Shown in pieces: positions 1-64,000 of a stretch of 64,000 bases of DNA. The DNA lies in the NCBI RefSeq assembly GCF_002804105.1, contig NZ_CP024964.1:186001-250000 (forward strand). The letters run 5' to 3'. The notes beneath the pieces were generated by a model. That model did no database searches. It saw nothing but the letters and a program-made list of their open reading frames with translations, and was not told the DNA's origin. The DNA is from Mesoplasma melaleucae (GTDB taxonomy: Bacteria; Bacillota_I; Bacilli_A; Mycoplasmatales; Mycoplasmataceae). The first letter of the stretch is position 1; the number at the start of each line of letters is the position of its first letter. The position numbers were made by a program, and so were the translations under genes.

Positions 1-1128
1 GCATTAGTTATTAATGTTAATGGTGTTGAAAAAACAGTTGATATTGAAAGACTGCATATGGAAGAAGATACGGCTAAACAAATTCATAAAGATGATTTAA
101 CTTTTATTGATTACAATAGAGCTGGAACAGGTTTAGTAGAAATTGTTACAAGACCAGTTATGCGAAGTGCAGATGAAGCTTGTGCTTATGTTGAAAAACT
201 AAGAGAAATTTTATTATTCTTAAAAGTTAGTGATGTAAAAATGAATGAAGGAAGTTTAAGAACTGATGTTAATATTTCAATCAGACCATTTGGTACAAAT
301 GAATTTTCAAACAAAGTAGAAGTAAAAAACTTAAACTCAATTTCAAATATCAAAAGAGCAATTGAATTTGAAGTTGAACGTCAAACTAAATTAATGTTAA
401 ACAATGAAATAATTATGCAAGAAACCCGTAGATTCGATGATACAACTAATTCAACAGTTTCAATGCGTAGTAAATCAGATGCATTAGATTATAAATACTT
501 CAGAGAACCAAACATTATGCCAATTCAATTAGATAAAAATTGAGTAAATGAATGTATTCAAAATTCACCTGAGTTAGCAGATGTTAAACGCAATAAGTAT
601 ACAAATGAATATAAATTATCACTTAATGATGCAAACATTATTTTAACAAGTATTGAAATGACAGACTTTTTTGAAGAAGCAATTAAATATACAAATAACT
701 ATAATAAATTAGCAAATATTTTAATTAGTGATATTCAAGCACAATTAAATACTCAAAATATTTCAATTGATAAATTAGCTTTATCTCCAACTCATTTAGC
801 TGAAATAATAAATTTAGTTGATAAATCAGTAATATCTTCAAAACACACAAAAGCAATCTTACCAATCATTATGAAAGATAATTCAAAATCAGTAATGCAC
901 ATTGTTCAAGAATTAAATATTAAAATGATTAGTGATGAAACTGAGATTACTAACTTGGTAAATCCAATTATTGAAAGTAATTTAGAATTACTTGAACAAT
1001 ATAATGAAAGACCAGAAAGAGTAACTAAAACTATTATGGGTCAATTAATGAAAGTGACAGGTGGAAATGTAAATCCTGAAGCTGGAATGCAAATTATTAT
1101 TAAATTAGTTGAATTAAAAGCAAAATAA
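1..1128 (+). CDS. gatB: GatB, Asp/Glu-tRNA amidotransferase subunit B (5' end outside window)
   Basis: C-terminal three quarters of the amidotransferase subunit that, with GatA and GatC, converts misacylated Glu-tRNA(Gln)/Asp-tRNA(Asn) to the amide form. The reading frame is open from base 1 and passes through a TGA at 541-543, read as Trp. The visible GatB core includes the GTGLVEIVT motif, the NEGSLRTDVNIS motif and the EVKNLNS motif, followed by a YqeY-like C-terminal helical domain ending in LVELKAK. It is the last gene of its unit: a strong hairpin overlaps its stop codon. Confidence 0.97.
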
Positions 1129-1150
1129 AATGAAGCAAGCGCTTCATTTT
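1127..1150. terminator. Bidirectional terminator between gatB and the convergent membrane gene
   Basis: A 10-bp perfect inverted repeat, AAAATGAAGC / GCTTCATTTT, with a 4-nt AAGC loop. Runs of A and T on both sides let it serve gatB (+) and the facing minus-strand gene. Confidence 0.85.
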
Positions 1151-1171
1151 ATTATATTCATTTATATCAAA

Positions 1172-1618
1172 TTATTTTCTAACGATTGGTCCAGTTAAAA
1201 TTAAGAAACCTAAAATAATAACAATATAGAATCCAATAATTGATCCGATTGAAACTTTAGTTCCTTCACTTGATAATAATGTTACGTTAGCAACAATTAA
1301 TAAAATAACTGAAATTAAAGCAAGCCCAATAGAAGCTGAATTGAATAATCTTGCAAAAGCATCAATTCCTAAAAGACCTAATATCAATCTAACAACAACT
1401 GGTAGAATTGATATACATGATAATGCTAAAGCGGCTGAAACAAGATTTTTTGGCGTTTCATACACTGACATTATATCTGATCCATATTTAATAATTCCAA
1501 AACCATTTTTAGCACCTAAACCAATTCCAAAAATTGTAATAATTACTAATATTGCAAAAGCAGCAGCTGAAACTACAGATAATAAAGATCATAAATTCTT
1601 TTTAGCTCATTCTTTCAT
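1172..1618 (-). CDS. Small multi-pass membrane protein
   Basis: 148 residues. The start at 1616-1618 has an AAGGAGGAAG ribosome-binding site 5 nt upstream; two early TGA codons are Trp (MKEWAKKNLW). There are about four hydrophobic segments: AAAFAILVIITIFGIGLG, a segment around ALSCISILPVVVRLILGLLG, SIGLALISVILLIVANV, and IIGFYIVIILGFLILTGPI. I recognise no family. It stands alone, convergent to gatB and upstream of the K+ uptake genes. Confidence 0.8.
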
Positions 1619-1667
1619 TTTTCTTCCTCCTTGTAAAAGATTATAAATGATATTTTAAATTTTTAAA

Positions 1668-1698
1668 CAAAAAATAGTAGTTTAAAATTACTACTACT
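1668..1698 (-). terminator. Terminator of the KtrA-like gene
   Basis: On the minus strand AGTAGTAGT pairs with ACTACTATT around an A/T loop, followed by a run of T, directly after the KtrA-like stop codon. Confidence 0.7.
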
Positions 1699-1701
1699 TA
1701 A

Positions 1702-2616
1702 TTATTTTTTTAATGATTTTTTGTTTTTTTCAAAATTAGAAGCGTCAATTGTTTCGTTAACATTGTCATCAAAAATAATTGAATCAAATAAATCATTAGC
1801 TTCAGTTGTGTCAAATGCTTCTTCATTTTTATTCTTGTTATCTAATGTTTTATTTGCATGTTTAAGATTATCATTTTCTAACTCATCAAAGATCACTAAT
1901 TGATCACTTGCGTCTTTTTTATCTTTAGCTCCACCTTGAATTTTTTCAGCTAATTCATTAATAATTGTTGTTTTAGCAAATACTACAACATCATCATTTT
2001 CTTTTAATTCAGTATAGTCATCAGGTAATAAAACTTTCCCCTTACGACGAATTTGAATAATATTAAAATCTTTTGTTGTAGAAAGTCCAGCAGCTAAAAT
2101 TGTTTTATTAAATATATTGTGATTTGTTACATTTAAAGTTGTTGAAACAAAGTCTTCATCAATTGATTGCACATCAACATGTAAATCAATATTAAACATA
2201 GATCTAGCAGCAACAATGTTTCCAGCCAGTCCATCAGGTAAAATAATTTGATTTTCGCTTAATCCTAAAGCTGTCAAAATTCTTTTGTGTTTTTCATCAC
2301 GTGCTCTAACAATTATGTTTTCACATTCTAAATCGGTTAAATTTAAAACAGTCATTAACCCTGCTTCAATATTTGTTCCAACTCCAACAATTACAACATC
2401 ATATGCATTGATTCCATTTTTAGCTAATGCCATTTTGTTAGTTGAATCTAAAACAACAACATCAACTCCATATTCAAATTCTGATAATTGTAAATTTAAT
2501 TTATCTTCATCATAGTCAAAAACAGTAACTTGTTGTTTTTTATCAACAAGTGTTTTTATTACAGATAAACTGAAGTTTGATACCCCAATAATTGCAATAC
2601 TTTTTTTCTTTGCCAT
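1702..2616 (-). CDS. ktrA: KtrA/TrkA-type K+ channel regulatory subunit with acidic tail
   Basis: 304 residues. It is the cytoplasmic RCK subunit that gates a membrane K+ translocator through nucleotide binding. The ATG at 2614-2616 is preferred over an upstream in-frame GTG because AGAAGG sits 8 nt before it. Residues 1-125 are the TrkA-N Rossmann domain and about 140-215 the TrkA-C domain (LPDDYTELKENDDVVVFA). The usual GxGxxG loop reads GVSNFS, so two glycines are missing. Beyond about residue 225 there is an extra, highly acidic and disordered-looking 80-residue tail absent from the usual ~220-residue KtrA. It is divergent from its partner transporter, 83 bp away. Confidence 0.88.
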   Translation of the reverse strand: MAKKKSIAIIGVSNFSLSVIKTLVDKKQQVTVFDYDEDKLNLQLSEFEYGVDVVVLDSTNKMALAKNGINAYDVVIVGVGTNIEAGLMTVLNLTDLECENIIVRARDEKHKRILTALGLSENQIILPDGLAGNIVAARSMFNIDLHVDVQSIDEDFVSTTLNVTNHNIFNKTILAAGLSTTKDFNIIQIRRKGKVLLPDDYTELKENDDVVVFAKTTIINELAEKIQGGAKDKKDASDQLVIFDELENDNLKHANKTLDNKNKNEEAFDTTEANDLFDSIIFDDNVNETIDASNFEKNKKSLKK

Positions 2617-2668
2617 TAAATACACCTTCTTTATTACTTTAATTATTATACATTTTAATATTAAATTG

Positions 2669-2696
2669 TATAATAATTACTATGAATGGGGGTGAT
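2669..2696 (+). promoter_or_regulatory. -10 box and Shine-Dalgarno of the K+ transporter gene
   Basis: TATAAT at 2669-2674 lies in the 83-bp intergenic space of the divergent pair. A GGGGGTGAT ribosome-binding site at 2688-2696 precedes the ATG at 2700. I see no convincing -35 box. Confidence 0.6.
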
Positions 2697-2699
2697 CAA

Positions 2700-4364
2700 A
2701 TGACTAGTAAGAAAAATAAGTCTGAGAAACCTAATTGACTTAAAATTAAAAAAGACAATAATCATAAAAATAAATTTGACCCCCAAAGAGCATTTTATAA
2801 ACTAAAAACTTGATGACCGCTATCAAAAGTTTCAGGAAAAATATTTTTAATCTATTTTATAATCGTTTTATTTGGTGGATTTCTATTATGTATTCCAGGG
2901 ATAGTAATTAATAATGATTTAAATGGGTTTGATTTTAGATGAGATTATCTAACTGGAATCTTTACTGCTTCAAGTGCCTTTAGTGATACTGGGGTTAATA
3001 TTATTGATCCTTCACATGATTATTCATTTTGAGGGCAATTGATTTTACTTATCTTAATTGAGATGGGTGGAATTGGAGTTTTAACTTTAAAAATTATTTT
3101 ATTTGTTTCAATTAACAAAAAGATTTCACTTAATGATACCATTGTTGCGCAATCAGAACGTGGTAATGATGTTAAGTCATCAACCATTGAATTAATTAAA
3201 GATGGATTTATCTTTTTAACATTTGTGCAATTATTAGCTGCGGGAGTTTTATTCTTCTTATTCTTCTTTTCTGATCCAGCAACACAATCATTAAATGGAA
3301 CAGAATTAAATGTAGTGTCACCTTATCATAATTTCATAAAGTCAATTTGATTTGCAATTTTTCACTCAACAAGTGCAATTAATAATGCTGGTTTTGATTT
3401 ATTATCTACAAGTTCTTTACAACCATATAATATTGAAGGACACCAAGCATATGCTATTCAAATCGTGTTCTTGTTAGAATGAGTTATTGGAGGATTGGGT
3501 TATCCAACATTCCATGATATAAAAAGAAAAATTAAAGCAAGAAGAGTTGGACAAAAAGTAAGATTGAGTTTATTTACTAAATTAAACTTCTGAGTATATT
3601 CATCATTAGCAATTGTTGGACCTTTATTAGTATTTGCAAGTGAGTATTTAAATCAAGCAAACTCATTAATCTATAATTACTATACATATGAAGTTGATCA
3701 ATTAACTCAAATGCCTATTAATGTAACAATTACTGGAGCAAAACCTGGATATGCTGTAGCTATGGATATTATCTTTAATACAACAGCATGTAGAAATGCA
3801 GGGTTCTCAACAGTTCCAATTAATGATTTTAATGCTTCATCAAAAGTTATTTTATCTTCATTAATGTTTATTGGTTCAGCACCATCATCAACAGCTGGAG
3901 GAATTCGAACTACCACTTTTGCAATTATTCTATTATCAACTTGAGCAATTGTACGTAATAAAAGTTATACAAGTGCATTTAAAAAAGTAATCCCAGCAGA
4001 AACAGTTAGAAGAAGTTTTTCAGTATTCTTTATTTCAGTCTTTATTTTAGCAATTGTTATCATTTTAATTTATTTTGATTCTAATGCTTATTTAACTCCA
4101 AGTATTGATAATGAATTAGTACAAAATCAAGGTGATGCAAGTATTGTCCAGATCTTAACGTTAATAACCAGTGCTTATGGAACCGTGGGGATGAACCCAT
4201 TTATTCAAGTTCAAATGTATAATTTTGGTGTATTGACTAAATTATTAGTTATTCTATGTATGTTTTTAGGACAATTAGGGATTTCAAATACATTATTAGC
4301 ATTTATTAAACCTTCAAAGAAAACTAACTTTAAATACTTAGAAGAAGATGTAACGATAGGATAG
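2700..4364 (+). CDS. ktrB: KtrB/TrkH-type K+ translocating membrane subunit
   Basis: 554 residues and many TGA-encoded Trp residues. It belongs to the SKT superfamily of K+ transporters, with repeated M1-P-M2 units. Filter-like loops are visible at TASSAFSDTGVN, STSAINNAGFD, NTTACRNAGFST and SAYGTVGMNPF, each with the Gly of the K+ filter. About 50 hydrophilic N-terminal residues precede the first membrane helix (FLIYFIIVLFGGFLL). It pairs with the divergent RCK subunit upstream, and its stop lies 8 bp before folD, so the two are probably cotranscribed. Confidence 0.93.
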
Positions 4365-4372
4365 GTGATATT

Positions 4373-5227
4373 ATGAAAATTTTAGACGGTAAAAAAATAG
4401 CTTTAAAACGTAAAGAAGAACTAGCTTTAAAGATTTCACAATATCAAAATCAAGGTTTAAGAAAACCAAAACTTGTTGTTATTATGGTCGGTAATGATCC
4501 TGCTAGTGAAGTTTATGTCTCACATAAAATTAAAATTGCTAGTCAAGTCGGAATTGAATCTGAACTATTAAGATTTGCTGAAGATATTAAAAAAGAAACT
4601 TTATATGACAAAATTAATGAATTAAATCATAATCAAGAAACTGATGGAATTTTATTACAATTACCTTTACCAGTTGATTTTATTGAAGAAGATTATTTAC
4701 AAGCAATTATTCCCCAAAAAGATGTTGATGGTTTTCATTATATTAATCAAGGTAAGATCTTACAAGGTTATGAAACTACTTACCCATGTACACCATTAGG
4801 TATTATTAATTTATTAGAAGAATATAATATTGCAATCAAGCATAAAGATATCACATTAATTGGGACAAGTAATATTGTTGGTAAACCATTAGGAATGATG
4901 TTATTAAATAAAAAAGCGACAGTTACAATGTGTAATAAAAATACATTAGATATTAAAAAGCATACTTTAAATGCAGATATTATTATTAGTGCGACAGGCA
5001 AACAATTCATTATTACTGGAGACATGATTAAACAAGATGCAATTGTTATTGATGTTGGGATCATTAGAGACCCACATACTAATAAATTAGTTGGAGATGT
5101 TGATTTTGAAAATGTTAAGACAAAAGCAAGTTACATTACTCCGGTTCCAGGTGGAGTGGGTCCAATGACTGTCATAACACTAATGGAAAATACATTTAAT
5201 TTATACGAAAAACATATTAATAAATAG
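4373..5227 (+). CDS. folD: FolD, methylene-THF dehydrogenase / methenyl-THF cyclohydrolase
   Basis: 284 residues, full length for the family. It interconverts methylene-, methenyl- and formyl-tetrahydrofolate for purine and formyl-Met-tRNA synthesis. Visible are the catalytic YVSHKIK (Tyr/Lys), the DGILLQLPLP motif, DVDGFH, the NAD(P)-binding IGTSNIVGKPLG and the C-terminal PGGVGPMT signature. The start has AGGTGAT 5 nt upstream, 8 bp after the K+ transporter stop. Confidence 0.97.
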   Translation: MKILDGKKIALKRKEELALKISQYQNQGLRKPKLVVIMVGNDPASEVYVSHKIKIASQVGIESELLRFAEDIKKETLYDKINELNHNQETDGILLQLPLPVDFIEEDYLQAIIPQKDVDGFHYINQGKILQGYETTYPCTPLGIINLLEEYNIAIKHKDITLIGTSNIVGKPLGMMLLNKKATVTMCNKNTLDIKKHTLNADIIISATGKQFIITGDMIKQDAIVIDVGIIRDPHTNKLVGDVDFENVKTKASYITPVPGGVGPMTVITLMENTFNLYEKHINK

Positions 5228-5231
5228 ATTA

Positions 5232-5262
5232 AAACACTTCTTTAATAAGTGCTTTTTTGTGT
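5232..5262 (+). terminator. folD terminator
   Basis: AACACTT pairs with AAGTGCTT across a short A/T loop and is followed by six T, directly after the folD stop. Confidence 0.75.
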
Positions 5263-5297
5263 CAAAAATAAAAAAAATTAAAAATTATAGAAACTTA

Positions 5298-5337
5298 TTT
5301 ACAACTTATTTTTTATATGATAAGATTTTTATTGTCC
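5298..5337 (+). promoter_or_regulatory. Promoter of the Asn-Glu-Val-Thr tRNA unit
   Basis: -35 TTTACA (5298-5303), a 17-bp spacer, -10 TAAGAT (5321-5326), then TTTT and ATTGTCC. The ATTGTCC word at the expected start region recurs at the same distance in the second tRNA promoter and almost identically before the rRNA operon. Confidence 0.7.
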
Positions 5338-5381
5338 TTTAAGGAATGAACAATTTAATATTAACCAATAAAATTGTATTT

Positions 5382-5457
5382 GGCTTTTTAGCTCAGTTGG
5401 TAGAGCAACCGGCTGTTAACCGGTTTGTCACAGGTTCAAGTCCTGTAAAAGCCGCCA
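5382..5457 (+). tRNA. tRNA-Asn (GTT)
   Basis: 76 nt including encoded CCA. The 7-bp acceptor stem GGCTTTT/AAAAGCC, the D-arm sequence AGCTCAGTTGG, anticodon loop CTGTTAA and T-loop GTTCAAGTC are all present. Confidence 0.97.
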
Positions 5458-5465
5458 TTACTTTT

Positions 5466-5541
5466 GGCCTGTTGGTGAAGCGGTTAACACACACGGTTTT
5501 CATCCGTGGACACACGGGTTCGAACCCCGTACAGGCTACCA
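5466..5541 (+). tRNA. tRNA-Glu (TTC)
   Basis: 76 nt with CCA. The acceptor is GGCCTGT/ACAGGCT (one G-U pair), the anticodon loop TTTTCAT has TTC at 34-36, and the T-arm is GGGTTCGAACCCC. This tRNA also feeds the GatB amidation route when Gln-tRNA is made indirectly. Confidence 0.97.
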
Positions 5542-5550
5542 TTTATTATT

Positions 5551-5626
5551 GGAGTGCTAGCTCAGTTGGGAGAGCTCCTGCCTTACAAGCAGGCGGTCAG
5601 CGGTTCGAGCCCGTTGCACTCCACCA
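5551..5626 (+). tRNA. tRNA-Val (TAC)
   Basis: 76 nt with CCA. Acceptor GGAGTGC/GCACTCC, anticodon loop CTTACAA, T-loop GTTCGAGCC. Confidence 0.97.
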
Positions 5627-5636
5627 TTTTTTTTGT

Positions 5637-5712
<76 letters not shown>

Positions 5713-5724
5713 TTATCAACTATA

Positions 5725-5756
5725 AAAGAAGCACCATTGGTGCTTTTATTTTTATT
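5725..5756 (+). terminator. Terminator of the first tRNA unit
   Basis: AAGCACCA/TTGGTGCTT is a perfect stem followed by a T-rich stretch. Confidence 0.85.
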
Positions 5757-5787
5757 TTCTTAATATCTTAATATATATTTATTTACA

Positions 5788-5827
5788 TTGATAAATTAAA
5801 AAAATAATGATAATATTTTTATTGTCC
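5788..5827 (+). promoter_or_regulatory. Promoter of the Lys-Leu tRNA unit
   Basis: -35 TTGATA (5788-5793), a 17-bp spacer, -10 TAATAT (5811-5816), then TTTT and ATTGTCC, the same arrangement as the promoter at 5298-5337. Confidence 0.7.
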
Positions 5828-5837
5828 AAAAGTTTAT

Positions 5838-5913
<76 letters not shown>

Positions 5914-5916
5914 TCT

Positions 5917-6000
5917 GCGGGATTGGCGGAATTGGCAGACGCACTAGACTTAGGATCTAGCGTCTTCGACGTAAGGGTTCGAGTCCCTTATCCCGTACCA
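5917..6000 (+). tRNA. tRNA-Leu (TAG)
   Basis: 84 nt with a long variable arm (CGTCTTCGACG), as expected for class II tRNA. Acceptor GCGGGAT/ATCCCGT, anticodon loop CTTAGGA. It starts 3 nt after the Lys tRNA. Confidence 0.97.
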
Positions 6001-6008
6001 TATGAGAA

Positions 6009-6046
6009 CAAAAACTAGTGTAAAAAATTGCTAGTTTTTTTATTTG
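6009..6046 (+). terminator. Terminator of the Lys-Leu tRNA unit
   Basis: AAAAACTAG pairs with CTAGTTTTT across a 12-nt loop, with a T-run. Confidence 0.75.
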
Positions 6047-6100
6047 AAAATATACGAAAAAAGCACTTTTAAAAATAAATAAAAATTTATCAAAAAATGA

Positions 6101-6141
6101 TTGCTTTCAAAATTAAAAAAGTGTATATTTATTATTGTGCC
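6101..6141 (+). promoter_or_regulatory. rRNA operon promoter
   Basis: -35 TTGCTT (6101-6106), a 17-bp spacer and -10 TATATT (6124-6129). ATTGTGCC follows 4 nt later, nearly the word found at the same place in both tRNA promoters. A small hairpin, GTGCC-loop-GGCAC, sits at the expected 5' end of the transcript. Confidence 0.65.
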
Positions 6142-6165
6142 CTAAATTGGCACCAAATGATCTTT

Positions 6166-7846
<1,681 letters not shown>

Positions 7847-7877
7847 AGGGATTATTTAAATATAATCTCTGAAAGAA

Positions 7878-10968
<3,091 letters not shown>

Positions 10969-10980
10969 TATAAAAATAAT

Positions 10981-11085
10981 CTGGTGGTCATAGCGTAGAG
11001 GTCACACCTGTTCCCATACCGAACACAGAAGTTAAGCTCTACAGCGTCGAAAATATTGCCTTGCGAGAAAATAGAACGCTGCCAG
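10981..11085 (+). rRNA. rrf: 5S ribosomal RNA
   Basis: About 105 nt. The CTGGTGG 5' end pairs with CTGCCAG at the 3' end. The conserved loop CCCATACCGAACACAGAAGT is present. It lies about 70 nt after 23S in the same operon. Confidence 0.95.
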
Positions 11086-11095
11086 TTTTTTAGAA

Positions 11096-11127
11096 AAATA
11101 ACTCTATAAGGGTTATTTTTTTATTTT
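11096..11127 (+). terminator. rRNA operon terminator
   Basis: AATAACTC-type stem pairs with GGGTTATT, followed by a long T-rich tail, directly after 5S rRNA. Confidence 0.8.
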
Positions 11128-11176
11128 TTTAATACAATTATTTTTAAAATAGAAAAAAACCATGTAATATTAAAAA

Positions 11177-12759
11177 TGTTTATGCAAGAAATAAGTTTGG
11201 AATTCTTTTATTTTCTATATTAGCATTTATCTCAGCTGCAGGATTAGTTTTTTTCTGGTTATGTTATCAGTTATCTAATAAATACTGCAGTTGATGTAGT
11301 TAATTGTGACAGTGATAAAATGAATTTGCTTTTTATTGAAATAGCTATTTGTGCTGCATCATTTGGAATTTGTTTGTTTTTTCTTATTTTCAAACACAGC
11401 AAAAAAAATAAAATAATAAAAAATTTCAATTTATATTTAAGAACAAAAATTACAAATAAAATTATTAATTTAGATATAAAAGATTTAGATACTAAAAATA
11501 ATGAGATTTTATTAGTTGATTAATTAATGATATAAATCAAATAGAAAGTAAAAACTTTGAAAACTTATTTTCTTTTATTGAAACTTTCTTAACAGGAATA
11601 TTAGCTATTATTGCGATATTTTTACTAAATTGAATTACAGAATTAGTAACAATTATTTGCTTTTTTGTTTTATTAATTATTACATCACTTTTACATAAAT
11701 CAATGGTTAAAATTTTTAATAAATTATCATCAAAGCAAGAAGAATTTTCTTCAAAAGTGGAAGATACAGTTTCAGGTTATAGAGAACTTCTTTATAATAA
11801 TAAAACTAAAATTTTTAATCAAATGATTAATGAAAAAAGTGCTGATTTAGAAAATTATAAACAAAAAATAAAAGTCTTCAAAATTTACAAATTACTGGAA
11901 TTAATTCAATTGGTGTTTTTGTCAAATTGGATTATTAATATTAACTGTAATATTAACTTCATACAGGATTGCACCAATAGGTTTAGTTTTTGCTGTTACT
12001 CATTTAGCAGGAAAATTATTGGGAAATGCTCAACGTGCATTAGGATCACTACTTGGATTATTAGGAAGTAAATATTTATTTAATAAATTTAATTATGAAA
12101 AAATAAAACATAATGATAAAAAAATAAAATTATTCAAATCAATAACAGTTAGTGATTTTAAGTTTGGATATAAATGGAAACACTTTATGCAAAAACTTAA
12201 GTTTAAAAATTAATAAAAGTAAAAAATATTTAATTTCAGGGCGTAGTGATGCTGGTAAAAGTACGTTAATGAAAATTTTATTTGGTACTGTATTAGATTA
12301 TCAAGGTGAAATAAAATGAAATAACGAATTAAATTATTTAGAAATTGATCGTAAAAAAATATGAGAGCAAATTTATTATGTTCAACAAGAAGCAACTATT
12401 TTTGAAGGTACATTTAAAGAAAATATTACATTATTTGATAATTCAATAACTGATAAAAAAGTGCTTAAAGTCGTTAAGCAAGTTAATTTAGAAGAACTTT
12501 TAACTAAAAATAACAATACTTTATCATTTAAATGTAAAGATATTTCTAAAGGTGAAGCTCAAAGAATTGCAATTGGTAGATCTTTATTATCAAATAAAAA
12601 GTTATCTACTTAGATAAACCAACAGCTAGTTTAGATAAAAGTAATACTGAGTTAATTGAAAACTTAATTCTAAAAAATCCTGATTTAATAGTCTTATTTA
12701 TTTCACATACTTCTGATATTAAAAATCAAATGTTTGATGAAGTTATAAAATTAAAATAG
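11177..12759 (+). pseudogene. Degraded ABC exporter (membrane domain fused to ATPase domain)
   Basis: Remains of one half-transporter of the multidrug/lipid ABC-exporter type. The hydrophobic N-terminal part (FGILLFSILAFISAAGLVF) is followed after a frameshift by SFGICLFFLIF, then more membrane helices and finally the nucleotide-binding domain: Walker A GRSDAGKST, Q-loop VQQEATIFEG, signature ISKGEAQRIAIGRSLL, and the Walker B/D-loop remnant LDKPTASLDK. At least five frame breaks are visible (near 11290, 11523, 11880-11960, 12210 and 12613), so no intact protein can be made. The in-frame pieces 11320-11523, 11703-12071 and 12019-12213 are fragments of it. Confidence 0.85.
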
Positions 12760-12775
12760 TTAGTAAATATAAAAT

Positions 12776-12803
12776 GAAAAGAATTTTAAAGAATTCTTTT
12801 TCT
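12776..12803 (+). terminator. Terminator after the ABC pseudogene
   Basis: AAAAGAATT/AATTCTTTT inverted repeat with a T-run. Confidence 0.6.
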
Positions 12804-12853
12804 TGTTTATTTGATAAAATCAATTAAACAAGAAAAATCAGAAAGGTGAAAAA

Positions 12854-13696
12854 ATGAAGAAATTTATAGCATTTAGTGATTGTGATGGCACATTATTATT
12901 TGATGATTACAAGTTTTCAGACTATACAATTAACACAGTAAAAGAAATTTATGAAAGTGCTAATTATTTAATTCCAGTTACAGCAAGAACATTAAAAAAC
13001 TTAAGAACAATTGCAAAACAATTAAAAATTGATCAACTTGGAGGTATCGTTGCAGGAAACAACGGAGCTCAAATATTTGATTTTAAAAAAGATCAATTTA
13101 TTTTAAATAAAACTATTAATAAAGAAATGATTGCTGAAATATTTGATTTATATTTCACTGAAGCAGACGAAGAAAAAGAATGTAAAGTAAACTTTACTTC
13201 TGAAAACATTGTTTATTCTTTTGGTGAATCAGAAAACACTAAAAAATGAGCAGAAATTATGGAACAAGAATTTAAAGTTGTTAGAAATTCAATTGAAATT
13301 ATTGAAGATATTGTAAGTATTACTATCGTAACTAAAAAAGGTACAGATCTTGATACTTATTTAGAACACTTCAATCAAATCAAAAAAAATTATGGCAAAG
13401 AATATAGAATTGATAACTATCATAATAGAGTTATTAGTATTGCACCAAAAGATGTTGACAAAGGTTATGCAGTTGAAGTTATTAACAAATATTTAAATAA
13501 TACAGGACAATATGAAACATATGGTTTTGGTGATAGTTATAATGATTTTGCTCTAATTGCTGCTGTTGATTATGGAGTAGCTATGCAAAATGGATTACAT
13601 GAACTAAAAGAAAATGCATATGATATAACTGAATATTCAAACTACCAAGATGGAGTAGCTAGATACATTAATGAAAAAATTATAAATAAAAAATAA
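12854..13696 (+). CDS. Cof-type HAD-superfamily phosphatase
   Basis: 280 residues with a TGA-Trp at 13247-13249. Cytosolic HAD hydrolases of the Cof class dephosphorylate sugar phosphates or nucleotides; the substrate cannot be told from sequence. Motif I is DCDGTL (nucleophile Asp), the Thr/Ser motif is PVTART, and motif IV is GFGDSYNDF. A cap domain lies between. AGAAAGGTG precedes the ATG. Confidence 0.9.
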
Positions 13697-13704
13697 AATA
13701 ATAC

Positions 13705-13737
13705 AATGAAATAAGGTCTACCCTTATTTCATTTTTA
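13705..13737 (+). terminator. Terminator of the HAD phosphatase gene
   Basis: AATGAAATAAGG / CCTTATTTCATT is a perfect 12-bp stem with a T-run. Confidence 0.9.
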
Positions 13738-13781
13738 ATATTATAATCACTATATAAAATATAAAATAAGGGAGAAAATAA

Positions 13782-14744
13782 ATGTACGCTTTTGATTACG
13801 AAGATATTCAACTTATACCTAATATGTGTGTGGTAAATTCAAGAAGTGAATGTAACACATTTGTAACTTTAGGTAAACATACTTTTAAAATGCCAGTGGT
13901 GCCAGCAAATATGGCAACAGTTATAAATGAAGAGATAAGTGAAATGTTAGCAAAGGGTAATTATTTTTATGTTATGCATAGATTTAATTTTGATGCAGTT
14001 GCTTTCATTAAAAAAATGAAAAGTCAAAACTTGATAACATCAATTAGTGTTGGGGTTAAACCACAAGACTATAAATTAATTGAAGAATTAACAAAATTAG
14101 ATTTAATACCAGACTATATCACAATTGATATTGCACATGGACATGCAAATAGTGTTAAAAAAATGATTGCACATATTAGAAATCACATGAATGATAAAAC
14201 TTTTATTATTGCAGGAAATGTTGCAACACCTCAAGCTGTAAGAGACTTAGAATATTGAGGAGCTGATGCCACTAAAGTTGGTGTAGGGCCAGGTAAAGTT
14301 TGTATTACAAAACTTAAAACAGGATTTGGAACAGGTGGTTGACAGCTTGGTGCTATTAAATGATGTAGTAAAGCTGCAACAAAACCAATTATTGCAGATG
14401 GTGGTTTAAGAGTTAATGGAGACATTGCTAAATCAATTAGATTTGGAGCAACTATGTGTATGATCGGTAGTTTGTTTGCCGCTCACGAAGAATCACCAGG
14501 TAATAATGTAACAATTGATAATGTTTTATTTAAAGAGTACTATGGAAGTGCTAGTGAATATAACAAAGGTGAAAAAAGATATGTAGAGGGAAAAAAAGAA
14601 CTTATTCAAGTACGTGGTAAGTTAATGGAAACATATCAAGAAATGGAAGAAGATTTACAATCATCTATTTCTTATGCTGGTGGTAAAACACTAAAAGCAA
14701 TTAAAAGTGTTGACTACGTAATCTTAAAAACAAGTAACTTTTAA
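13782..14744 (+). CDS. guaC: GMP reductase
   Basis: 320 residues. It reduces GMP to IMP with NADPH, linking guanine and adenine nucleotide pools. The TIM-barrel has the IMPDH/GMPR signature [12 protein letters not shown] with its catalytic Cys, the IIADGGLR phosphate-binding motif and a SISVGV strand. It lacks the CBS domains of IMP dehydrogenase. TGA codons (14256-14258 and others) encode Trp. A GGAG site precedes the ATG. The next gene begins 2 nt after the stop. Confidence 0.95.
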
Positions 14745-14746
14745 AC

Positions 14747-15179
14747 ATGAATAAAGAAAAATTAGGAATTAAAGAAATAGCAAAAATATTTGATGTTTCA
14801 AAACAAACAATTAGATTTTATGACGCTAAAGAATTATTTCCTTTTTTTGAAGGAGAAAAAAATTATTATCGTTATGTAACATTTGAAAATTTGCAATGAT
14901 TTAAAATTGTCTTTTTACTGAGAACTGCTGGAATGGAAATTAAGAATATCAAAGAATAAATTAATTTATGTATGGAAGGTGATTCTACTGTAACTCAAAG
15001 ATTACAAATTATTAAAAATCAAAAAAAATGCTTTAAATAATAAAATTAAAGAAATGCAAAATGAATTAAAGATTTTAACAACAAAAGAAGAACATTATAA
15101 AATGGTATTTGATCAAAATGTTACAGACGAATGAAACCCAGTAAACTTTGCAAAAATAATAAAAGAAAAAATAAAATAA
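14747..15179 (+). pseudogene. MerR-family regulator, inactivated
   Basis: The N-terminal winged-helix domain is clear: KLGIKEIAKIFDVSKQTIRF then YYRYVTFENLQW. An in-frame TAA at 14957-14959 and a frameshift near 15030 (poly-A run) interrupt the dimerisation helix, whose remainder (KEEHYKMVFDQNVTDEW) is still readable. It sits between guaC and a dehydrogenase remnant that carries a MerR-type promoter, so it was probably that gene's activator. Confidence 0.85.
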
Positions 15180-15185
15180 AAACTC

Positions 15186-15216
15186 TTGCCTTATAGCAAC
15201 TATAATGTTTTACAAT
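15186..15216 (+). promoter_or_regulatory. MerR-type promoter with 19-bp spacer and dyad
   Basis: -35 TTGCCT (15186-15191) and -10 TACAAT (15211-15216) are separated by 19 bp. Centred in the spacer is the dyad TTATAG-CAA-CTATAA (15191-15205). A long spacer holding a dyad is the hallmark of promoters activated by MerR-family proteins. Confidence 0.7.
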
Positions 15217-15247
15217 TAAACTATGTTATTAAAAAGGAGATTTAAGA

Positions 15248-15902
15248 ATAAAAAATAAAGTATGATTTATAACTGGAGATAGTCAAGGATTTGGTCTAAC
15301 AATTACCAGAAAACTATTAGAACAAGGACATCAAGTAACTGTAATAACTCGAAATTCACAAAAATTAATTGATGAACTAGGCGCTAATGATAATTTATTA
15401 GCAGTTAAAGTTGATCTATCAAATAAAGAAGAAATTAATGATGCAGTTAACCAAACAGTTAAAAAATTTGGGGAAATTGATATCTTATTATACAACGCAG
15501 GTTATGAACAATTATGAACATTTGAAGAATCAACTGATCAACAAATAAGAGATTGTTTCGAAGTTAACTTCTTTGGAACTTTAAATGTAACTTGTCAGTT
15601 TTACCAATCATGCGTAAACAAAAGCATAGACATATTTTCACAACTTCATCAATTTGAAGATACACAGGAGTGCTATACAATAGTACTTATGCAGCAGTTA
15701 AGTTTGCAACTGATGGATAAACAGAATCAATTAGTCATGAATTAAAACCATTAGGAATTACAGTTTCAAGTATTAAACCTGGAGGATTTAGAACAAACTT
15801 CTTAAGTTCAGGATCACTAATTATGCAAATGAAAAAATCTCTAAAATTAAAGAAGATATGAAAACACTTGAAAAAGAAGCAACATATTTACATGTAAAAT
15901 AA
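15248..15902 (+). pseudogene. Short-chain dehydrogenase/reductase, inactivated
   Basis: SDR remnant. The Rossmann motif appears as TGDSQGFG, the NNAG-equivalent as LLYNAG, and the active-site region as YNSTYAAVKFA (Tyr-x3-Lys). AAGGAG lies 8 nt before an ATA codon, so the start was probably ATG and has mutated. A frameshift near 15597, an in-frame TAA at about 15718, and a further break near 15820 complete the loss. It was probably controlled by the adjacent MerR remnant. Confidence 0.85.
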
Positions 15903-15906
15903 TTTG

Positions 15907-16999
<1,093 letters not shown>

Positions 17000-17051
17000 G
17001 AAAAAAATAATTTAAAATATATATTGAAAATGTACATAGGAGAAAAAAAGA

Positions 17052-18488
17052 ATGAACAAGAAAGAATTACAAGCACGTGTAAAACGTACTAAAATTATTA
17101 CTACAACTGGTCCATCAACAAATGAACCAGCACAAATTAAAAAAATGTTTGAAAATGGTATGACAACAATTCGTTTAAACTTTTCACATGGTGATTATGC
17201 TGAACAAGGTTACAGAATTGAAGGAGCTAAAAAAATTAGAAAAGAATTAGGGAAACCAATTTCTATTTTATTAGATACAAAAGGACCTGAAATTCGTGTT
17301 GGAAAATTTATAGATGGAAAACAAGAATTCCACGCTAACCAACCAATAACAATTTACACAGATGCTGATTCATTTAAAAATAAAGAATGTTTATCAGGAG
17401 AAATGACTGTTACTTATGATATGTCAGTTGATTTAAAAATTGGAGATACAATTTTAATTGACGATGGTAAATTAGAAATGACTGTTGAAGAAATTAAACC
17501 AGGAATTGTTAAAGCAGTTGCTTTCAACAACCACTTAGTTAAAATAAACAAACGTGTTAACTTACCAGGTGTTGATTTCTCAATGCCATTCTTAGCTGAA
17601 AAAGATGTAAATGATATTAAATATGGAGTTGAACAAGGTGTTGACTACATTGCTGCATCATTTGTTAATACAGCAGAAAACGTAAAAGAAATCCGTGAAA
17701 TTTTAGCAGAAGCTAATGGAGCAGATATTCAAATTATTTCAAAAATTGAATCACAAGTTGGAATTGATAACATTGACGCTATTATTGAAGCATCAGATGG
17801 AATCATGATCGCTCGTGGAGACTTAGGATTAGAAATTCCTTACTATGATGTACCATACTGAGAAAAAATAATTATCAGAAAATGTCGTGAAGCTGGTAAA
17901 GTTGTTATTGTTGCTACTCAAATGTTAGAAACAATGACAGAAAACCCAGCACCTACAAGAGCTGAAGTAACTGACGTTTACTTTGCAACTGAATTAGGAG
18001 CAGATGCTACTATGTTATCTGGTGAATCAGCAGCTGGAGATTACCCATTTATTACTGTAAATACTATGGCTACAATTAACAAACGTGCTGAAATCGAATT
18101 CTACAAAAAAGCATATTACCAAACTCAATTAGAAAATGCTAAAAAAACTACAAGTGGTCCACGTGCAGATATTGCAATGGACTTAGCTGAAAGAACTCGT
18201 GATGGACAATACGAATTTGCTGTTGTTTTATCAAGAACTGGAGCATTATTAAAAACTATTTCAAAATTTAGACCTAATGTAACAATTTTAGGAGTAAGTG
18301 AATCAGAAAGATTATGAACTGCATTTGGTGTATGACACTCAATTTTTATGAACAAAACTCCAAACTTATTAGAATTAGAAGAAAACAATGCAGAAATCTC
18401 AAAAATTGCAAAATTATGAGGAGCAAAAGCTGGATCAAAAATCTTAGTTGTAAGAAACAAAGATATTCGTGAAATCACAGTTGCTTAA
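17052..18488 (+). CDS. pyk: Pyruvate kinase
   Basis: 478 residues. It makes pyruvate and ATP from PEP, the main substrate-level ATP step in a fermenting Mollicute. Motifs: KIITTTGPST, RLNFSHG, LLDTKGPEIR, the active-site IISKIESQVG, IARGDLGLEIP, and TRAEVTDV. A C-terminal allosteric-type domain is present (FAVVLSRTG). TGA is used for Trp, e.g. just after 17861. Confidence 0.97.
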
Positions 18489-18502
18489 TTAAAATAATAA
18501 AA

Positions 18503-18530
18503 AACTTACCGCAAGGTAGATTTTTTTTGT
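18503..18530 (+). terminator. pyk terminator
   Basis: CTTACC-GCAA-GGTAGA: a short stem with a GNRA-type GCAA tetraloop and eight T. Confidence 0.8.
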
Positions 18531-18539
18531 CAGTTTATA

Positions 18540-18981
18540 GATTATTTAATAACTTATTCAATTATTTATATATTTATTGCTACTTAATCATATATTTTAG
18601 TATTTTTAAAAGTTAAAAAACCCTTAAAGTATTATAAAATCTTATTAAAAAAGTACAAAAATTTCTATTTTTTGACAAAAATTTACAAAAAATTAACTTT
18701 TTTACACATCTTAAGTATTTTTTTGCTAATACCTACTTAAGATAAGTAGTAGCCTATGAGATACTTAGATTCACTCAAAACTTTGTTTAATAACCAAGTG
18801 TTTTTTTAAAAATTTTAATTTTAATAAAATGCGCATTAAACAGGCTGCAGGATATTAAATTAGAATATTTTTTAGGTATAAAATATTCACAATTTAATAC
18901 AAATTTTAAAAATATGTTTAGGGGTAAACTATTTTTTTATATTTAAATTTGTATTTTATCAAAAAGGAAGTGTTGTAAATT
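18540..18981 (+). promoter_or_regulatory. Gene-free region upstream of the opp remnant
   Basis: About 440 bp without coding sequence. It contains an 8-bp inverted repeat CTTAAGTA (18710-18717) / TACTTAAG (18734-18741) and TTTACA at 18701-18706 followed about 18 bp later by GCTAAT, a possible promoter overlapping the dyad. It presumably held the control region of the opp genes. No RNA gene is recognisable. Confidence 0.4.
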
Positions 18982-20187
18982 GTGGTAAAGAAAGAGAAAT
19001 TAGGTATTGAAGAACTAATAGAAAGCGTTAGTGAAACGGTTACTTCATCAAAAAAAAGAAAAAATATTTTTGTTAAATCAAAGTTCTACATGAACAATTT
19101 ACTTGAAATATTTTATGAATTTAAGAAAAGATACCCATTACTATTTTATTCTATTAAAAGAATCTTCTTTGCTTTAATAACAATGTATGCAGCAGTAATA
19201 GTAATTTATTGTATGATCAGTTTTATTGTAAAAGATGAAACATACTTGATGGATATTAGTGGAATATTTGCTAAATTAGGTATTCAAGTTGGTGATGCCA
19301 AATATAACCAGATTTTAGCTACAAGAAAGAAAATACTTGGAGTTGATGGTACATTATTACACTAAATACTGATATATCTAAGAAACATTAGTCCATTTAT
19401 TCCTAAAATTATTCAAACAAACCCAACTTTAACTGAAACAGGAGAAATAGTTTCAACACCTGTTACAAAAATGTTTTATTTAAGTTTAATACTTAGTGGA
19501 AATATCAAAGCGGTAAGATCACCGGTAACTGAAGTTTTCTCTTCAACAATGGGAGTTTCCTTTATTGTTGGCACAGTTGCAAAAATACTTGCCTACTTAA
19601 TAGGAATACCACTAGGAATATTTGCTGCTATCAAAAAAGACAAACAACAAGATGGTTTAATAAATGGTCTAACCTTAGTTATTATTGCTTTACCAGCATT
19701 AGTTTTAATAAAAATATTATATGAATTCTCATTAAAAATGGGTGCAAGTACTCAATGACAACTTGGTAAAATTGGTACAAAAATCTTTCCTGTAATTGAT
19801 TTATTATTATTTATAACTCCAGGAATCATTATTATAACAAGAAGATTTGTTGTTCATGAAATGACATCTGATTATAGAAAATTTGCCCTATCAAAAGGAT
19901 TAGGTGAAAAATATATATTCTTTGTACACGTATTTAGAAATTCATTTATTAGGATGGTAAGAAGTATACCTGCAGTCTTTATTGCATCTGTCTTCGGATC
20001 AAGTCTTTTAATTAAAAGAACATGAAACATTCAAGGAATGAGTAATGTTGTTATAAGTTCCATAAGTGCATCATACATTTTCTTAATCATGGGTGTTGTT
20101 GTATTATCAGCTTTTGCTAGCATCGTAAGTATCTTAGCAGGAGATTTATTATTAGCTATATTAGATCAAAGGGTTAAGTTGGCGTAG
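18982..20187 (+). pseudogene. oppB: OppB oligopeptide permease, one nonsense codon
   Basis: Membrane subunit of the Opp ABC importer. Read from GTG (18982) the frame runs to 20187 with a single TAA at 19363-19365; everything after it is still conserved, including several membrane helices and the EAA-loop region (YRKFALSKGLGEKYIFFVHVFRN). The lone stop suggests recent loss. oppC follows in the same direction. Confidence 0.85.
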
Positions 20188-20201
20188 AAAAGAAGGTTAA
20201 T

Positions 20202-21157
20202 ATGGATAATTTAAATATTTTAGAAAAATATGAAATAGATAAATCATTATTTGAAGTTGTTGGTGCAAACAACGAAGAAGCTAAACATATTTATTCAAAA
20301 CCTTATAAATATTAAAATACAGTATTTTAAAAAGCATTTACAAATCCAACATTTCTTATAATCTTTATATTAATTGTAGTCTTTCTTATTATGTCGTTTA
20401 CAATCGCAGTAGGTGAACCCGCTGTTATACCTGGATCACCACCTACAACACCACAAGCACCTTTTTGAAAACACTGATTTGGTGCTGGCAAGACTGGTGA
20501 AGATATGTGAAATAAAGTATAAATAGGTTCAAGAACAACAATTATATTTGCAGCAGCAAAATTTGTTATTCAAGTTACAATCGGAATTATAATTGGTGCA
20601 ATATGAGGATATTATTCAGAATATGATTTATTTTTTATTGAATTAACTAGATTTATTTCTTTAATTCCCGCATTGATTTTATGGCTTGTAATAATTTTTA
20701 TAGTTGGAGCTAAGACGATTGGTCTAGTTATGTTTGCAATATCTATAACTAGTTGAATTGGTTTAGCTAGTTTAGTTAGAACACAAATTGCTTTAACTAA
20801 AAATACATAATATAATGTTGCATCTCAAATTTTTGGTTCAAAAGGACCAAAAATTATTTGAAAAAACATCATGCCAAAAATTTTACCAATCGTAATTCAA
20901 ACATGTGCTTTTGCAATTCCAGAAGCAATTGCTATTGATTCATCATTAGCATACTTAGGATTTGGTTTCATCTCACCAGATGATAGAACAAAAGCATCAT
21001 TAGGATCAATTTAAATGAAGTCTTATCAGATTCATCATGGCAAGTTAATCCACACTTATTAATAGTGCCACTAGTGTTTGTTGGTGGAGTATCATTATTA
21101 TTTTATTTAATGGGTAAAGTTTTAGCTGACTCATTAGATCCAAAAACACATAGATAA
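20202..21157 (+). pseudogene. oppC: OppC oligopeptide permease, multiple stops
   Basis: Second Opp membrane subunit: TLxNPTFLIIF-like first helix, the WNKV-stop-IGSRTTIIFAA segment, and the EAA loop (NVASQIFGSKGPKIIWKNIMPKILP written in two parts: NVASQIFGSK and IIWKNIMPKILP). In-frame TAA codons occur at 20313, 20328, 20520 and near 20809; a frameshift lies near 21014. It ends SLDPKTHR-stop. AAGAAGG precedes the ATG. Confidence 0.85.
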
Positions 21158-21178
21158 TTTAAAAAGAAGAAAAAATTT

Positions 21179-21377
21179 ATGAAATCAAAATTTAATTCAA
21201 GAAAAGGTTTATAAGGATTACTAGCATTAAGTTTAGTAGTTTCAAGTGCATCTCTTGCAACAGTTTCATGTGCTGGAAATTCTAAATTAGAAAAAATTGC
21301 AAAAAGAAAAAAAGATTCAACTACATTAGATCAACTTTATGAAACATTACCAGAAAGTTGAAACACATCTTATATAA
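21179..21377 (+). pseudogene. oppA: OppA substrate-binding lipoprotein, 5' fragment
   Basis: Only the first ~65 codons remain. A Lys-rich start, hydrophobic stretch and Cys lipobox (ATVSC-AGNS) mark a lipoprotein; an in-frame TAA interrupts the signal (GL-stop-GLLALSLVVS). The frame ends where the minus-strand transposase remnant starts. Position as third gene after oppB and oppC supports the identity; the substrate-binding domain is gone. Confidence 0.7.
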
Positions 21378-22027
21378 TAAATCTATTTTTAATTTTATTA
21401 AATCCCCTTTTTATTAAATCTGGGACATTAAATCTATTTTTACCTACTAAATGCTTATTTTTCCTTTGTCTTCTATTTAAATAACCTACAATCATACTAA
21501 ATGATTTCATTAATTTTATAATTTTTTTAAAATTCATTAGTATATTATGTTTTTTGAATAATTCAGATTTAATTCTTCTATAACCAAATTGTTTTCTAGA
21601 TTCTTTGAAAATATCATAGATTAAAATCACTTCATGAATTTTTCTTTCTTCTATTTCTTTCTTTCTTTCTTTTGAAATTATTAAGTCTATAATAATAATT
21701 TGATTTTGAAATATTTAGTTCGATTAAAATTATTTTTAAAGATAAATTATGTTTTTTTCTTATTTTTTCAATAGATAAAATACTATTAGCTTTATTTTTA
21801 TTGAAAATTAGCTTTATTTTATTTATTAATTGTGATGTTTTTATTATTAATTGCTCAGAATCTTTTTTATGATTAGAAAATAAAAATTCTTCTTTCTTAT
21901 TTTTATAATATCAACTCTTTAAAGTGTTAATATTTATATTCATTTTTTCACTAATATTTTTAAAATTATTATATTTTAATTCTTTTAAAGCTTTAAGCTT
22001 TATTTCTTTTTTATAGATAATTTTCAT
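21370..22027 (-). pseudogene. IS3-type transposase remnant (OrfA plus start of OrfB)
   Basis: The start at 22025-22027 opens an OrfA-like helix-turn-helix region (LKALKELKYNNFKNISEKMN). Then comes the typical IS150/IS3 linker SKSNYYYRL, and after a +1 frame change inside a GAAA repeat (about 21655-21680) the OrfB N-terminus FKESRKQFGYRRIKSEL. The DDE catalytic core is missing: the sequence stops at 21370, at the oppA junction. It is a truncated IS that marks the edge of the accessory region. Confidence 0.8.
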
Positions 22028-22088
22028 ATTAATTATTTTCTTTCTATTTTTCTTAATAATATCATTTATATTTTTTAAAAAAATAATA

Positions 22089-22135
22089 TATAATAATATG
22101 ATTGTTATTTAATATATAAAAAAATAGACAATCAT
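22089..22135 (+). promoter_or_regulatory. -10 box with inverted repeat before the nucleotidyltransferase
   Basis: TATAAT (22089-22094), then ATGATTGT (22098-22105) and its exact inverse ACAATCAT (22128-22135), 22 bp apart. The arms start at the expected transcription start, so this may be an operator or a leader hairpin. An AAAGGTGG ribosome site follows. Confidence 0.5.
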
Positions 22136-22155
22136 AAGAAAGGTGGTAAAAGAAT

Positions 22156-22824
22156 ATGTATAAATTTGTAGATGATACAAAGTTTTTAAAAGAGTCTAAA
22201 TCTTTTTGTAGTAAAATTATTTCAGAATTAGTAGAAACACTTAAAGATGACTACTCAATAAATACTAAATTTTGTAAAATTGGGAGTGGCGCTAAAAATT
22301 TAATAACTCAAAATGGAAGTGGTGATATAGATTTTGATTATAATATTGAGATTTTACATTGTAAAGATGGCAATTATAAACCAAAAGAAATCAAAGAAAA
22401 AATAAAAAAAACTTTCAATAAAGTATTAAATAAAAATGGATTACAAGATTGTAAAGATTCAACATCTTCGTTAACTGTTAAAAATATAAAGTTAGATTAT
22501 AAAAATAAACCTTATTTCAGTATAGATTTAGGAATAATTATTGAATGAGATGATGGGACTGTTTCTAGATTAATACATAAAAAAACAGGAAATACTAATT
22601 ATGATAATTGAGAATGAAATACAGCTACAAGATCGTTAGAAAAAATAAAAAATAAGATTAAAAAATTAAAGAAAGATGGGTGTTGAGAAATTTTACGTCA
22701 AACTTATTTAGATAAGAAGAATTTATATTTAAAAAGAAACGATTTTAATCATCCTTCTTATATATGTTATATAGAAGCTGTAAATGAAGTATATAATAAA
22801 AATATTAACGGTTTTTATGATTAA
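22156..22824 (+). CDS. Polymerase-beta-type nucleotidyltransferase, orphan
   Basis: 222 residues, with TGA-Trp from 22546 on. The pattern GSGAKN...GSGDIDFDYNIEI gives the GS and DxD acidic pair of the pol-beta nucleotidyltransferase fold, and FSIDLGIII can supply the third acidic residue. Such enzymes include cGAS-like second-messenger synthases, MNT antitoxins and tRNA modifiers; the sequence does not decide. No effector gene lies next to it: the neighbours are an IS remnant and a structured non-coding island. Confidence 0.6.
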
Positions 22825-22959
22825 ATAATATATAAAAAATATTTATTTCAAATTAGTTTTTAATTTAAAAATTTTTAATGTTATAATAATTTTAACAAAA
22901 CAAAGAACTGCATATTAAAATACTTTTATTTAATATGAGTTTTTTAATATGGAGTTTTA

Positions 22960-22992
22960 AAAGCAATTACTAAAAAGTGGTTGCTTTTTTTG
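22960..22992 (+). terminator. Terminator-like hairpin
   Basis: AAGCAA...TTGCTT stem around a loop with an inner AC/GT pairing, followed by seven T. It is 135 bp after the nucleotidyltransferase stop and just before a short signal-peptide ORF. Confidence 0.65.
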
Positions 22993-23026
22993 TTTTGAAT
23001 TTAAATTAAAAAGGAGAGAAATAGGA

Positions 23027-23131
23027 ATGAAAAAATTGATTACAAGTTTATTATTTTCAACATTAAGTATTTCTAGTGTTAGCATTTTTGAATTAAATAG
23101 AGAAATAATGTTTTTTAATACAGGCATTTAA
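23027..23131 (+). CDS. Short signal-peptide-like ORF, probably a truncated secreted protein
   Basis: 34 codons with a perfect AAGGAGAG site. The peptide is a Lys start and hydrophobic core (MKKLITSLLFSTLSISS) typical of Mollicute secreted-protein leaders, then stops after FFNTGI. It is probably the 5' remnant of a larger exported protein interrupted by whatever brought in the region to its right. Convergent overlap by 4 nt with the next gene. Confidence 0.5.
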   Translation: MKKLITSLLFSTLSISSVSIFELNREIMFFNTGI

Positions 23132-23346
23132 TTATTCCTTTCTAAATTATAATATTTATCTAAAACTTCCCCTGAAGTCTTTATAATATCTAAATCTAAT
23201 TTATTTTTTTGAATATATTTTTTTGTTAAATCATAACAAAGATTTTCTGCCAAGCACTCTCTAGCTTCTGGATTTCTAACTCTTGATTTTGATAATTTTT
23301 CATCTACTTGCTTGATAATTTCTTTATATATATTTATTTTTGTCAT
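23128..23346 (-). CDS. Small hypothetical protein, 72 aa
   Basis: Hydrophilic, mostly helical, charged protein (KQVDEKLSKSRVRNPEAREC in the middle). AGAAAGG precedes the ATG at 23344-23346. No recognised family. It lies just left of the structured island, facing the truncated leader-peptide ORF. Confidence 0.6.
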   Translation of the reverse strand: MTKINIYKEIIKQVDEKLSKSRVRNPEARECLAENLCYDLTKKYIQKNKLDLDIIKTSGEVLDKYYNLERNN

Positions 23347-23382
23347 TTTTTAATAGACCTTTCTTAAAAAAGTTAAATAGTG

Positions 23383-23406
23383 TTGTATAAGGTTATATAA
23401 TTTTTT
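23383..23406 (+). repeat. Left arm of the island-flanking inverted repeat
   Basis: TTGTATAAGGTTATATAATT plus TTTT; it matches the right arm (23876-23899, other strand) at 22 of 24 positions. Each arm is itself close to palindromic (TTGTATAA/TTATATAA). Confidence 0.8.
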
Positions 23407-23439
23407 ATTATTTAAAATTTTATTATTTTAATTTAAAAA

Positions 23440-23880
23440 TGAAATTTTGATTTATTTTATGGCAAACTTCCAGAGAATTTTTGCTTTGGAACAGAGTTTG
23501 CCCTATAGAAAGGCAAACAAAGTAAGTAAAGTAAAAATCAACTTCCGTCGAACATTTCCCCATCACTTCGGCAAATACAAATTACGGCATCTCACCCCAC
23601 CAACCTTTTAAAATCTAAAAGGGATTTGCTACTGCTAAATTGAGACTTCCATTTTATAGCTACAAAAACTATAAAATCTTCCTTTGAAGTAAAAAAACTT
23701 CAATAGATCTATAGACGCAACTCTATAGAAACCAGACCTTATTTGGTTGTCATCACCAAAAATTAACGTAAATTTCAACCGGAGCACATTTTTTAATAGC
23801 TTTCACTAGAACATGAGCTTGCTCAGACCAACCCTGCTACTGATTTTAAAATCTAAAATGGTATCTTGGGGTTAAAAAAT
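23440..23880 (-). ncRNA. Candidate large structured RNA (family unknown; strand tentative)
   Basis: A gene-free block, visibly richer in G and C than its surroundings, made of consecutive hairpins: GGCAAACT (23461) / AGTTTGCC (23495); CCTTTT/AAAAGG near 23614; ATTTTATAG/CTATAAAAT near 23653-23681; TTGAAGT/ACTTCAA near 23685-23702; TCTATAG/CTATAGA near 23706-23727; GGTTG/CAACC on the minus strand near 23745-23780; and GAGCTTGCTC at 23815-23824. Read on the minus strand, TAGT-GAAA-GCTA (23797-23808) is a GNRA-capped stem, which favours that strand. The words CAGTAGCA and an AGATTTTAAAA motif each occur twice. It resembles the layout of large ornate phage/plasmid RNAs (GOLLD/ROOL-like), but that identity is only a guess. 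Confidence 0.5.
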
Positions 23881-23899
23881 TATATAATGTTATACAATT
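23876..23899 (-). repeat. Right arm of the island-flanking inverted repeat
   Basis: On the minus strand TTGTATAACATTATATAATT plus TTTT. Together with the left arm it could close a 24-bp terminal helix around the structured block, or represent terminal inverted repeats of a small mobile element of about 520 bp. It also contains a TATAAT reading into the island. Confidence 0.8.
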
Positions 23900-23980
23900 T
23901 ATAAAAATTTAAATCTTGCATCTTTCACAAAACAAAGCACCACAATATTTAATTTTTACCTGCTTTATTTTTGACAACAA

Positions 23981-24004
23981 AAAAAGCAGTAATTACTGCT
24001 TTTA
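23981..24004. terminator. Bidirectional terminator right of the structured island
   Basis: A perfect 22-bp palindrome with arms AAAAGCAGTAA/TTACTGCTTTT. The longer T-run is on the minus strand. Confidence 0.7.
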
Positions 24005-24041
24005 AAATTCAAACAACTTTTTGTCCTAAAATAGGGGTTCA

Positions 24042-24194
24042 GTGCTTAATAAATATTTAAATGTTGCTACTGGTGTAGAAAATAATGAATTTAATAAAGT
24101 TTTAGCAGATGGACAAGAAGAAGACTTTAAAGAATTACAAAAACAAGGCATTAATACACAAAATAAATTAATTAATAATGCTACTAAAAAATAA
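24042..24194 (+). pseudogene. C-terminal fragment of a phage-like protein
   Basis: 51 residues from a GTG with no good ribosome site (NVATGVENNEFNKVLADGQE...) to TAA at 24192. No upstream coding context survives because the structured island abuts it, so this looks like the tail of a longer gene. A small hairpin terminator follows. Confidence 0.45.
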
Positions 24195-24198
24195 AAAT

Positions 24199-24221
24199 AG
24201 GGGCAATAATTGCCTCTTTTT
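24199..24221 (+). terminator. Terminator-like hairpin
   Basis: AGGGGCAAT/AATTGCCTCT stem followed by five T. Confidence 0.6.
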
Positions 24222-24236
24222 ATATAAGGAAAATAT

Positions 24237-24949
24237 ATGTGATTTTTAACATTATTAGAAGCATTTTCATCAACTACACAAGCAAAAGATTTATTAGAAT
24301 TTATACGTGGTGGTAAAGTTATAAATAAATATACTGATGATAACTTTAAACAAGCATTAAAAGCATTTTTAAAATATGAATTTAAAACTAAGCAAATTAA
24401 TTTAATTAAAAAAGAATTTAATAAAATAAATATTAATAAAAATATTTCAAAAACATTACAAAATAATAAAAATACTTTAAAAAGAGATTATTTAAAAGCA
24501 TTAGGAATCCCAAATAAAATAGAACAAATACATTTTAAGTATTTTGATGAATGAGATAATGAAATTTTAATAGTAGTTGATTAATTGCTGGTAGTTATTC
24601 AAAATCATCAAAAACACTTGAAATAACTACAATTAAAGCAAAAAGTTATATTTACCCTAATGTTGATAAAGAAATATGAAATAAAATGAAAAATGCTATT
24701 GGTAAAAATGGAACTGGTGCTGGTAGTATATTTTGAAATTATTATTTAAAACCTAATGGTTGATTAAAAAGTAATAAAAGAAAATATATAAAAGAAAATG
24801 TAAGTAAAAAGTTTTATTCTTATTGAAATATTACACCAATAGGAATTAGTAAAACACCTGATAAAAGAAGACATATAGCAAAGAAAATACATTCATTAGA
24901 TAGCATTTTTAATAAGAAAGTAGGAAAAAAACATGGCAGAATTATTTAG
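24237..24949 (+). pseudogene. Phage-like protein split by a frameshift
   Basis: First frame 24237-24584 (115 aa, AAGGAAA ribosome site) begins MWFLTLLEAFSS and ends VVD; the other frame continues without its own start or ribosome site from about 24581 as LIAGSYSKSSKTLEITTIKA to TAG at 24947. The join is at TTGATTAATTG. It may be a decayed gene, or two products from one frame change. The next gene starts 17 nt inside its end, so translation was coupled. Function unknown; neighbours suggest a virion or tail component. Confidence 0.55.
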
Positions 24950-26435
24950 TTTTTATAAAAATTGAATATCAGAAGCAGAATTAAAAGCAATTGGTTTTAT
25001 TGATGATAAAGAAGTTGGTTTAACTAGTGAAGTTATAACAAGAGCAACAATATATGGTGCTTATACATTAGATAAAAATCTTAGTGGTGGTAGATTAAGT
25101 AAAAAAATAGGTAATTATTCATTTGAAGAAACACCAAATTTAACTAATTATGAAAAAGAAGAAATTAGAAATTGTGTAGCAATATTAGCAAAACAAGTTT
25201 TAGATTATGGTGCTGATGAATTTTTAAGAGGTTCTACAAGTGTAAATATGGGAAATATTAATGTTTCACAAACAAACCCAGAAGACCCATTTTATATTCC
25301 TTTAAGTGTAATTGATAGCATGATTAATTTAGGTTTATATGTTAAATTAAAAGGTGTTAATATTGAACCTTATACTAATACAGGTATTCATACACCTTTT
25401 AATACAATTGATGATAGTATGTTAAATAATGTAAGTTTTGATTGAGCAAAAAGAAATTTAATAAGTAAAAATGAAATTATTGGGGATGAACCATTATATG
25501 TTAAAATAAGTCAAAATATAAATGGTATGGGTTATGGAAATATTAAAATAGGTTTAAACCCTGAATTAATAGGAAATTGAATTATTGATAATCTTATTCA
25601 AAATATTATTAATGAAGTAATAAAAAATGGTTTAGAAGAAGATGTAGCAATAGCAATATTACAAGATGAAAATAATTTCTGACAACCTTTACTAGCAGCT
25701 TTAGAATTAGATAATAATTTACAATCTTTATTATCTGAAAAAATTAAAGAATTAATAAATAATGATAATGAATTTATTAAATTAATTGTTAATGGTATTT
25801 ATCCACAAGTTAAAGATGAATTAAAAACTGATACACAATTTATTACAGATATTTCAAATAATAGTATTAATAATATTAAAAATGATGCTACTTTAAAACA
25901 GGAATTAAAAGGTGATAAAGGTGATAAAGGAAATGATGGAACTATTAGTAATATAAATGATATAAATCTTTCATCAAATCAAACTATTATAAATTTACAA
26001 AATCAAATTAATCACTTAAATAATACTTCATTATGAAATATTTTTGAAAATAAAAAATTTAATCAATATGGTTTTCGTATAGGAACAAAATTTAAACCAA
26101 GTAATTTAGATTTTACAAGACCTTTTATATTTAAAATTGGACAAAGTAGAAGTGGTAATATAGTTATTTCACCAACTATTTACACTTATACACCTGAATT
26201 TTATATTTATGGTTTACAAGTAGGATATGATAATGATTTTGTCTGAGCATATAATGATGGAAAACCAATTATTACAACTGATGGAATTGAAATAACAAAA
26301 GTAGCATTAACAAATATTTCTCAAAGTAATTCATTATCAAACTTAAATATTAGTTCAAATTTAGTTTTATATTTATTTTACTGACAACCTGATAAAGAAA
26401 TATCAGTTTTTAAAAAGGATAATCATTATGAATAA
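24933..26435 (+). CDS. Phage fibre-like protein with collagen-type repeat
   Basis: 500 residues. The N-terminal ~150 residues are a compact acidic domain (NWISEAELKAIGFIDDKEVG), then a long helical Asn/Asp/Leu-rich segment, and around residue 325 the triplet run GDKGDKGNDG typical of trimeric collagen-like phage fibres. The C-terminal ~150 residues are beta-rich with aromatics (FYIYGLQVGYDNDFVWAYND) and could be the receptor-binding tip. The order domain-coil-collagen-tip fits a tail fibre. Its stop overlaps the next ATG. Confidence 0.6.
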
Positions 26436-27006
26436 AAAAGAATATGTAAGTTTATGAGTTAAAATATTTGGTGAAAAACCTAAAATTGATTTAGCATTAA
26501 TGAGTGATAGACAAAGAGCTTTATTTAATTGAAGAAAAATTGTAAGATTAATAACTTTATTAATGTATGCTTTTATTTGAAATGGTTTATTTAGTATTGG
26601 TTGATATACACATTTTCATCAAAATAATAATGAAATAATTAATAAAATTGGAAATAATGTAAATACAATTATTTTAGGTATAGGTCATTTTTCAGTTGGT
26701 TTAGGACAATTAATATTTTCAAAAATAACATCAACAAAAGTTCATAAAGTAGAACAAATTAATGGTAATAATATAATTAAAAAATCAAAAATAGGAATAT
26801 TATTTACTATATTAATTTTAATACCTATTATTATTTATTTTATTGGGTATATAATTATTTTAATTAAAATACCAGATAAATATTATAATTCTTATTCTGA
26901 TGGTAAATTTAATAAAAATGAATACAAAGAATATAAAAAAGCAAAGATACAAGATATAAGCATATTGAAAGAAACAATAGATAGTGTTTTAGATATTAAA
27001 GATTAA
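26428..27006 (+). CDS. Membrane protein downstream of the fibre gene
   Basis: 192 residues starting 8 nt before the fibre gene stop, with AAAGGAT upstream. Four hydrophobic segments are visible: LITLLMYAFIWNGLFSIGW, TIILGIGHFSVGLGQLIF, IGILFTILILIPIIIYFIGY and its extension. The tail is charged. Could be a phage membrane or anchor protein; no family recognised. Coupled with the fibre gene. Confidence 0.65.
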
Positions 27007-27059
27007 TGTTATAATAATTAAGCATAATATAAATCAAAATAAATCTTAAATGATTTTTG

Positions 27060-27089
27060 GGGCAGGTATGGAGTGATATCTGCTTTTTT
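27060..27089 (+). terminator. Terminator of the phage-like gene group
   Basis: GCAG...CTGC stem with an inner A/T pairing and six T. Confidence 0.6.
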
Positions 27090-27166
27090 CATTACAAATA
27101 TATTTTTATATGATAATATGATTTATAAGAAAATATAAGAAAGTAATAAAAAATAGGTGAATTATT

Positions 27167-27673
27167 ATGGAAAATAACAAAGTTTTTCAAGTAGCAAATT
27201 ATGTCCTTAAATACTATGAAGAAAAATATAACAAAGAAGAAAAAGAAATTTCAAATTTTTTAAAACAAAATTTTACTGTTTTGAGATTTCATAAAATAAT
27301 GTATTTTTTGCAAGGTTTATATTATTCTAAAACTGGTAAATTATTGTTTGAAGATCAATTTGAAGCATGACAATATGGGCCTGTTTTAAAAAAAATATAT
27401 AATGAAATAAAAAAACAAAAATATAATAATAATGAACTAAACTTTAAAGAATTAAAATTTGATATTTTTAATTCTTATAACATAGATTTAAATAACGAAG
27501 ATTTTGATTTTTATGAATTACGAGAAATTCTTTTTGAATTGGATAAAATTTCTACTTGAAGTTTAGTTGAAATGAGTCATTCATCATTATCGCCTTGAGA
27601 CAAAACTGAAAATAACCAAGAAATAAGCAACAATTTATTAAAATCATATTTTGAAGGAGTTTCAATTAAATAA
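27167..27673 (+). CDS. Panacea/SocA-type antitoxin (DUF4065)
   Basis: 168 residues with TGA-Trp at 27368. The sequence FHKIMYFLQGLYYSKTGK, then LFEDQFEAWQYGPV, is the hallmark of the Panacea (SocA, DUF4065) domain, which neutralises many unrelated toxins as the first gene of a two-gene operon. The next ORF starts 1 nt after its stop. An AATAGGTG site precedes the ATG. Confidence 0.85.
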
Positions 27674-27674
27674 A

Positions 27675-28058
27675 ATGAATAATTTTCAAAAAATAACTTT
27701 TAGTAATAAAAATCAATTGTATTTTTGTTTAAAGTATTTTAATTTTAAAGAAATGGATAAAACATATATAAATAATTATAAAAAAGATTTTAAAAAAATG
27801 TTAGAAAAAATAGTTGATTTACATGGCTCTCCTGCAAATGAAATTATTATAACAAATAAACTAATATTAGAAAAAGCAACAAGCTGTAAAGAAAAAGCTA
27901 TAGCAAAATTAGGTGATAAAGTTTTTAATGAAAAATTTAATGGTAAAATATATGATTTTTTTAGAGGCAATCACCCTCTAAGAGTTTTTGGTGTTTTAGA
28001 TAGTTCTAATAATTGCTTTTATTTATTAGAATTTGATCCAATACATACAAGTAGATAA
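27675..28058 (+). CDS. Putative toxin of the Panacea pair
   Basis: 127 residues. Translation probably couples to the antitoxin (1-nt gap), with GAAGGAG 15 nt upstream inside the antitoxin gene. The protein is basic and ends with a compact domain containing HPLRVFGVLDSSNNCFYLLE, a beta-hairpin pattern seen in RelE/HigB-like RNases, but I cannot assign the family. The toxin role is inferred from position behind a Panacea gene. Confidence 0.55.
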   Translation: MNNFQKITFSNKNQLYFCLKYFNFKEMDKTYINNYKKDFKKMLEKIVDLHGSPANEIIITNKLILEKATSCKEKAIAKLGDKVFNEKFNGKIYDFFRGNHPLRVFGVLDSSNNCFYLLEFDPIHTSR

Positions 28059-28125
28059 ATAGAACAAGAATTAAAACATCTTTTTTTGATGTATTTTTTA
28101 TATAATAATAAAAAGGTAAAAAAAT

Positions 28126-29592
28126 ATGAATAATGAATTAATAAAAAATATAGAAACATATATTAGAAATAAAGAAAATAATAATATAGCATTATCAGGC
28201 CTTTGAGGTTCAGGAAAAACAACTATTATTGATAAAGTAGCAGATAATTTAAAAGAAGATTATCAAATAATTAAACTAGATTTATGAAACTATGAATTAT
28301 ATGAAGAAGAAGTTTTTTGTCAAATTATTTTAGATATAATGTTAGGATTAAATTTTGATGAAAATAACTTTAAAAATATTTTTGCAAATTCAATTAAATT
28401 ATTTGCCAAAGATGTTCCTGTTGCTATTTTAGAATCAGTTTTAACTAATTTTTTTGAAAAAAATAATTTAAATAAAGTTTTAGAAGTTTTTAAAAAATCA
28501 ATTAGAAATATTTTTAAAAGTTCTATATTTAATGAACTTTCTGAAAATTATCAAAAAATTATTTTTAATAAAAAGCAAATAGATTATTTAATTTTTTTAA
28601 TGAATGAAAATTTTTCAGAATATTTTAAAAAAAATGATAAAGAAAAAATATTAATAATTTTTGAAGATTTAGAAAGATGTTCAGAACTAAATATTATAAA
28701 AATTTTAACCTATATTAAAAATGTTTTAATAAAATGCTCAAAAAATAATTTAAATTTTGTTACTATAATAAACAAAAATCAAATTGCTAGTATTTTAAAA
28801 TATAAAGATGAAGAATATATTGAAAAAGTTTTTGAAAAAATTATTGATATAAATAAATTTACTAAATTTAGTAATGAAATATATAAAAATAATTTTAAAA
28901 ATGAATTAGATGAAATTGAATTAGAACTAATTAATCATTTTAGTGATAATTTAAATTTTAGAATATTTGAAAAATATCAAAATATAATTTCAAATCTTAA
29001 AAATAAAAATGATAAATATTTTGTTCTTTGGCTTTTTTTATTAAAAAATAATAAATCTAACAAATATAATAATTATTTTGATAATTATTATAATAAAAAA
29101 AAGAAAAATGAAAATGAAATAAAATCTTTTTATGAAGAATATTTAATTTTCAATGCTAACAAATCAAATTTATATTCAAATAAAAAATCTTTTTTTGAAA
29201 ATTTTCATTATTTAGATTTAATAAATTGAAAAGCTGAAAATACTTATAAAATTGATGGTACTAAATTTAAAATTTTATCTAATATTGGTAACGGAATAAG
29301 TAAATCTTATTCTTTTGATAATTTTATTATATTTTTGAACATTTATGAAAAAATCAATTTTAAAAACATACCAAATTGTTTAAAAAATAACAATTCTGAT
29401 TTTTTATTTAATTCAAATATTATATTTCATATAGAATTAAACAATAATTCATTAGATATATTTGATAATGATTTTAAAGATTTTTTTTTAATTTTAAATT
29501 CTAAAAAACATTTATACAATATTTTTTTTAACATAGCAGAATATATATCAAATTTAAATTTAGAATATGTATATTTTTTATTAGAATCATAA
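28126..29592 (+). CDS. KAP-type P-loop NTPase
   Basis: 488 residues (two TGA-Trp codons early and one at 29227). Walker A is LWGSGKTT at about residues 28-36; Walker B is LIIFEDLERC, the KAP-family form in which an Asp-Leu-Glu-Arg follows. Beyond it the protein is Asn/Lys-rich. No membrane segments typical of animal KAP proteins are obvious. KAP NTPases are common in phage-defence islands; here it sits right after a Panacea toxin-antitoxin pair. AAAAGGTA precedes the ATG. Confidence 0.75.
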
Positions 29593-29599
29593 ATATATA

Positions 29600-29630
29600 A
29601 AAACACTCTTAATTGAGTGCTTTTATTTTA
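29600..29630. terminator. Bidirectional terminator between convergent units
   Basis: CACTCTTA/ATTGAGTG core with AAAA and TTTT flanks, between the KAP NTPase (+) and the membrane gene (-). Confidence 0.8.
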
Positions 29631-29958
29631 GTTTAAATTTTTTGTTTACTTTGCTATCACTGATACCTTTTACTAAGTCAGCATTGATTGCTAGTATTGC
29701 TGCTTGTTTTTCTTCATCAGTTAAGTTGTATTTTGTTAATTCTTGTCCTAATGCTGAATTTAATAAACTATTTCTATTCATTAACTCAATAACAGCATTT
29801 CTGTATGCTTTATTTTGTCTTTCATCAACAATTTCTTTTGCTATTCTTTTTCTATTTTGTTTTTTAATAGATAAAGAAAATAACATTAATAAAATACCTG
29901 ACATTAAACCTGCTCCTGCTATTCCAGCAGCAATACCAATTATAATTTGTAATGACAT
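29623..29958 (-). CDS. Small membrane protein, end of the recombination operon
   Basis: 111 residues from the ATG at 29956-29958 with AAAGGAA upstream; a longer upstream frame lacks a ribosome site. One N-terminal glycine-rich membrane segment (IIIGIAAGIAGAGLMSGILLM) and a charged helical tail (KRIAKEIVDERQNKAYRN). Function unknown; position after other small membrane genes suggests phage or ICE late-early function. Confidence 0.65.
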   Translation of the reverse strand: MSLQIIIGIAAGIAGAGLMSGILLMLFSLSIKKQNRKRIAKEIVDERQNKAYRNAVIELMNRNSLLNSALGQELTKYNLTDEEKQAAILAINADLVKGISDSKVNKKFKLK

Positions 29959-30094
29959 TATTTCTAATTCCTTTCTTTTAAATATAAAAAAATAAACAAG
30001 TACAATGAAACGTTTTGGCAAACCTTTTCAGAAAAATACTTGTTTATTTTATACTTATATTATATCAATAAAAATTAAAAATGTATATTTGATT

Positions 30095-30529
30095 TTAAAT
30101 ATTTTTTAAATATTCATTATTTAAATATAATTTTATAGGTTGACCTCATGGTTTAAATGTAGCATTACTTTCTTTACTATCTTTATTTAAAATATTTTGT
30201 AATTTTATAAAGTTATTTGCTGCTTCATCACCGTAATCATTTGTAAAAAATATTTTATAATTTTCAATAACACTTCCAAGATTGTAAGTAAATGACAAAC
30301 CATAGCTCATTTTTAAATCGTTCAATTCTTCTTTGTTAACTAATTTAATATTTTCAACTGCGTTTTTATTTATTTCTCAGTCATTTATTTTTACTCAGAA
30401 TGGTTTTTCTCAATTTGGTTTTATTGTTGCTGTTGTTCTAGGAATTAAAACTCCTACACCTATTCCAGCACCTAGTAATGCTAAACCAGCAAAAATAGAT
30501 AATATAGGTATTCATACTTTCTTTTTCAT
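30095..30529 (-). CDS. Membrane-anchored small protein
   Basis: 144 residues, start at 30527-30529 with AAGGAGTAAT upstream. An N-terminal helix (IPILSIFAGLALLGAGIGV) is followed by a hydrophilic, probably extracellular domain with several TGA-Trp codons (KPNWEKPFWVKINDWEIN). No lipobox Cys. No known family. Confidence 0.65.
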
Positions 30530-30571
30530 AATTACTCCTTATATTTATATTTTTAATAATATCATTTTTAT

Positions 30572-30739
30572 TTAAAATAATGCTTTGCTAATGATAATTG
30601 CTATAAAAATTAATATTGCTATTGCTAGTATAAAACCAATAGTGTAAAAGAATATTTCAAATTTAATACCTGTATTAATAGTTTTTTGTATTCCTTGCTT
30701 ATCTTTATGACATTTACATTCTTTATCTTCTAATCTCAT
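30572..30739 (-). CDS. 55-aa protein with C-terminal membrane helix
   Basis: Starts 10 nt inside the end of the SSB-like gene, so translation is coupled. The N-terminus is charged with a Cys-x-Cys-His cluster (MRLEDKECKCHKDK) and the C-terminus is one helix (TIGFILAIAILIFIAIII). Function unknown. Confidence 0.55.
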   Translation of the reverse strand: MRLEDKECKCHKDKQGIQKTINTGIKFEIFFYTIGFILAIAILIFIAIIISKALF

Positions 30740-31158
30740 ATTATTTCTTCTTCATTAAATGTTGTTAAAATATCTTTATTTTGATTATTTTTGTCATTTT
30801 GATTTTTAATAATATTTGTTATTTTAAGCTTTGTTTCTCAAGGTCCAGTTTCTTTTCCATCTTTATCAGTTATATATTGTCAAACTCCATGAGCATTTAA
30901 ATATTGATATTTTGCTTGTTTATTTTTCATTTTACATAATTGATATTCAAAAATAACTGTTTCTTTTTCATATAAATTATTAATTTTATCTACTACTTCA
31001 TTAAAAGCAACAAAATCAAATTTAACTTCTGCTTGATTATGGTCTTGTATATTTTCAATAGTACCAACAATCATGTTTAAATAAGTTCCATCATTTCTTT
31101 GTTTAGTTAGTGTTTTTTTAGATATTACATACCCTTCAATTTGTCCTATATTTAACAT
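30730..31158 (-). CDS. SSB-like single-strand DNA-binding protein
   Basis: 142 residues. The N-terminal GQIEGYVISKKTLT...VKFDFVAFNEVVDKI pattern matches the OB-fold core of phage SSBs (strand-turn-strand with aromatic FDFVAFN). The C-terminal tail ends acidic (FNEEEIIWD), as in proteins that recruit partners through it. It starts at the TAATG overlap with recT and is the natural partner of RecT and the exonuclease in strand annealing. Confidence 0.65.
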
Positions 31159-32135
31159 TAATTTAATTCCTCTAATTCTATATTTAAATCTTTTAAAGTT
31201 AATAAATGTTTTATTTGTTCTTCATTTAATTCTGAAATTTTAAAATTATTATCTTTTAAATAATCAATAACTATTTTTTTAAAATTAATATCATTATTAA
31301 TTGCTTTTTGTAATTCTTGTTTTAATGTTAATAATTCATTAATAACTATGGGTTCTAATTGCTCTATATTTGCTTGTTTTAAAGGTTCTTCATATTGTTC
31401 TACTAATACTTCATCTTTAACTGATAAAACCATTTCATCATCAATTAATTTATAACCAAAACTATACATTTTAGTATTATCAAATTGAATATCTCTAATT
31501 ACCATATCTCTTATAACTTTTGCTTCAATCATTTTAATTGGAAAATTATTTCAAGGTGAATATTCACTATTTCCTGATGGTGATGAAGATTTAATTTTAT
31601 CTAATTCACTTTTACTTAAAACTCTTGTTTTTTTAATTTTATTTTCAAAATTAATTGTTCCAATAGCAAAAATAATATTATTATAATTATTTCTATCAAT
31701 TGTAAAATCTGGTTCATATTCTATTAAAACTTGATTACCATATTCATCAATTCCAAATTTATATTTATCTTCATTAAAAACTACTAATACATTAATGCTT
31801 TTAAATTTATTGATTCCAAATTTTAAAGCTAATTGTTTTCAAGCATTAGCATTTTTAATTTCAACCATTTTATTTTTAAATTTTATTAAATAAAAATCTT
31901 TATTTAATACTAAATTACATAATGAATTATTAAATATAGATAATAATGTAATTTCTTTATTTTCACTACTTAAAATTGTATTTAAGGCATTATCTCCTTT
32001 AATACTCATTTCTTTTAGTGCTGTAATATTATTTTTAATTGCTATTTCTGCTTCTTTATTTAATTTAATAGTTTTATTAGATGTAAGTTTATTTATATCT
32101 ATTTCAAATTGTTTAATTTCTTGTATATTACTCAT
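31158..32135 (-). CDS. recT: RecT-family recombinase
   Basis: 325 residues (four TGA-Trp codons). RecT annealases bind single strands and drive phage-type homologous recombination. Recognisable are the central block ending YEPDFTIDRNNYNNIIFAIG and, at about residue 195, SPSGNSEYSPWNNFPIKM followed by IEAKVIRDM, the RecT signature (SPWxxxFxxMxxKTVIR). The C-terminal third is Glu/Leu-rich helices. It overlaps the exonuclease gene by 8 nt and the SSB-like gene by 1 nt. Confidence 0.8.
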
Positions 32136-32748
32136 TTGTAATTTCTCCTTTTAATATATTTAAAATGTATTTAACATTTTTATTTGCTTGTTTTTCTTGT
32201 TTATTTGTAAATGTAATAAATCTATTTTCATTAGGATTAAAACATTCAAAAATAAACTTTGTATTTTTATTAATATTTAAGTTATCTTTTATTAAAATTT
32301 CATATAATTTTAATTGTGTTAACGTTTTAATTTGATTAGTTATTTTATTTGTTTTTCAATCTAGTAAATGATAATTATTATCATTATCTAAATACATAAA
32401 ATCAAATGTACCTAAAAAATAATTATTAATTAAACTTATTTCAGTTTGAGGTTTATTTATATTTAAAAAGTAATCATCATATCAAAATAAAAAGTTATTA
32501 AATAAATTATTATGTAATTCTTTACTATATTCACAATTACAATTTAAGTCAAAATTATTATTAATATAAAACTCAACTCTTTTATGAAAACAATTTCCTC
32601 TTTCTTGGTAAGGCTTTAAAAATTCAACACTACAATCTTTGTAATCATTTTTATATTGTGGTAATAATTTTAATAATGCTGATACACTTGGTAAATCAAT
32701 ATAATATTTATGTGTTAATTCATCAACTTTTATATTTTTATGAAACAT
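32128..32748 (-). CDS. PD-(D/E)XK exonuclease, RecT partner
   Basis: 206 residues. RecB/YqaJ-like nuclease: RGNCFHKRVE (motif I region), then FLGTFDFMYLDNDNNYHLLDWKT with the catalytic Asp and the D-x-K of the PD-(D/E)XK core, and a downstream QLKLYEIL helix. It would resect double strands so that RecT can anneal. Position immediately before recT supports this. Confidence 0.75.
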
Positions 32749-33158
32749 TTATAGTATTCCATTTTATCTAATAACATTAAAAAATTTAATTTACTTTGTT
32801 TCTTTGCTTCTTTTCAATGTTTAGGTCTTAATATATAACAATCAAATCCTTTATTTGTTAGTTCATTAAACTTTTCAATTTGACTTGGTCTTAATTTACT
32901 TGTATCTGTTTTAATTTCTATAAAAAATGTTTGTGAATTTTTAAAGGATTTTTCATAATTTTTAAATACAATTACATCAGCAAACCCTTCTTTATTTTTA
33001 ATAGGTCTAAATTCACCTGTATAAGTACCTTTATCTGTTCTTTTAACTTCTCCTGCTGGTAAATAAGATAAACCCCCAGTTGTTTTAATATAAAGTATAT
33101 TTTCTTTTTTTAATAATGCTATAAATTTATCTTGTAGCTTTGCTTCTTCTTTTCTCAT
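32730..33158 (-). CDS. VRR-NUC domain nuclease
   Basis: 142 residues. The VRR-NUC core is visible: EEAKLQDKFIALLKKENILY, then KEGFADVIVF and FFIEIKTDTSKLRPSQIEKF, with the catalytic Asp and the E-x-K of the PD-(D/E)XK fold. Such single-domain nucleases in phages act on branched DNA. It overlaps the exonuclease by 19 nt and the next small gene by 1 nt. Confidence 0.8.
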
Positions 33159-33343
33159 TACTTTAATTTCTTTCTTAAATATCTTTTATGGTATCAACAA
33201 GTGTAATTAATATAATTTTGTTTGTAATCTGTACTATAATCTGCTAAAAATTTACAATCTACTTCACATTGAAATTTATATTCATTAATAATTTCATTTG
33301 GTATTTTATAAGTTGTTTTCTTTTTTGATTTTAATAATTTCAT
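33158..33343 (-). CDS. Small basic protein, 61 aa
   Basis: Lys-rich protein (MKLLKSKKKTTYKIPNEIIN) with two Cys and a WYHKRYLRKK end. Starts at 33341-33343; the ribosome site is weak (TTAGG). Stop overlaps the VRR-NUC start (TAATG), so it belongs to the recombination operon. Confidence 0.55.
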
Positions 33344-33396
33344 AGCCAATAAACCTAAGCTTATTCCTTTTTATGTTTCTATAAGTTCTAATTTCA

Positions 33397-33768
33397 TTAA
33401 ATTAACTCCAAATGATAATCATCATTTATTAATTCTTTTACTACTTCATCATCTAATTCAATGTATTGTCCATAATAATAACCTTCATTTAAAATTTTTA
33501 CTAAATCTTCATTAATAGCACAATCAAGTATGTAATCTTTTAAAATGTTATATTGCTTTAAATTATTTGTATCTTTTGCTATATCAAGTATTAAATCTTC
33601 TCAAATATCTTTAAATTCTTTTTCTGAATATGTATTTTTAAATGTTTCAATTATTAAATCTATTTCTGATGGTAAATTATTTATTAAACTTAGTAATAAT
33701 CATTTATTATTTTGTTTATTGTTATTTTGTATAAGTTCTTTTTGTATAATGTTATTTTGAATATTCAT
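33397..33768 (-). CDS. Acidic hypothetical protein, first gene of the recombination operon
   Basis: 123 residues, AAGGAG upstream. Acidic, helical (EIDLIIETFKNTYSEKEFKD ... DDEVVKELINDDYHLELI). A family is not recognised. A pair of 14-bp direct repeats lies just upstream of it. Confidence 0.6.
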
Positions 33769-33814
33769 TTTGTATAACTCCTTTTTGTTTATGTTGCTAA
33801 TATTGTGTTTTGTC

Positions 33815-33850
33815 TATGTATATCTATGTTTATATATATGTATATCTATG
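33815..33850 (-). repeat. Two 14-bp direct repeats in the operon leader
   Basis: TATGTATATCTATG at 33815-33828 and again at 33837-33850, a 22-bp period (two helical turns), directly upstream of the recombination operon. The spacing suits a repressor or activator binding side by side. Confidence 0.55.
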
Positions 33851-33874
33851 TATATGTGTTCTCCTTTTCAATAA

Positions 33875-34192
33875 TTAGCAAATAAAAAACCAGAGGATAT
33901 TACCTCCGGCAAAAGTGTTATGCACCCAAAGAATTTTATTTATTCTTCTACGAATACCTTCATTTTCTGAAAAAAGTAGAATCCTATCTTTTAGTCTTAT
34001 TATTATAATAACTACCTGTTTGTTTCTTAATCAACCTGCAGCAATTGAAACAATTAGACTTATTGCAAAACCTAGAGTAATGAAATACTCTCAATAGTTC
34101 TTGTCACTACTCATTGCAAATTTAGCAATTAAATATGTTATTAATACATAAACCAAAGGAATAAAAAGAACAATTAAATAATCATATGACAT
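33875..34192 (-). CDS. Small membrane protein
   Basis: 105 residues from an ATG at 34190-34192 (a run of open codons precedes it without a ribosome site). Two membrane helices: YLIVLFIPLVYVLITYLIAKFA and FITLGFAISLIVSIAAGWL; TGA-Trp twice. A hairpin CCGGAGG/CCTCTGG with a T-run (33886-33911) overlaps its last codons, so the true end is less certain. Function unknown. Confidence 0.5.
33886..33911 (-). terminator. Terminator-like hairpin
   Basis: On the minus strand CCGGAGG-TAATAT-CCTCTGG is followed by six T. It overlaps the 3' end of the small membrane gene, so it would close that unit before the recombination operon starts. Confidence 0.6.
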
Positions 34193-34331
34193 TAGTTTTT
34201 TAGAACTTTTGTACTTAGCTTGTTTTATTATTTCTTTATCATTTATATTAGACGAATTAAATTTTTGGGAGTAAAAATTTTATGGGGGGTCTAGCTTAAA
34301 GCAGACAAAGACTTCTTTATATGTCAATCTC

Positions 34332-34362
34332 ATTATAGCAAGAATTACATATTATGTGTAAT
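34332..34362 (-). promoter_or_regulatory. Outward promoter with palindrome near the left end of the IS
   Basis: On the minus strand a TATAAT (34332-34337) lies beside the palindrome ATTACACATAATATGTAAT (34344-34362), whose first arm sits where a -35 box would be. It lies after the transposase gene and points out of the element towards the small membrane gene. Confidence 0.4.
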
Positions 34363-34450
34363 TTTTTAATTTATTTTTCATAAATCAACGCTAAAAAGTT
34401 TTTAATATAATTAAAAAGTTGAAGTATTCAATTTTTTAGTTTGATCTAAA

Positions 34451-35659
34451 CTAGTTATTAAATTTAAAATTGTTATTTATTTCAAATGCCCTTTGAGATA
34501 AAAAATTAACTACGTTTCTTAATGTATAAGTTGCTTTTTTAAAACCTAAAGGAGCTTTAAGAACATTACAAATATCCGTTTCAGCAGAAACTCCAATATA
34601 ACTTTGTTCTGCTTGTGAAACAATTCCATCACGATTATATTTAAAATAGTTCATTATTTGTTTTGAAATTGATAAACCAGATTCTTTCAAAAACTTAATA
34701 AGTTGATCTGCTTTACCATTTTTAAAAAGATTAACAGCAATTTTATATAAATCTCAGTTACTAGAATCATACTTTTTCTTACCTCTGACAAATAAATCTT
34801 TTAAATATTTTATGCCATGGAATCTATCTAAGTGAAATTCAGCATTCATTTCTCTAGCTATTTTTTTAACCCATTTAGCCCCATCTCCACCAACTATTAG
34901 TTTAGTATTAGCAAAATTTTCGTAATAATTATTTGCCCAAAAATTAATCATTTTAATTGTTTTTTTCCAAGTTATTGGATTTGTTTTATTACCTATTATA
35001 TAAAAAACTCTTTTATTTTGTAATACTCCCCTTTTTCTAGTTTTAGTTGATTTACTTTCTTTATACTCAACTCCAGTGTTAAAACTTACAATTCTAACTG
35101 AAAGCTTTAATACTTTTTTATTGATTCTATACTTTATATATCCATCATCCATATTAATATATAGATTTTGTCCGATTGATAAATTTACTTTGTTTTCAAT
35201 TTCAAAAATTTTGCTTGTATTATCTATACTATTCAAAATTCTACCTATTGTAGTTTTAGAAATATTAGTATAACCTAAAGTGTCGATTATATCTTGATAG
35301 CGTTTTCCAGTGCCGATGTAATTTAAAACTTTCTTTTTTAAACTTGGCAATATTCTAGAATGTTTCTTTAAACCCAGATGCTCATCTAGCAAATAAATAT
35401 AGCCTTTTTTGCCAACAATTATATATCTTCTTCTGAAAAAAATAATTGGACCATATTCAGTTATTATAATTCTTGGTCTTATGTCTTTTAATTTGTATTT
35501 TGATTTATCCCTCTCATTAAGCAATTTTAAATCTAACTCTTCTAATTTCTTTTTATATTCCTCAAGAAATTGTTTACCATGTTTAATAATTCATTCTTCA
35601 TTAGTAAAAATGTTAAAACCTTCTGACAAATTAATATTCTCCTTTTTTGACATTTCCAT
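34451..35659 (-). CDS. UPF0236/ISLre2-family transposase (Mbov_0401-like)
   Basis: 402 residues, TGA-Trp at 34753 and others, but several Trp codons here are TGG, unlike the neighbours. Family motifs: a helix-turn-helix region around YQDIIDTLGYTNISKTTIGR, then the catalytic-core pattern YINMDDGYIKY, VGGDGAKWVKK and FHLDRFHGIKYL. In mycoplasma ICEs a protein of this type is annotated as the ICE transposase-like protein, and may mobilise the whole element. The start at 35657-35659 (MEMSKK) has a weak ribosome site; 35651-35653 is an alternative. Confidence 0.8.
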
Positions 35660-35780
35660 AATTATTGTAAACCAAAAGTTTCTAAAAAATGGGGAATCAA
35701 AGCTATATCGCCGATGGCTCTCCGCAATCTGTAAAAGACTTTGCCAAATATTTGGCAAACGAAAGTACCCCAGACCCCCC

Positions 35781-36011
35781 TTTCTTGCCTTTTAAGGTAA
35801 GCAGGGTAAGGGAAGGTACCTTTTTACATATTTTCCTGTGGAAAACATTATAAAAATAAGCATATTTTATAGTTTTTTCAAACTTAAAATATGGTACCTT
35901 TTTTAAAAAGTGAGGTACCACTTAATTAAAAATTAAGAAAAAAGGCCTTATATAAAGTCTTTTTTACAGGTACCACTATGTTTAAAACGTCTACCCGACT
36001 AACTTATTATA
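35781..36011. other. Gene-free segment with four GGTACC sites
   Basis: GGTACC at 35815, 35893, 35914 and 35969. The first two are followed by TTTTT and the last two by ACTTA/ACTAT, so they form two pairs. Just left, at 35740-35759, is the perfect palindrome TTTGCCAAATATTTGGCAAA. No coding sequence. Confidence 0.5.
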
Positions 36012-36039
36012 AAAAAACAGTCATTATTAAATGACTGTA
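36012..36039 (-). terminator. Terminator of the coiled-coil gene
   Basis: On the minus strand CAGTCATT...AATGACTG is followed by seven T. Confidence 0.85.
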
Positions 36040-36048
36040 TTATAGTTA

Positions 36049-36471
36049 TTACATTTCCATTTCAGGTTCATATTTATCTTGAAAATATTTTACTTGATCT
36101 CTTAGTTGCGCGTTCTCATATTTAAGTTCAGCAACTTCAGCTCTCAGTTGTGCATTATCAGCTTTAAGCTCATTTATGGCATTCATAGCAAATTCTTTAA
36201 ATTCATCAAATTCTTTTTTAAGTTTAAAATACTCAGCTTTTCAATTAATTCTTTCAACATTAGCCTTTGGTTTAGAAGTTTTTATGCTAGTAATTTTCAA
36301 TGGATTAGTTAATTGATTTGTAGCAGTTCTTATTTGCTGACTCATTTTTAATTTCTCCTTATCACTTAATAAACTAATTTTATCATTATAGTTATTAAGA
36401 TTACCAAAAAGTTCTGAATTAATTTCTGTTGAAACTGGATCAACTTCAATTTTGAGTTTTAATATTGACAT
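36049..36471 (-). CDS. Coiled-coil protein, ICE-encoded
   Basis: 140 residues, AGAAGG upstream of the ATG at 36469-36471. The N-terminal half is mixed; the C-terminal half is a clear leucine-zipper coiled coil (LKADNAQLRAEVAELKYENA). First gene after promoter/terminator cassette A, so controlled separately. Possible DNA- or surface-associated accessory protein; no family assigned. Confidence 0.7.
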
Positions 36472-36521
36472 TTTTTTGCCTTCTTTCTATACAAGAAATA
36501 AGCAGTCAAACTACACTAAAA

Positions 36522-36572
36522 TAAAAAGAGCATGCGTTTAACATGCTCTTCTCTTGTTACATTAATTGTATC
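36522..36572 (-). promoter_or_regulatory. Promoter/early-terminator cassette A
   Basis: Minus-strand reading: extended -10 TGATACAAT (hexamer 36565-36570), exactly 8 bp, CAAGAG (36551-36556), then hairpin AAGAGCATG...CATGCTCTT with a T-run. It starts directly after the stop of 36575-37114 and precedes the coiled-coil gene. It is one of six matching copies (see findings). Confidence 0.7.
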
Positions 36573-36574
36573 AT

Positions 36575-37114
36575 TTAACTCATAATCATTTCATGATCAT
36601 CAATAATATCTTCATCATTTATTGAATTATTTTCAAAACTTAAATTATTTATTTCTGGGCTATCTTTTAAAGAATTATATATAGTATCATTTACATTATT
36701 TGATACTGTTTTTGTAAATAAACCAAGTTCTTCTTTATAACCTAAGAAAGTGCCATCATATTTATATACTTCTTTATCTTTGATATTAAGTAAAATATTT
36801 ATTTCTTTAGCTGTTAAATCAGATTCATAAGCTCATTCATTTTTCCCAACAATACCCTTTTCTCAAATATTTACTTTATAGTGTTTTCTACCACTAATAA
36901 TTTCATTATTCTTTCTTACTAGTATTCAATTAGAATCTTTTAAATCTCTATTAGTCAACATTTGAACCTTAAATTTAGCATTCGCTGGATTATAGCTTAG
37001 TATGCAGGCAATTCTTTTTTGTTTAGTATTCTTGTTTTTTTCAAAATCATTATCTAACGGGGACTTGACCCAAACTCATTCACCAAATTTTCATATTTTT
37101 TCTGATTTATTCAT
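36575..37114 (-). CDS. Hypothetical ICE protein, 179 aa
   Basis: 179 residues with several TGA-Trp codons (KIWKFGEWVWVKS at the start). The first 110 residues look like a small beta-rich domain (GEWVWVK and HYKVNIWEKG segments), and the tail is acidic and disordered-looking. No ribosome site lies upstream; instead a hairpin with T-run ends 12 nt before the ATG, so expression may depend on that structure. Confidence 0.6.
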
Positions 37115-37125
37115 ACATTAAATGT

Positions 37126-37151
37126 AAAAAGAGCAATTAATATTGCTCTTA
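37126..37151 (-). terminator. Hairpin with T-run immediately upstream of a start codon
   Basis: On the minus strand AAGAGCAAT/ATTGCTCTT is followed by five T, and the ATG of the 179-aa gene comes 12 nt later with no ribosome site. It resembles a regulatory attenuator more than an ordinary end. Confidence 0.65.
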
Positions 37152-37320
37152 AATACTTATGTTCATTCCTAATTTTGACTATTAGTGGTCAAAATAAAGG
37201 GGGATTCATTTTAATAAATGCACTAACCATTAAATATTAAAATGCCACGTGTTTGGAACTTCCCCAAACCTGTGTAAGACATTATTGTCTTCACTCATAA
37301 ATATTATATAGCAAATTATT
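37152..37320 (-). other. Non-coding leader with several hairpins
   Basis: Read leftward: GAAGAC-loop-GTCTT, then GTTTGG-GGAAGTT-CCAAAC, then TTAGTG pairing with CACTAA across about 40 nt, and finally the T-run hairpin at 37126-37151. No ORF. Together they resemble a structured 5' leader or small RNA of about 190 nt. Confidence 0.5.
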
Positions 37321-37352
37321 TAAAATAACATAATTGTCTCTTTTTATTTATT

Positions 37353-37847
37353 CTATAAAGTTAAACTTTCTTGGATTTCTTTAGAATCTTCCTGTTCTAA
37401 ATCTTTTTTATGATCATCTACTCATTTTTTTACTTCCTGAGTATTTGCTTTAAGAATTTTATCGAATTCAAAAAAAGAGATTTCTTCGCGAATGAATGAT
37501 TTTGTATCATTTTCTGATTTTTCTAATACTGAAATATTAATAGTTTTTGTTTCAGGCATATTTATTCTAAAGAATGATTGCTTATCAAATAGTGATGTAA
37601 CTTCTTTAAAGTATTTATTTTCATCTTTAAAATTAGGTTTTAAAGGTGTTAACATTTTTGTAGAAATAGAAATTCAAATTCTTTTTTCTTCATTATTTTT
37701 ATCTATCGTTTTAAATTCTATATTAGCTAATTCTTTTTTCTCACCATTTTCTTTTGTTATTTCATGAATTTTAGATAACTGATTTTTAAAAATGATTCCT
37801 GATGCTCAATTTGTAGAGTTCTTATCTTTTATTTGTACTTTTGACAT
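37353..37847 (-). CDS. Hypothetical ICE protein, 164 aa
   Basis: 164 residues, AGGAGG 7 nt before the ATG at 37845-37847. Charged, no membrane segment. The middle reads KEVTSLFDKQSFFRINMPE and the tail is acidic (QEDSKEIQESLTL). No family recognised. It is the first gene after cassette F. Confidence 0.65.
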
Positions 37848-37956
37848 TTTTGTCCTCCTATTTTATTCAAGAAAAGCAAGAAATAATTAAATAAGCTATT
37901 CTCCAACTTTTATTGTTTAAGAAAGGAAATTTTATGAATTTTAATATTATATTATT

Positions 37957-38014
37957 AAAAAAGAGAGAAAGCTGTATTTAACACGCTTGTCTCTCTTGAT
38001 AAATATATTATAAC
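37957..38014 (-). promoter_or_regulatory. Promoter/early-terminator cassette F
   Basis: Extended -10 TGTTATAAT (hexamer 38007-38012), 8 bp, CAAGAG (37993-37998), then a divergent form of the hairpin (AGAGA...AGC / GCT...TCTCT) with T-run. It begins just after the stop of the 442-aa gene and lies 110 bp upstream of the 164-aa gene. Confidence 0.65.
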
Positions 38015-38024
38015 ATTTTTTTAA

Positions 38025-39353
38025 TTACTTTAGCTGATTATTTACTCAATTAATATTCAAATTAGAATTTCATTCTTTTGCTTGATTATTGTTTTTTAAA
38101 TAAAGAATTGTATTACTTTTTAAAAAGTAAGAACCTTCAATAGCAGAAACTGTAATAGTTATATCATTATTTGAATTTTGTTTTATAATAATATCAAAAT
38201 CTTTTTTAAACATAGGGATATTATTTCTGTCTCCAAATGGATCAATACCTTGTTTTAAAGATTTTCCTGAAATCATTTGGTCATTTATTTGATAATTTCA
38301 CTCATCAAAATTAGTTTCTTTTCATACTTGAGTATATATATCATTAAATGCTTTTTGAATTTGAGCGTTACTTCAATTTATAAAATTTTTATCTTGTTCT
38401 GCATTTTTGATTTTAGTTAAATTATATTCATTTGAAGTCAAACTTATATTATTTAAATCAAATAAGATGGAAGATTGTTCTAATTCACTTTTTGGTTCTT
38501 GTATATTTATTGGTAATTTATTGCTAGATGCATAGCTGCTTAATTTGCTAAATAATTTTGTTGCTTTAATTAAATTATCTTTTCAATCAAATTTCGTATA
38601 TTCAGAAAAGAAAAAAGGTAAATTTTGAATATAATTTTTATTATCTTTTGACATTTCTTTTCCACCATTAAGAGTAATCGCTTTAATTCACTCTTTGCTG
38701 TTTAAATAACTTTCAATTGTTTGTGAATTTGTAATTGTTGACATTAATGCTTTATAAAAATTTAAATAATCATTAAAAATTTCAATACTTTTAATTTCAA
38801 TATTTTCAAAATCATTGTACTTAGGGTTTTCTTGAAAAATTCTATAATTATTGTAATCATAAATTGTTTTATAGTACATGTAGCTTATAAAACTTTGTGA
38901 AACTCCTAAAAGCTTAAAAAGTTGATATTCTTCATCTGTTATATCATTTTTATTAGAAATAATTTTAATTAAATCCTTTTGTGTTATTTCATATTGATTT
39001 CCAGACTTATCTGTTGTTTTTCAATTATCTCCTTGTTTAAATGACTTATATACACCATGTTCTGCAATAAGTTTAGTTTTAATAAAATCATTAAAAGTTT
39101 CTTCACTTGTAATTTCATTATCGCTGCTTGGAGTAAAATTTTTTAATATTTCATTAATGTCTTCTTTGAATTTATTTGGCTCAATTTTAAATTCAGAAGA
39201 AAAAGGTGATAAAGGTTTATATTTTTCACTAATTGAATTTTCATTGTCTTTTTTAGCTTTAACTAAAATATTATATGACGCTATCCCCCCAACTGGAATT
39301 GCAATAATTAATAAACCCACTGCAGTTATCTTAAGCATGTTTAAATATTTCAT
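38025..39353 (-). CDS. Membrane-anchored ICE protein, 442 aa
   Basis: 442 residues. One N-terminal helix (ITAVGLLIIAIPVGGIASY) anchors a large hydrophilic domain, presumably outside the cell; no lipobox Cys. The rest is Asn/Lys-rich with aromatic residues and several TGA-Trp codons. No family recognised. It follows a 43-aa Cys-rich gene within one unit (11 bp between them), ahead of cassette F. Confidence 0.7.
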
Positions 39354-39364
39354 ATTTTAAACCT

Positions 39365-39496
39365 TTAACACATATTATTTCTAATTTTGTGAGCGCAATT
39401 TAAACAAACTGTATAACTACAACTTGAAAGTGTAACTGTAGTATCTTTATTATTATGATTTTTAATACAAAAATCTATTTGCTGTTTTCTTGTCAT
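39365..39496 (-). CDS. 43-aa Cys-rich small protein
   Basis: Start at 39494-39496 with AGGAG upstream. Sequence MTRKQQIDFCIKNHN...SCSYTVCLNCAHKI; the four Cys with a His suggest a small zinc-binding knuckle. First gene after cassette B and before the 442-aa anchored protein. Confidence 0.5.
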   Translation of the reverse strand: MTRKQQIDFCIKNHNNKDTTVTLSSCSYTVCLNCAHKIRNNMC

Positions 39497-39547
39497 GTTT
39501 ATTTTCTCCTATCTTTTTTTACAATCAAAGAATAAGTTAACACAAAA

Positions 39548-39598
39548 ATAAAAAAAGCATGCGTTAACATGCTCTTCTCTTGTTACATTAATTATAAC
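39548..39598 (-). promoter_or_regulatory. Promoter/early-terminator cassette B
   Basis: Extended -10 TGTTATAAT (hexamer 39591-39596), 8 bp, CAAGAG (39577-39582), then AGCATG/CATGCT hairpin with seven T. Starts right after the stop of the 1,427-aa surface gene. Confidence 0.7.
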
Positions 39599-39609
39599 AT
39601 TAATTAGAT

Positions 39610-42600
39610 TTATTTTTTACCTAAATATTTTGACTTTCTTCGATTTAATATTCATCTTATTAAGAAAAATATAATAGCAGCACCTATTATTGATAAAGGG
39701 ATAATTCAAGCTAAATTTACTTTATCAAATTTTGGTTTAGGTTTTGGTTCTGGGTCTGGTTTTGGTTTTGGTTCTGGGTCTGGTTTTGGTTCTGGGTCTG
39801 GTTTTGGTTCTGGGTCTTTATTTAATGTTCAATATGTTACATCAATTTTTTCACCTTTAAGTTTTTTTTCACCTTTTATTGTTAAACCTATTTTAACAGA
39901 ATGATAATATCTATTTCCTTCTGCATTATTTGTTCAATTTCATTTAAAAGTAAATAAATCCTTTGTGTATTCATTTATATCTATCTGATTAATTAAGGTT
40001 AATTTATCGTAGACAGTTTGCTCTGAAACTTTTCCAATTGATGACACATTTATTATTTCACCAATATTTGTTATTTTAAATAAATCACTAAGATCAGGTC
40101 TAAATTTCTCAGGTATTTCATCAAGTTTTTCAGATGTATAGAATTTTGATATTGTTGAACCATGATACAGGTCTTTATTTGCTGATTTAACAGTGAAATT
40201 GTTTGTATAAAGCAATTCTTCAGGATTTTCTGGGTTTGGTATAGGCCTGTAACCTAAATCCTTGTAGAATAGCTCAAAATCTTTCATTTCTAACTTTTCT
40301 AAGAATGAATTTAATTTATCTGCAAATTCTGGGTCTATTGAATTTCAAGTGGTATTATTTTGTTCTTTTTGTAAAGCTATAATTTTATTTCAAAGTATTT
40401 CATTATTTTTGAATCAAATTGTTTCAGCATCTCATTCTTCAGGATTATTGTTTTTATTGTACAAATCAATAACTCCAAAATTTTTAACATTTAAAAAGGA
40501 ATTAATGTTTTTGCTTTTATCAATTGGTGGAATTGGTGGAGAAATTTCACTTTCAGGATCATTTATGTATCGTTGCTCTGTCATACCAAACAAAATATTT
40601 GATTCTTCTGTTGCTCTTACTTTCAAATTTAGTTTTTGTTTTTTATTTTCTTCAGAATTATTTATGTTTAAGAATCTAGCAATTTCATTTTGAAATTCCT
40701 CTGTATTTTGATCATAAATTTTTAATTCACCATTAATTTCTTTACTTATTGTTATATTATAATCAGTATTTAAATTAGGTTGATTAGGATTAACTAATTC
40801 AACAGCTAAATTTAATTGTTCCTTAATTAAATTCACAACTCACTTATTGGTAAATTCTTCTTGACTTTCTACGTTAGAAAAATCATAATTTTGAGTTTTT
40901 CAATTAATGTAATTTAGATTTAGCATTTTAGTAGGATTATATTCAGGGTCATTAATAATTTTAAGTCTTTTTTGTCCAACTAATTTTGTGCTATTATCAA
41001 TAGCTTTGACGGTTATTATTTCAGTTTTACGTACTTTTTCTATATCGGCAAATTCTTTTAAATACATTTCGGCATTAGTGTCAGTTAATTCAATATTATT
41101 TAAATAAATACTTCAATCTTTTCGATATTGAGCATCTGATTTATTTTTAGTTAAATAAGAATTAACTTCTTTAATTACGTAATTTTTTATTTCTGCAAAT
41201 AATTCTATTGGATTTGTACTATTTATCTTTAAAAAATCAATATCTAAACCATTTAAGTTTACTGTGCTTACTGGTTCAATTGGTGGAGAAATAGTTTGTG
41301 CTTTCATTTCTGAAACATACTGTTTTCAATATGAAAACATTCCTTCAAAACTTAACAAATCAAGTTTTGTTTGATCAAACCCATACTCATTAACAAGATA
41401 TCATTTTAAGTGTGAAGAAGCTAAAGAAAAGGTATTAGAAAACTCAGTAAATTTTTTATTACTTTGAATATCTGGTATATTTAAAAATTGCTGATAAGGT
41501 GCATCTGATTCATCTTTTGAAATATAAACAAACTTATGTAGAACATTTCCACTTTCAGCAATTATGCTTTCACCATTTGGTGGATATGTTTCAACATCTG
41601 ATGGATTAAGTTTAACCTTTTTTGGTTTCCCAGTTTCTGGATCAATGACAATGTTACCTTCATCATCAATTACAGTTTTTTTATAAATTGGAGTTTTGTC
41701 TTTTAGAAAAAATAAATATTCATAAAGTCCTTTAGTTGAAAATTGTGTTTCTTTTTCTAAATCTACTTCTTTTCTTGTTCCTATTTCATTTCCACTTTTA
41801 GAATCAATTTTGACTCTTTCAACTTTACTTATAGTATCTTTAAAGGATTTATCTAAAATATTAGCTACTCCAGAGTTTGCAACGTAAGTTTCAGCAAAAT
41901 AACCATATTCATAACTATTTTGTTCATTATCCTTTATTACATTCCCTCACTTGTCAATTGGATCAATTGGAAAAGGATTATCTTCTATGTATTTTTTAGT
42001 TGAATTAACTCATATTTTTTGAATTCTAATTCCTGTTTCAGGATCAATTGTTGGATCATATTTTGGATTATCAACAAGACTACCTTCAGCATTTGCTATT
42101 TTCTCTTGTGTTACAATTCACTGTGCATAACCCTCTTTGTTAGTTGGATCTGAATCAGGATTTCAACCTAATCATTTAAAGGTTGACCTAGAAACTTTTG
42201 ACCTAATCATAATAGTAAAATTTGTTTTAATTGGTTCAGGTTTACCATTTACATAATTTGTTCCATTTATTTCAATTTCATATTTAACTTCTTTTTGTTG
42301 ATTTTTATCATTTATTCTAGAGTCATTTAGTCTTTTTCGATAAATATTGTTATAAACTTCAATTGGTTCTCCATTAATTGTTACGCTTTCATTTCAACCT
42401 TCAAAAGTTTGGAATGAAAAATCTAAATAATTATGATAAATAAAAATTCTTTTTCTATTTTCATAAATCATTTCAGGTTGATCATCTATTAATTCACCCA
42501 TTGGGTCATCAGGATTAATCATTAAACCTGGTGATAATGAAATTCTTTCCAAGAAACTTCTTTGCAAAGCAATATCAGTTGGATTGATTTCAATAGGCAT

Positions 42601-43893
42601 TTCTACGACTTGAACTCACTGTCCATTTGCTATAAGTCCACTATCGCCTTTATCACTAAATTTAATCTGAATTTTATCCTTTGATTCATTAAAAGTTGGT
42701 GGATTCATAATTATTAAATCTTTTAATTGCGGAGATTTTGAGAATAAACTATCAAATCTGTTATTAACTTCCCTATTAATAACTTGTAAATTAGTCATAC
42801 CCTTATTAGGATTTGGTTTAATATTACCAAGAGAGTCTTGTTTATCAACTACAGTATTATTTGATGAATCTAATGATGTATTAGTTGTTAATATAAATTT
42901 TTTGTTAAATGTATCATTAATTTTTTTAGAAATACCTACGGCATCAAATTTTATTGATGTACTTATTGCATATTCTTTTGTAAAAGAATTAGCAGCACTT
43001 GAATTCTGTTTTTTATTGAACTTAACATTTACAATTCCATTTGTATCATGTGGAATTGAAATAATAGGATTGTCTAAATCAATATGAGTATTTCATAATT
43101 CATAGTTGCTTAAGGTTTTACTTCTTTTTTTGATTTCATCAATTATTAATTCTTTATTAGATTTAGGTTGATCTTCTCCTCAAATGTTAACCTTCATATT
43201 TGAATCTAATCACTTTGAAGTTTGTGATGTTATAACTAAGTCTTTTTGCATTTCTTTTGCAAAACTACTATTTTGAGATATTCAATTGTTTTTACTTACA
43301 AATTTAACTGTATTCAACTCTATTGAGGCTCTAGTTCAGTGATTAGTAAAAATATTACCCCTTACAACAATTTTTGTTTTCAAAGAAACAGAAATTTTTA
43401 AGTCAGATATTCAATTTAATTTTATGTAATATCAAGATTCATTTCTTAAATTATTTCATCCATTATCATGCCCAACTTGAATTCAAGAATTATTTATTTG
43501 GCTAAAATTAAAATTTGTATTAAAAGTTTTTGGTGTATAGTTTGCGTTTGAACCATCAAATCAAGAGCTGAAGTTAATTTCCATGTTTTTATAGTTAGTG
43601 GTTAACTGATTTCTATTTTCAGCTATTGAAGACAAATCAAGAGTAGTTGAATTTTCAATTTCTCGGTATCATTCACCACCTGGTGCATTTGCTTTCTGAT
43701 AATAAATTTCATTACTTGAAAGATTTAAATTAAAAGACTGACCAGGAAAAGTTGGGTTAATATTAGAATTTGCATAATTAGCTTTCATAAAATTATTTAC
43801 AAAGTGATTTTTGTTTGTAGTCATTGAAGTTAAAAATAAAGGACTAAATAAAAGAATTGAAGTTAATGGTACTATTCATTTTATTTTTTTCAT
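39610..43893 (-). CDS. Very large surface-exposed ICE protein with stalk and C-terminal anchor
   Basis: 1,427 residues, continuous when TGA is Trp. N-terminal signal peptide (IVPLTSILLFSPLFLTSM); a C-terminal membrane helix (AWIIPLSIIGAAIIFFLI) with basic cytoplasmic tail; and just before it a Pro-rich stalk of alternating PEPKPD/PKPK units (DNA 39731-39820). The large extracellular part shows repeated-looking Asn-rich beta modules, e.g. PIEPVSTVNLNGLDIDFLKI. This layout is that of a cell-surface adhesin or exclusion protein of conjugative elements; it resembles the mycoplasma ICE protein family Mbov_0399 in size and position. The stop codon of the 58-aa gene overlaps its ATG. Confidence 0.75.
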
Positions 43894-44069
43894 TACTCAT
43901 CAGCTCCTTTATTATTTGGTTTCTTACAATGTTTACAATTTCTCTGAAAACATTTTTTATTTTTTAATTTAGGATTTAAAGGATTTTTAATATTAACTCC
44001 TAATTGATCACCAATATTAATAACAATTGAATCAATTATTTTTTTAAATAACATAATTATTAATGACAT
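43893..44069 (-). CDS. 58-aa Cys-rich protein
   Basis: Basic C-terminus with a Cys cluster (KCFQRNCKHCKK), hydrophobic N-terminus (SLIIMLFKKIID). Its stop TAA overlaps the ATG of the large surface protein. Function unknown; probably translated as a coupled leader to the surface gene. Confidence 0.5.
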   Translation of the reverse strand: MSLIIMLFKKIIDSIVINIGDQLGVNIKNPLNPKLKNKKCFQRNCKHCKKPNNKGADE

Positions 44070-44070
44070 A

Positions 44071-44562
44071 TTATGATTCCTCCATTTCTTTCTTTTTATT
44101 AAAATTTGATATTAGATTTCTTTGTTCTGATTTAATATTTTTTGCTATCGTGTTTTGGAAAGCAAATGGTTGTAATAAACTTTCATCAGGGACTTCAACT
44201 TTTTCAGTTAAATTAAATTGTTCTGCCATTAAATTTGTTAATAAAATTAAACAAGCTTTAATTTGTGCTAAATCAATTGCTGGATCTATTAATGATTTTT
44301 TTAAAGTTAACGCATTAAAAATTTTCATATCGGAATTTTTATTATTAATAACATTTATAAATGTTTCTTCTAAATCATTTAAAATCTTTCCTTCTTTTAA
44401 GTAATTTTCAATTGTTTGTAAAAACAATGTTCTTATTTGAGAATTTATAGATTGTTTAGGAACTGATTCTTTCAAAACTGCTTTAAGAGTCATAATTAAA
44501 TCAATTTCATCTTTATTGTAAAAATCAATAAAAATTCTTGTTCTTTTTTGTTTTTTTGCCAT
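44071..44562 (-). CDS. Hypothetical ICE protein, 163 aa, first gene of the surface-protein unit
   Basis: AGAAAGG upstream of the ATG. Basic N-terminus (MAKKQKRTRIFIDFYNKDE) and a mostly helical body. The RTRIFIDFYNKDE start is weakly reminiscent of ribbon-helix-helix DNA-binding proteins found near conjugation origins, but this is only a resemblance. Stands behind cassette C. Confidence 0.55.
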   Translation of the reverse strand: MAKKQKRTRIFIDFYNKDEIDLIMTLKAVLKESVPKQSINSQIRTLFLQTIENYLKEGKILNDLEETFINVINNKNSDMKIFNALTLKKSLIDPAIDLAQIKACLILLTNLMAEQFNLTEKVEVPDESLLQPFAFQNTIAKNIKSEQRNLISNFNKKKEMEES

Positions 44563-44615
44563 TATTTTATTCCTTTCTTCAAGGAGAGTTAGTTAACTTT
44601 AAGCTATTTAAAAAA

Positions 44616-44665
44616 ATAAAAGAGCATGCGTTAACATGCTCTTCTCTTGATAATTTAATTTTACT
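44616..44665 (-). promoter_or_regulatory. Promoter/early-terminator cassette C
   Basis: -10 TAAAAT (44658-44663), 8 bp, CAAGAG (44644-44649), then AAGAGCATG/CATGCTCTT hairpin and T-run. Begins 15 bp after the stop of the OLD-type gene. Confidence 0.65.
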
Positions 44666-44676
44666 ATATTTTTTAA

Positions 44677-46110
44677 TTACTTTAAAAAATTAAAAAATAT
44701 TTCTTCTATTTCATTTACTAATTGGTTATTTCTATCGTTTAGAATTTCATCCAATAATATATTAGAACATGCTTTTTTATCAATTATAGAATTTGTGGCT
44801 TCTTGTGTTTGATTTAATATTGCTTTTTGTAATTTTAATTTATTTTTTATAAGTTTTTCAATTTCAGGTTTAGAAAAATCTAAATAGAATTCAATACATT
44901 TTCTTTTTAAACAATAAACTGTTTCGTTTATTTCAGGTTTAGTATATTTTTTATGACTTTTATCTCCATCTAAAATCTTTAAAATTGGTATTTTTGATGT
45001 TAGTAATTCTTGATTTCTTTTTAATACACGTTCAAAATTATCCGCACCATTTAATGGAATGAAAAAAACTTTTTTCTTTTTATTTTCATCAATGTTTTCA
45101 CAAAAAATATTAAGTATATGTTTATAAATATTCATGTCTTCATTACCTTCTACAAAAACAAAATATTTGGGTCCAAAACTTGAAGCTAAACTAAACGAAT
45201 CTAAAAGTATCGAATTTATTAATTCTTGATTTTTTGAGTCTGATTTATCATTTAAAAATATAAGTTCAGTTTCATCAAACTTTAAATTTATAATTATATT
45301 CATTACTATTGGAGAATGAGAAGAAATGAATATTTGTTCGTACTTACTTGCAAAAATTTTTGTAATTATACTTTCAACTTTATTTAAAGATAGATTATTT
45401 TCAATTTCATCAACTATTAATGTTGTTTTATGCAAATTTTCTTGCATACATAAAAGTGAATAAACAATACTTTTTTTTGTTCCTGAACCCATTTGGTCAA
45501 TAGATTCATGATCTGGAATTTTTGGTTTAACTACTTTATAAGATTTTGAAATATCAGATGATGAGCTTAAATTTAAATTCTTTAAAATAACATCTTTATT
45601 GTCAAATAAAAAAATATCTTCTTTTAAAAAATTAGTTGAAACATCAAAAATACTATTTTGATATGCCTTATTAAGTTTTTCATAGGCTTCATTTAGTTCT
45701 TTATCTTCATCAATTTTTTTATAAAAATAACTACCAACAATTTTGCTAACAACGTTGGTATAATCAATATTTTCTGAATCAATAAAAATAACGTTATTAG
45801 ATTCCAAAATCTTTTTAATTTTTAAATATTCTAAATCACTTTCGTAATTAATTAAAACACCTTTCTCATTAAATTCTAAATTTAGTTCTTCTTGTTCTTT
45901 AAATTTAACTTTGAATCTTGTTTTTTTCTCTTTGTCTTTAGAAAAGTAATTTAATTTTCCATTTTCGAAATAATTAAACATATCATTAATTAATTGCAGT
46001 AAAGTTGATTTACCTGAATTATTTTCACCTATAAGTAAATTTGTTCTTTTAAAATTAAAATTTTTTTCTTGTATTTTCTTATAGTTATAAACTGTTATGC
46101 TTTCTATCAT
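44677..46110 (-). CDS. OLD-family ATPase-nuclease
   Basis: 477 residues. The N-terminal ABC-type ATPase has Walker A NLLIGENNSGKSTLL, a signature-like QMGSGTKKSIVYSL and Walker B TTLIVDEIENNLS with H-loop ISSHSP. The C-terminal TOPRIM nuclease domain is marked by YFVFVEGNEDMNIY and ILKILDGDK. OLD proteins (P2 Old, GajA of Gabija) cleave DNA and act in antiphage defence; no Gabija helicase partner is adjacent. It is the last gene of the unit started by cassette D. Confidence 0.85.
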   Translation of the reverse strand: MIESITVYNYKKIQEKNFNFKRTNLLIGENNSGKSTLLQLINDMFNYFENGKLNYFSKDKEKKTRFKVKFKEQEELNLEFNEKGVLINYESDLEYLKIKKILESNNVIFIDSENIDYTNVVSKIVGSYFYKKIDEDKELNEAYEKLNKAYQNSIFDVSTNFLKEDIFLFDNKDVILKNLNLSSSSDISKSYKVVKPKIPDHESIDQMGSGTKKSIVYSLLCMQENLHKTTLIVDEIENNLSLNKVESIITKIFASKYEQIFISSHSPIVMNIIINLKFDETELIFLNDKSDSKNQELINSILLDSFSLASSFGPKYFVFVEGNEDMNIYKHILNIFCENIDENKKKKVFFIPLNGADNFERVLKRNQELLTSKIPILKILDGDKSHKKYTKPEINETVYCLKRKCIEFYLDFSKPEIEKLIKNKLKLQKAILNQTQEATNSIIDKKACSNILLDEILNDRNNQLVNEIEEIFFNFLK

Positions 46111-46155
46111 TATTAATTGCCTCTTTATTCTTATATAAAATTATACAAGAAAAAA

Positions 46156-47049
46156 CTAGATTAATTCATCTAGTAATTTTTTTGTATTTTGAGTTTCATC
46201 TTGTCGTTTTTTCATTTCTGGAAGAATTTTATGAATTGCTTCATCCATTGGAGCAAATTTTAAATTTAATCAAACATCTTTTAATGAAGCATTATATAAA
46301 GGATGTTTTTCCTTATAGTTACTTAAATTAATATTGTTATTTTTACATCAAACTTGTTCTCTAGCAATTCATTGCGGTGTTCAAGTTTCTTTTTCTCAAC
46401 CAAATTGCTCAGGATTCTCAACAAGTTCTTGTATCAATGGATCTTCAAGATTACCAGTTATTAATGCTTTAACCAAAGCGTCAGCTCTTTTAACAATTAA
46501 TTCAGACTCAATTTGAGCCATTAAAGCAGCTTTGTCATAAAGTTCTGGGTTTGCATCTAAATAGTCTACAATAGGCTTAATATTTGCTTTTCATCATTTA
46601 TCTTCAGTTCTAGGCAAATCATTAACTAATATCTGGTGTCCAAAAGAAAGTAATTCTAAAGGTCAAATATAAGGATCTTTTCTTGGTTCTTTTCATCGCT
46701 TTTCATCAGGATAACCTCTATTGTAATCATACGCATAACTTTCTCATATTGGGGTTTTTGTATACTCACATAATCAATGCTTTTCACATTTTTTATCATA
46801 TTCATTTTTCCCTGTACAATATTTCTTAAACGCTTTTAAATAAATGTCCAAATTTATATCTTCAGTTCAGAGATTTTCATTTTTAGCAAGTGCTAAATAA
46901 ACAATCCAAGTTTTTGTTCTATTGTATCGTCATAAAGTACCATAACCATATTTTTCTTCATTTAATCAAAATTTCTTTTCGTTCTCTTTAAAAGATTGAT
47001 GAAATGCTTTATCTTCCCTCTTGTTTTCCAATCACTTACCTAGTCCCAT
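46156..47049 (-). CDS. Trp-rich hypothetical protein
   Basis: 297 residues, start at 47047-47049 with AAAGGAT upstream; no membrane segment. Unusually rich in Trp (more than 20, almost all TGA), e.g. KPDWKWPLELLS-like stretches and KETWTPQWIAREQ. Function unknown. Lies between the VirB6-like membrane gene and the OLD nuclease, in one transcription unit. Confidence 0.65.
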
Positions 47050-47093
47050 ATTTTTCACATCCTTTTATATAAATATCATATCATACAAGAGTT

Positions 47094-48845
47094 TTAATAA
47101 CCTTTTTTAGCTTGTTTAGATTCTTGTTTAGCAACTTTTTCTTTTTCCTTTTTATTTTTTGATCTTTGAACATTTCTTTCATGAAGTTCCATTCTTCTTT
47201 GACGATATTTATCAGTTTCAATAATTTTTTTAAGTTTTGGTTGATCGTTTAATCTTTGTTCTGCAACTTGTTTTTGCTGTTTAAGTTGTCTATTTTCTTT
47301 CAACCTCATATCAATATTTTGAGTTTTAGGATTTTTATCATATTTTCTTTCTAAAGTGGCATTCAAGTTCATTGCTGCTTGTCGCTTTGTTTCAAACAAT
47401 GGTTTAGCATTAATTATGTTACCATCAGCATCAATTTGTCTAACACCAGATAGAACGTTACTTGCTTTTTGAATAGCACCAGTTTTAAGATTTTCTCAAC
47501 CTTTTCTAATTTTTCCTCTAGCAGCAACAGATTTATAAGATTTGTTTTTAAATTTACTTGCTGCGTATAAAGTACCAGCACCAATTCCAACTCCAGCAGC
47601 TATTTTAGCACCAATTTTAAATCTATTTTTTCAGTGTCCCAATGCATTTGTTGAAATACTTCCTTCACCAGTTGATACATCGCTTAATCCTTTACCACCC
47701 ATGCCTGGAACATTTCTACTAAGATTGCTTTTTCTTTTTATTCTATTTGCTGTATTATACATTCCTGCAGCTTTTAAACCAATGTTTGTTGCTGCCATCA
47801 TTCCAACTCCTGATGCTGTTACAACTCCTTTTGCAGCTGACATTACATCTTTATCAATTGAACGCTCACCACCTGCAAATTGTGATGCTAAACTTGGGCC
47901 AATAATTAAGAAACTTGCACCAGCTCAAATTATAACTAATAAGAATGCAATATCTACCATTGCACCAGCTCCGCTTATAACATCACTTGGGCGAATTTTA
48001 ATTAGTGTATTTAATAAAATACCAAATACTAAAAATATTGAAACTCCAATTGCCATAGATACAAATTTGTTAATAATTTGTTCTTTTCATAATTTTAAGC
48101 GTGCACCGTCATCATTTACCATTGTAGCAGCAGCTAATGGTCCTTTAATGAATAATCAAAAGATTTCAAATGATTTAACAGCCATTGAAATAATCGAAAT
48201 AGACATCCCATAAAATAATCCACACACAGCAGCAATTTCAATAAAAATATTATAATCTCCACTTAACATTTTTGATGGTGGTGCTCATAATGCAGACCCA
48301 GATCCAACTGTTACAACACCATCTCAATCCATATCTCCGATATGATATAAAATTCTAGCTATAGATGTTACTTCATTACCACCAGACAAGATAACAAACA
48401 ATGCTTGAATCATTATCATTGTAAATCCTGCAGCAATAAATATTCCAACAGGCATTAATAATGAAACAACTACACCAGTTAATGAAGCTTTTATAGCTTT
48501 AATAAGTCTTGCTTTTACTTCTAAATCATCACTTACAGAAATTGTACAATAATTTATCATAAAAAATATTACTGTAAGAGTTATTGATAAAATTCAGAAG
48601 CCAATAAATGCTGGAGGGATATTTTGCAATGAAAAGAAATTAATTTCTTTTCCATTAGCATCAACACCAAATCCAAATAATAATTGTAAAACTAAGTTTC
48701 CTGCTAAATATACAAATAATTGTTCGAATGCTTCAATGATCATCAAAGCAGGACCAATTAAAATTAATCAGATAGCAGAATATATAAATCCAAATAAACC
48801 AGATTGTAGTGCTGAGTTTATGAGATCAAATAATCAATCTAACAT
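47094..48845 (-). CDS. VirB6/TrbL-like conjugation membrane protein (Mbov_0396-like)
   Basis: 583 residues. The first ~330 hold six to seven membrane helices (IWLILIGPALMIIEAFEQLF, FIGFWILSITLTVIFFMI, GVVVSLLMPVGIFIAAGFTM, and others), as in the translocation-channel protein of type IV secretion systems. The C-terminal ~250 residues are cytoplasmic, Ala/Gly-rich then very basic coiled coil (RKEN-RQLKQQKQVAEQRLND). Position after the pilin-like gene and in the same operon as other transfer genes matches mycoplasma ICEs. Confidence 0.8.
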
Positions 48846-48892
48846 CTTCTTGTTTCCTTTCTATACTTTCTAACTAAAGCATTTTATTTATT

Positions 48893-49213
48893 TTAGGGTA
48901 TTGGAATTTCTGGTGGTTGGAATAATTGCATTCCTGTAGCCACAATAACTGTTCCAAAAAGGCCTGCTCCAAGTGATATTATTAACCCAAATACAATTCA
49001 ACCCAATTGAACAAGCATTTTCTTTTTAGCGCTTGAATCAGCATCTTCATCATTTGACAGTGCAATTATTTTTGCTCCAACACGCACAATAGCTCAAATT
49101 GAAAATGCAGCAACAGCAAAACCAACAATCATTAAGAATGATCCAAATAAATTATTAATTAGACCCATAAGTTGTGTTCAGTCAATAGTACCATCACTAG
49201 CGTATAATGTCAT
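48893..49213 (-). CDS. Pilin-like conjugation protein (Mbov_0395-like)
   Basis: 106 residues with two long hydrophobic helices (SFLMIVGFAVAAFSIWAIV; VQLGWIVFGLIISLGAGLFG), the layout of VirB2/TrbC-type pilins. Resembles the mycoplasma ICE family Mbov_0395. Promoter cassette D lies just upstream, and a ribosome site GAAGGGAG precedes the ATG at 49211-49213. Confidence 0.75.
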
Positions 49214-49289
49214 AATTAGTTTCTCCCTTCTTTCAAGGAAAAAAGTCTTGTCAAACACAACACTTATATACAATTATGAATTAACGCAA

Positions 49290-49340
49290 AAAAGAGCATG
49301 TGTTTAACATGCTCTCTTCTCTTGTTAATCTAATTATATA
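49290..49340 (-). promoter_or_regulatory. Promoter/early-terminator cassette D
   Basis: -10 TATAAT (49333-49338), 8 bp, CAAGAG (49319-49324), then AGAGCATG...CATGCTCT hairpin with a T-run. Upstream of the pilin-like gene, 30 bp after the stop of the HNH gene. Confidence 0.7.
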
Positions 49341-49369
49341 ACATAATAGTAATAATTGTTAATAATTTT

Positions 49370-49633
49370 TTATTTGTTACACATTTTGTGTACTGCTATT
49401 AAATTTTTTGATTTATTTGTTCCACCTTGTGATTTTGGATTAATATGTTCTACGTTTCATGAACTAGGATTATTTGGTTGTCATCCTTCATAAGCTCCAT
49501 ATTCCAGAATCCCGTTACATCTAAAACATTCTTTGTGGCCTCAATTACTTTCATCTTGTTGTGCTCCACAATTACATTTAGGTGCATTATTTCATGCTTG
49601 TTTAGGATTTGAATTTAAATCTTTTTTTGCCAT
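49370..49633 (-). CDS. HNH endonuclease-like zinc-finger protein
   Basis: 87 residues. Two CxxC/CNC-type knuckles (KCNCGAQQ, CFRCNG) followed by the HNH core NVEHINPKSQGGTNKSKNL...HKMC, with the His-Asn-His catalytic pattern. Starts 19 nt inside the end of the coupling-protein gene. HNH nucleases occur in many mobile elements; its target is unknown. Confidence 0.75.
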
Positions 49634-52083
49634 AAATTACCTCCTAATTCATCATATCATCCTACTATTCCTTTTGCAATTTGTTCTTCTTCTAAAACTT
49701 TATATTTCTTAATTTCTTTTTTAATTTCATTAATTTTTTTAGCATCTGGTTCATCTGCTTTTCTTAAAATGTTTAATTCTTTTTCTAATTTATTTATTGT
49801 AGATTTTAATTTACTAATTGAAAGTATTTTATTAACTTCATTTTCGTTTTCAAATTTAAGCTTTAAACCATTATAAATTTGTTTATCAACTTTGTCTAAT
49901 TTATCATTGTATTTTAATTCAGTTTTAAAACTGTCACTAAATTCTACATTTTGTTTAGTTATTGTATTTTTTTGTTTCTTAAATACATAGTTTGCTAGAT
50001 TAAAAAAATATGTTTCATCATAAATTATTGGATCAGGAATAGAACTATAACTTAATCCAGATTTAAAATTCATTAAGTTTTCTTTTTTTAATTTGTAATA
50101 ATGTTTTAATCTAGAAATTGAAGGTTGATCACCAACAAGAAGTATTACAGCTAACTCATCATCATTGCTTGTTAATTTAAACAAGTCTGAAGCTGATATT
50201 AAATCTTTTCCGGTCATTGAAGTTGCTGCCTTTTCTAAGACTTCTTTATTCTTTGAAATCGATTGCGTTAAGATAGTTTCTTTACCACATTTTTTGGCAA
50301 TCATTTCATTAATTTCTTCATTATCAGACTTTAAATAAACAGTTAATAAACAGTTAGATTTAATTGTTGTTGATGAATTGCTATATTCTTTATTAATTTG
50401 ATCCAAATCTTGAACTATTAAAGTAAAGAATATTCTTCTTGATCTAGAAACACTTAAAATATTATCAAAATTAGGTATAGCAGGCATATTACCAAATTCT
50501 TCTAATAAGAATAATAAATCCCTATCTAATTCTTCTTTTCCACGTTCAATTCTATTTTTATCTGCCACAAAAGAACAAGCTAAATATAATTGACTAACAA
50601 ATAATGAAGCTAAGGGATGTTTATCTTTTCTTTGGTCAGGAATAATTAAGAACAAAGCTGTTGGTTTTTCTTTGCTACAGATATTAAATAAATCAATATC
50701 GTTCTTGCATAAAACGTCTTGTAAAGAATCATCTGCAAATATTCTTGTCCCATTAGAAACTGCACTAAAAAATGAAGAATTTGTTGCTTCTGAACAATCT
50801 ATTTGTGATGAGCAAGTTGTTCATGCTGAACTTGTAGGAAACTCTTTTCCATACTTTTTGAATCACTCGTTTAAACTTGCTCTATTAGCCAAGATTTTTT
50901 GTACTGTAACCATATTAAAGTTTTTTTCATTTACTGCATTAAAATCTTTTTCTTTAATTTCAAGCATAGCCAATAAAACTCCTTTAATCAAATTTTTAGC
51001 ACCATTAGGTCATGTTATTTCTTTAACATCATTAGACTTAATTAAAATTTCAGTTAAATCAGTAATTTCTTGATTTGACAATGATTTAAACTTTTTTATT
51101 TGAGAAATTAAATGTTTTTTAAAAATATCAGCATCATAAATAATATATTTTTCAAATTTGTCTATTCAAAATCATTTATTTTTTGATTTATTAAAATTTT
51201 CTAAACATACTAAACAGTTTTTCTTTGTGTGATTTAAACATGAATTATTTTTAATGTAATTTTTTGTTTCTTCACTAGAACTGTTTTTAATTTTAACTTT
51301 ATGAATATTTTCCTTTTCATAGGTTATAGCAATTTCAAAATATTTTAAAGCTTGAGTTAGTGGATTTCAGCCCATAGATTGAGAAGGGTCTTTAAAATTT
51401 AATACTTTAACATCATATCCTTGTTTTTCCAAATCCATTTTTGTTGTTGCAAAAATTTCACCTTTAGGATCTGTAATTACAAAACTAGGCTTATTATTTT
51501 CATATTCTCCATTATCAAGTTTTTTGTCTTTTAATCGCGAATTCAACCAAATTGTTGGTAATATAATTTTTTGTGTTTTACCTGAACCTGTAGATCCTAT
51601 AATAATTTGATGCACAACCTTTATAACACTAATCCCATGATAAACTAACTTTTTTCCCATTATTGAAATTCTAGTTAAATAACTAGGTGTTTTAAAATCT
51701 TTGCAATAATATTTTTCAAATTCTTTTAAATCAACATTATTTGGCTTTCTTTCATCGATTATTCATTTCCCACAACCATATTCACTACTGTCTGTTTTAA
51801 TAACATGCTTGTTCTTATTTTTGCTTGTTTTTAAAAAGAAGCAGATAAATGAATAAAGTTCAAAAGCCAGTGAAATGACTAAAGACATATAAAATGAAAA
51901 TGAAATTTTAATTTTATATATTACACTAAAATTTAAAGTAAAGTTATTTGTAAATAAGTAAATAATTGAAGATATAATTATGTAACAAAAGTAATTTAAA
52001 ATAATCAAAATTATTAATGAAACAAAAATAAATAGTATTCATTTCTTTTTATTTTTTAAGTTTTCTAAAATATTTTTGAACAT
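49615..52083 (-). CDS. VirD4/TraG coupling protein (type IV secretion ATPase)
   Basis: 822 residues. Two N-terminal membrane helices (IILNYFCYIIISSIIYLF; FYMSLVISLAFELYSFICFF) anchor it; Walker A is IIGSTGSGKTQKIILP and Walker B LLFLLEEFGNMP, the TraG/VirD4 pattern. The C-terminus is a coiled coil. It pulls relaxase-bound DNA to the channel in conjugation. Follows the small membrane gene 52065-52451 with overlap. Confidence 0.9.
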
Positions 52084-52451
52084 AAAAATGTACTTAATTC
52101 TTTCTGTGGACCTGATTGATCATTAATACTTGAAAAGAAGCCTGAAGATATTCCTAAAATTATCATAATTGTTCAACATAAAATTGTGATTCCAAAAAAT
52201 ACTCAAAATTCAATTTTCAATTTTCTGTGCAATATTTTGTAATTGTTATCCAGTGAAATATTCTCTTCAATTTCAGTACTTAAACCATTATTAATATTTT
52301 TTTGTTTTTTCAAATAATTTCTTAAATTTATTTTAGTTTTTTTCATACTTCTTGTACTTTTTTTAAGTCTGCATCTTTGATATAGAAAGTATAATGTGAT
52401 ACATAGTGAGCCCATGCTTATAAAAGCAACAATTTGCATAATTTCTGTCAT
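52065..52451 (-). CDS. Small conjugation-module membrane protein (Mbov_0398-like)
   Basis: 128 residues with two helices (IVAFISMGSLCITLYFLYQ; FGITILCWTIMIILGISSG) and a basic loop. It starts after the VirB4 gene with a good ribosome site (AAAGGAG) and overlaps the coupling-protein start by 19 nt. Probably a channel component. Confidence 0.65.
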
Positions 52452-52468
52452 ATCATTTTTCTCCTTTT

Positions 52469-55210
52469 TTAAAATTCTACTTTTGCATCAATAACTGATT
52501 CTAAATCTTTTGTTACTACAAAATTAATATTGTGTGTTTCATCTGAACCAATTCTTAAAATAAATTGACCACTTTCAGCTTTTAATAAAAATTCACGTTG
52601 ACTTATTGTTAATCCACCAATTGATTTATACATTTCTTCAACTGTTTCAATATTTTGTGGCGGAGTTTTACCAACAAATACGTAAAGTGAGTTTGTTACA
52701 ATTGCCATTGTTTTTTTACTATTTTCTTTTGTTGAAAAAAAGTCTTCAAGATTTTGAGTAGCTAGCACAACTCCACCATTTCTTTTTCTAATTCTTTTAA
52801 CTAATTGGAAAATAAAATCTAAAGCTGCAGTATTTCTTTCATCAATAAGTAAATGCGCCTCATCAATTAATACCATGATTCTTTTATCGCTTAATAAAGA
52901 ATTAATTTTAACTTCATTTTGGATAACAGCAGTAATTAAAGTCATTTGAGCTTGTTGTAGATTCTTACTTTTCTCTAATAATGATTGAATGTTATATACA
53001 ATTAAGTCATTTTTATTTTTAATACTTATTACAGAAGGTCCATTATATAATTCTGAATATTTTCCAAAATCTACAAATGAATTTTCTAGCAAGTTTACTG
53101 ATTCTTCATATCCATCAGTTTGATATTTTTTATTTGCTTTTTGCTCAGTTCGAATAAATTTTATTAGATCTGTAAAAGTTGGGTATCATTCAGCTTTTTG
53201 GTCTAAAATATTTTCTACTTTTTTATATTTTGGTTGTTGATATAAATCACCTAAAGCAAAAGAAATTAAAGGTGCCATTTCATTGATGTTTCTTCTATCT
53301 CCAAATAAAATTTTTAATCAAGTTTCAAAAAATTCGATATGATACTGAATTATTTGATTTGAAGTCAAGTTATGATTTTCATCATCTATCAATTGAATTA
53401 AAGGTTGTAAAGGATTGATTCTTCCTTCTCTTCCTGTTCCTGCATCAATTACTATGCCGCCATATTTTCTTGCCATGCTTGAGTATTCATTTTCAGGATC
53501 AATAGCTCTAACTATTCCCCCTTTAGCTAAATGACCGTTCATTAAAACCTTAAGTGCTGTAGTTTTACCTGCACCTGAAAATCCGGTTAAAAATGCATTA
53601 TGATTCATTCTACTTCTTGTTTTAACAAAAGTATCTAAAACTACAACATCTTGTAATTCATTATTACCTAATGGTGTTCCTTCTTCATCTCTTAAATCTG
53701 ATGATAAAAATGGAAAAGATTCAGCAAGGGCAAGCGTTGGTGTATAAGTTGCATATTTAGCCCCATATTCATCAGTTGGCTTGATAATAGCACCTGAAAA
53801 TCCTTCTAGTTGATTAAAAGTCATATCATCAATAAGTATTCTTTCATTCTTTAATGTTTTTCTTAACATTTGATTATATTCTTGGAGTTGTTTTAAATTA
53901 TTAGAATAAGAAATGATGTATGTATTAATTTTTTTTATCTTTTCATTTCCGCTTGCTAAATCATCGATTAATTCTCAAATAAGTTCTGCATCTTTTTCTT
54001 GAGAAGACTTACCAATCAAGTCTTTTTTAGAATGAGTTACAATGTTTGAATTTAAAACTTGCAATTGATTAGATAATTTCTTTGAAATATCTTCTTTGAA
54101 TATGTCATTGATATTTATAACAAAATTTGAATTTGAATATACTAGACTTGCTAGTCAACTTCTTGTTGGAAAATTTGGATATTGCTTAATATTTGAAATA
54201 TTCAAATAAAGTTTGTTTAAATCTTTATCATTATTTGCACATAAATATTTTCCATTAACTTTTAAATCATTAAATGCTAAAAGTTTATCTAGGTCATTTC
54301 TATGATCCATTATTTCTTGATCAGTTAATTTTGGGTGCATTGGATTTACTAAGCCAAGATATACATTTACAAGTTCACATGCATTTATGTGCTCTGCTTT
54401 TAACTTAACAGTTGAAGCTGCTTGCATAAGTTCATAAATGTTTTTCATCAATTTCTTTTTGATAGTTGAATAAATAACAAAATAAAATTCTTTATCTAAG
54501 TTATCACTTGATAAGTAACTTCCTTCTTTTTCATGTAAATTTATAAATCCCTGAATTTGTTCTTTACGAGTTTGGTATTGAATATCAGTGTATTCTTTTT
54601 TGTTTTTTTCTAATAACTCAAGTTTTCTTTTTCAAAACTTTTTATTAGCTTGTAAATCTAATGGTCTATCAACTTTAATTAATGACATATTGCTTTCAAT
54701 ATTCATAAATAAGTTTTGCATGTTATTTATCAATAAATTTTGTTCTTCTTCTGAAAATCTAAATAAATCATACCCAACTATTTTTACAGCTGATGCCATA
54801 AATGGTTTTCCACCAACACTAGATTTTGTTAAAACAAATTTAGAAATGTCATTTCCATCATCGATAATTTTTTTAAATGAAACTAAATTTTTTGTGTCAT
54901 TACTAGTATTAATTTTAAACTTCTTAATTTCAGAACTGAATTTAAATGTCTTTCAAATAACTTGATAAACTCTTAAATTTCTTCCAACTTTAGTTGGTAA
55001 CAACATACTAAATAATCCAAAAAATACAATTATTCCAACAAATATTTGTCCTATTATTCCTAAAATAGATAATGTAAATACAAATATTAAAGCAACTATT
55101 AAAAATACAAAGCAAAATAATAGATCGTACATTGTAAATCAATTATTATTTTTACTCATTTTAATAACGTTATTTAATGTTTTTGGTATATAAGCTCTTT
55201 TTCTACTCAT
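52469..55210 (-). CDS. VirB4/TraE conjugation ATPase (Mbov_0397-like)
   Basis: 913 residues. Two or three N-terminal membrane helices (LLFCFVFLIVALIFVFTLS; IFVGIIVFFGLFSMLL), then a helical middle, then the RecA-like motor: Walker A FLTGFSGAGKTTALKVL, IDPENEYSSM, Walker B IMVLIDEAHLLIDE, and VLATQNLEDF (Q motif). VirB4-type motors power pilus assembly and DNA transfer. Cassette E precedes it; the ribosome site is AAGGAGAG. Confidence 0.9.
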
Positions 55211-55278
55211 GTTTTCTCTCCTTTTCTTAAAATCAAGCAGAAAAACATTGTTAAACTTTAAACACATTCAAAACAAAA

Positions 55279-55329
55279 TAAAAAGAACATGTGTTTAACA
55301 TGCTCTTCTCTTGTTAATATTATTATAAC
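55279..55329 (-). promoter_or_regulatory. Promoter/early-terminator cassette E
   Basis: Extended -10 TGTTATAAT (hexamer 55322-55327), 8 bp, CAAGAG (55308-55313), then AAGAGCATG..CATGTTCTT-type hairpin and T-run. It starts 27 bp after the stop of the 35-aa gene and precedes the VirB4 gene by 70 bp. Confidence 0.7.
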
Positions 55330-55353
55330 ACTCTTTTTACAGTTACATATAAT

Positions 55354-55461
55354 TTATTGTTTATTCATTTCATTATAAATTCCTTGAACAACTTCAGTTC
55401 TTGAAGTTTCATTATTTAAATCAATAAAACTTTTTTGATTTTTAAAATCTTTTAATGCCAT
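55354..55461 (-). CDS. 35-aa hypothetical protein
   Basis: Start 55459-55461 with AGGAGA upstream; short, charged (MALKDFKNQKSFIDLNNETS). Begins 8 nt after the stop of the acidic coiled-coil gene, so the two share a unit. Function unknown. Confidence 0.45.
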   Translation of the reverse strand: MALKDFKNQKSFIDLNNETSRTEVVQGIYNEMNKQ

Positions 55462-55469
55462 GATTTCTC

Positions 55470-55943
55470 CTATTCTAATCCAAGTGGATTACTTGGATTT
55501 ATATATTTTTTTTCTTTTTTACCGCCAAAATCTTGTTCATCAACTATTTCGACTTGTTTGCCAATTAATTCTTTTACAGATTTAACAATTTCTTCAGTAT
55601 TTGCAAATGTAAAATTTTGAACCATTTGTTTAATAAATTCTAATTGTGTATCTGTAATATCTAAATTTTGTGATAATAATTCTTTTTGAATTAATTGATT
55701 ATTTAAAGATTGAATTTGAAAATCTTTATCTTTTAACGAATCTTGTAATGCTAAAATTTCTGTATTTTTATTATTAATATTTTCTTTAATAATTTCATTA
55801 ATTTTAGACTTTTGTTCATCACTAAATTGTACTTCTTCAGTTTTAATTTCTTCTTCGTTAGAAGGTTCTGATTTATCTAATTCATCAGAAGTTTCAGGCG
55901 CAGTTTCCTGATTAATTTCATCTACTTTTGTTTCTTCTGTCAT
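55470..55943 (-). CDS. Acidic coiled-coil protein
   Basis: 157 residues, AAAGGAG upstream of the ATG. The first 60 residues are strongly acidic and repetitive, the middle is a Leu/Gln coiled coil (LQDSLKDKDFQIQSLNNQ), and the end contains FGGKKEKKYINPSNPLGLE. Composition and layout resemble phage scaffolding proteins or cytoplasmic chaperone-like factors. Function not identified. A T-run hairpin lies upstream. Confidence 0.6.
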   Translation of the reverse strand: MTEETKVDEINQETAPETSDELDKSEPSNEEEIKTEEVQFSDEQKSKINEIIKENINNKNTEILALQDSLKDKDFQIQSLNNQLIQKELLSQNLDITDTQLEFIKQMVQNFTFANTEEIVKSVKELIGKQVEIVDEQDFGGKKEKKYINPSNPLGLE

Positions 55944-55988
55944 ATTTGTTTCTCCTTTGACATTTGGCGAGTACCAATAAGTTAAGTA

Positions 55989-56028
55989 TAAAAAAACCTC
56001 TTTATTTTTAAAGAGGTTTGGTTTTTTA
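55989..56028. terminator. Terminator-like hairpin downstream of the methylase fusion
   Basis: CCTCTTTA/AAAGAGG-type stem with T-runs on both strands; it lies between the R-M-S gene (stop 56044) and the acidic protein. Confidence 0.7.
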
Positions 56029-56043
56029 GAAGAGATTAGTTTA

Positions 56044-58377
56044 TTAATCTAAAATAGTTGAATATATTTGTTTATATTTTTTATGAATTTCTATCATTTC
56101 TTTAACTTTAGATATTTCATCTTTTTCTAATAATTTAAATCTAAATTCTCATACTTTATTTAATGAAATATTTGTTTGAATATGTCCGGTTGATAATGCA
56201 TTGAATTGAAGTGAAAATGAATTAGTGAATAAAAAATTATAAAATGATAGTCTAACAATTTCATCACTTATTATTATTCTGTACATTCCATTTGTGACAA
56301 CTATATTATCTGTATTTTTTTCTAACATCAAAAAGAATTTATCTTTACTTCCTAATAAATAACTTAAAAATATATCGTTTGTTTCTGCAGCTTGAGATGC
56401 TCTACCAATGTTTTTTATTTCTCAATGATGTAATTTATTGTCTAATGAATAATCACCTTTTTTAGCCTCAGAAATATCAATATAGCTATACATTTTTCCT
56501 TCTACTAGTTTAATTGTTTCATTCTTTTGAATTTCAATATCGCAATAACCAGAATCTTTTAATTCTCGTAAAGAAACTGTATTCTTTCCAATTTCCGTCA
56601 TATGATTTCTATAAGAATTCAAATATAATTCCGGCTTTAAAGTTAGCATTGGATCATTAACTAATTCTGATTTTAAAAGAAAATTGTATTTTATATTAAT
56701 ATTTTCTTGTTCAAATTCTGTTAAATTACTATCATATGCAAATTTTTTAAATTCTGATATAACATTTTCTAAATCAGAATCTAATATTTCCTTATTATAT
56801 TCATCTAAAATATATTTTCCAGTTTTTATATCACGTTTATATATTGAAGGTAATTTTTTTGATTTAAAATCAAATCCTAATTTTTGAGGAGCTGAAACAA
56901 AAATTCTATAATCATCTTTTATTTTTTGCTTTTTAATTATTAAAATATCTGTTTTAACCCCTGTTTCAGCTCCTTTGAATGAACCTTCGGGAAGAGAAAT
57001 ATCAGCAACAATTCTATAATTAATACAAAATTCTCTAATATATTTTAAAGAAGAATTATTTAAATAACCTGAAGGTAATATAATAACCAATATTCCATTT
57101 GCCTTTAATAAATTTATTGATCTTTCTAAAAATAAAATACCTAATTGTTGATTTTCTTTTTCAGAAGCAAGTTCATAATGCTTCATGATTTTGGGGTCTT
57201 TCTCTCATTTGGTTTTTGAACCAAATGGCGGATTAGTTATTACAAAGTCAAATTGCTCATTTTTATAATTTCATTTCTCAATTGAGTCCAGTTGTTCTAT
57301 ATTTGTTCTTCCATCACCATGCAAAACCATATTTATAAATGCGACTTTAAGTGCATCTTCACTAATGTCTCAATAATGGAGATTTTCCTTGATTAAATTT
57401 TTTATCTTACTATTCTTATATTTTTCCAATATTCCTACCAAAAAGTCAGCACTACCACCAGCGGGGTCAATAATTCTATCACTATTTGTAACCTTTAAAA
57501 GAGAAGATATAAACTTAACTATTGGTATAGGGGTATAATATTGTGCAAGATCTTTTTTTAAAAAAATAGCACCAAATTTCATAAAAAACGATTGAATTAT
57601 CCCCATGTCAGATTTAATAAAAGAATATTCCTCTAAAAACGCAATAATAGCAATAACTATATTTTCTGGTAAAACAATTTCTTTTTTTAACTTTATCTGA
57701 GAGTTAATATTATAGTATTTTAAAGATTGATCATAAAGCTTTTTAAATTCTGAGAATGTATTATTATTAATTAAAAACTTTAAATTAGATTCATTATACT
57801 TTTCATCATAATATTTAGATAATAAAATTTGAAATATTCCTTCATATCTTTTTTCCTTACTTATTCCGTTATTATGAGTTAATTGGTCTAATTTATTATA
57901 AATATAATCAATATTTGTAATTGTTCTTAAGTCATTAATGGAAATGCTTTTAGCATTAAATTCAAAACCATAAGTAGGTAATTTATTTAAAGAGTACTTA
58001 TTGTTACTATAAATTAAGTAATTATCAGCATTATCAAAATAAATTCCATATTTTGAATTAGTTAATTTTATTGCTGGTTCTAATTGGTAATCATAGGCAT
58101 CAATTTTATGTTTACTGTCTCTTTTTACTTCACATACAATATTAATATTTTGTTTTGATTCATTTTCTCAAATTATTAAATCAGCTCTTAAATATTTTTT
58201 AGATGAACCAAATTTAATGTTATATTCAAATTCAAAAAGTTCTTTTGTATAACCTTTAGTTAATAAAAATCTAACCAATTCTATTCTCTGTCTCTCTTCA
58301 GTAAAAGATAATCCATCTTTGGATTTTTCATTAATATTTAATGGTCCTCTAATAGGACAAATCAATTTTATGTTCAT
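56044..58377 (-). CDS. Single-chain nuclease-methylase-specificity protein (fused R-M-S)
   Basis: 777 residues. The first 100 carry a type I HsdR-N-like nuclease: LRADLIIWENES followed by NIVCEVKRDSK gives Asp and E-x-K. The middle is an HsdM-type N6-adenine methylase with YYTPIPIV, DPAGGSADFLV and the catalytic NPPF (FVITNPPFGSK). The last third has the two target-recognition features of HsdS-like TRDs (LLKSELVNDPMLTLKPELY; GHIQTNISLNKVWEF). A restriction enzyme with all three functions in one chain, as in type IIG/L systems. Confidence 0.8.
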
Positions 58378-58469
58378 TAAGATTGCCTCTTTTCTACTTT
58401 AAATATACTTAAAAATACTTTTTAATTATACCATTGACAAATAAATATTTATTTTTTTGCAATAAAAAA

Positions 58470-58979
58470 TTAAGTATACTTCAATTCTTTAAAAATAATC
58501 TGTTTAGGTAGAATATTTTTACATATATACGCAGTTTCACTTGGTGGATTTTTACAAATCATTCCTTCTTCAGATTTAAATTTAATTCTTTTATCAAAAA
58601 GTAATAATTGTTTATCTTGTAATTTTTCCCTTATTGGTTTTAAAGCAATTGAAACTAAAGGAACCAACATCGCAAATGGTTTATTCAATTCTTCTAATTT
58701 ATTAAAAACCTGCTTTCTCAAGCTATATGGTGGATTTGAAATAATATAATCAAATAATAAAACATCCTTATCTTCTAAATCAAAAAAATCAGACCCTTCT
58801 TTAATGTGTCTATAAGTTACATTATGTCCTGCGTTCATTAATACATTTACATACTCACTATCTTTAGTATCAAAAGGACATAATATATTTGAATTTGGCT
58901 TTAAAAATTCTAAAATAGGTTCAACTGCATAAGGCAATGTATATCATTCATCATTTTTATTAGGAAAATAAATTGTCAT
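58470..58979 (-). CDS. N6-adenine DNA methyltransferase, small phage type
   Basis: 169 residues, start 58977-58979 with AAGGAG in the preceding gene. The motif FDYIISNPPYSLRKQVF has the catalytic NPPY of N6-adenine methylases, and the N-terminal ILCPFDTKDSEYV provides the SAM-side motif. It immediately follows the Dam-like gene (ATG overlaps its end). It could protect element DNA from host restriction. Confidence 0.75.
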
Positions 58980-58980
58980 T

Positions 58981-59793
58981 TTAAAACTCCTTTTTATAAT
59001 TTGTGATTATAAGTTCTTTTCCCATTCTTACTTTGCTTTTTTTAGTATTAGATGAGGTATATTTTCATTCCGCTTCATATATGTAATAATCTTTAAACAT
59101 GTATCTAGTTTCAGGACAATCATTTATACTGATTAAAAATCTTACTCCTCTTTCATTTAGTTCACCAATAACTCTTATTAAGTCTTTTCAATCTTGTTCT
59201 ACAAAATTATATTTATAGACGTTTTTTTGGTAATAAGGAGGATCTAAATAAACAAACATTTTTTTATATTTGTCACTTCATCTATATGAGCATAAAAGTC
59301 CAAAATCATTTATTGAAAAATGAATTTTATTATTATTTTCTTCAAGAAGTTTTTTACAAACTATAATTCTTTTATATTTGTTTAAATTTCAATTTTGTTG
59401 TAATCGTTGTTGAGTTCAAGTTCCTTTACTTTGTCCATTAAAATTTAAGTTATTCTTTAACAAGAAGATTAATCCGTCAAAGGCATCATTCTTATTATTT
59501 TTTAATCATTCTAGAGATGAATTAGGATAAAATCATTTTTCTAAATTTAGATTATTTCATTGTTCAGAGTTAGATAAAGATTTTCAAAAAAATATTAAAT
59601 TTTCATCCAAATCACTAAAATAATATTTATTAAACATATCCTCTCTTAAAGCATTAAGACCAACAGATCCTCCGCCAAAAAATGGTTCTATGTAGATAAG
59701 GTTTTTAGTTTCTTTTGGAAAATAAGATTTTATTAAGTTTCATTGTTTAGATTTGCCTCCAGGTCAAGTTAATGGACTTATAAATTTATTCAT
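58981..59793 (-). CDS. Dam-type (D12 class) N6-adenine methyltransferase
   Basis: 270 residues. Motif X/I region FISPLTWPGGKSKQWN, FFGGGSVGLNAL (SAM binding) and the catalytic DPPYYQ (FVYLDPPYYQKNVYKY) identify a class D12 adenine methylase. Follows the zinc-finger gene with an 8-nt overlap. One of three methylases within 4 kb, suggesting extensive self-marking of the element's DNA. Confidence 0.85.
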
Positions 59794-60010
59794 TTTGTAT
59801 ACCTGCACAAGTTAAACATTTTAATTCTTTGTGAGCTCTATGATCACTATGCTCAACTCATTCTTCTTTTTCTAGAAGTGTTATGTTACCAACAAGATTA
59901 GTTTTAAAAAATTTCTTTTTAGTTTTTTCAGATAAGCAATATTGAATGCATACTCATTTGCTATTTTCTCTTGCTAAAGGTAATACTTTTTTACATATTT
60001 CACATTGCAT
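59786..60010 (-). CDS. Small zinc-finger-like protein, 74 aa
   Basis: Two CxxC knuckles at MQCEICKKV and LKCLTCAG, with VEHSDHRAH between: a small HNH- or treble-clef-like zinc protein. Its ATG lies at the stop of the next gene (TAATG). Function unknown. Confidence 0.55.
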
Positions 60011-60204
60011 TATTCTATTCTCCTTTTTTCATTTAAAATATATGGTAAATAAATTGCTACTTTATAAAATTCACAATGTTTAGCATTTGCTGTTGTTATA
60101 TATCCAGGACAACAATGTTCAGCTCATTCACATAATGCACATTTATTCATTTTTAATTCAATAATTTCTTTACACTCTAAACATTTCATAAATAATAAAG
60201 GCAT
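60010..60204 (-). CDS. Cys-rich small protein, 64 aa
   Basis: Start chosen at 60202-60204 because AAAAGG sits just before it; a later ATG at 60189 has none. CLECKE, CALCEWAEHCC and CEFYK provide eight Cys and His, a zinc-binding pattern. Followed without gap by the 74-aa zinc protein. Confidence 0.5.
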
Positions 60205-60242
60205 ATTACCTTTTCAAATAATTTCTTAAGTTGGCATTCTCA

Positions 60243-60659
60243 TTATTCTAAAGCCTCCAAAACATATATAACAATATAATCTTCATTTTTATAGTAATCT
60301 TCTGCTCATTGAATAAAATCCACATCTAATTTACTATCTTGATCATAAACTCACCCCATGAACTCAGAAGCAAAAGTTCAATTACATCTTTTTTTAATTG
60401 AAGTTCTGCAATAGTAATCTTCCATTGTTGTTTCAAAATTGTATCTTTTTGGTAATAACACAACCTTTGTAATATCAACTTCAATATAATGTCTGTCATC
60501 ATCAATATTTGTTAATATCATTTTACTAATTTCATTGTCTTTAAGTTCTTGTAATATTTTTAATGTTTTTTCATCAAACTTTCTAAGTTCAATAGTTTTT
60601 ATTCCATTTTCTATTTTTTCTAAGTATTTTGGTAATACTTTATATTTAACTAATTCCAT
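60243..60659 (-). CDS. ASCH/DUF3850-type protein, copy 1
   Basis: 138 residues (several TGA-Trp). The phrase KYLEKIENGIKTIELRKFDE has the G-K-T-x-E-x-R/K pattern at the start of ASCH/PUA-like RNA-binding domains common in phages; the rest continues HYIEVDITKVVLLPKRYN. A paralogue with GIKTFELRK is three genes upstream. Probably an RNA- or tRNA-associated phage protein. Confidence 0.6.
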
Positions 60660-60799
60660 TATTCTTCATCCTCATCATCAATACAAATGCAGTCTTCTGC
60701 TGGTTCATCACATTCAGAACATAAATCTACATCTTCGTTGTCATAAATACTAATGTTTAGTTGCTTATCCATGTTAAATTCTTTAATTTGTTCTTTCAT
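60659..60799 (-). CDS. Very acidic Cys-containing small protein, 46 aa
   Basis: MKEQIKEFNMDKQLNISIYD then a Cys/Asp/Glu-rich tail (CSECDEPAEDCICIDDEDEE). Its stop overlaps the next ATG (TAATG). Function unknown; the Cys cluster suggests metal binding. Confidence 0.45.
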   Translation of the reverse strand: MKEQIKEFNMDKQLNISIYDNEDVDLCSECDEPAEDCICIDDEDEE

Positions 60800-60813
60800 T
60801 TCTTTTTCTTTCT

Positions 60814-61041
60814 TTAGCTATAATCTTTTGAATCATGTTCACATTGTTTTGAACAATATTCTTCATTTTTATCTGCATCATTTTCGCATTGTGGACATAT
60901 CTGATTACCACATAATTTACAAGTGTCAATATGAGTTGTATCTATCTGTTCTCATCCTTCACTTTTACCTAAACCATACTCGCTTCATAAAGTTGTATGT
61001 CCGCTGTCACATTCAGTTATAATTGCTTCAAATTCTTTCAT
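60814..61041 (-). CDS. Zinc-knuckle protein, 75 aa
   Basis: Two zinc knuckles in DTCKLCGNQICPQCENDADKNE and EYCSKQCEH. Starts at 61039-61041, overlapping the stop of the upstream paralogue gene. One of several small zinc proteins packed here. Confidence 0.55.
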
Positions 61042-61042
61042 A

Positions 61043-61504
61043 TTACTCCTTTATAATTTCAACATCATATCAATAAAAAGGTTTATTATCTTTTGTATAT
61101 TCTATTAAAAACTTATCAACATTAATTAACATTAACATTTCTTTATTTTCTTCAATAGAAAGTTTAGCATAACCTACAAGATTTAAAATTCAATTTAATC
61201 TTTGGTTTATTTTTCTTACTATCTCATAAACACTTAAATCTTTTTTAGTCATTTTAACTGTTAATCTATCACTTATGCAGTCATCAGTGATTATAGGACA
61301 ATTTGCATAATCACAATTATCTCTATTTGTAATATCATTTGAGCATATATGCTCTATAACTACTAATTCATTTATTCCTTCAAGATTTGGGTCTTTTCTT
61401 AATTCAAAAGTTTTAATTCCACTTCTTATTTGGTCTAAAAAATCTTGTTTGATTTTAATTAAGTTTGCTTGTGCTAAACACAATTCTTTATATTCTTTTT
61501 CCAT
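61043..61504 (-). CDS. ASCH/DUF3850-type protein, copy 2
   Basis: 153 residues. KIKQDFLDQIRSGIKTFELRK carries the same G-I-K-T-x-E-L-R-K signature as the protein at 60243-60659, so the two are paralogues. There is a Cys/His cluster (HICSNDITNRDNCDYANC) resembling an inserted zinc-binding loop. Stop/start overlaps with its neighbours show an operon. Confidence 0.6.
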
Positions 61505-61533
61505 TATTCTATTCTTCTTTTCTTTATTTTTTA

Positions 61534-62106
61534 TTAGACTCTTAAACTTTCATTGTCAAAATTAACATGTGTAAAGGTTTTTAGCCTATCAGCAATTCTT
61601 TGATTTTGAGTTAAATCAATTTTTTTCATTTTATTTTGTAAATCATTTAATGATAAATTTGTAGTTATAATTGTTTTTAATTTTTTATCCATTCGCATAT
61701 CAATTATTTCCAACAATATTTCTAATTGAATTGGAGTTAGAGCACTTGAACCTATATCATCAATAATCAAAAGTGGAGTTAAAATTGTTTTACTTTTTTC
61801 AAACATAAAAGTTTGTTCATTAAATTGTCTTCAAAAATATGATCATTTAACAAACATTCCTAGTTCTTCAAGTTTTCTTGAATTAAATGTTTTTCCAGCA
61901 CCAACATTTCCATAAACATAAAAGTTTGGCATTGTTTTTAAGTTTTTATAACCATTTTGTATAGCTACTTCGTACTCTCTGCCGTTTTTAACAATTTTTG
62001 TAAAGTCTGGATTTGTTTTATCCTTTTTAAGTTGTTTTACTAAATTATCAATATGACTTATGTATTTTTCTTTAGATAAGACATACAGTGGTTTTATATT
62101 TTCCAT
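61534..62106 (-). CDS. DnaC/IstB-like ATPase (helicase loader)
   Basis: 190 residues. Walker A NFYVYGNVGAGKTFNS, Walker B LLIIDDIGSS, sensor IITTNLSLNDL and the Arg finger region QRIADRLKTF fit the AAA+ DnaC/DnaI loader family. It would load the host replicative helicase at an element origin. TGA-Trp at 61841-61843. It starts directly after the next gene's stop. Confidence 0.8.
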
Positions 62107-62107
62107 T

Positions 62108-62296
62108 TTATTTCACCATTAAAGTTATTTCAGCACTCTTATAAGATTTACAAGGAACTATTTTAATAACTTCTTTTTCTAATAATTTTTTATCTATTTT
62201 ATTTGTATGATTTAAAATTGATTCTTGTTTTTTAACATCGAAAAAATCAATTTTTACATTATCTATTGTTTTATCTTTTTTGATTTCTTTTGACAT
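62108..62296 (-). CDS. Basic hypothetical protein, 62 aa
   Basis: ATG at 62294-62296 (GGAGAAAG 3 nt upstream) chosen over the TTG that precedes it. Lys-rich (MSKEIKKDKTIDNVKIDFFD). Overlaps the HU-like gene end by 26 nt in another frame and abuts the DnaC-like gene. Function unknown. Confidence 0.5.
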   Translation of the reverse strand: MSKEIKKDKTIDNVKIDFFDVKKQESILNHTNKIDKKLLEKEVIKIVPCKSYKSAEITLMVK

Positions 62297-62546
62297 CAAC
62301 TTTCTCCTTTTGTTCGATCATTTTGATTTCTATTTTTGTAATGTTCTGATACGTTGAGCATTCTTCTTTTTTAACCACCATAGTTTTACCTAGTGGTGTA
62401 AATACACAATCATATTCATTCATGGATTTTAATAAGTGTGCGTACACTGTATTTATTAAGCCTTTAGCTTTGCGTTGGCTTATATTGTGTTTAGTTGCAA
62501 AGTCTTTTATATATTCTGTTTTGGTTAATTTTGTGATAAACATCAT
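62271..62546 (-). CDS. HU/IHF-like DNA-binding protein
   Basis: 91 residues. KTEYIKDFATKHNISQRKAK matches the HU N-terminal helices and VFTPLGKTMVVKKEE the beta-arm start (P-L-G-K-x-x-V). Basic tail (KVDVKRNQKR). First ATG 62544-62546, a second 3 nt later, both close behind AGGAG. It probably bends element DNA for replication or packaging. Confidence 0.65.
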   Translation of the reverse strand: MMFITKLTKTEYIKDFATKHNISQRKAKGLINTVYAHLLKSMNEYDCVFTPLGKTMVVKKEECSTYQNITKIEIKMIEQKEKVDVKRNQKR

Positions 62547-62562
62547 CTCCTATTTGTATTGG

Positions 62563-62583
62563 TATAATGATTATGGAAAGGAG
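62563..62583 (+). promoter_or_regulatory. Extended -10 promoter of the rightward membrane gene
   Basis: TGGTATAAT (hexamer 62563-62568), then AAAGGAG at 62577-62583 and the ATG at 62593. It lies in the 46-bp space between divergent genes. Confidence 0.6.
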
Positions 62584-62592
62584 AATATTATT

Positions 62593-62997
62593 ATGTATTG
62601 AATTTTTTTAGAGAAAATACTTTCAATGATGTACATACCAATTCTTATATCTATTGGTTTCATTATTTTAATAGGATTGATTTACTGGCTAAGTAATAAA
62701 TATGATTGACCAATAGAGATCTGATCTTTGGAATTATTTAAAAAACAAATTATAGTATTTTTCACTGTTTGAGGAATAAATATTTTCATTATTTTAGCAA
62801 TCGGTTTCTTAGGTTTATATACCCTTGCTTGAAATGATGATTTCCTTGTTAAGCTTTATAATTTTTCATTAAAACTTTTAACCGAAGTTATGACCACAAT
62901 AATAATTGCAATTGGATATATTCAACTAACTGTTTTTGGTGGTTGAAATATGTATTTATCTTTCAAAATTAAATCTGAGTTAAAAAACCAATCATAA
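62593..62997 (+). CDS. Membrane protein, four helices
   Basis: 134 residues with nine TGA-Trp codons. The first segment MMYIPILISIGFIILIGLIYW and later VFFTVWGINIFIILAIGF and TTIIIAIGYIQLTVFGGW are membrane helices. It is one of the few rightward genes here and overlaps the facing gene by 29 nt. Function unknown. Confidence 0.65.
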
Positions 62998-63235
62998 CTA
63001 AGACATTAACCAGAAGAACGTTTGCAGAAAATATAATTAAATATATTTCGAAGAGTTTTTTAAACTCTTTTTTATTTTTAGTTTTGATGTCATTCCTATC
63101 TGTTGAAAAATCTTTTTCTTTTGACTCTTTCTTAAAAAATCTATATTTATTGATAGCTAATATTCCAAGAATTATTGAAAACACAAACGAAAGAACAATT
63201 AAACAAATTATTGATATCGTCATTGATCCGCTCAT
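62969..63235 (-). CDS. Small membrane protein, two helices
   Basis: 88 residues, AAAGGAG upstream. Helices ISIICLIVLSFVFSIILGIL and LIIFSANVLLVNVLVMIGFL frame a basic loop. Convergent with the rightward membrane gene, with 29 nt of overlap at the 3' ends. Function unknown. Confidence 0.6.
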   Translation of the reverse strand: MSGSMTISIICLIVLSFVFSIILGILAINKYRFFKKESKEKDFSTDRNDIKTKNKKEFKKLFEIYLIIFSANVLLVNVLVMIGFLTQI

Positions 63236-63250
63236 TCTTTTCTCCTTTCA

Positions 63251-63664
63251 TTAATCATTTTTTATATAAAATTTTGACGTATAAATTTTTCTTTCTTGTT
63301 CTTGTTCAATAAAATATTTAATGATTGATTCGCCACTTAACTGATATATTTCCTTAACATCGCCTTGAATATTTTTATATACACTATATTTTTTAAGTGG
63401 ATCAATAGTTAATTTTCATGATTTATTATTTGTCTTAGCTTCTCATTCAAGTTCTTGCATTTGACAATAATACTCACTAACATTTATTCAACAAAAATTT
63501 TCAGACATGGGTATTAATGATGAAGGGATTTTAACTAAAAAAACTTTAATTTCTTTTTCCTTACCTGTTTCATTATCAAATGTTTTTGTAATTTTAAAAG
63601 TGTTTTTTAAATGCACTGTTTTGATGTTTAATATCACTTGACCGTTAGTTTTAATAAATGCCAT
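63251..63664 (-). CDS. Hypothetical protein, 137 aa
   Basis: Start at 63662-63664 with AAGGAG upstream. No membrane segment; beta-rich first half (QVILNIKTVHLKNTFKITKT), Trp/aromatic middle, helical charged end (GESIIKYFIEQEQERKIYT). No family recognised. Follows the partial gene at the window edge. Confidence 0.6.
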
Positions 63665-63672
63665 AGATCTCC

Positions 63673-64000
63673 TTAATTAAAAAGTTTGTTATTTGTTGAT
63701 TTATTGTAATCAATTGTTCTTTGTAATAAATTTGCGTTTCTTTTTGCCTGTAAATAATATTTATTAATCACATTATTAACTTGAAAATTTATTTTGTTTT
63801 GCTTTCACTTTTCCTCAGAATAATCTTTTTTAGTAAAATCAAGTTTATTTTTTTTATTATTGAAATTCCTTTGTTTTGCTTTTGCATTATCGTATTCTTT
63901 CAATTCTTGAATTAATATGTTTGCTAAATTAGGTATTATTCCTTGAAAATTATTATTTTCATCTTTGCTTAAAATATTTTTATTAAAAAACTGATTTTTT
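63673..64000 (-). CDS. Hypothetical protein, C-terminal part (gene continues outside window)
   Basis: The last 108 codons are visible: a strongly basic, Asn/Lys-rich helical region (ILIQELKEYDNAKAKQRNFN ... KRNANLLQRTIDYNKSTNNK) with no identifiable domain. AAGGAG for the next gene overlaps its stop. Confidence 0.6.

Follow-up and report, generated by a model that had tools for sequence, protein, structure and literature searches.

A probable large structured RNA at the end of a degraded Mesoplasma melaleucae prophage, in a position that holds other structured RNAs in Spiroplasma phages

Only a few large structured RNAs have been described from phages, with functions that are not settled. GOLLD RNAs have a conserved 3' region and a variable 5' region, and many members are 800 nt or more in length (PMC12286853). 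The non-coding block described here is, like GOLLD and ROOL, large and phage-encoded, but it has no Rfam match to either family and lies neither beside tRNA genes, as GOLLD does, nor beside a tRNA island, as ROOL does. Closer counterparts are two unnamed RNAs found in the present analysis in Spiroplasma prophages, types 1 and 2, the first of which is not in Rfam 15; the Spiroplasma counterpart resembles GOLLD in its kept 3' and variable 5' parts, and ROOL in being pseudoknotted. Type 1 is like the block in its slot (an end motif, a hairpin with seven T residues, the RNA, a ribosome-binding site [RBS], and small early open reading frames [ORFs]), in its length of about 500 to 550 nt, in being GC-richer than its surroundings, and in belonging to the same phage group as judged by RecT and the tail fibre. 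It differs in having no detectable sequence or model similarity to the block; its conserved pseudoknot and 3' hairpin are not recognisable there, and the 25-bp arms that close the block are not seen in type 1. Type 2 shares the slot and is of similar size (about 380 nt), but has nothing in common with the block beyond AT-rich runs.

The window, the whole 64,000-nt stretch of DNA that was analysed, comprises bases 186001 to 250000 of a single 845,295-base contig, and it has genes in which TGA encodes Trp. One rRNA operon and six tRNAs lie at 5.4 to 11.1 kb, and the block lies, as the earlier note had placed it, between a nucleotidyltransferase-like gene (22156-22824) and phage-like genes, which form a degraded prophage (24030-34200; Table 1). 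Beyond the prophage come a UPF0236-type transposase and then a region resembling a conjugative element. Several neighbouring genes are of note in their own right. The nucleotidyltransferase-like gene weakly matches an anti-phage oligonucleotide-cyclase model; the phage tail end (27050-29592) holds a SocA/Panacea antitoxin-like gene, a 135-aa ORF and a KAP P-loop NTPase, which are possible defence cargo; and the conjugative-element-like region (44677-58377) has a TraG/VirD4-like coupling protein and a HerA-like ATPase, together with an OLD/AriA-like ATPase and an Eco57I-like restriction-modification gene. A terminator-like hairpin akin to that at 24003-23982 precedes a truncated lipoprotein-like gene (22959-22988 and 23029-23130).

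Table 1. Coordinates of the block, its parts and the adjoining phage features in the window
Feature	Position	Strand	Basis
72-aa ORF that comes directly after the block and has no family match	23128..23346	minus	ORF list and searches
AGAAAGG, possible RBS right after the block	23358..23364	minus	sequence
Proposed structured non-coding RNA block	23383..23897	minus	GC island, folding z-scores, absence of ORF, position
Inverted-repeat 3' arm (RNA sense minus)	23383..23407		23/25 complementary to the other arm, unique in 43 kb
Two predicted hairpins with common GGCAAAC/GUUUGCC, mutually exclusive (23461-23502 or 23496-23518)	23461..23518	minus	sequence and predicted folds
Module 2: GUCUCA ... CAGUAGCA, hairpin CCUUUUAGAUUUUAAAAGG, closing UGAGAU; module 1 duplicated within the block	23590..23646	minus	predicted fold and repeat test
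Three strong hairpins in a row, where folding is most stable (z -4.4 minus, -5.7 plus)	23640..23759	minus	folding z
Module 1: AACCCC ... hairpin AUUUUAGAUUUUAAAAU, CAGUAGCA, GGGUU closing	23830..23873	minus	predicted fold and repeat
Inverted-repeat 5' arm, with TATAAT within it aimed into the block	23873..23897		complementarity 23/25 and sequence
Hairpin and seven T resembling an intrinsic terminator, about 85 nt ahead of the block	23982..24003	minus	sequence; like arrangement in Spiroplasma phages
AGGACAAAA, matching the motif at the end of MaM-2019a-like prophages in Spiroplasma	24019..24027	minus	motif comparison
Probable truncated phage gene, 3' remnant; start of the surviving structural module	24030..24194	plus	open frame that lacks a proper start region
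Tail-fibre-like gene; 145 aa align at 25% identity with a gene from the G019 triple prophage	24933..26435	plus	protein comparison
Phage early/recombination genes: possible SSB (position only), RecT, exonuclease, VRR_NUC	30730..33158	minus	protein matches

With its arms the block is about 515 nt long. Its core (23460-23876, 417 nt) has a GC content of 0.35, peaking at 0.38 to 0.39, and the neighbouring DNA has 0.17 to 0.22, which bears out the GC-richer island described before (35% versus about 20% around it). The lack of coding capacity is likewise confirmed: ORFs are no longer than 54 aa and there is no long frame in either the standard or the Mycoplasma code, and the GC pattern by codon phase (0.32/0.40/0.32, versus 0.35/0.28/0.04 in the tail-fibre gene) lacks the signature seen in genes of this genome. 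No open frame in the block has the codon-phase composition of a protein-coding gene. The closing inverted repeat is real, although the right arm had been placed about 3 nt off; the arms, 25 nt each, pair at 23 of 25 positions (92%) and form the only inverted repeat of 25 nt with two or fewer mismatches and a spacing of 200 to 700 nt in positions 20901 to 64000, scoring 19 against a maximum of 13 in 60 shuffles, none of which equalled it.

The whole block folds with minimum free energy (MFE) z-scores of -4.5 (minus strand) and -5.8 (plus strand) against dinucleotide shuffles, and without the arms the values are -2.2 and -4.1. Because the z-scores are low on both strands, structure exceeds chance and energy leaves the strand undecided. 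The prediction contains about seven to nine local hairpins, in keeping with the roughly seven stable hairpins counted earlier between the arms, and the structure drawn for the block is a prediction from a single sequence. The words CAGTAGCA and AGATTTTAAAA, which the earlier note had seen twice, do occur twice each on the minus strand, the latter within an 18-nt repeat of 94% identity; they belong to two similar modules, each with a UUUUAGAUUUUAAAA hairpin and a CAGUAGCA strand in the adjoining internal loop, and the repeat score of 15 exceeds that of all 60 shuffles (maximum 11). Of the GNRA-capped stem noted on the minus strand, the GAAA loop and its short stem are present (UAGU-GAAA-GCUA), but the MFE structure does not contain it. 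The two overlapping hairpins near the 3' arm may alternate, and their mutual exclusion would fit a switch.

Type 1 was found in a GC-rich, mostly non-coding island at a prophage end, ahead of the early genes, in the Spiroplasma genome G019. That genome holds a tandem of three near-identical 20.3-kb prophages (L040-L042). The 551-nt query from the G019 island matches many divergent copies in genus g7, which the match to S. poulsonii phage records suggests to be Spiroplasma, as well as the three GenBank records of Spiroplasma phage MaM-2019a from S. poulsonii. The RNA is structured, about 540 nt long, and located at one phage end ahead of the early genes, and Rfam 15 gives no match to it. Across 26 aligned non-redundant copies the stems are conserved, the 5' domains are swapped, and an RBS lies immediately past the last hairpin. 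Covariation, measured on an 11-sequence alignment of the type-1 core, gives good evidence that type 1 is a structured RNA: 93.3% of cells are paired versus 85.0% in shuffled alignments, there are 15 doubly changed pairs versus 7.4, 0 of 500 shuffles are as high, and every slid control pairs at 35 to 45%. A 7-bp pseudoknot has four doubly changed pairs. Since several positions alternate U-A with U-G, with G-U kept on one strand (UA:6/UG:5; UG:6/CG:2/UA:2), type 1 is read as an RNA on the early-gene strand. Model R1 matches 8 of 320 genomes of the order, all in one genus. Small "hypothetical proteins" are annotated inside the phage RNA in OL689227 (L115:424-954) and OL689226 (L116:664-1198) and are probably not genes, and an insertion of about 1.2 kb splits the type-1 loci L081 and L082 of another genome (G025).

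Some RecT-bearing g7 phages are without type 1, and several of these carry a different, unrelated-looking island of 380 nt, type 2, in its place; four Spiroplasma genomes have it complete or nearly so. Type 2 and some type-1 variants have a 53-nt hairpin in common, and one locus (L213, G014:C1:383681-384176) is a natural chimera in which a type-2 body is followed by a type-1 3' domain. By eye, the first type-2 hairpin resembles the type-1 pseudoknot-loop helix (GGCUCUACA, with UAGAGC downstream), with one pair broken in two copies. Neither RNA type was seen at a few RecT loci (e.g., L189, L190, L193 and L195), which look rearranged. RNA types are exchanged within a single slot, which was examined within one genus.

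Upstream of both types is a motif, GATGAAGtaGGA(A/C)AAAA or GATGAAGcgGCAAAAAA, followed by a hairpin and six or seven T residues, with about half of the copies examined not fitting the strict pattern. The motif would mark the phage end, because the DNA before it differs between copies. In the Mesoplasma window, the motif and T7 hairpin occur in combination once in 52.8 kb counting both strands (expected 0.001 per 200 nt), the motif being short and recognised there with the Spiroplasma copies already known. The order at the block on the minus strand is that of the type-1 slot, from end motif through T7 hairpin, RNA and RBS to an early ORF. There is thus moderate evidence that the block fills a Spiroplasma-type slot and would be read on the minus strand, a strand argued from context. 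The phage genes point to the same relatives: only one other genome in the family, that of the triple prophage, has a match to the tail-fibre-like gene, and the window RecT, besides its own genome, has family matches only in five genomes of genus g7 (E down to 9e-23), all five of which are among the eight with type-1 RNA.

None of the searches made for relatives of the block itself found one. Rfam covariance models yielded nothing at the gathering score and, up to E 10, only chance-level matches to unrelated families, so that GOLLD, ROOL, OLE and group II introns, the families put forward for checking, do not match. Nor were the copies suggested elsewhere in the genome found, the block being single copy. 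Sixty genomes of the family gave nothing besides AT-rich matches, one of which is a 24-nt match to an arm at an intergenic site, conserved in sister species, beside an apparent tRNA-Ser gene. Among 320 genomes of the order, the single-sequence model R2 gave only chance-level matches, the best other match (E 7e-4 per genome, roughly calibrated) being intergenic and AT-rich. A word search of viral and genome contigs returned no relatives and surfaced five unrelated genomes, and searches of IMG/VR with RecT and the 72-aa ORF gave nothing apart from one irrelevant high-GC contig. Among the papers searched, none relevant to Spiroplasma phage non-coding RNA was found.

Direct comparison with the Spiroplasma RNAs was also negative. 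Model R1 overlaps the block at best with 5.1 bits (plus strand, E 0.7 on a rough calibration, filters off), and nhmmer shows no significant similarity between type 1 and the block. Two candidate links were rejected: a same-orientation word, AAGGAAGA-hairpin-UGG, is a pseudoknot strand in type 1, and its partner was not found in the block; and an opposite-strand match, AGAACATGAG, has an nhmmer E of 0.05 with the block alone and 5.5 with the window, which is not significant. A relationship to type 2 was likewise rejected, as BLAST gives AT-rich matches only.

We favor the reading that the block is probably the gene of a large structured RNA on the minus strand, immediately inside the end of a MaM-2019a-related prophage, most of which is deleted, in the RNA slot. 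The reasoning is that Spiroplasma relatives carry other large RNAs at the same phage-end place, and in most of those examined the slot holds a large structured RNA. The block is best read as a third, sequence-unrelated occupant of the slot, a structured RNA of the phage early transcript, and not as a MITE, ROOL or GOLLD; we infer transcription, function, slot membership and homology for the Mesoplasma copy. The earlier proposal of a large functional RNA gains indirect support through the covarying RNA that related Spiroplasma phages have in the same slot, and the named families fall away.

A rival reading with an appreciable but minor chance is a stand-alone ornate RNA of the GOLLD or ROOL kind, acting in trans, possibly as a homo-oligomer, and merely parked at the phage end. 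The block is phage-encoded, its size and complexity recall GOLLD, and in Spiroplasma the swapping of bodies while the 3' domain stays recalls the conserved 3' and variable 5' regions of that RNA. However, there is no GOLLD or ROOL match in Rfam, the prophage has no adjacent tRNA gene, no terminator of its own is recognised past the RNA, and in Spiroplasma the RBS lies within a few bases of the RNA, which fits a leader.

It is unlikely that the block is a non-functional relic, GC-richer foreign DNA in a decaying prophage. Truncated genes flank it on both sides and it is single copy, but its structure, arms and internal repeats are intact and above shuffles, and its GC content has not drifted to the level of the host. 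Less probable still is a phage-end element acting as DNA, with the hairpins serving a packaging, integration or replication site. The block does adjoin the end motif at the phage end and its two strands fold about equally well, but the Spiroplasma counterpart keeps G-U pairs on one strand, that of the early operon, which points to RNA. The miniature inverted-repeat element proposed earlier, or an IS remnant with 25-bp terminal repeats, is very improbable even though the arms are real, since the genome holds one copy, the flanks outside the arms differ (ATAGTG and TTTATA) with no visible target-site duplication, and 60 family genomes have no copies beyond a partial match of 24 nt, AT-rich and conserved at a single syntenic site between genes.

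Under the favored reading of a slot RNA, the slot would run from the phage end motif through an entry terminator to the RNA, sometimes after one small ORF, and then to an RBS and small early genes that would lead to SSB, exonuclease and RecT. The entry terminator would shield the slot from read-through out of flanking DNA, and the RNA, folded by its closing arms and hairpins, would be the first product of early transcription. Action in cis, as a long leader that controls the early operon at the level of transcription elongation, stability or translation, has a chance approaching even; the main alternative, action in trans as a stable, processed RNA, as GOLLD and ROOL may act, is considerably less likely. 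As counterpoints, the folding z is stronger on the plus strand, the prophage is degraded and this copy of the block may be a relic, and the TATAAT within the 5' arm, if used, would leave that arm untranscribed.

More broadly, we tentatively suggest, at somewhat under even probability, that Mollicutes phages reserve a fixed end site for a large structured RNA and swap unrelated types in it (at least three, with chimeras), the block included, and that the group lies outside Rfam. If true, different RNA machines would be placed at a kept site as if doing one early job. A pseudoknotted, covariation-supported family absent from Rfam has a fixed place in many Spiroplasma prophages, with a probable Mesoplasma counterpart; its fixed position upstream of the early genes makes its function testable, in cis or in trans, and the natural chimeras reveal interchangeable RNA parts.

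Follow-up and report, generated by a model that had tools for sequence, protein, structure and literature searches.

Background

Leader attenuators of the trp, pyrG and T-box type rely on an RNA segment with alternative, mutually exclusive partners, pairing with one of which gives a terminator. In self-immunity of the phage P4 type, a short RNA derived from a leader acts in trans by base-pairing with leader segments complementary to it. Among conjugative elements, the genes of the ICE Tn916 are described as kept silent by terminators, antitermination being needed for their expression; the same source presents canT of Tn916 as one long processive antiterminator, most likely an RNA acting in cis, of which versions of 341 and 452 nt were active (PMC11658703). 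For plasmids of the pLS20 type, many intrinsic terminators among the conjugation genes and an element-encoded antitermination system, conAn, are reported, with one main promoter and one bipartite system (protein ConAn1 and RNA conAn2) at the operon start (PMC8955417). AlpA is described with a putative site between the -35 and -10 boxes and with an alpB terminator that begins 54 nt past the transcription start (PMC7969949). For the Mycoplasma element ICEA, one hairpin motif in a noncoding region is mentioned (PMC6030558). Such systems bear on the question of how wall-less bacteria with few transcription factors could silence large conjugative elements and then co-activate many separate operons.

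Six promoter-hairpin cassettes

The window, i.e. the whole stretch of 64,000 nucleotides of Mesoplasma melaleucae that was analysed, carries six minus-strand cassettes which are genuine and beyond chance. They had been described in an earlier note as a -10 hexamer, extended by TGn in four cases, followed after exactly 8 bp by the word CAAGAG, and all of this was confirmed: the hexamers are at 36565, 38007, 39591, 44658, 49333 and 55322, the extension is at 36565, 38007, 39591 and 55322, and the gap is 8 bp in all six. The pattern TANNNT-N8-CAAGAGA had 12 matches in the 845,295-bp genome, namely the six cassettes and six sites beyond the window. The hairpin word AAGAGCATGTTAANNNCATG, with up to three mismatches, had six matches, four at cassettes (one on the opposite strand) and two elsewhere with three mismatches each; this search misses some cassettes because of a shorter loop or a divergent stem.

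Folding of the window cassette RNAs yielded -14.1 to -17.3 kcal/mol (z -5.2 to -6.35, n=6), and for each of the six none of 200 shuffles folded as well as the real RNA. All six hairpins have the GC-bearing stem and the immediate U-run of a predicted intrinsic terminator, and a terminator scan of 28-46 kb (15 terminator-like sites vs 2.3 expected) included three of the four cassettes located there. The U-run ended 46-109 nt ahead of the start codon, which was picked by eye with a Shine-Dalgarno-like word; this is close to the 50-110 bp formerly given for the next gene. The claim that each cassette starts 7-45 bp past a stop codon held for five of the -10 boxes (~5-32 bp), whereas the upstream stop codon nearest to the sixth (55322), that of ORF 55470-55943, is ~142 bp away.

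Three segments follow each -10 box on the minus strand: the RNA 5' segment P, the 3' arm of the terminator with its U-run (T), assigned by folding, and a segment D, absent from the earlier note, which lies between terminator and start codon and is complementary to P. In cassette 1, the TGn and -10 box (TGATACAAT) are at 36565..36573, P at 36535..36558 (predicted +1 at 36558), T, also detected by the terminator scan, at 36518..36534 and D at 36491..36512 (P:D -21.1 kcal/mol, p=0.002), ~20 nt ahead of the start codon of ORF 36049-36471. Cassette 2, with TGn and -10 box (TGTTATAAT) at 38007..38015, is the most divergent copy as to P (37975..38000, +1 at 38000); its T (37957..37974) has a bulged stem and its D (37867..37894; P:D -14.8 kcal/mol, p=0.012) stands ahead of ORF 37353-37847. 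Cassette 3 (TGn and -10 box 39591..39599, P 39562..39584 with +1 at 39584, T 39544..39561, D 39521..39542; P:D -13.5 kcal/mol, p=0.002) is followed by a start codon at 39496, belonging to a 43-aa ORF, and by ORF 38025-39353.

Cassette 4 has a -10 box TAAAAT without TGn (44658..44666), P at 44629..44651 (+1 at 44651), T at 44610..44628 and D at 44579..44598 (P:D -14.3 kcal/mol, p=0.004), ahead of ORF 44071-44562, after which a 1427-aa surface-type protein is encoded (39610-43893). In cassette 5, the -10 box TATAAT (49333..49341) has its TG out of register; P (49301..49326, +1 at 49326), T (49288..49300) and D (49233..49258; P:D -21.6 kcal/mol, p=0.002) precede ORFs 48893-49213 and 47094-48845, the former a small protein that reads to us as pilin-like. 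Cassette 6 (TGn and -10 box 55322..55330, P 55292..55315 with +1 at 55315, T 55275..55291, D 55233..55257; P:D -22.5 kcal/mol, p=0.002) stands ahead of the start codon (55210) of a TraE/VirB4-like ATPase (52469..55210, minus strand; HerA_C Pfam, E 2e-6), the first gene after it, with homologues in related elements. The same operon encodes a TraG-like coupling protein (49615..52083, minus strand; T4SS-DNA_transf, E 1.6e-32), and a UPF0236-family transposase-like ORF lies near one element end (34451..35659, minus strand; PF06782, E 8e-30), with homologues in 5 of 12 other element regions compared. With homologues of TraG and TraE/VirB4 and a transposase-type gene, the window element is of the Mycoplasma ICE type.

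Promoter register and recurrence among elements

Mapped promoters of M. florum are reported as TAWAAT with a partial TGN extension and without a clear -35 box, with starts mostly 6 or 7 nt past the -10 box, ~70% of them A; the same source detected no Rho homologue in Mollicutes (PMC7745072). The cassettes have the traits of such main-sigma promoters: TAWAAT, an optional TGN, no -35 box and a purine start 6-7 nt on.

A comparison of 45 element regions, in which an in-register -10 box in repeated hairpin families was judged by eye, showed that eight more conjugative elements from this bacterial family have the architecture as well, giving 45 cassettes in nine elements with seven sequence codes; this count excludes the G003 hairpin pair and omits at least two cassettes of G058 and two of G034a that were seen. 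The codes are element-restricted, and one genome carries two elements with two different codes. The -10 box is kept in register in all nine elements (identity 0.84-1.00), with the variants TATACT or TATTAT in G034a, G004 and G045, and the conserved block begins exactly 6 nt past it with invariant spacing. Within elements, identity reached 0.87-1.00 at +1..+12 vs only 0.35-0.47 at -40..-18 (nine elements, 45 cassettes). Related elements often have their cassettes at equivalent operons, in most cases under different codes, and promoter and immediate terminator, formerly proposed as a unit, do recur as one. Conservation of the -10 words in related elements also removes the objection, anticipated in the earlier note, that they might be found there unconserved.

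Outside the bacterial family, no promoter-hairpin family was recognised in any of the 28 related element regions compared; within it, 6 of 17 regions gave the same result. Such elements can therefore do without cassettes. A scan of genome contigs gave 80 loci, mainly of Clostridia and other MAGs, of which one, L056 (Williamsoniiplasma lucivorax), had a cassette family by the criteria applied; W. lucivorax ATCC 49196 carries two cassettes on contig NZ_JADH01000019.1. In 20 control stretches, totalling 400 kb from 10 genomes, inspection by eye showed no -10 box in register with any repeated hairpin family. Repeated hairpin pairs without an in-register -10 box were observed in several outside regions and in the controls of G058, G034 and G042. 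A first, loose scan for P-T-D arrangements matched controls often (0.67-5 per 20 kb among the matches listed) and was replaced by a strict one, which gave 115 matches in 1.63 Mb of element regions (window included) and 10 single matches in 0.40 Mb of controls. The window had 11 matches, six being the cassettes, and many single matches of the strict scan are chance.

Segment D and its pairing with P

From the sequences, P is predicted to have two mutually exclusive partners, T or D, i.e. the two exclusive pairings, one of them a terminator, that characterize a transcription attenuator. Tests on 43 leaders, with L036:2153 and L042:4932 omitted from the 45 cassettes, found P:D pairing significant in 37. 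Of a set of 30 leaders, 24 surpassed dinucleotide shuffles at p<0.05, as did all 13 further ones, leaders of one element being non-independent samples. In G023 (4 leaders) P:D was a short match no better than shuffles, and two of seven G058 leaders missed p<0.05. D co-varies with P: within the window, 4 of 720 D-to-P reassignments equalled the real pairing (the real one counted, and two P being identical), and between elements none of 20,000 reached it. The sequences ahead of other genes paired with P at or below the cassette median in 0 of 57 cases here and, for six other elements, in 1 of 206 cases, 70-nt stretches being used for other genes and up to 100 nt for cassettes; five of the 57 paired no worse than the weakest cassette.

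Within an element, P is mostly the best-conserved part, its first 18 nt being 85-100% identical among cassettes, and T and above all D vary more yet still pair with P. P was better conserved than D in seven of nine elements; in G057 and G034a the conservation of T equalled that of P, and in G057 and G023 that of D did. Pairing of P with D is also possible between cassettes of one element, and own D was not favoured over that of sister cassettes within G042, G004 and G034a; pairing in cis would explain the complementarity equally. D usually lies 15-43 nt ahead of the start codon, the P:D helix ending at a median of 23 nt ahead. It was downstream of T in the leaders examined, so that the alternative helix does not precede the terminator. 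The fold with P:D was usually the less stable one for the whole leader (median 2.9 kcal/mol worse), being favoured in 11 of 39. A relic in G055 has retained the hairpin, with poor P:D pairing.

Other roles for D or its pairing were considered and rejected. Whole-leader folds hinted that D hides the Shine-Dalgarno region while P is in the hairpin, but shuffle tests of ribosome-site pairing gave no general support (Fisher p 0.44 for this element, 0.73 for G034a, 0.21 for G004, 0.80 for G023, 0.09 for G034b and 0.06 for G057, with low values of 0.003 for G045, 0.015 for G042 and 0.034 for G058), and such sequestration was accordingly left out of the claim. As to P:D acting as a back-up terminator, some D contain a U-run and others, by reading, have only short pairing before one. 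A search of both window strands with P let no dedicated anti-P locus, as expected for a free-standing antisense RNA, stand out: the best matches include T arms, D segments and the strands opposite the cassettes themselves, the strongest one apart from these (-23.0 kcal/mol at 15110, minus strand) is outside the element, and weaker ones, to about -17.8 kcal/mol, are inside it on the plus strand.

Search for a trans-acting factor

The NusG/LoaP-like antiterminator suggested earlier was not encountered: each of 10 genomes, eight of them cassette-bearing, has one NusG match, not beside the elements, and no paralogue. No conserved DNA element resembling a Q- or AlpA-like site was present upstream of the -10 box, the low identity at -40..-18 being background-like. 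At the cassettes no Rfam 15 family reached gathering score, the window giving rRNA and tRNA only, and no antiterminator was present among the Pfam and PHROG matches obtained, RNA antiterminators being outside the reach of these families. An ASCH-like protein (61043..61504, minus strand), encoded in a cassette-free upstream operon and with Pfam matches below cut-off, is a weak candidate. Homologues were found in the cassette-bearing G004, G034a and G058 and in the G034a-type relic of G042, and not in the remaining element regions, which have incomplete flanks. A control gave a single weak match (E 0.025, L243).

Proposed model and alternative explanations

On balance, we regard the cassettes as an element-wide attenuator regulon in which an element-specific factor reading P would permit read-through. 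RNA polymerase would start at +1, an A or G six nucleotides past the -10 box; the first 20-35 nt (P) would pair with arm T as soon as T is made, transcription would stop at about +36 to +54 (~+40 in the six cassettes) and a short RNA would be released. By default the conjugation module would be nearly silent, its expression requiring read-through. Since sister cassettes within an element have P in common but differ more in D and often in T, a factor specific to the element and reading P is likely; this factor, protein or RNA, would act on the nascent RNA and open the operons together, and the near-identity of P within an element makes a single element-wide switch likely. Read-through RNA would contain D, which would take P from T by pairing from nucleotide 2-3 to the loop, and the resulting 5' helix would hide the mRNA 5' end. 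Being made only after T, D could not prevent termination in cis.

This last helix could also serve a constitutive insulator or stabiliser, with leaky terminators setting a low level of expression, P:D shielding the 5' end and no switch involved. Pairing does begin at nucleotide 2-3 in 37 of 39 leaders (P of the window element being entered from +3) and the hairpin mostly leaves 4-7 nt unpaired at the RNA 5' end, but the identity of P, while D mostly varies more, would be left unexplained, and we hold this explanation to be improbable. Rather unlikely, too, is a DNA operator, i.e. an element-encoded repressor binding P or a +1..+30 palindrome as double-stranded DNA, with the hairpin incidental. 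A fixed position relative to the promoter and an element-specific sequence would suit a repressor, ORF 55470-55943 weakly matches an Arc-like regulator family and ORF 44071-44562 reads, in our view, like a ribbon-helix-helix protein. However, 27 of 45 predicted stems have at least one G-U pair, some at the stem base against the U-run and others in the core (cassettes 39591 and 55322 and all G058 copies), 30 of 45 have a bulge or internal loop, and D, near the start codon, is complementary to P.

Antitermination by RNA only, of a self-amplifying kind, is an unlikely variant in which free D would catch the emerging P in trans before T is made. On read-through mRNA, D would remain unpaired, as the P belonging to it is retained in the hairpin, usually the more stable fold; new transcripts of every cassette in the element could escape in this way and would bring more D. 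If true, each element would have a private all-or-none switch without a protein regulator, its P/D code would act like an incompatibility group, and P read by RNA alone would constitute a novel type of genetic switch and also a compact circuit building block for minimal cells. Somewhat more doubtful is the opposite role, in which the short terminated RNA is the product and its P silences element mRNAs in trans via D, as in P4-like self-immunity. A P common within the element, D in the leaders, codes that differ even within one genome and a hairpin RNA whose 5' tail and loop are free to pair all agree with it; yet each D-bearing mRNA has a P nearby in cis, by which a trans RNA should be outcompeted, and D does not in general pair with the ribosome-binding region better than in shuffles. 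That hairpins merely end upstream operons, with -10 words that are chance or an unrelated promoter, is very improbable: cassettes lie mostly directly past stop codons and would also block read-in from upstream, but the fixed-register -10 box and the block conserved from +1 between background-like flanks in all nine elements, a register not seen by eye in the repeated hairpin families of the controls (where the strict scan gave 10 single matches), argue against it.

The attenuator regulon, with its repeated leader, element-specific code and three interrelated segments, would provide a concrete and testable answer to the question of silencing and co-activation in these bacteria. The cassette signature also allows such elements, including co-resident ones, to be delimited, typed and counted.

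Comparison with known systems

As in attenuators of the trp, pyrG and T-box type, P of the cassettes has exclusive partners, one of them a terminator arm; here, however, the alternative partner D sits downstream of the terminator and can thus have no ordinary antiterminator role in cis. Like Tn916, as described with canT, the element would be silenced by terminators, predicted ones in this case, and need antitermination, but it has many promoters, every one of them followed by a separate predicted stop within ~36-54 nt. Likewise, predicted intrinsic terminators lie among the conjugation genes as in the published account of conAn, whereas in the window element every cassette operon is preceded by a separate promoter-terminator unit. 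The TraG/TraE module, the surface protein and the transposase-type gene recall Mycoplasma ICEs such as ICEA (PMC6030558, and in part general knowledge of these elements), although comparable cassettes were not recognised in 18 ICE regions of family f7. With AlpA and lambda Q, as presented in PMC7969949, the cassettes share a promoter followed by an intrinsic terminator ahead of the first gene, and the proposed factor can be likened to one that opens more than one locus; in contrast to the AlpA site, -40..-18 is not conserved here and the code runs from +1 onward. A layout shared among related elements, each with its own code, suggests an undescribed element-wide RNA switch.

The cassettes of the window and their genes

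The six minus-strand cassettes (-10 boxes of cassettes 1 to 6 at 36565, 38007, 39591, 44658, 49333 and 55322) are real, and cassettes of this type are more extensive than the earlier note claimed. They are a family of element-specific attenuator-like leaders belonging to conjugative elements of one mollicute family, for which we infer a regulatory mechanism. A base-by-base check found every described -10 box, the 8-bp gap between the -10 hexamer and CAAGAG in all six cassettes and the TGn extension in four of them. The distance to the next gene, previously put at 50-110 bp, was 46-109 nt when measured between the last base of the U-run and the start codon. The claimed closeness to an upstream stop codon holds for five -10 boxes, lying at most about 32 bp away, but not for the sixth, which is about 142 bp off. 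RNA folding of the six hairpins gave -14.1 to -17.3 kcal/mol (z -5.2 to -6.35). In the 845,295 bp genome of this mollicute, of which the window covers 186,001-250,000, the promoter plus CAAGAGA pattern had 12 matches, the six cassettes and six beyond the window. A further TATAAT -10 box, followed by a long hairpin and a T-run, was seen at about 29990-30070 (minus strand) ahead of ORF 29623-29958; its sequence is unrelated to the six cassettes.

The genes downstream of the cassettes, all on the minus strand, are the conjugation module, with a TraE/VirB4-like protein (52469-55210) and a TraG-like coupling protein (49615-52083). The labels pilin-like for a small protein (48893-49213), VirB6-like for an ORF (47094-48845) and surface-type for a 1427-aa protein (39610-43893) are our own reading rather than family matches. 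An AAA/OLD-type ATPase (AAA_21; 44677-46110, minus strand) within the cassette-5 stretch may be a cargo gene with a role in defence. The upstream part of the element (about 55,470-63,900) is devoid of cassettes and contains methylase/restriction genes, a DnaC-like loader and weak, below-cut-off matches to HU-like and ASCH families. Its last gene ahead of the first cassette (55470-55943, minus strand) encodes a 157-aa protein weakly matching an Arc-like regulator family (E 5e-4), a match that may be false because the protein is acidic and coil-like. Adjoining the element, a block with RecT, VRR-NUC, KAP-NTPase and UPF0236 transposase-like genes (28126-35659) has the appearance of an adjacent mobile element or of the remains of one.

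Distribution among related elements

TraG homologues were present in 23 of 60 family genomes (single-protein search) and in 77 of 320 genomes of the order (profile, E 1e-30). From 43 of these 77, 45 element regions were examined (the window and 44 others, several being short contigs), 17 in the window's own family (f1) and 28 outside it (18 in f7, four in f8, six in f11); 10 of the genomes examined also supplied 20 control stretches, each of 20 kb. Comparison with other mollicute ICEs, which the earlier note had called for, revealed repeated promoter-hairpin families in nine of the 17 f1 regions: this element, both elements of genome G034 (G034a and G034b), and those of genomes G058, G057, G042, G045, G004 and G023. 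Two further f1 regions, those of G013 and G026, carried G023-type hairpins. No recognisable family of this kind was found in six of the 17 f1 regions or in any of the 28 others. The nine elements represent seven codes (element-specific cassette sequences), as G034b and G042 have one in common and G034a and G045 another. G040, outside the 45 regions, had three cassettes of the G034a type.

Cassettes preceded corresponding operons: directly 5' of traE in this element, G058, G057, G034a, G034b and G042; ahead of the gene pair resembling 48893/47094 in this element, G058 and G057; and ahead of the large surface-type protein operon in this element, G058, G034b, G042 and G004. Whole-genome searches located all 10 G058 cassettes on one strand at 585.4-617.4 kb, with none elsewhere in that genome at up to 3 mismatches. 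G034 had six cassettes of one code at 240-260 kb and nine of a second code at 1,096-1,119 kb, one with 1 mismatch. G042 had a single extra match at 572 kb, next to remnants of a G034a-type element, and G045, G027 and G040 had single extra matches with 2 mismatches. At E<=0.1, a covariance model built from the cassettes of the window matched 14 of 60 family genomes; beyond the six own and nine G058 cassettes, the top matches were in G003 (1e-5) and G055 (2e-5). The latter adjoins fragments 69-79% identical to proteins of this element, so a sister element once resided in G055.

Several other units were observed. Beside the four G004 cassettes, an extra -10/hairpin/T-run/complement unit at L050:12364 (plus strand) has another code (AGTTTTAGAGACAGG...). 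The G003 element has two similar hairpins with T-runs (L053, near 11711 and 18087), at least one behind TATAAT, and this pair may be another code of the cassette architecture. Three TraG places in G003 (C1, near 21, 365 and 432 kb) have identical scores, suggesting three copies of one element. Outside the family, regions L185 (G311), L212 (G162) and L199 (G157) show paired repeated hairpins and conserved upstream blocks without a clear -10. Relatives of the window TraG (loci L057-L135) occurred in many MAGs of Clostridia, Christensenella, Acholeplasmatales and Onthoplasma.

Promoter register and hairpin

Pairwise identity inside each element (45 cassettes, nine elements) was 0.35-0.47 at -40..-18, 0.17-1.00 for TG, 0.57-1.00 at -6..-1 and 0.87-1.00 at +1..+12. 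The -10 box, whose conservation in related elements had been named beforehand as the point at stake, reached 0.84-1.00 in the nine elements, and a constant six nt separated it from the conserved block in every one. Mapped promoters of Mesoplasma florum lack a clear -35 and have a partial TGN extension before TAWAAT; their starts, about 70% of them A, lie mostly 6 or 7 nt 3' of the -10 (PMC7745072). Register and start spacing together put the first base of the conserved block at +1, making RNA the best interpretation of it.

G-U pairs, one or more per stem, are predicted in 27 of 45 cassettes, some at the stem base facing the U-run and others within the core, and a bulge or internal loop in 30 of 45; these features argue against a DNA palindrome. 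Across ten G034b/G042 leaders (an eleventh, L042:4932, excluded), the RNA 5' segment P is nearly invariant and the terminator 3' arm T varies in several ways with pairing retained. The cassette-5 relic in G055 has an A-U in place of one G-C stem pair.

Segment D

The leaders also contain, 3' of the U-run and 5' of the start codon, a segment complementary to P, called D. In 24 of 30 leaders (this element 6/6, G058 5/7, G057 2/2, G034b 5/5, G042 2/2, G004 4/4, G023 0/4) and in 13 of 13 further ones (seven G034a, three G045, three G042), the P:D duplex was significant against dinucleotide shuffles (p<0.05); these counts are not independent because leaders of one element are kin. With G023 excluded, P of this element entered from +3 and start codons picked by eye, 37 of 39 leaders start pairing at RNA nucleotide 2-3, and the median distance from the end of D to the start codon is 23 nt (range 4-43). 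Sequences 5' of other genes at these loci paired more weakly with P. In this element, 0 of 57 were at or below the median cassette energy and 5 of 57 at or below the weakest cassette; six other elements had 1 of 206 at or below the median. These control stretches were 70 nt long, whereas up to 100 nt was used for each cassette.

In this element, P with GTTAAC (two leaders) is matched by D with GTTAAC, and P with GTTAAAC (three leaders) by D with GTTTAAC or GTTTGAC; 4 of 720 D-to-P reassignments equalled the real one, itself included. No own-D preference appeared in G042, G004 or G034a (24/120, 12/24 and 1416/5040 reassignments equally good). Across elements, none of 20,000 reassignments equalled the real one.

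In G034a and G045 (L039/L040 and L043/L044), D lies within a second hairpin that has its own U-run, which may provide two tandem stops; most of these leaders have an additional TTTTCCCTGGGGAAA hairpin ahead of the start codon.

Switching and candidate factor

The hairpin is the more stable state in whole leaders (median 2.9 kcal/mol), with P:D favoured in 11 of 39; the two states are thus predicted to be near each other in energy, as for a switch. D is made only after T and so cannot stop termination in cis. Mean pairwise identity inside elements was 0.85-1.00 over the first 18 nt of P as entered; T had 0.74-1.00, D 0.61-1.00 and the interval between D and the start codon 0.40-0.74. P exceeded D in seven of nine elements (exceptions G057, n=2, and G023) and T in seven of nine (exceptions G057 and G034a). 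P is alike over an element's cassettes, though cis pairing alone would permit drift, from which we infer a common reader of P. Recent cassette copying is an alternative source of this likeness for elements whose T and D are alike too. A common reader would be a protein, or an RNA carrying D.

The suggested NusG/LoaP-like antiterminator fared poorly, as 10 of 10 genomes have one NusG each, which counts against LoaP. The unconserved -40..-18 region likewise counts against a Q/AlpA-type site (PMC7969949). A factor could naturally be expected in the cassette-free upstream operon. The ASCH-like protein of this operon, also represented by homologues in one relic and in three other cassette elements, is only a lead as a candidate. 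We take its fold to be of PUA type.

Comparison with known systems

We know of no system with repeated promoter-stop units having a common +1 code and a D segment, and found no description of such cassettes in titles and abstract openings of the open-access papers searched, subscription journals being mostly outside this scope. Tn916 combines terminators with canT, an antiterminator that most likely acts as a cis RNA (PMC11658703), and in pLS20-type plasmids a single long operon has conAn at its beginning (PMC8955417). AlpA opens a terminator beginning 54 nt after the start (PMC7969949), and noncoding regions of ICEA are required for transfer (PMC6030558).
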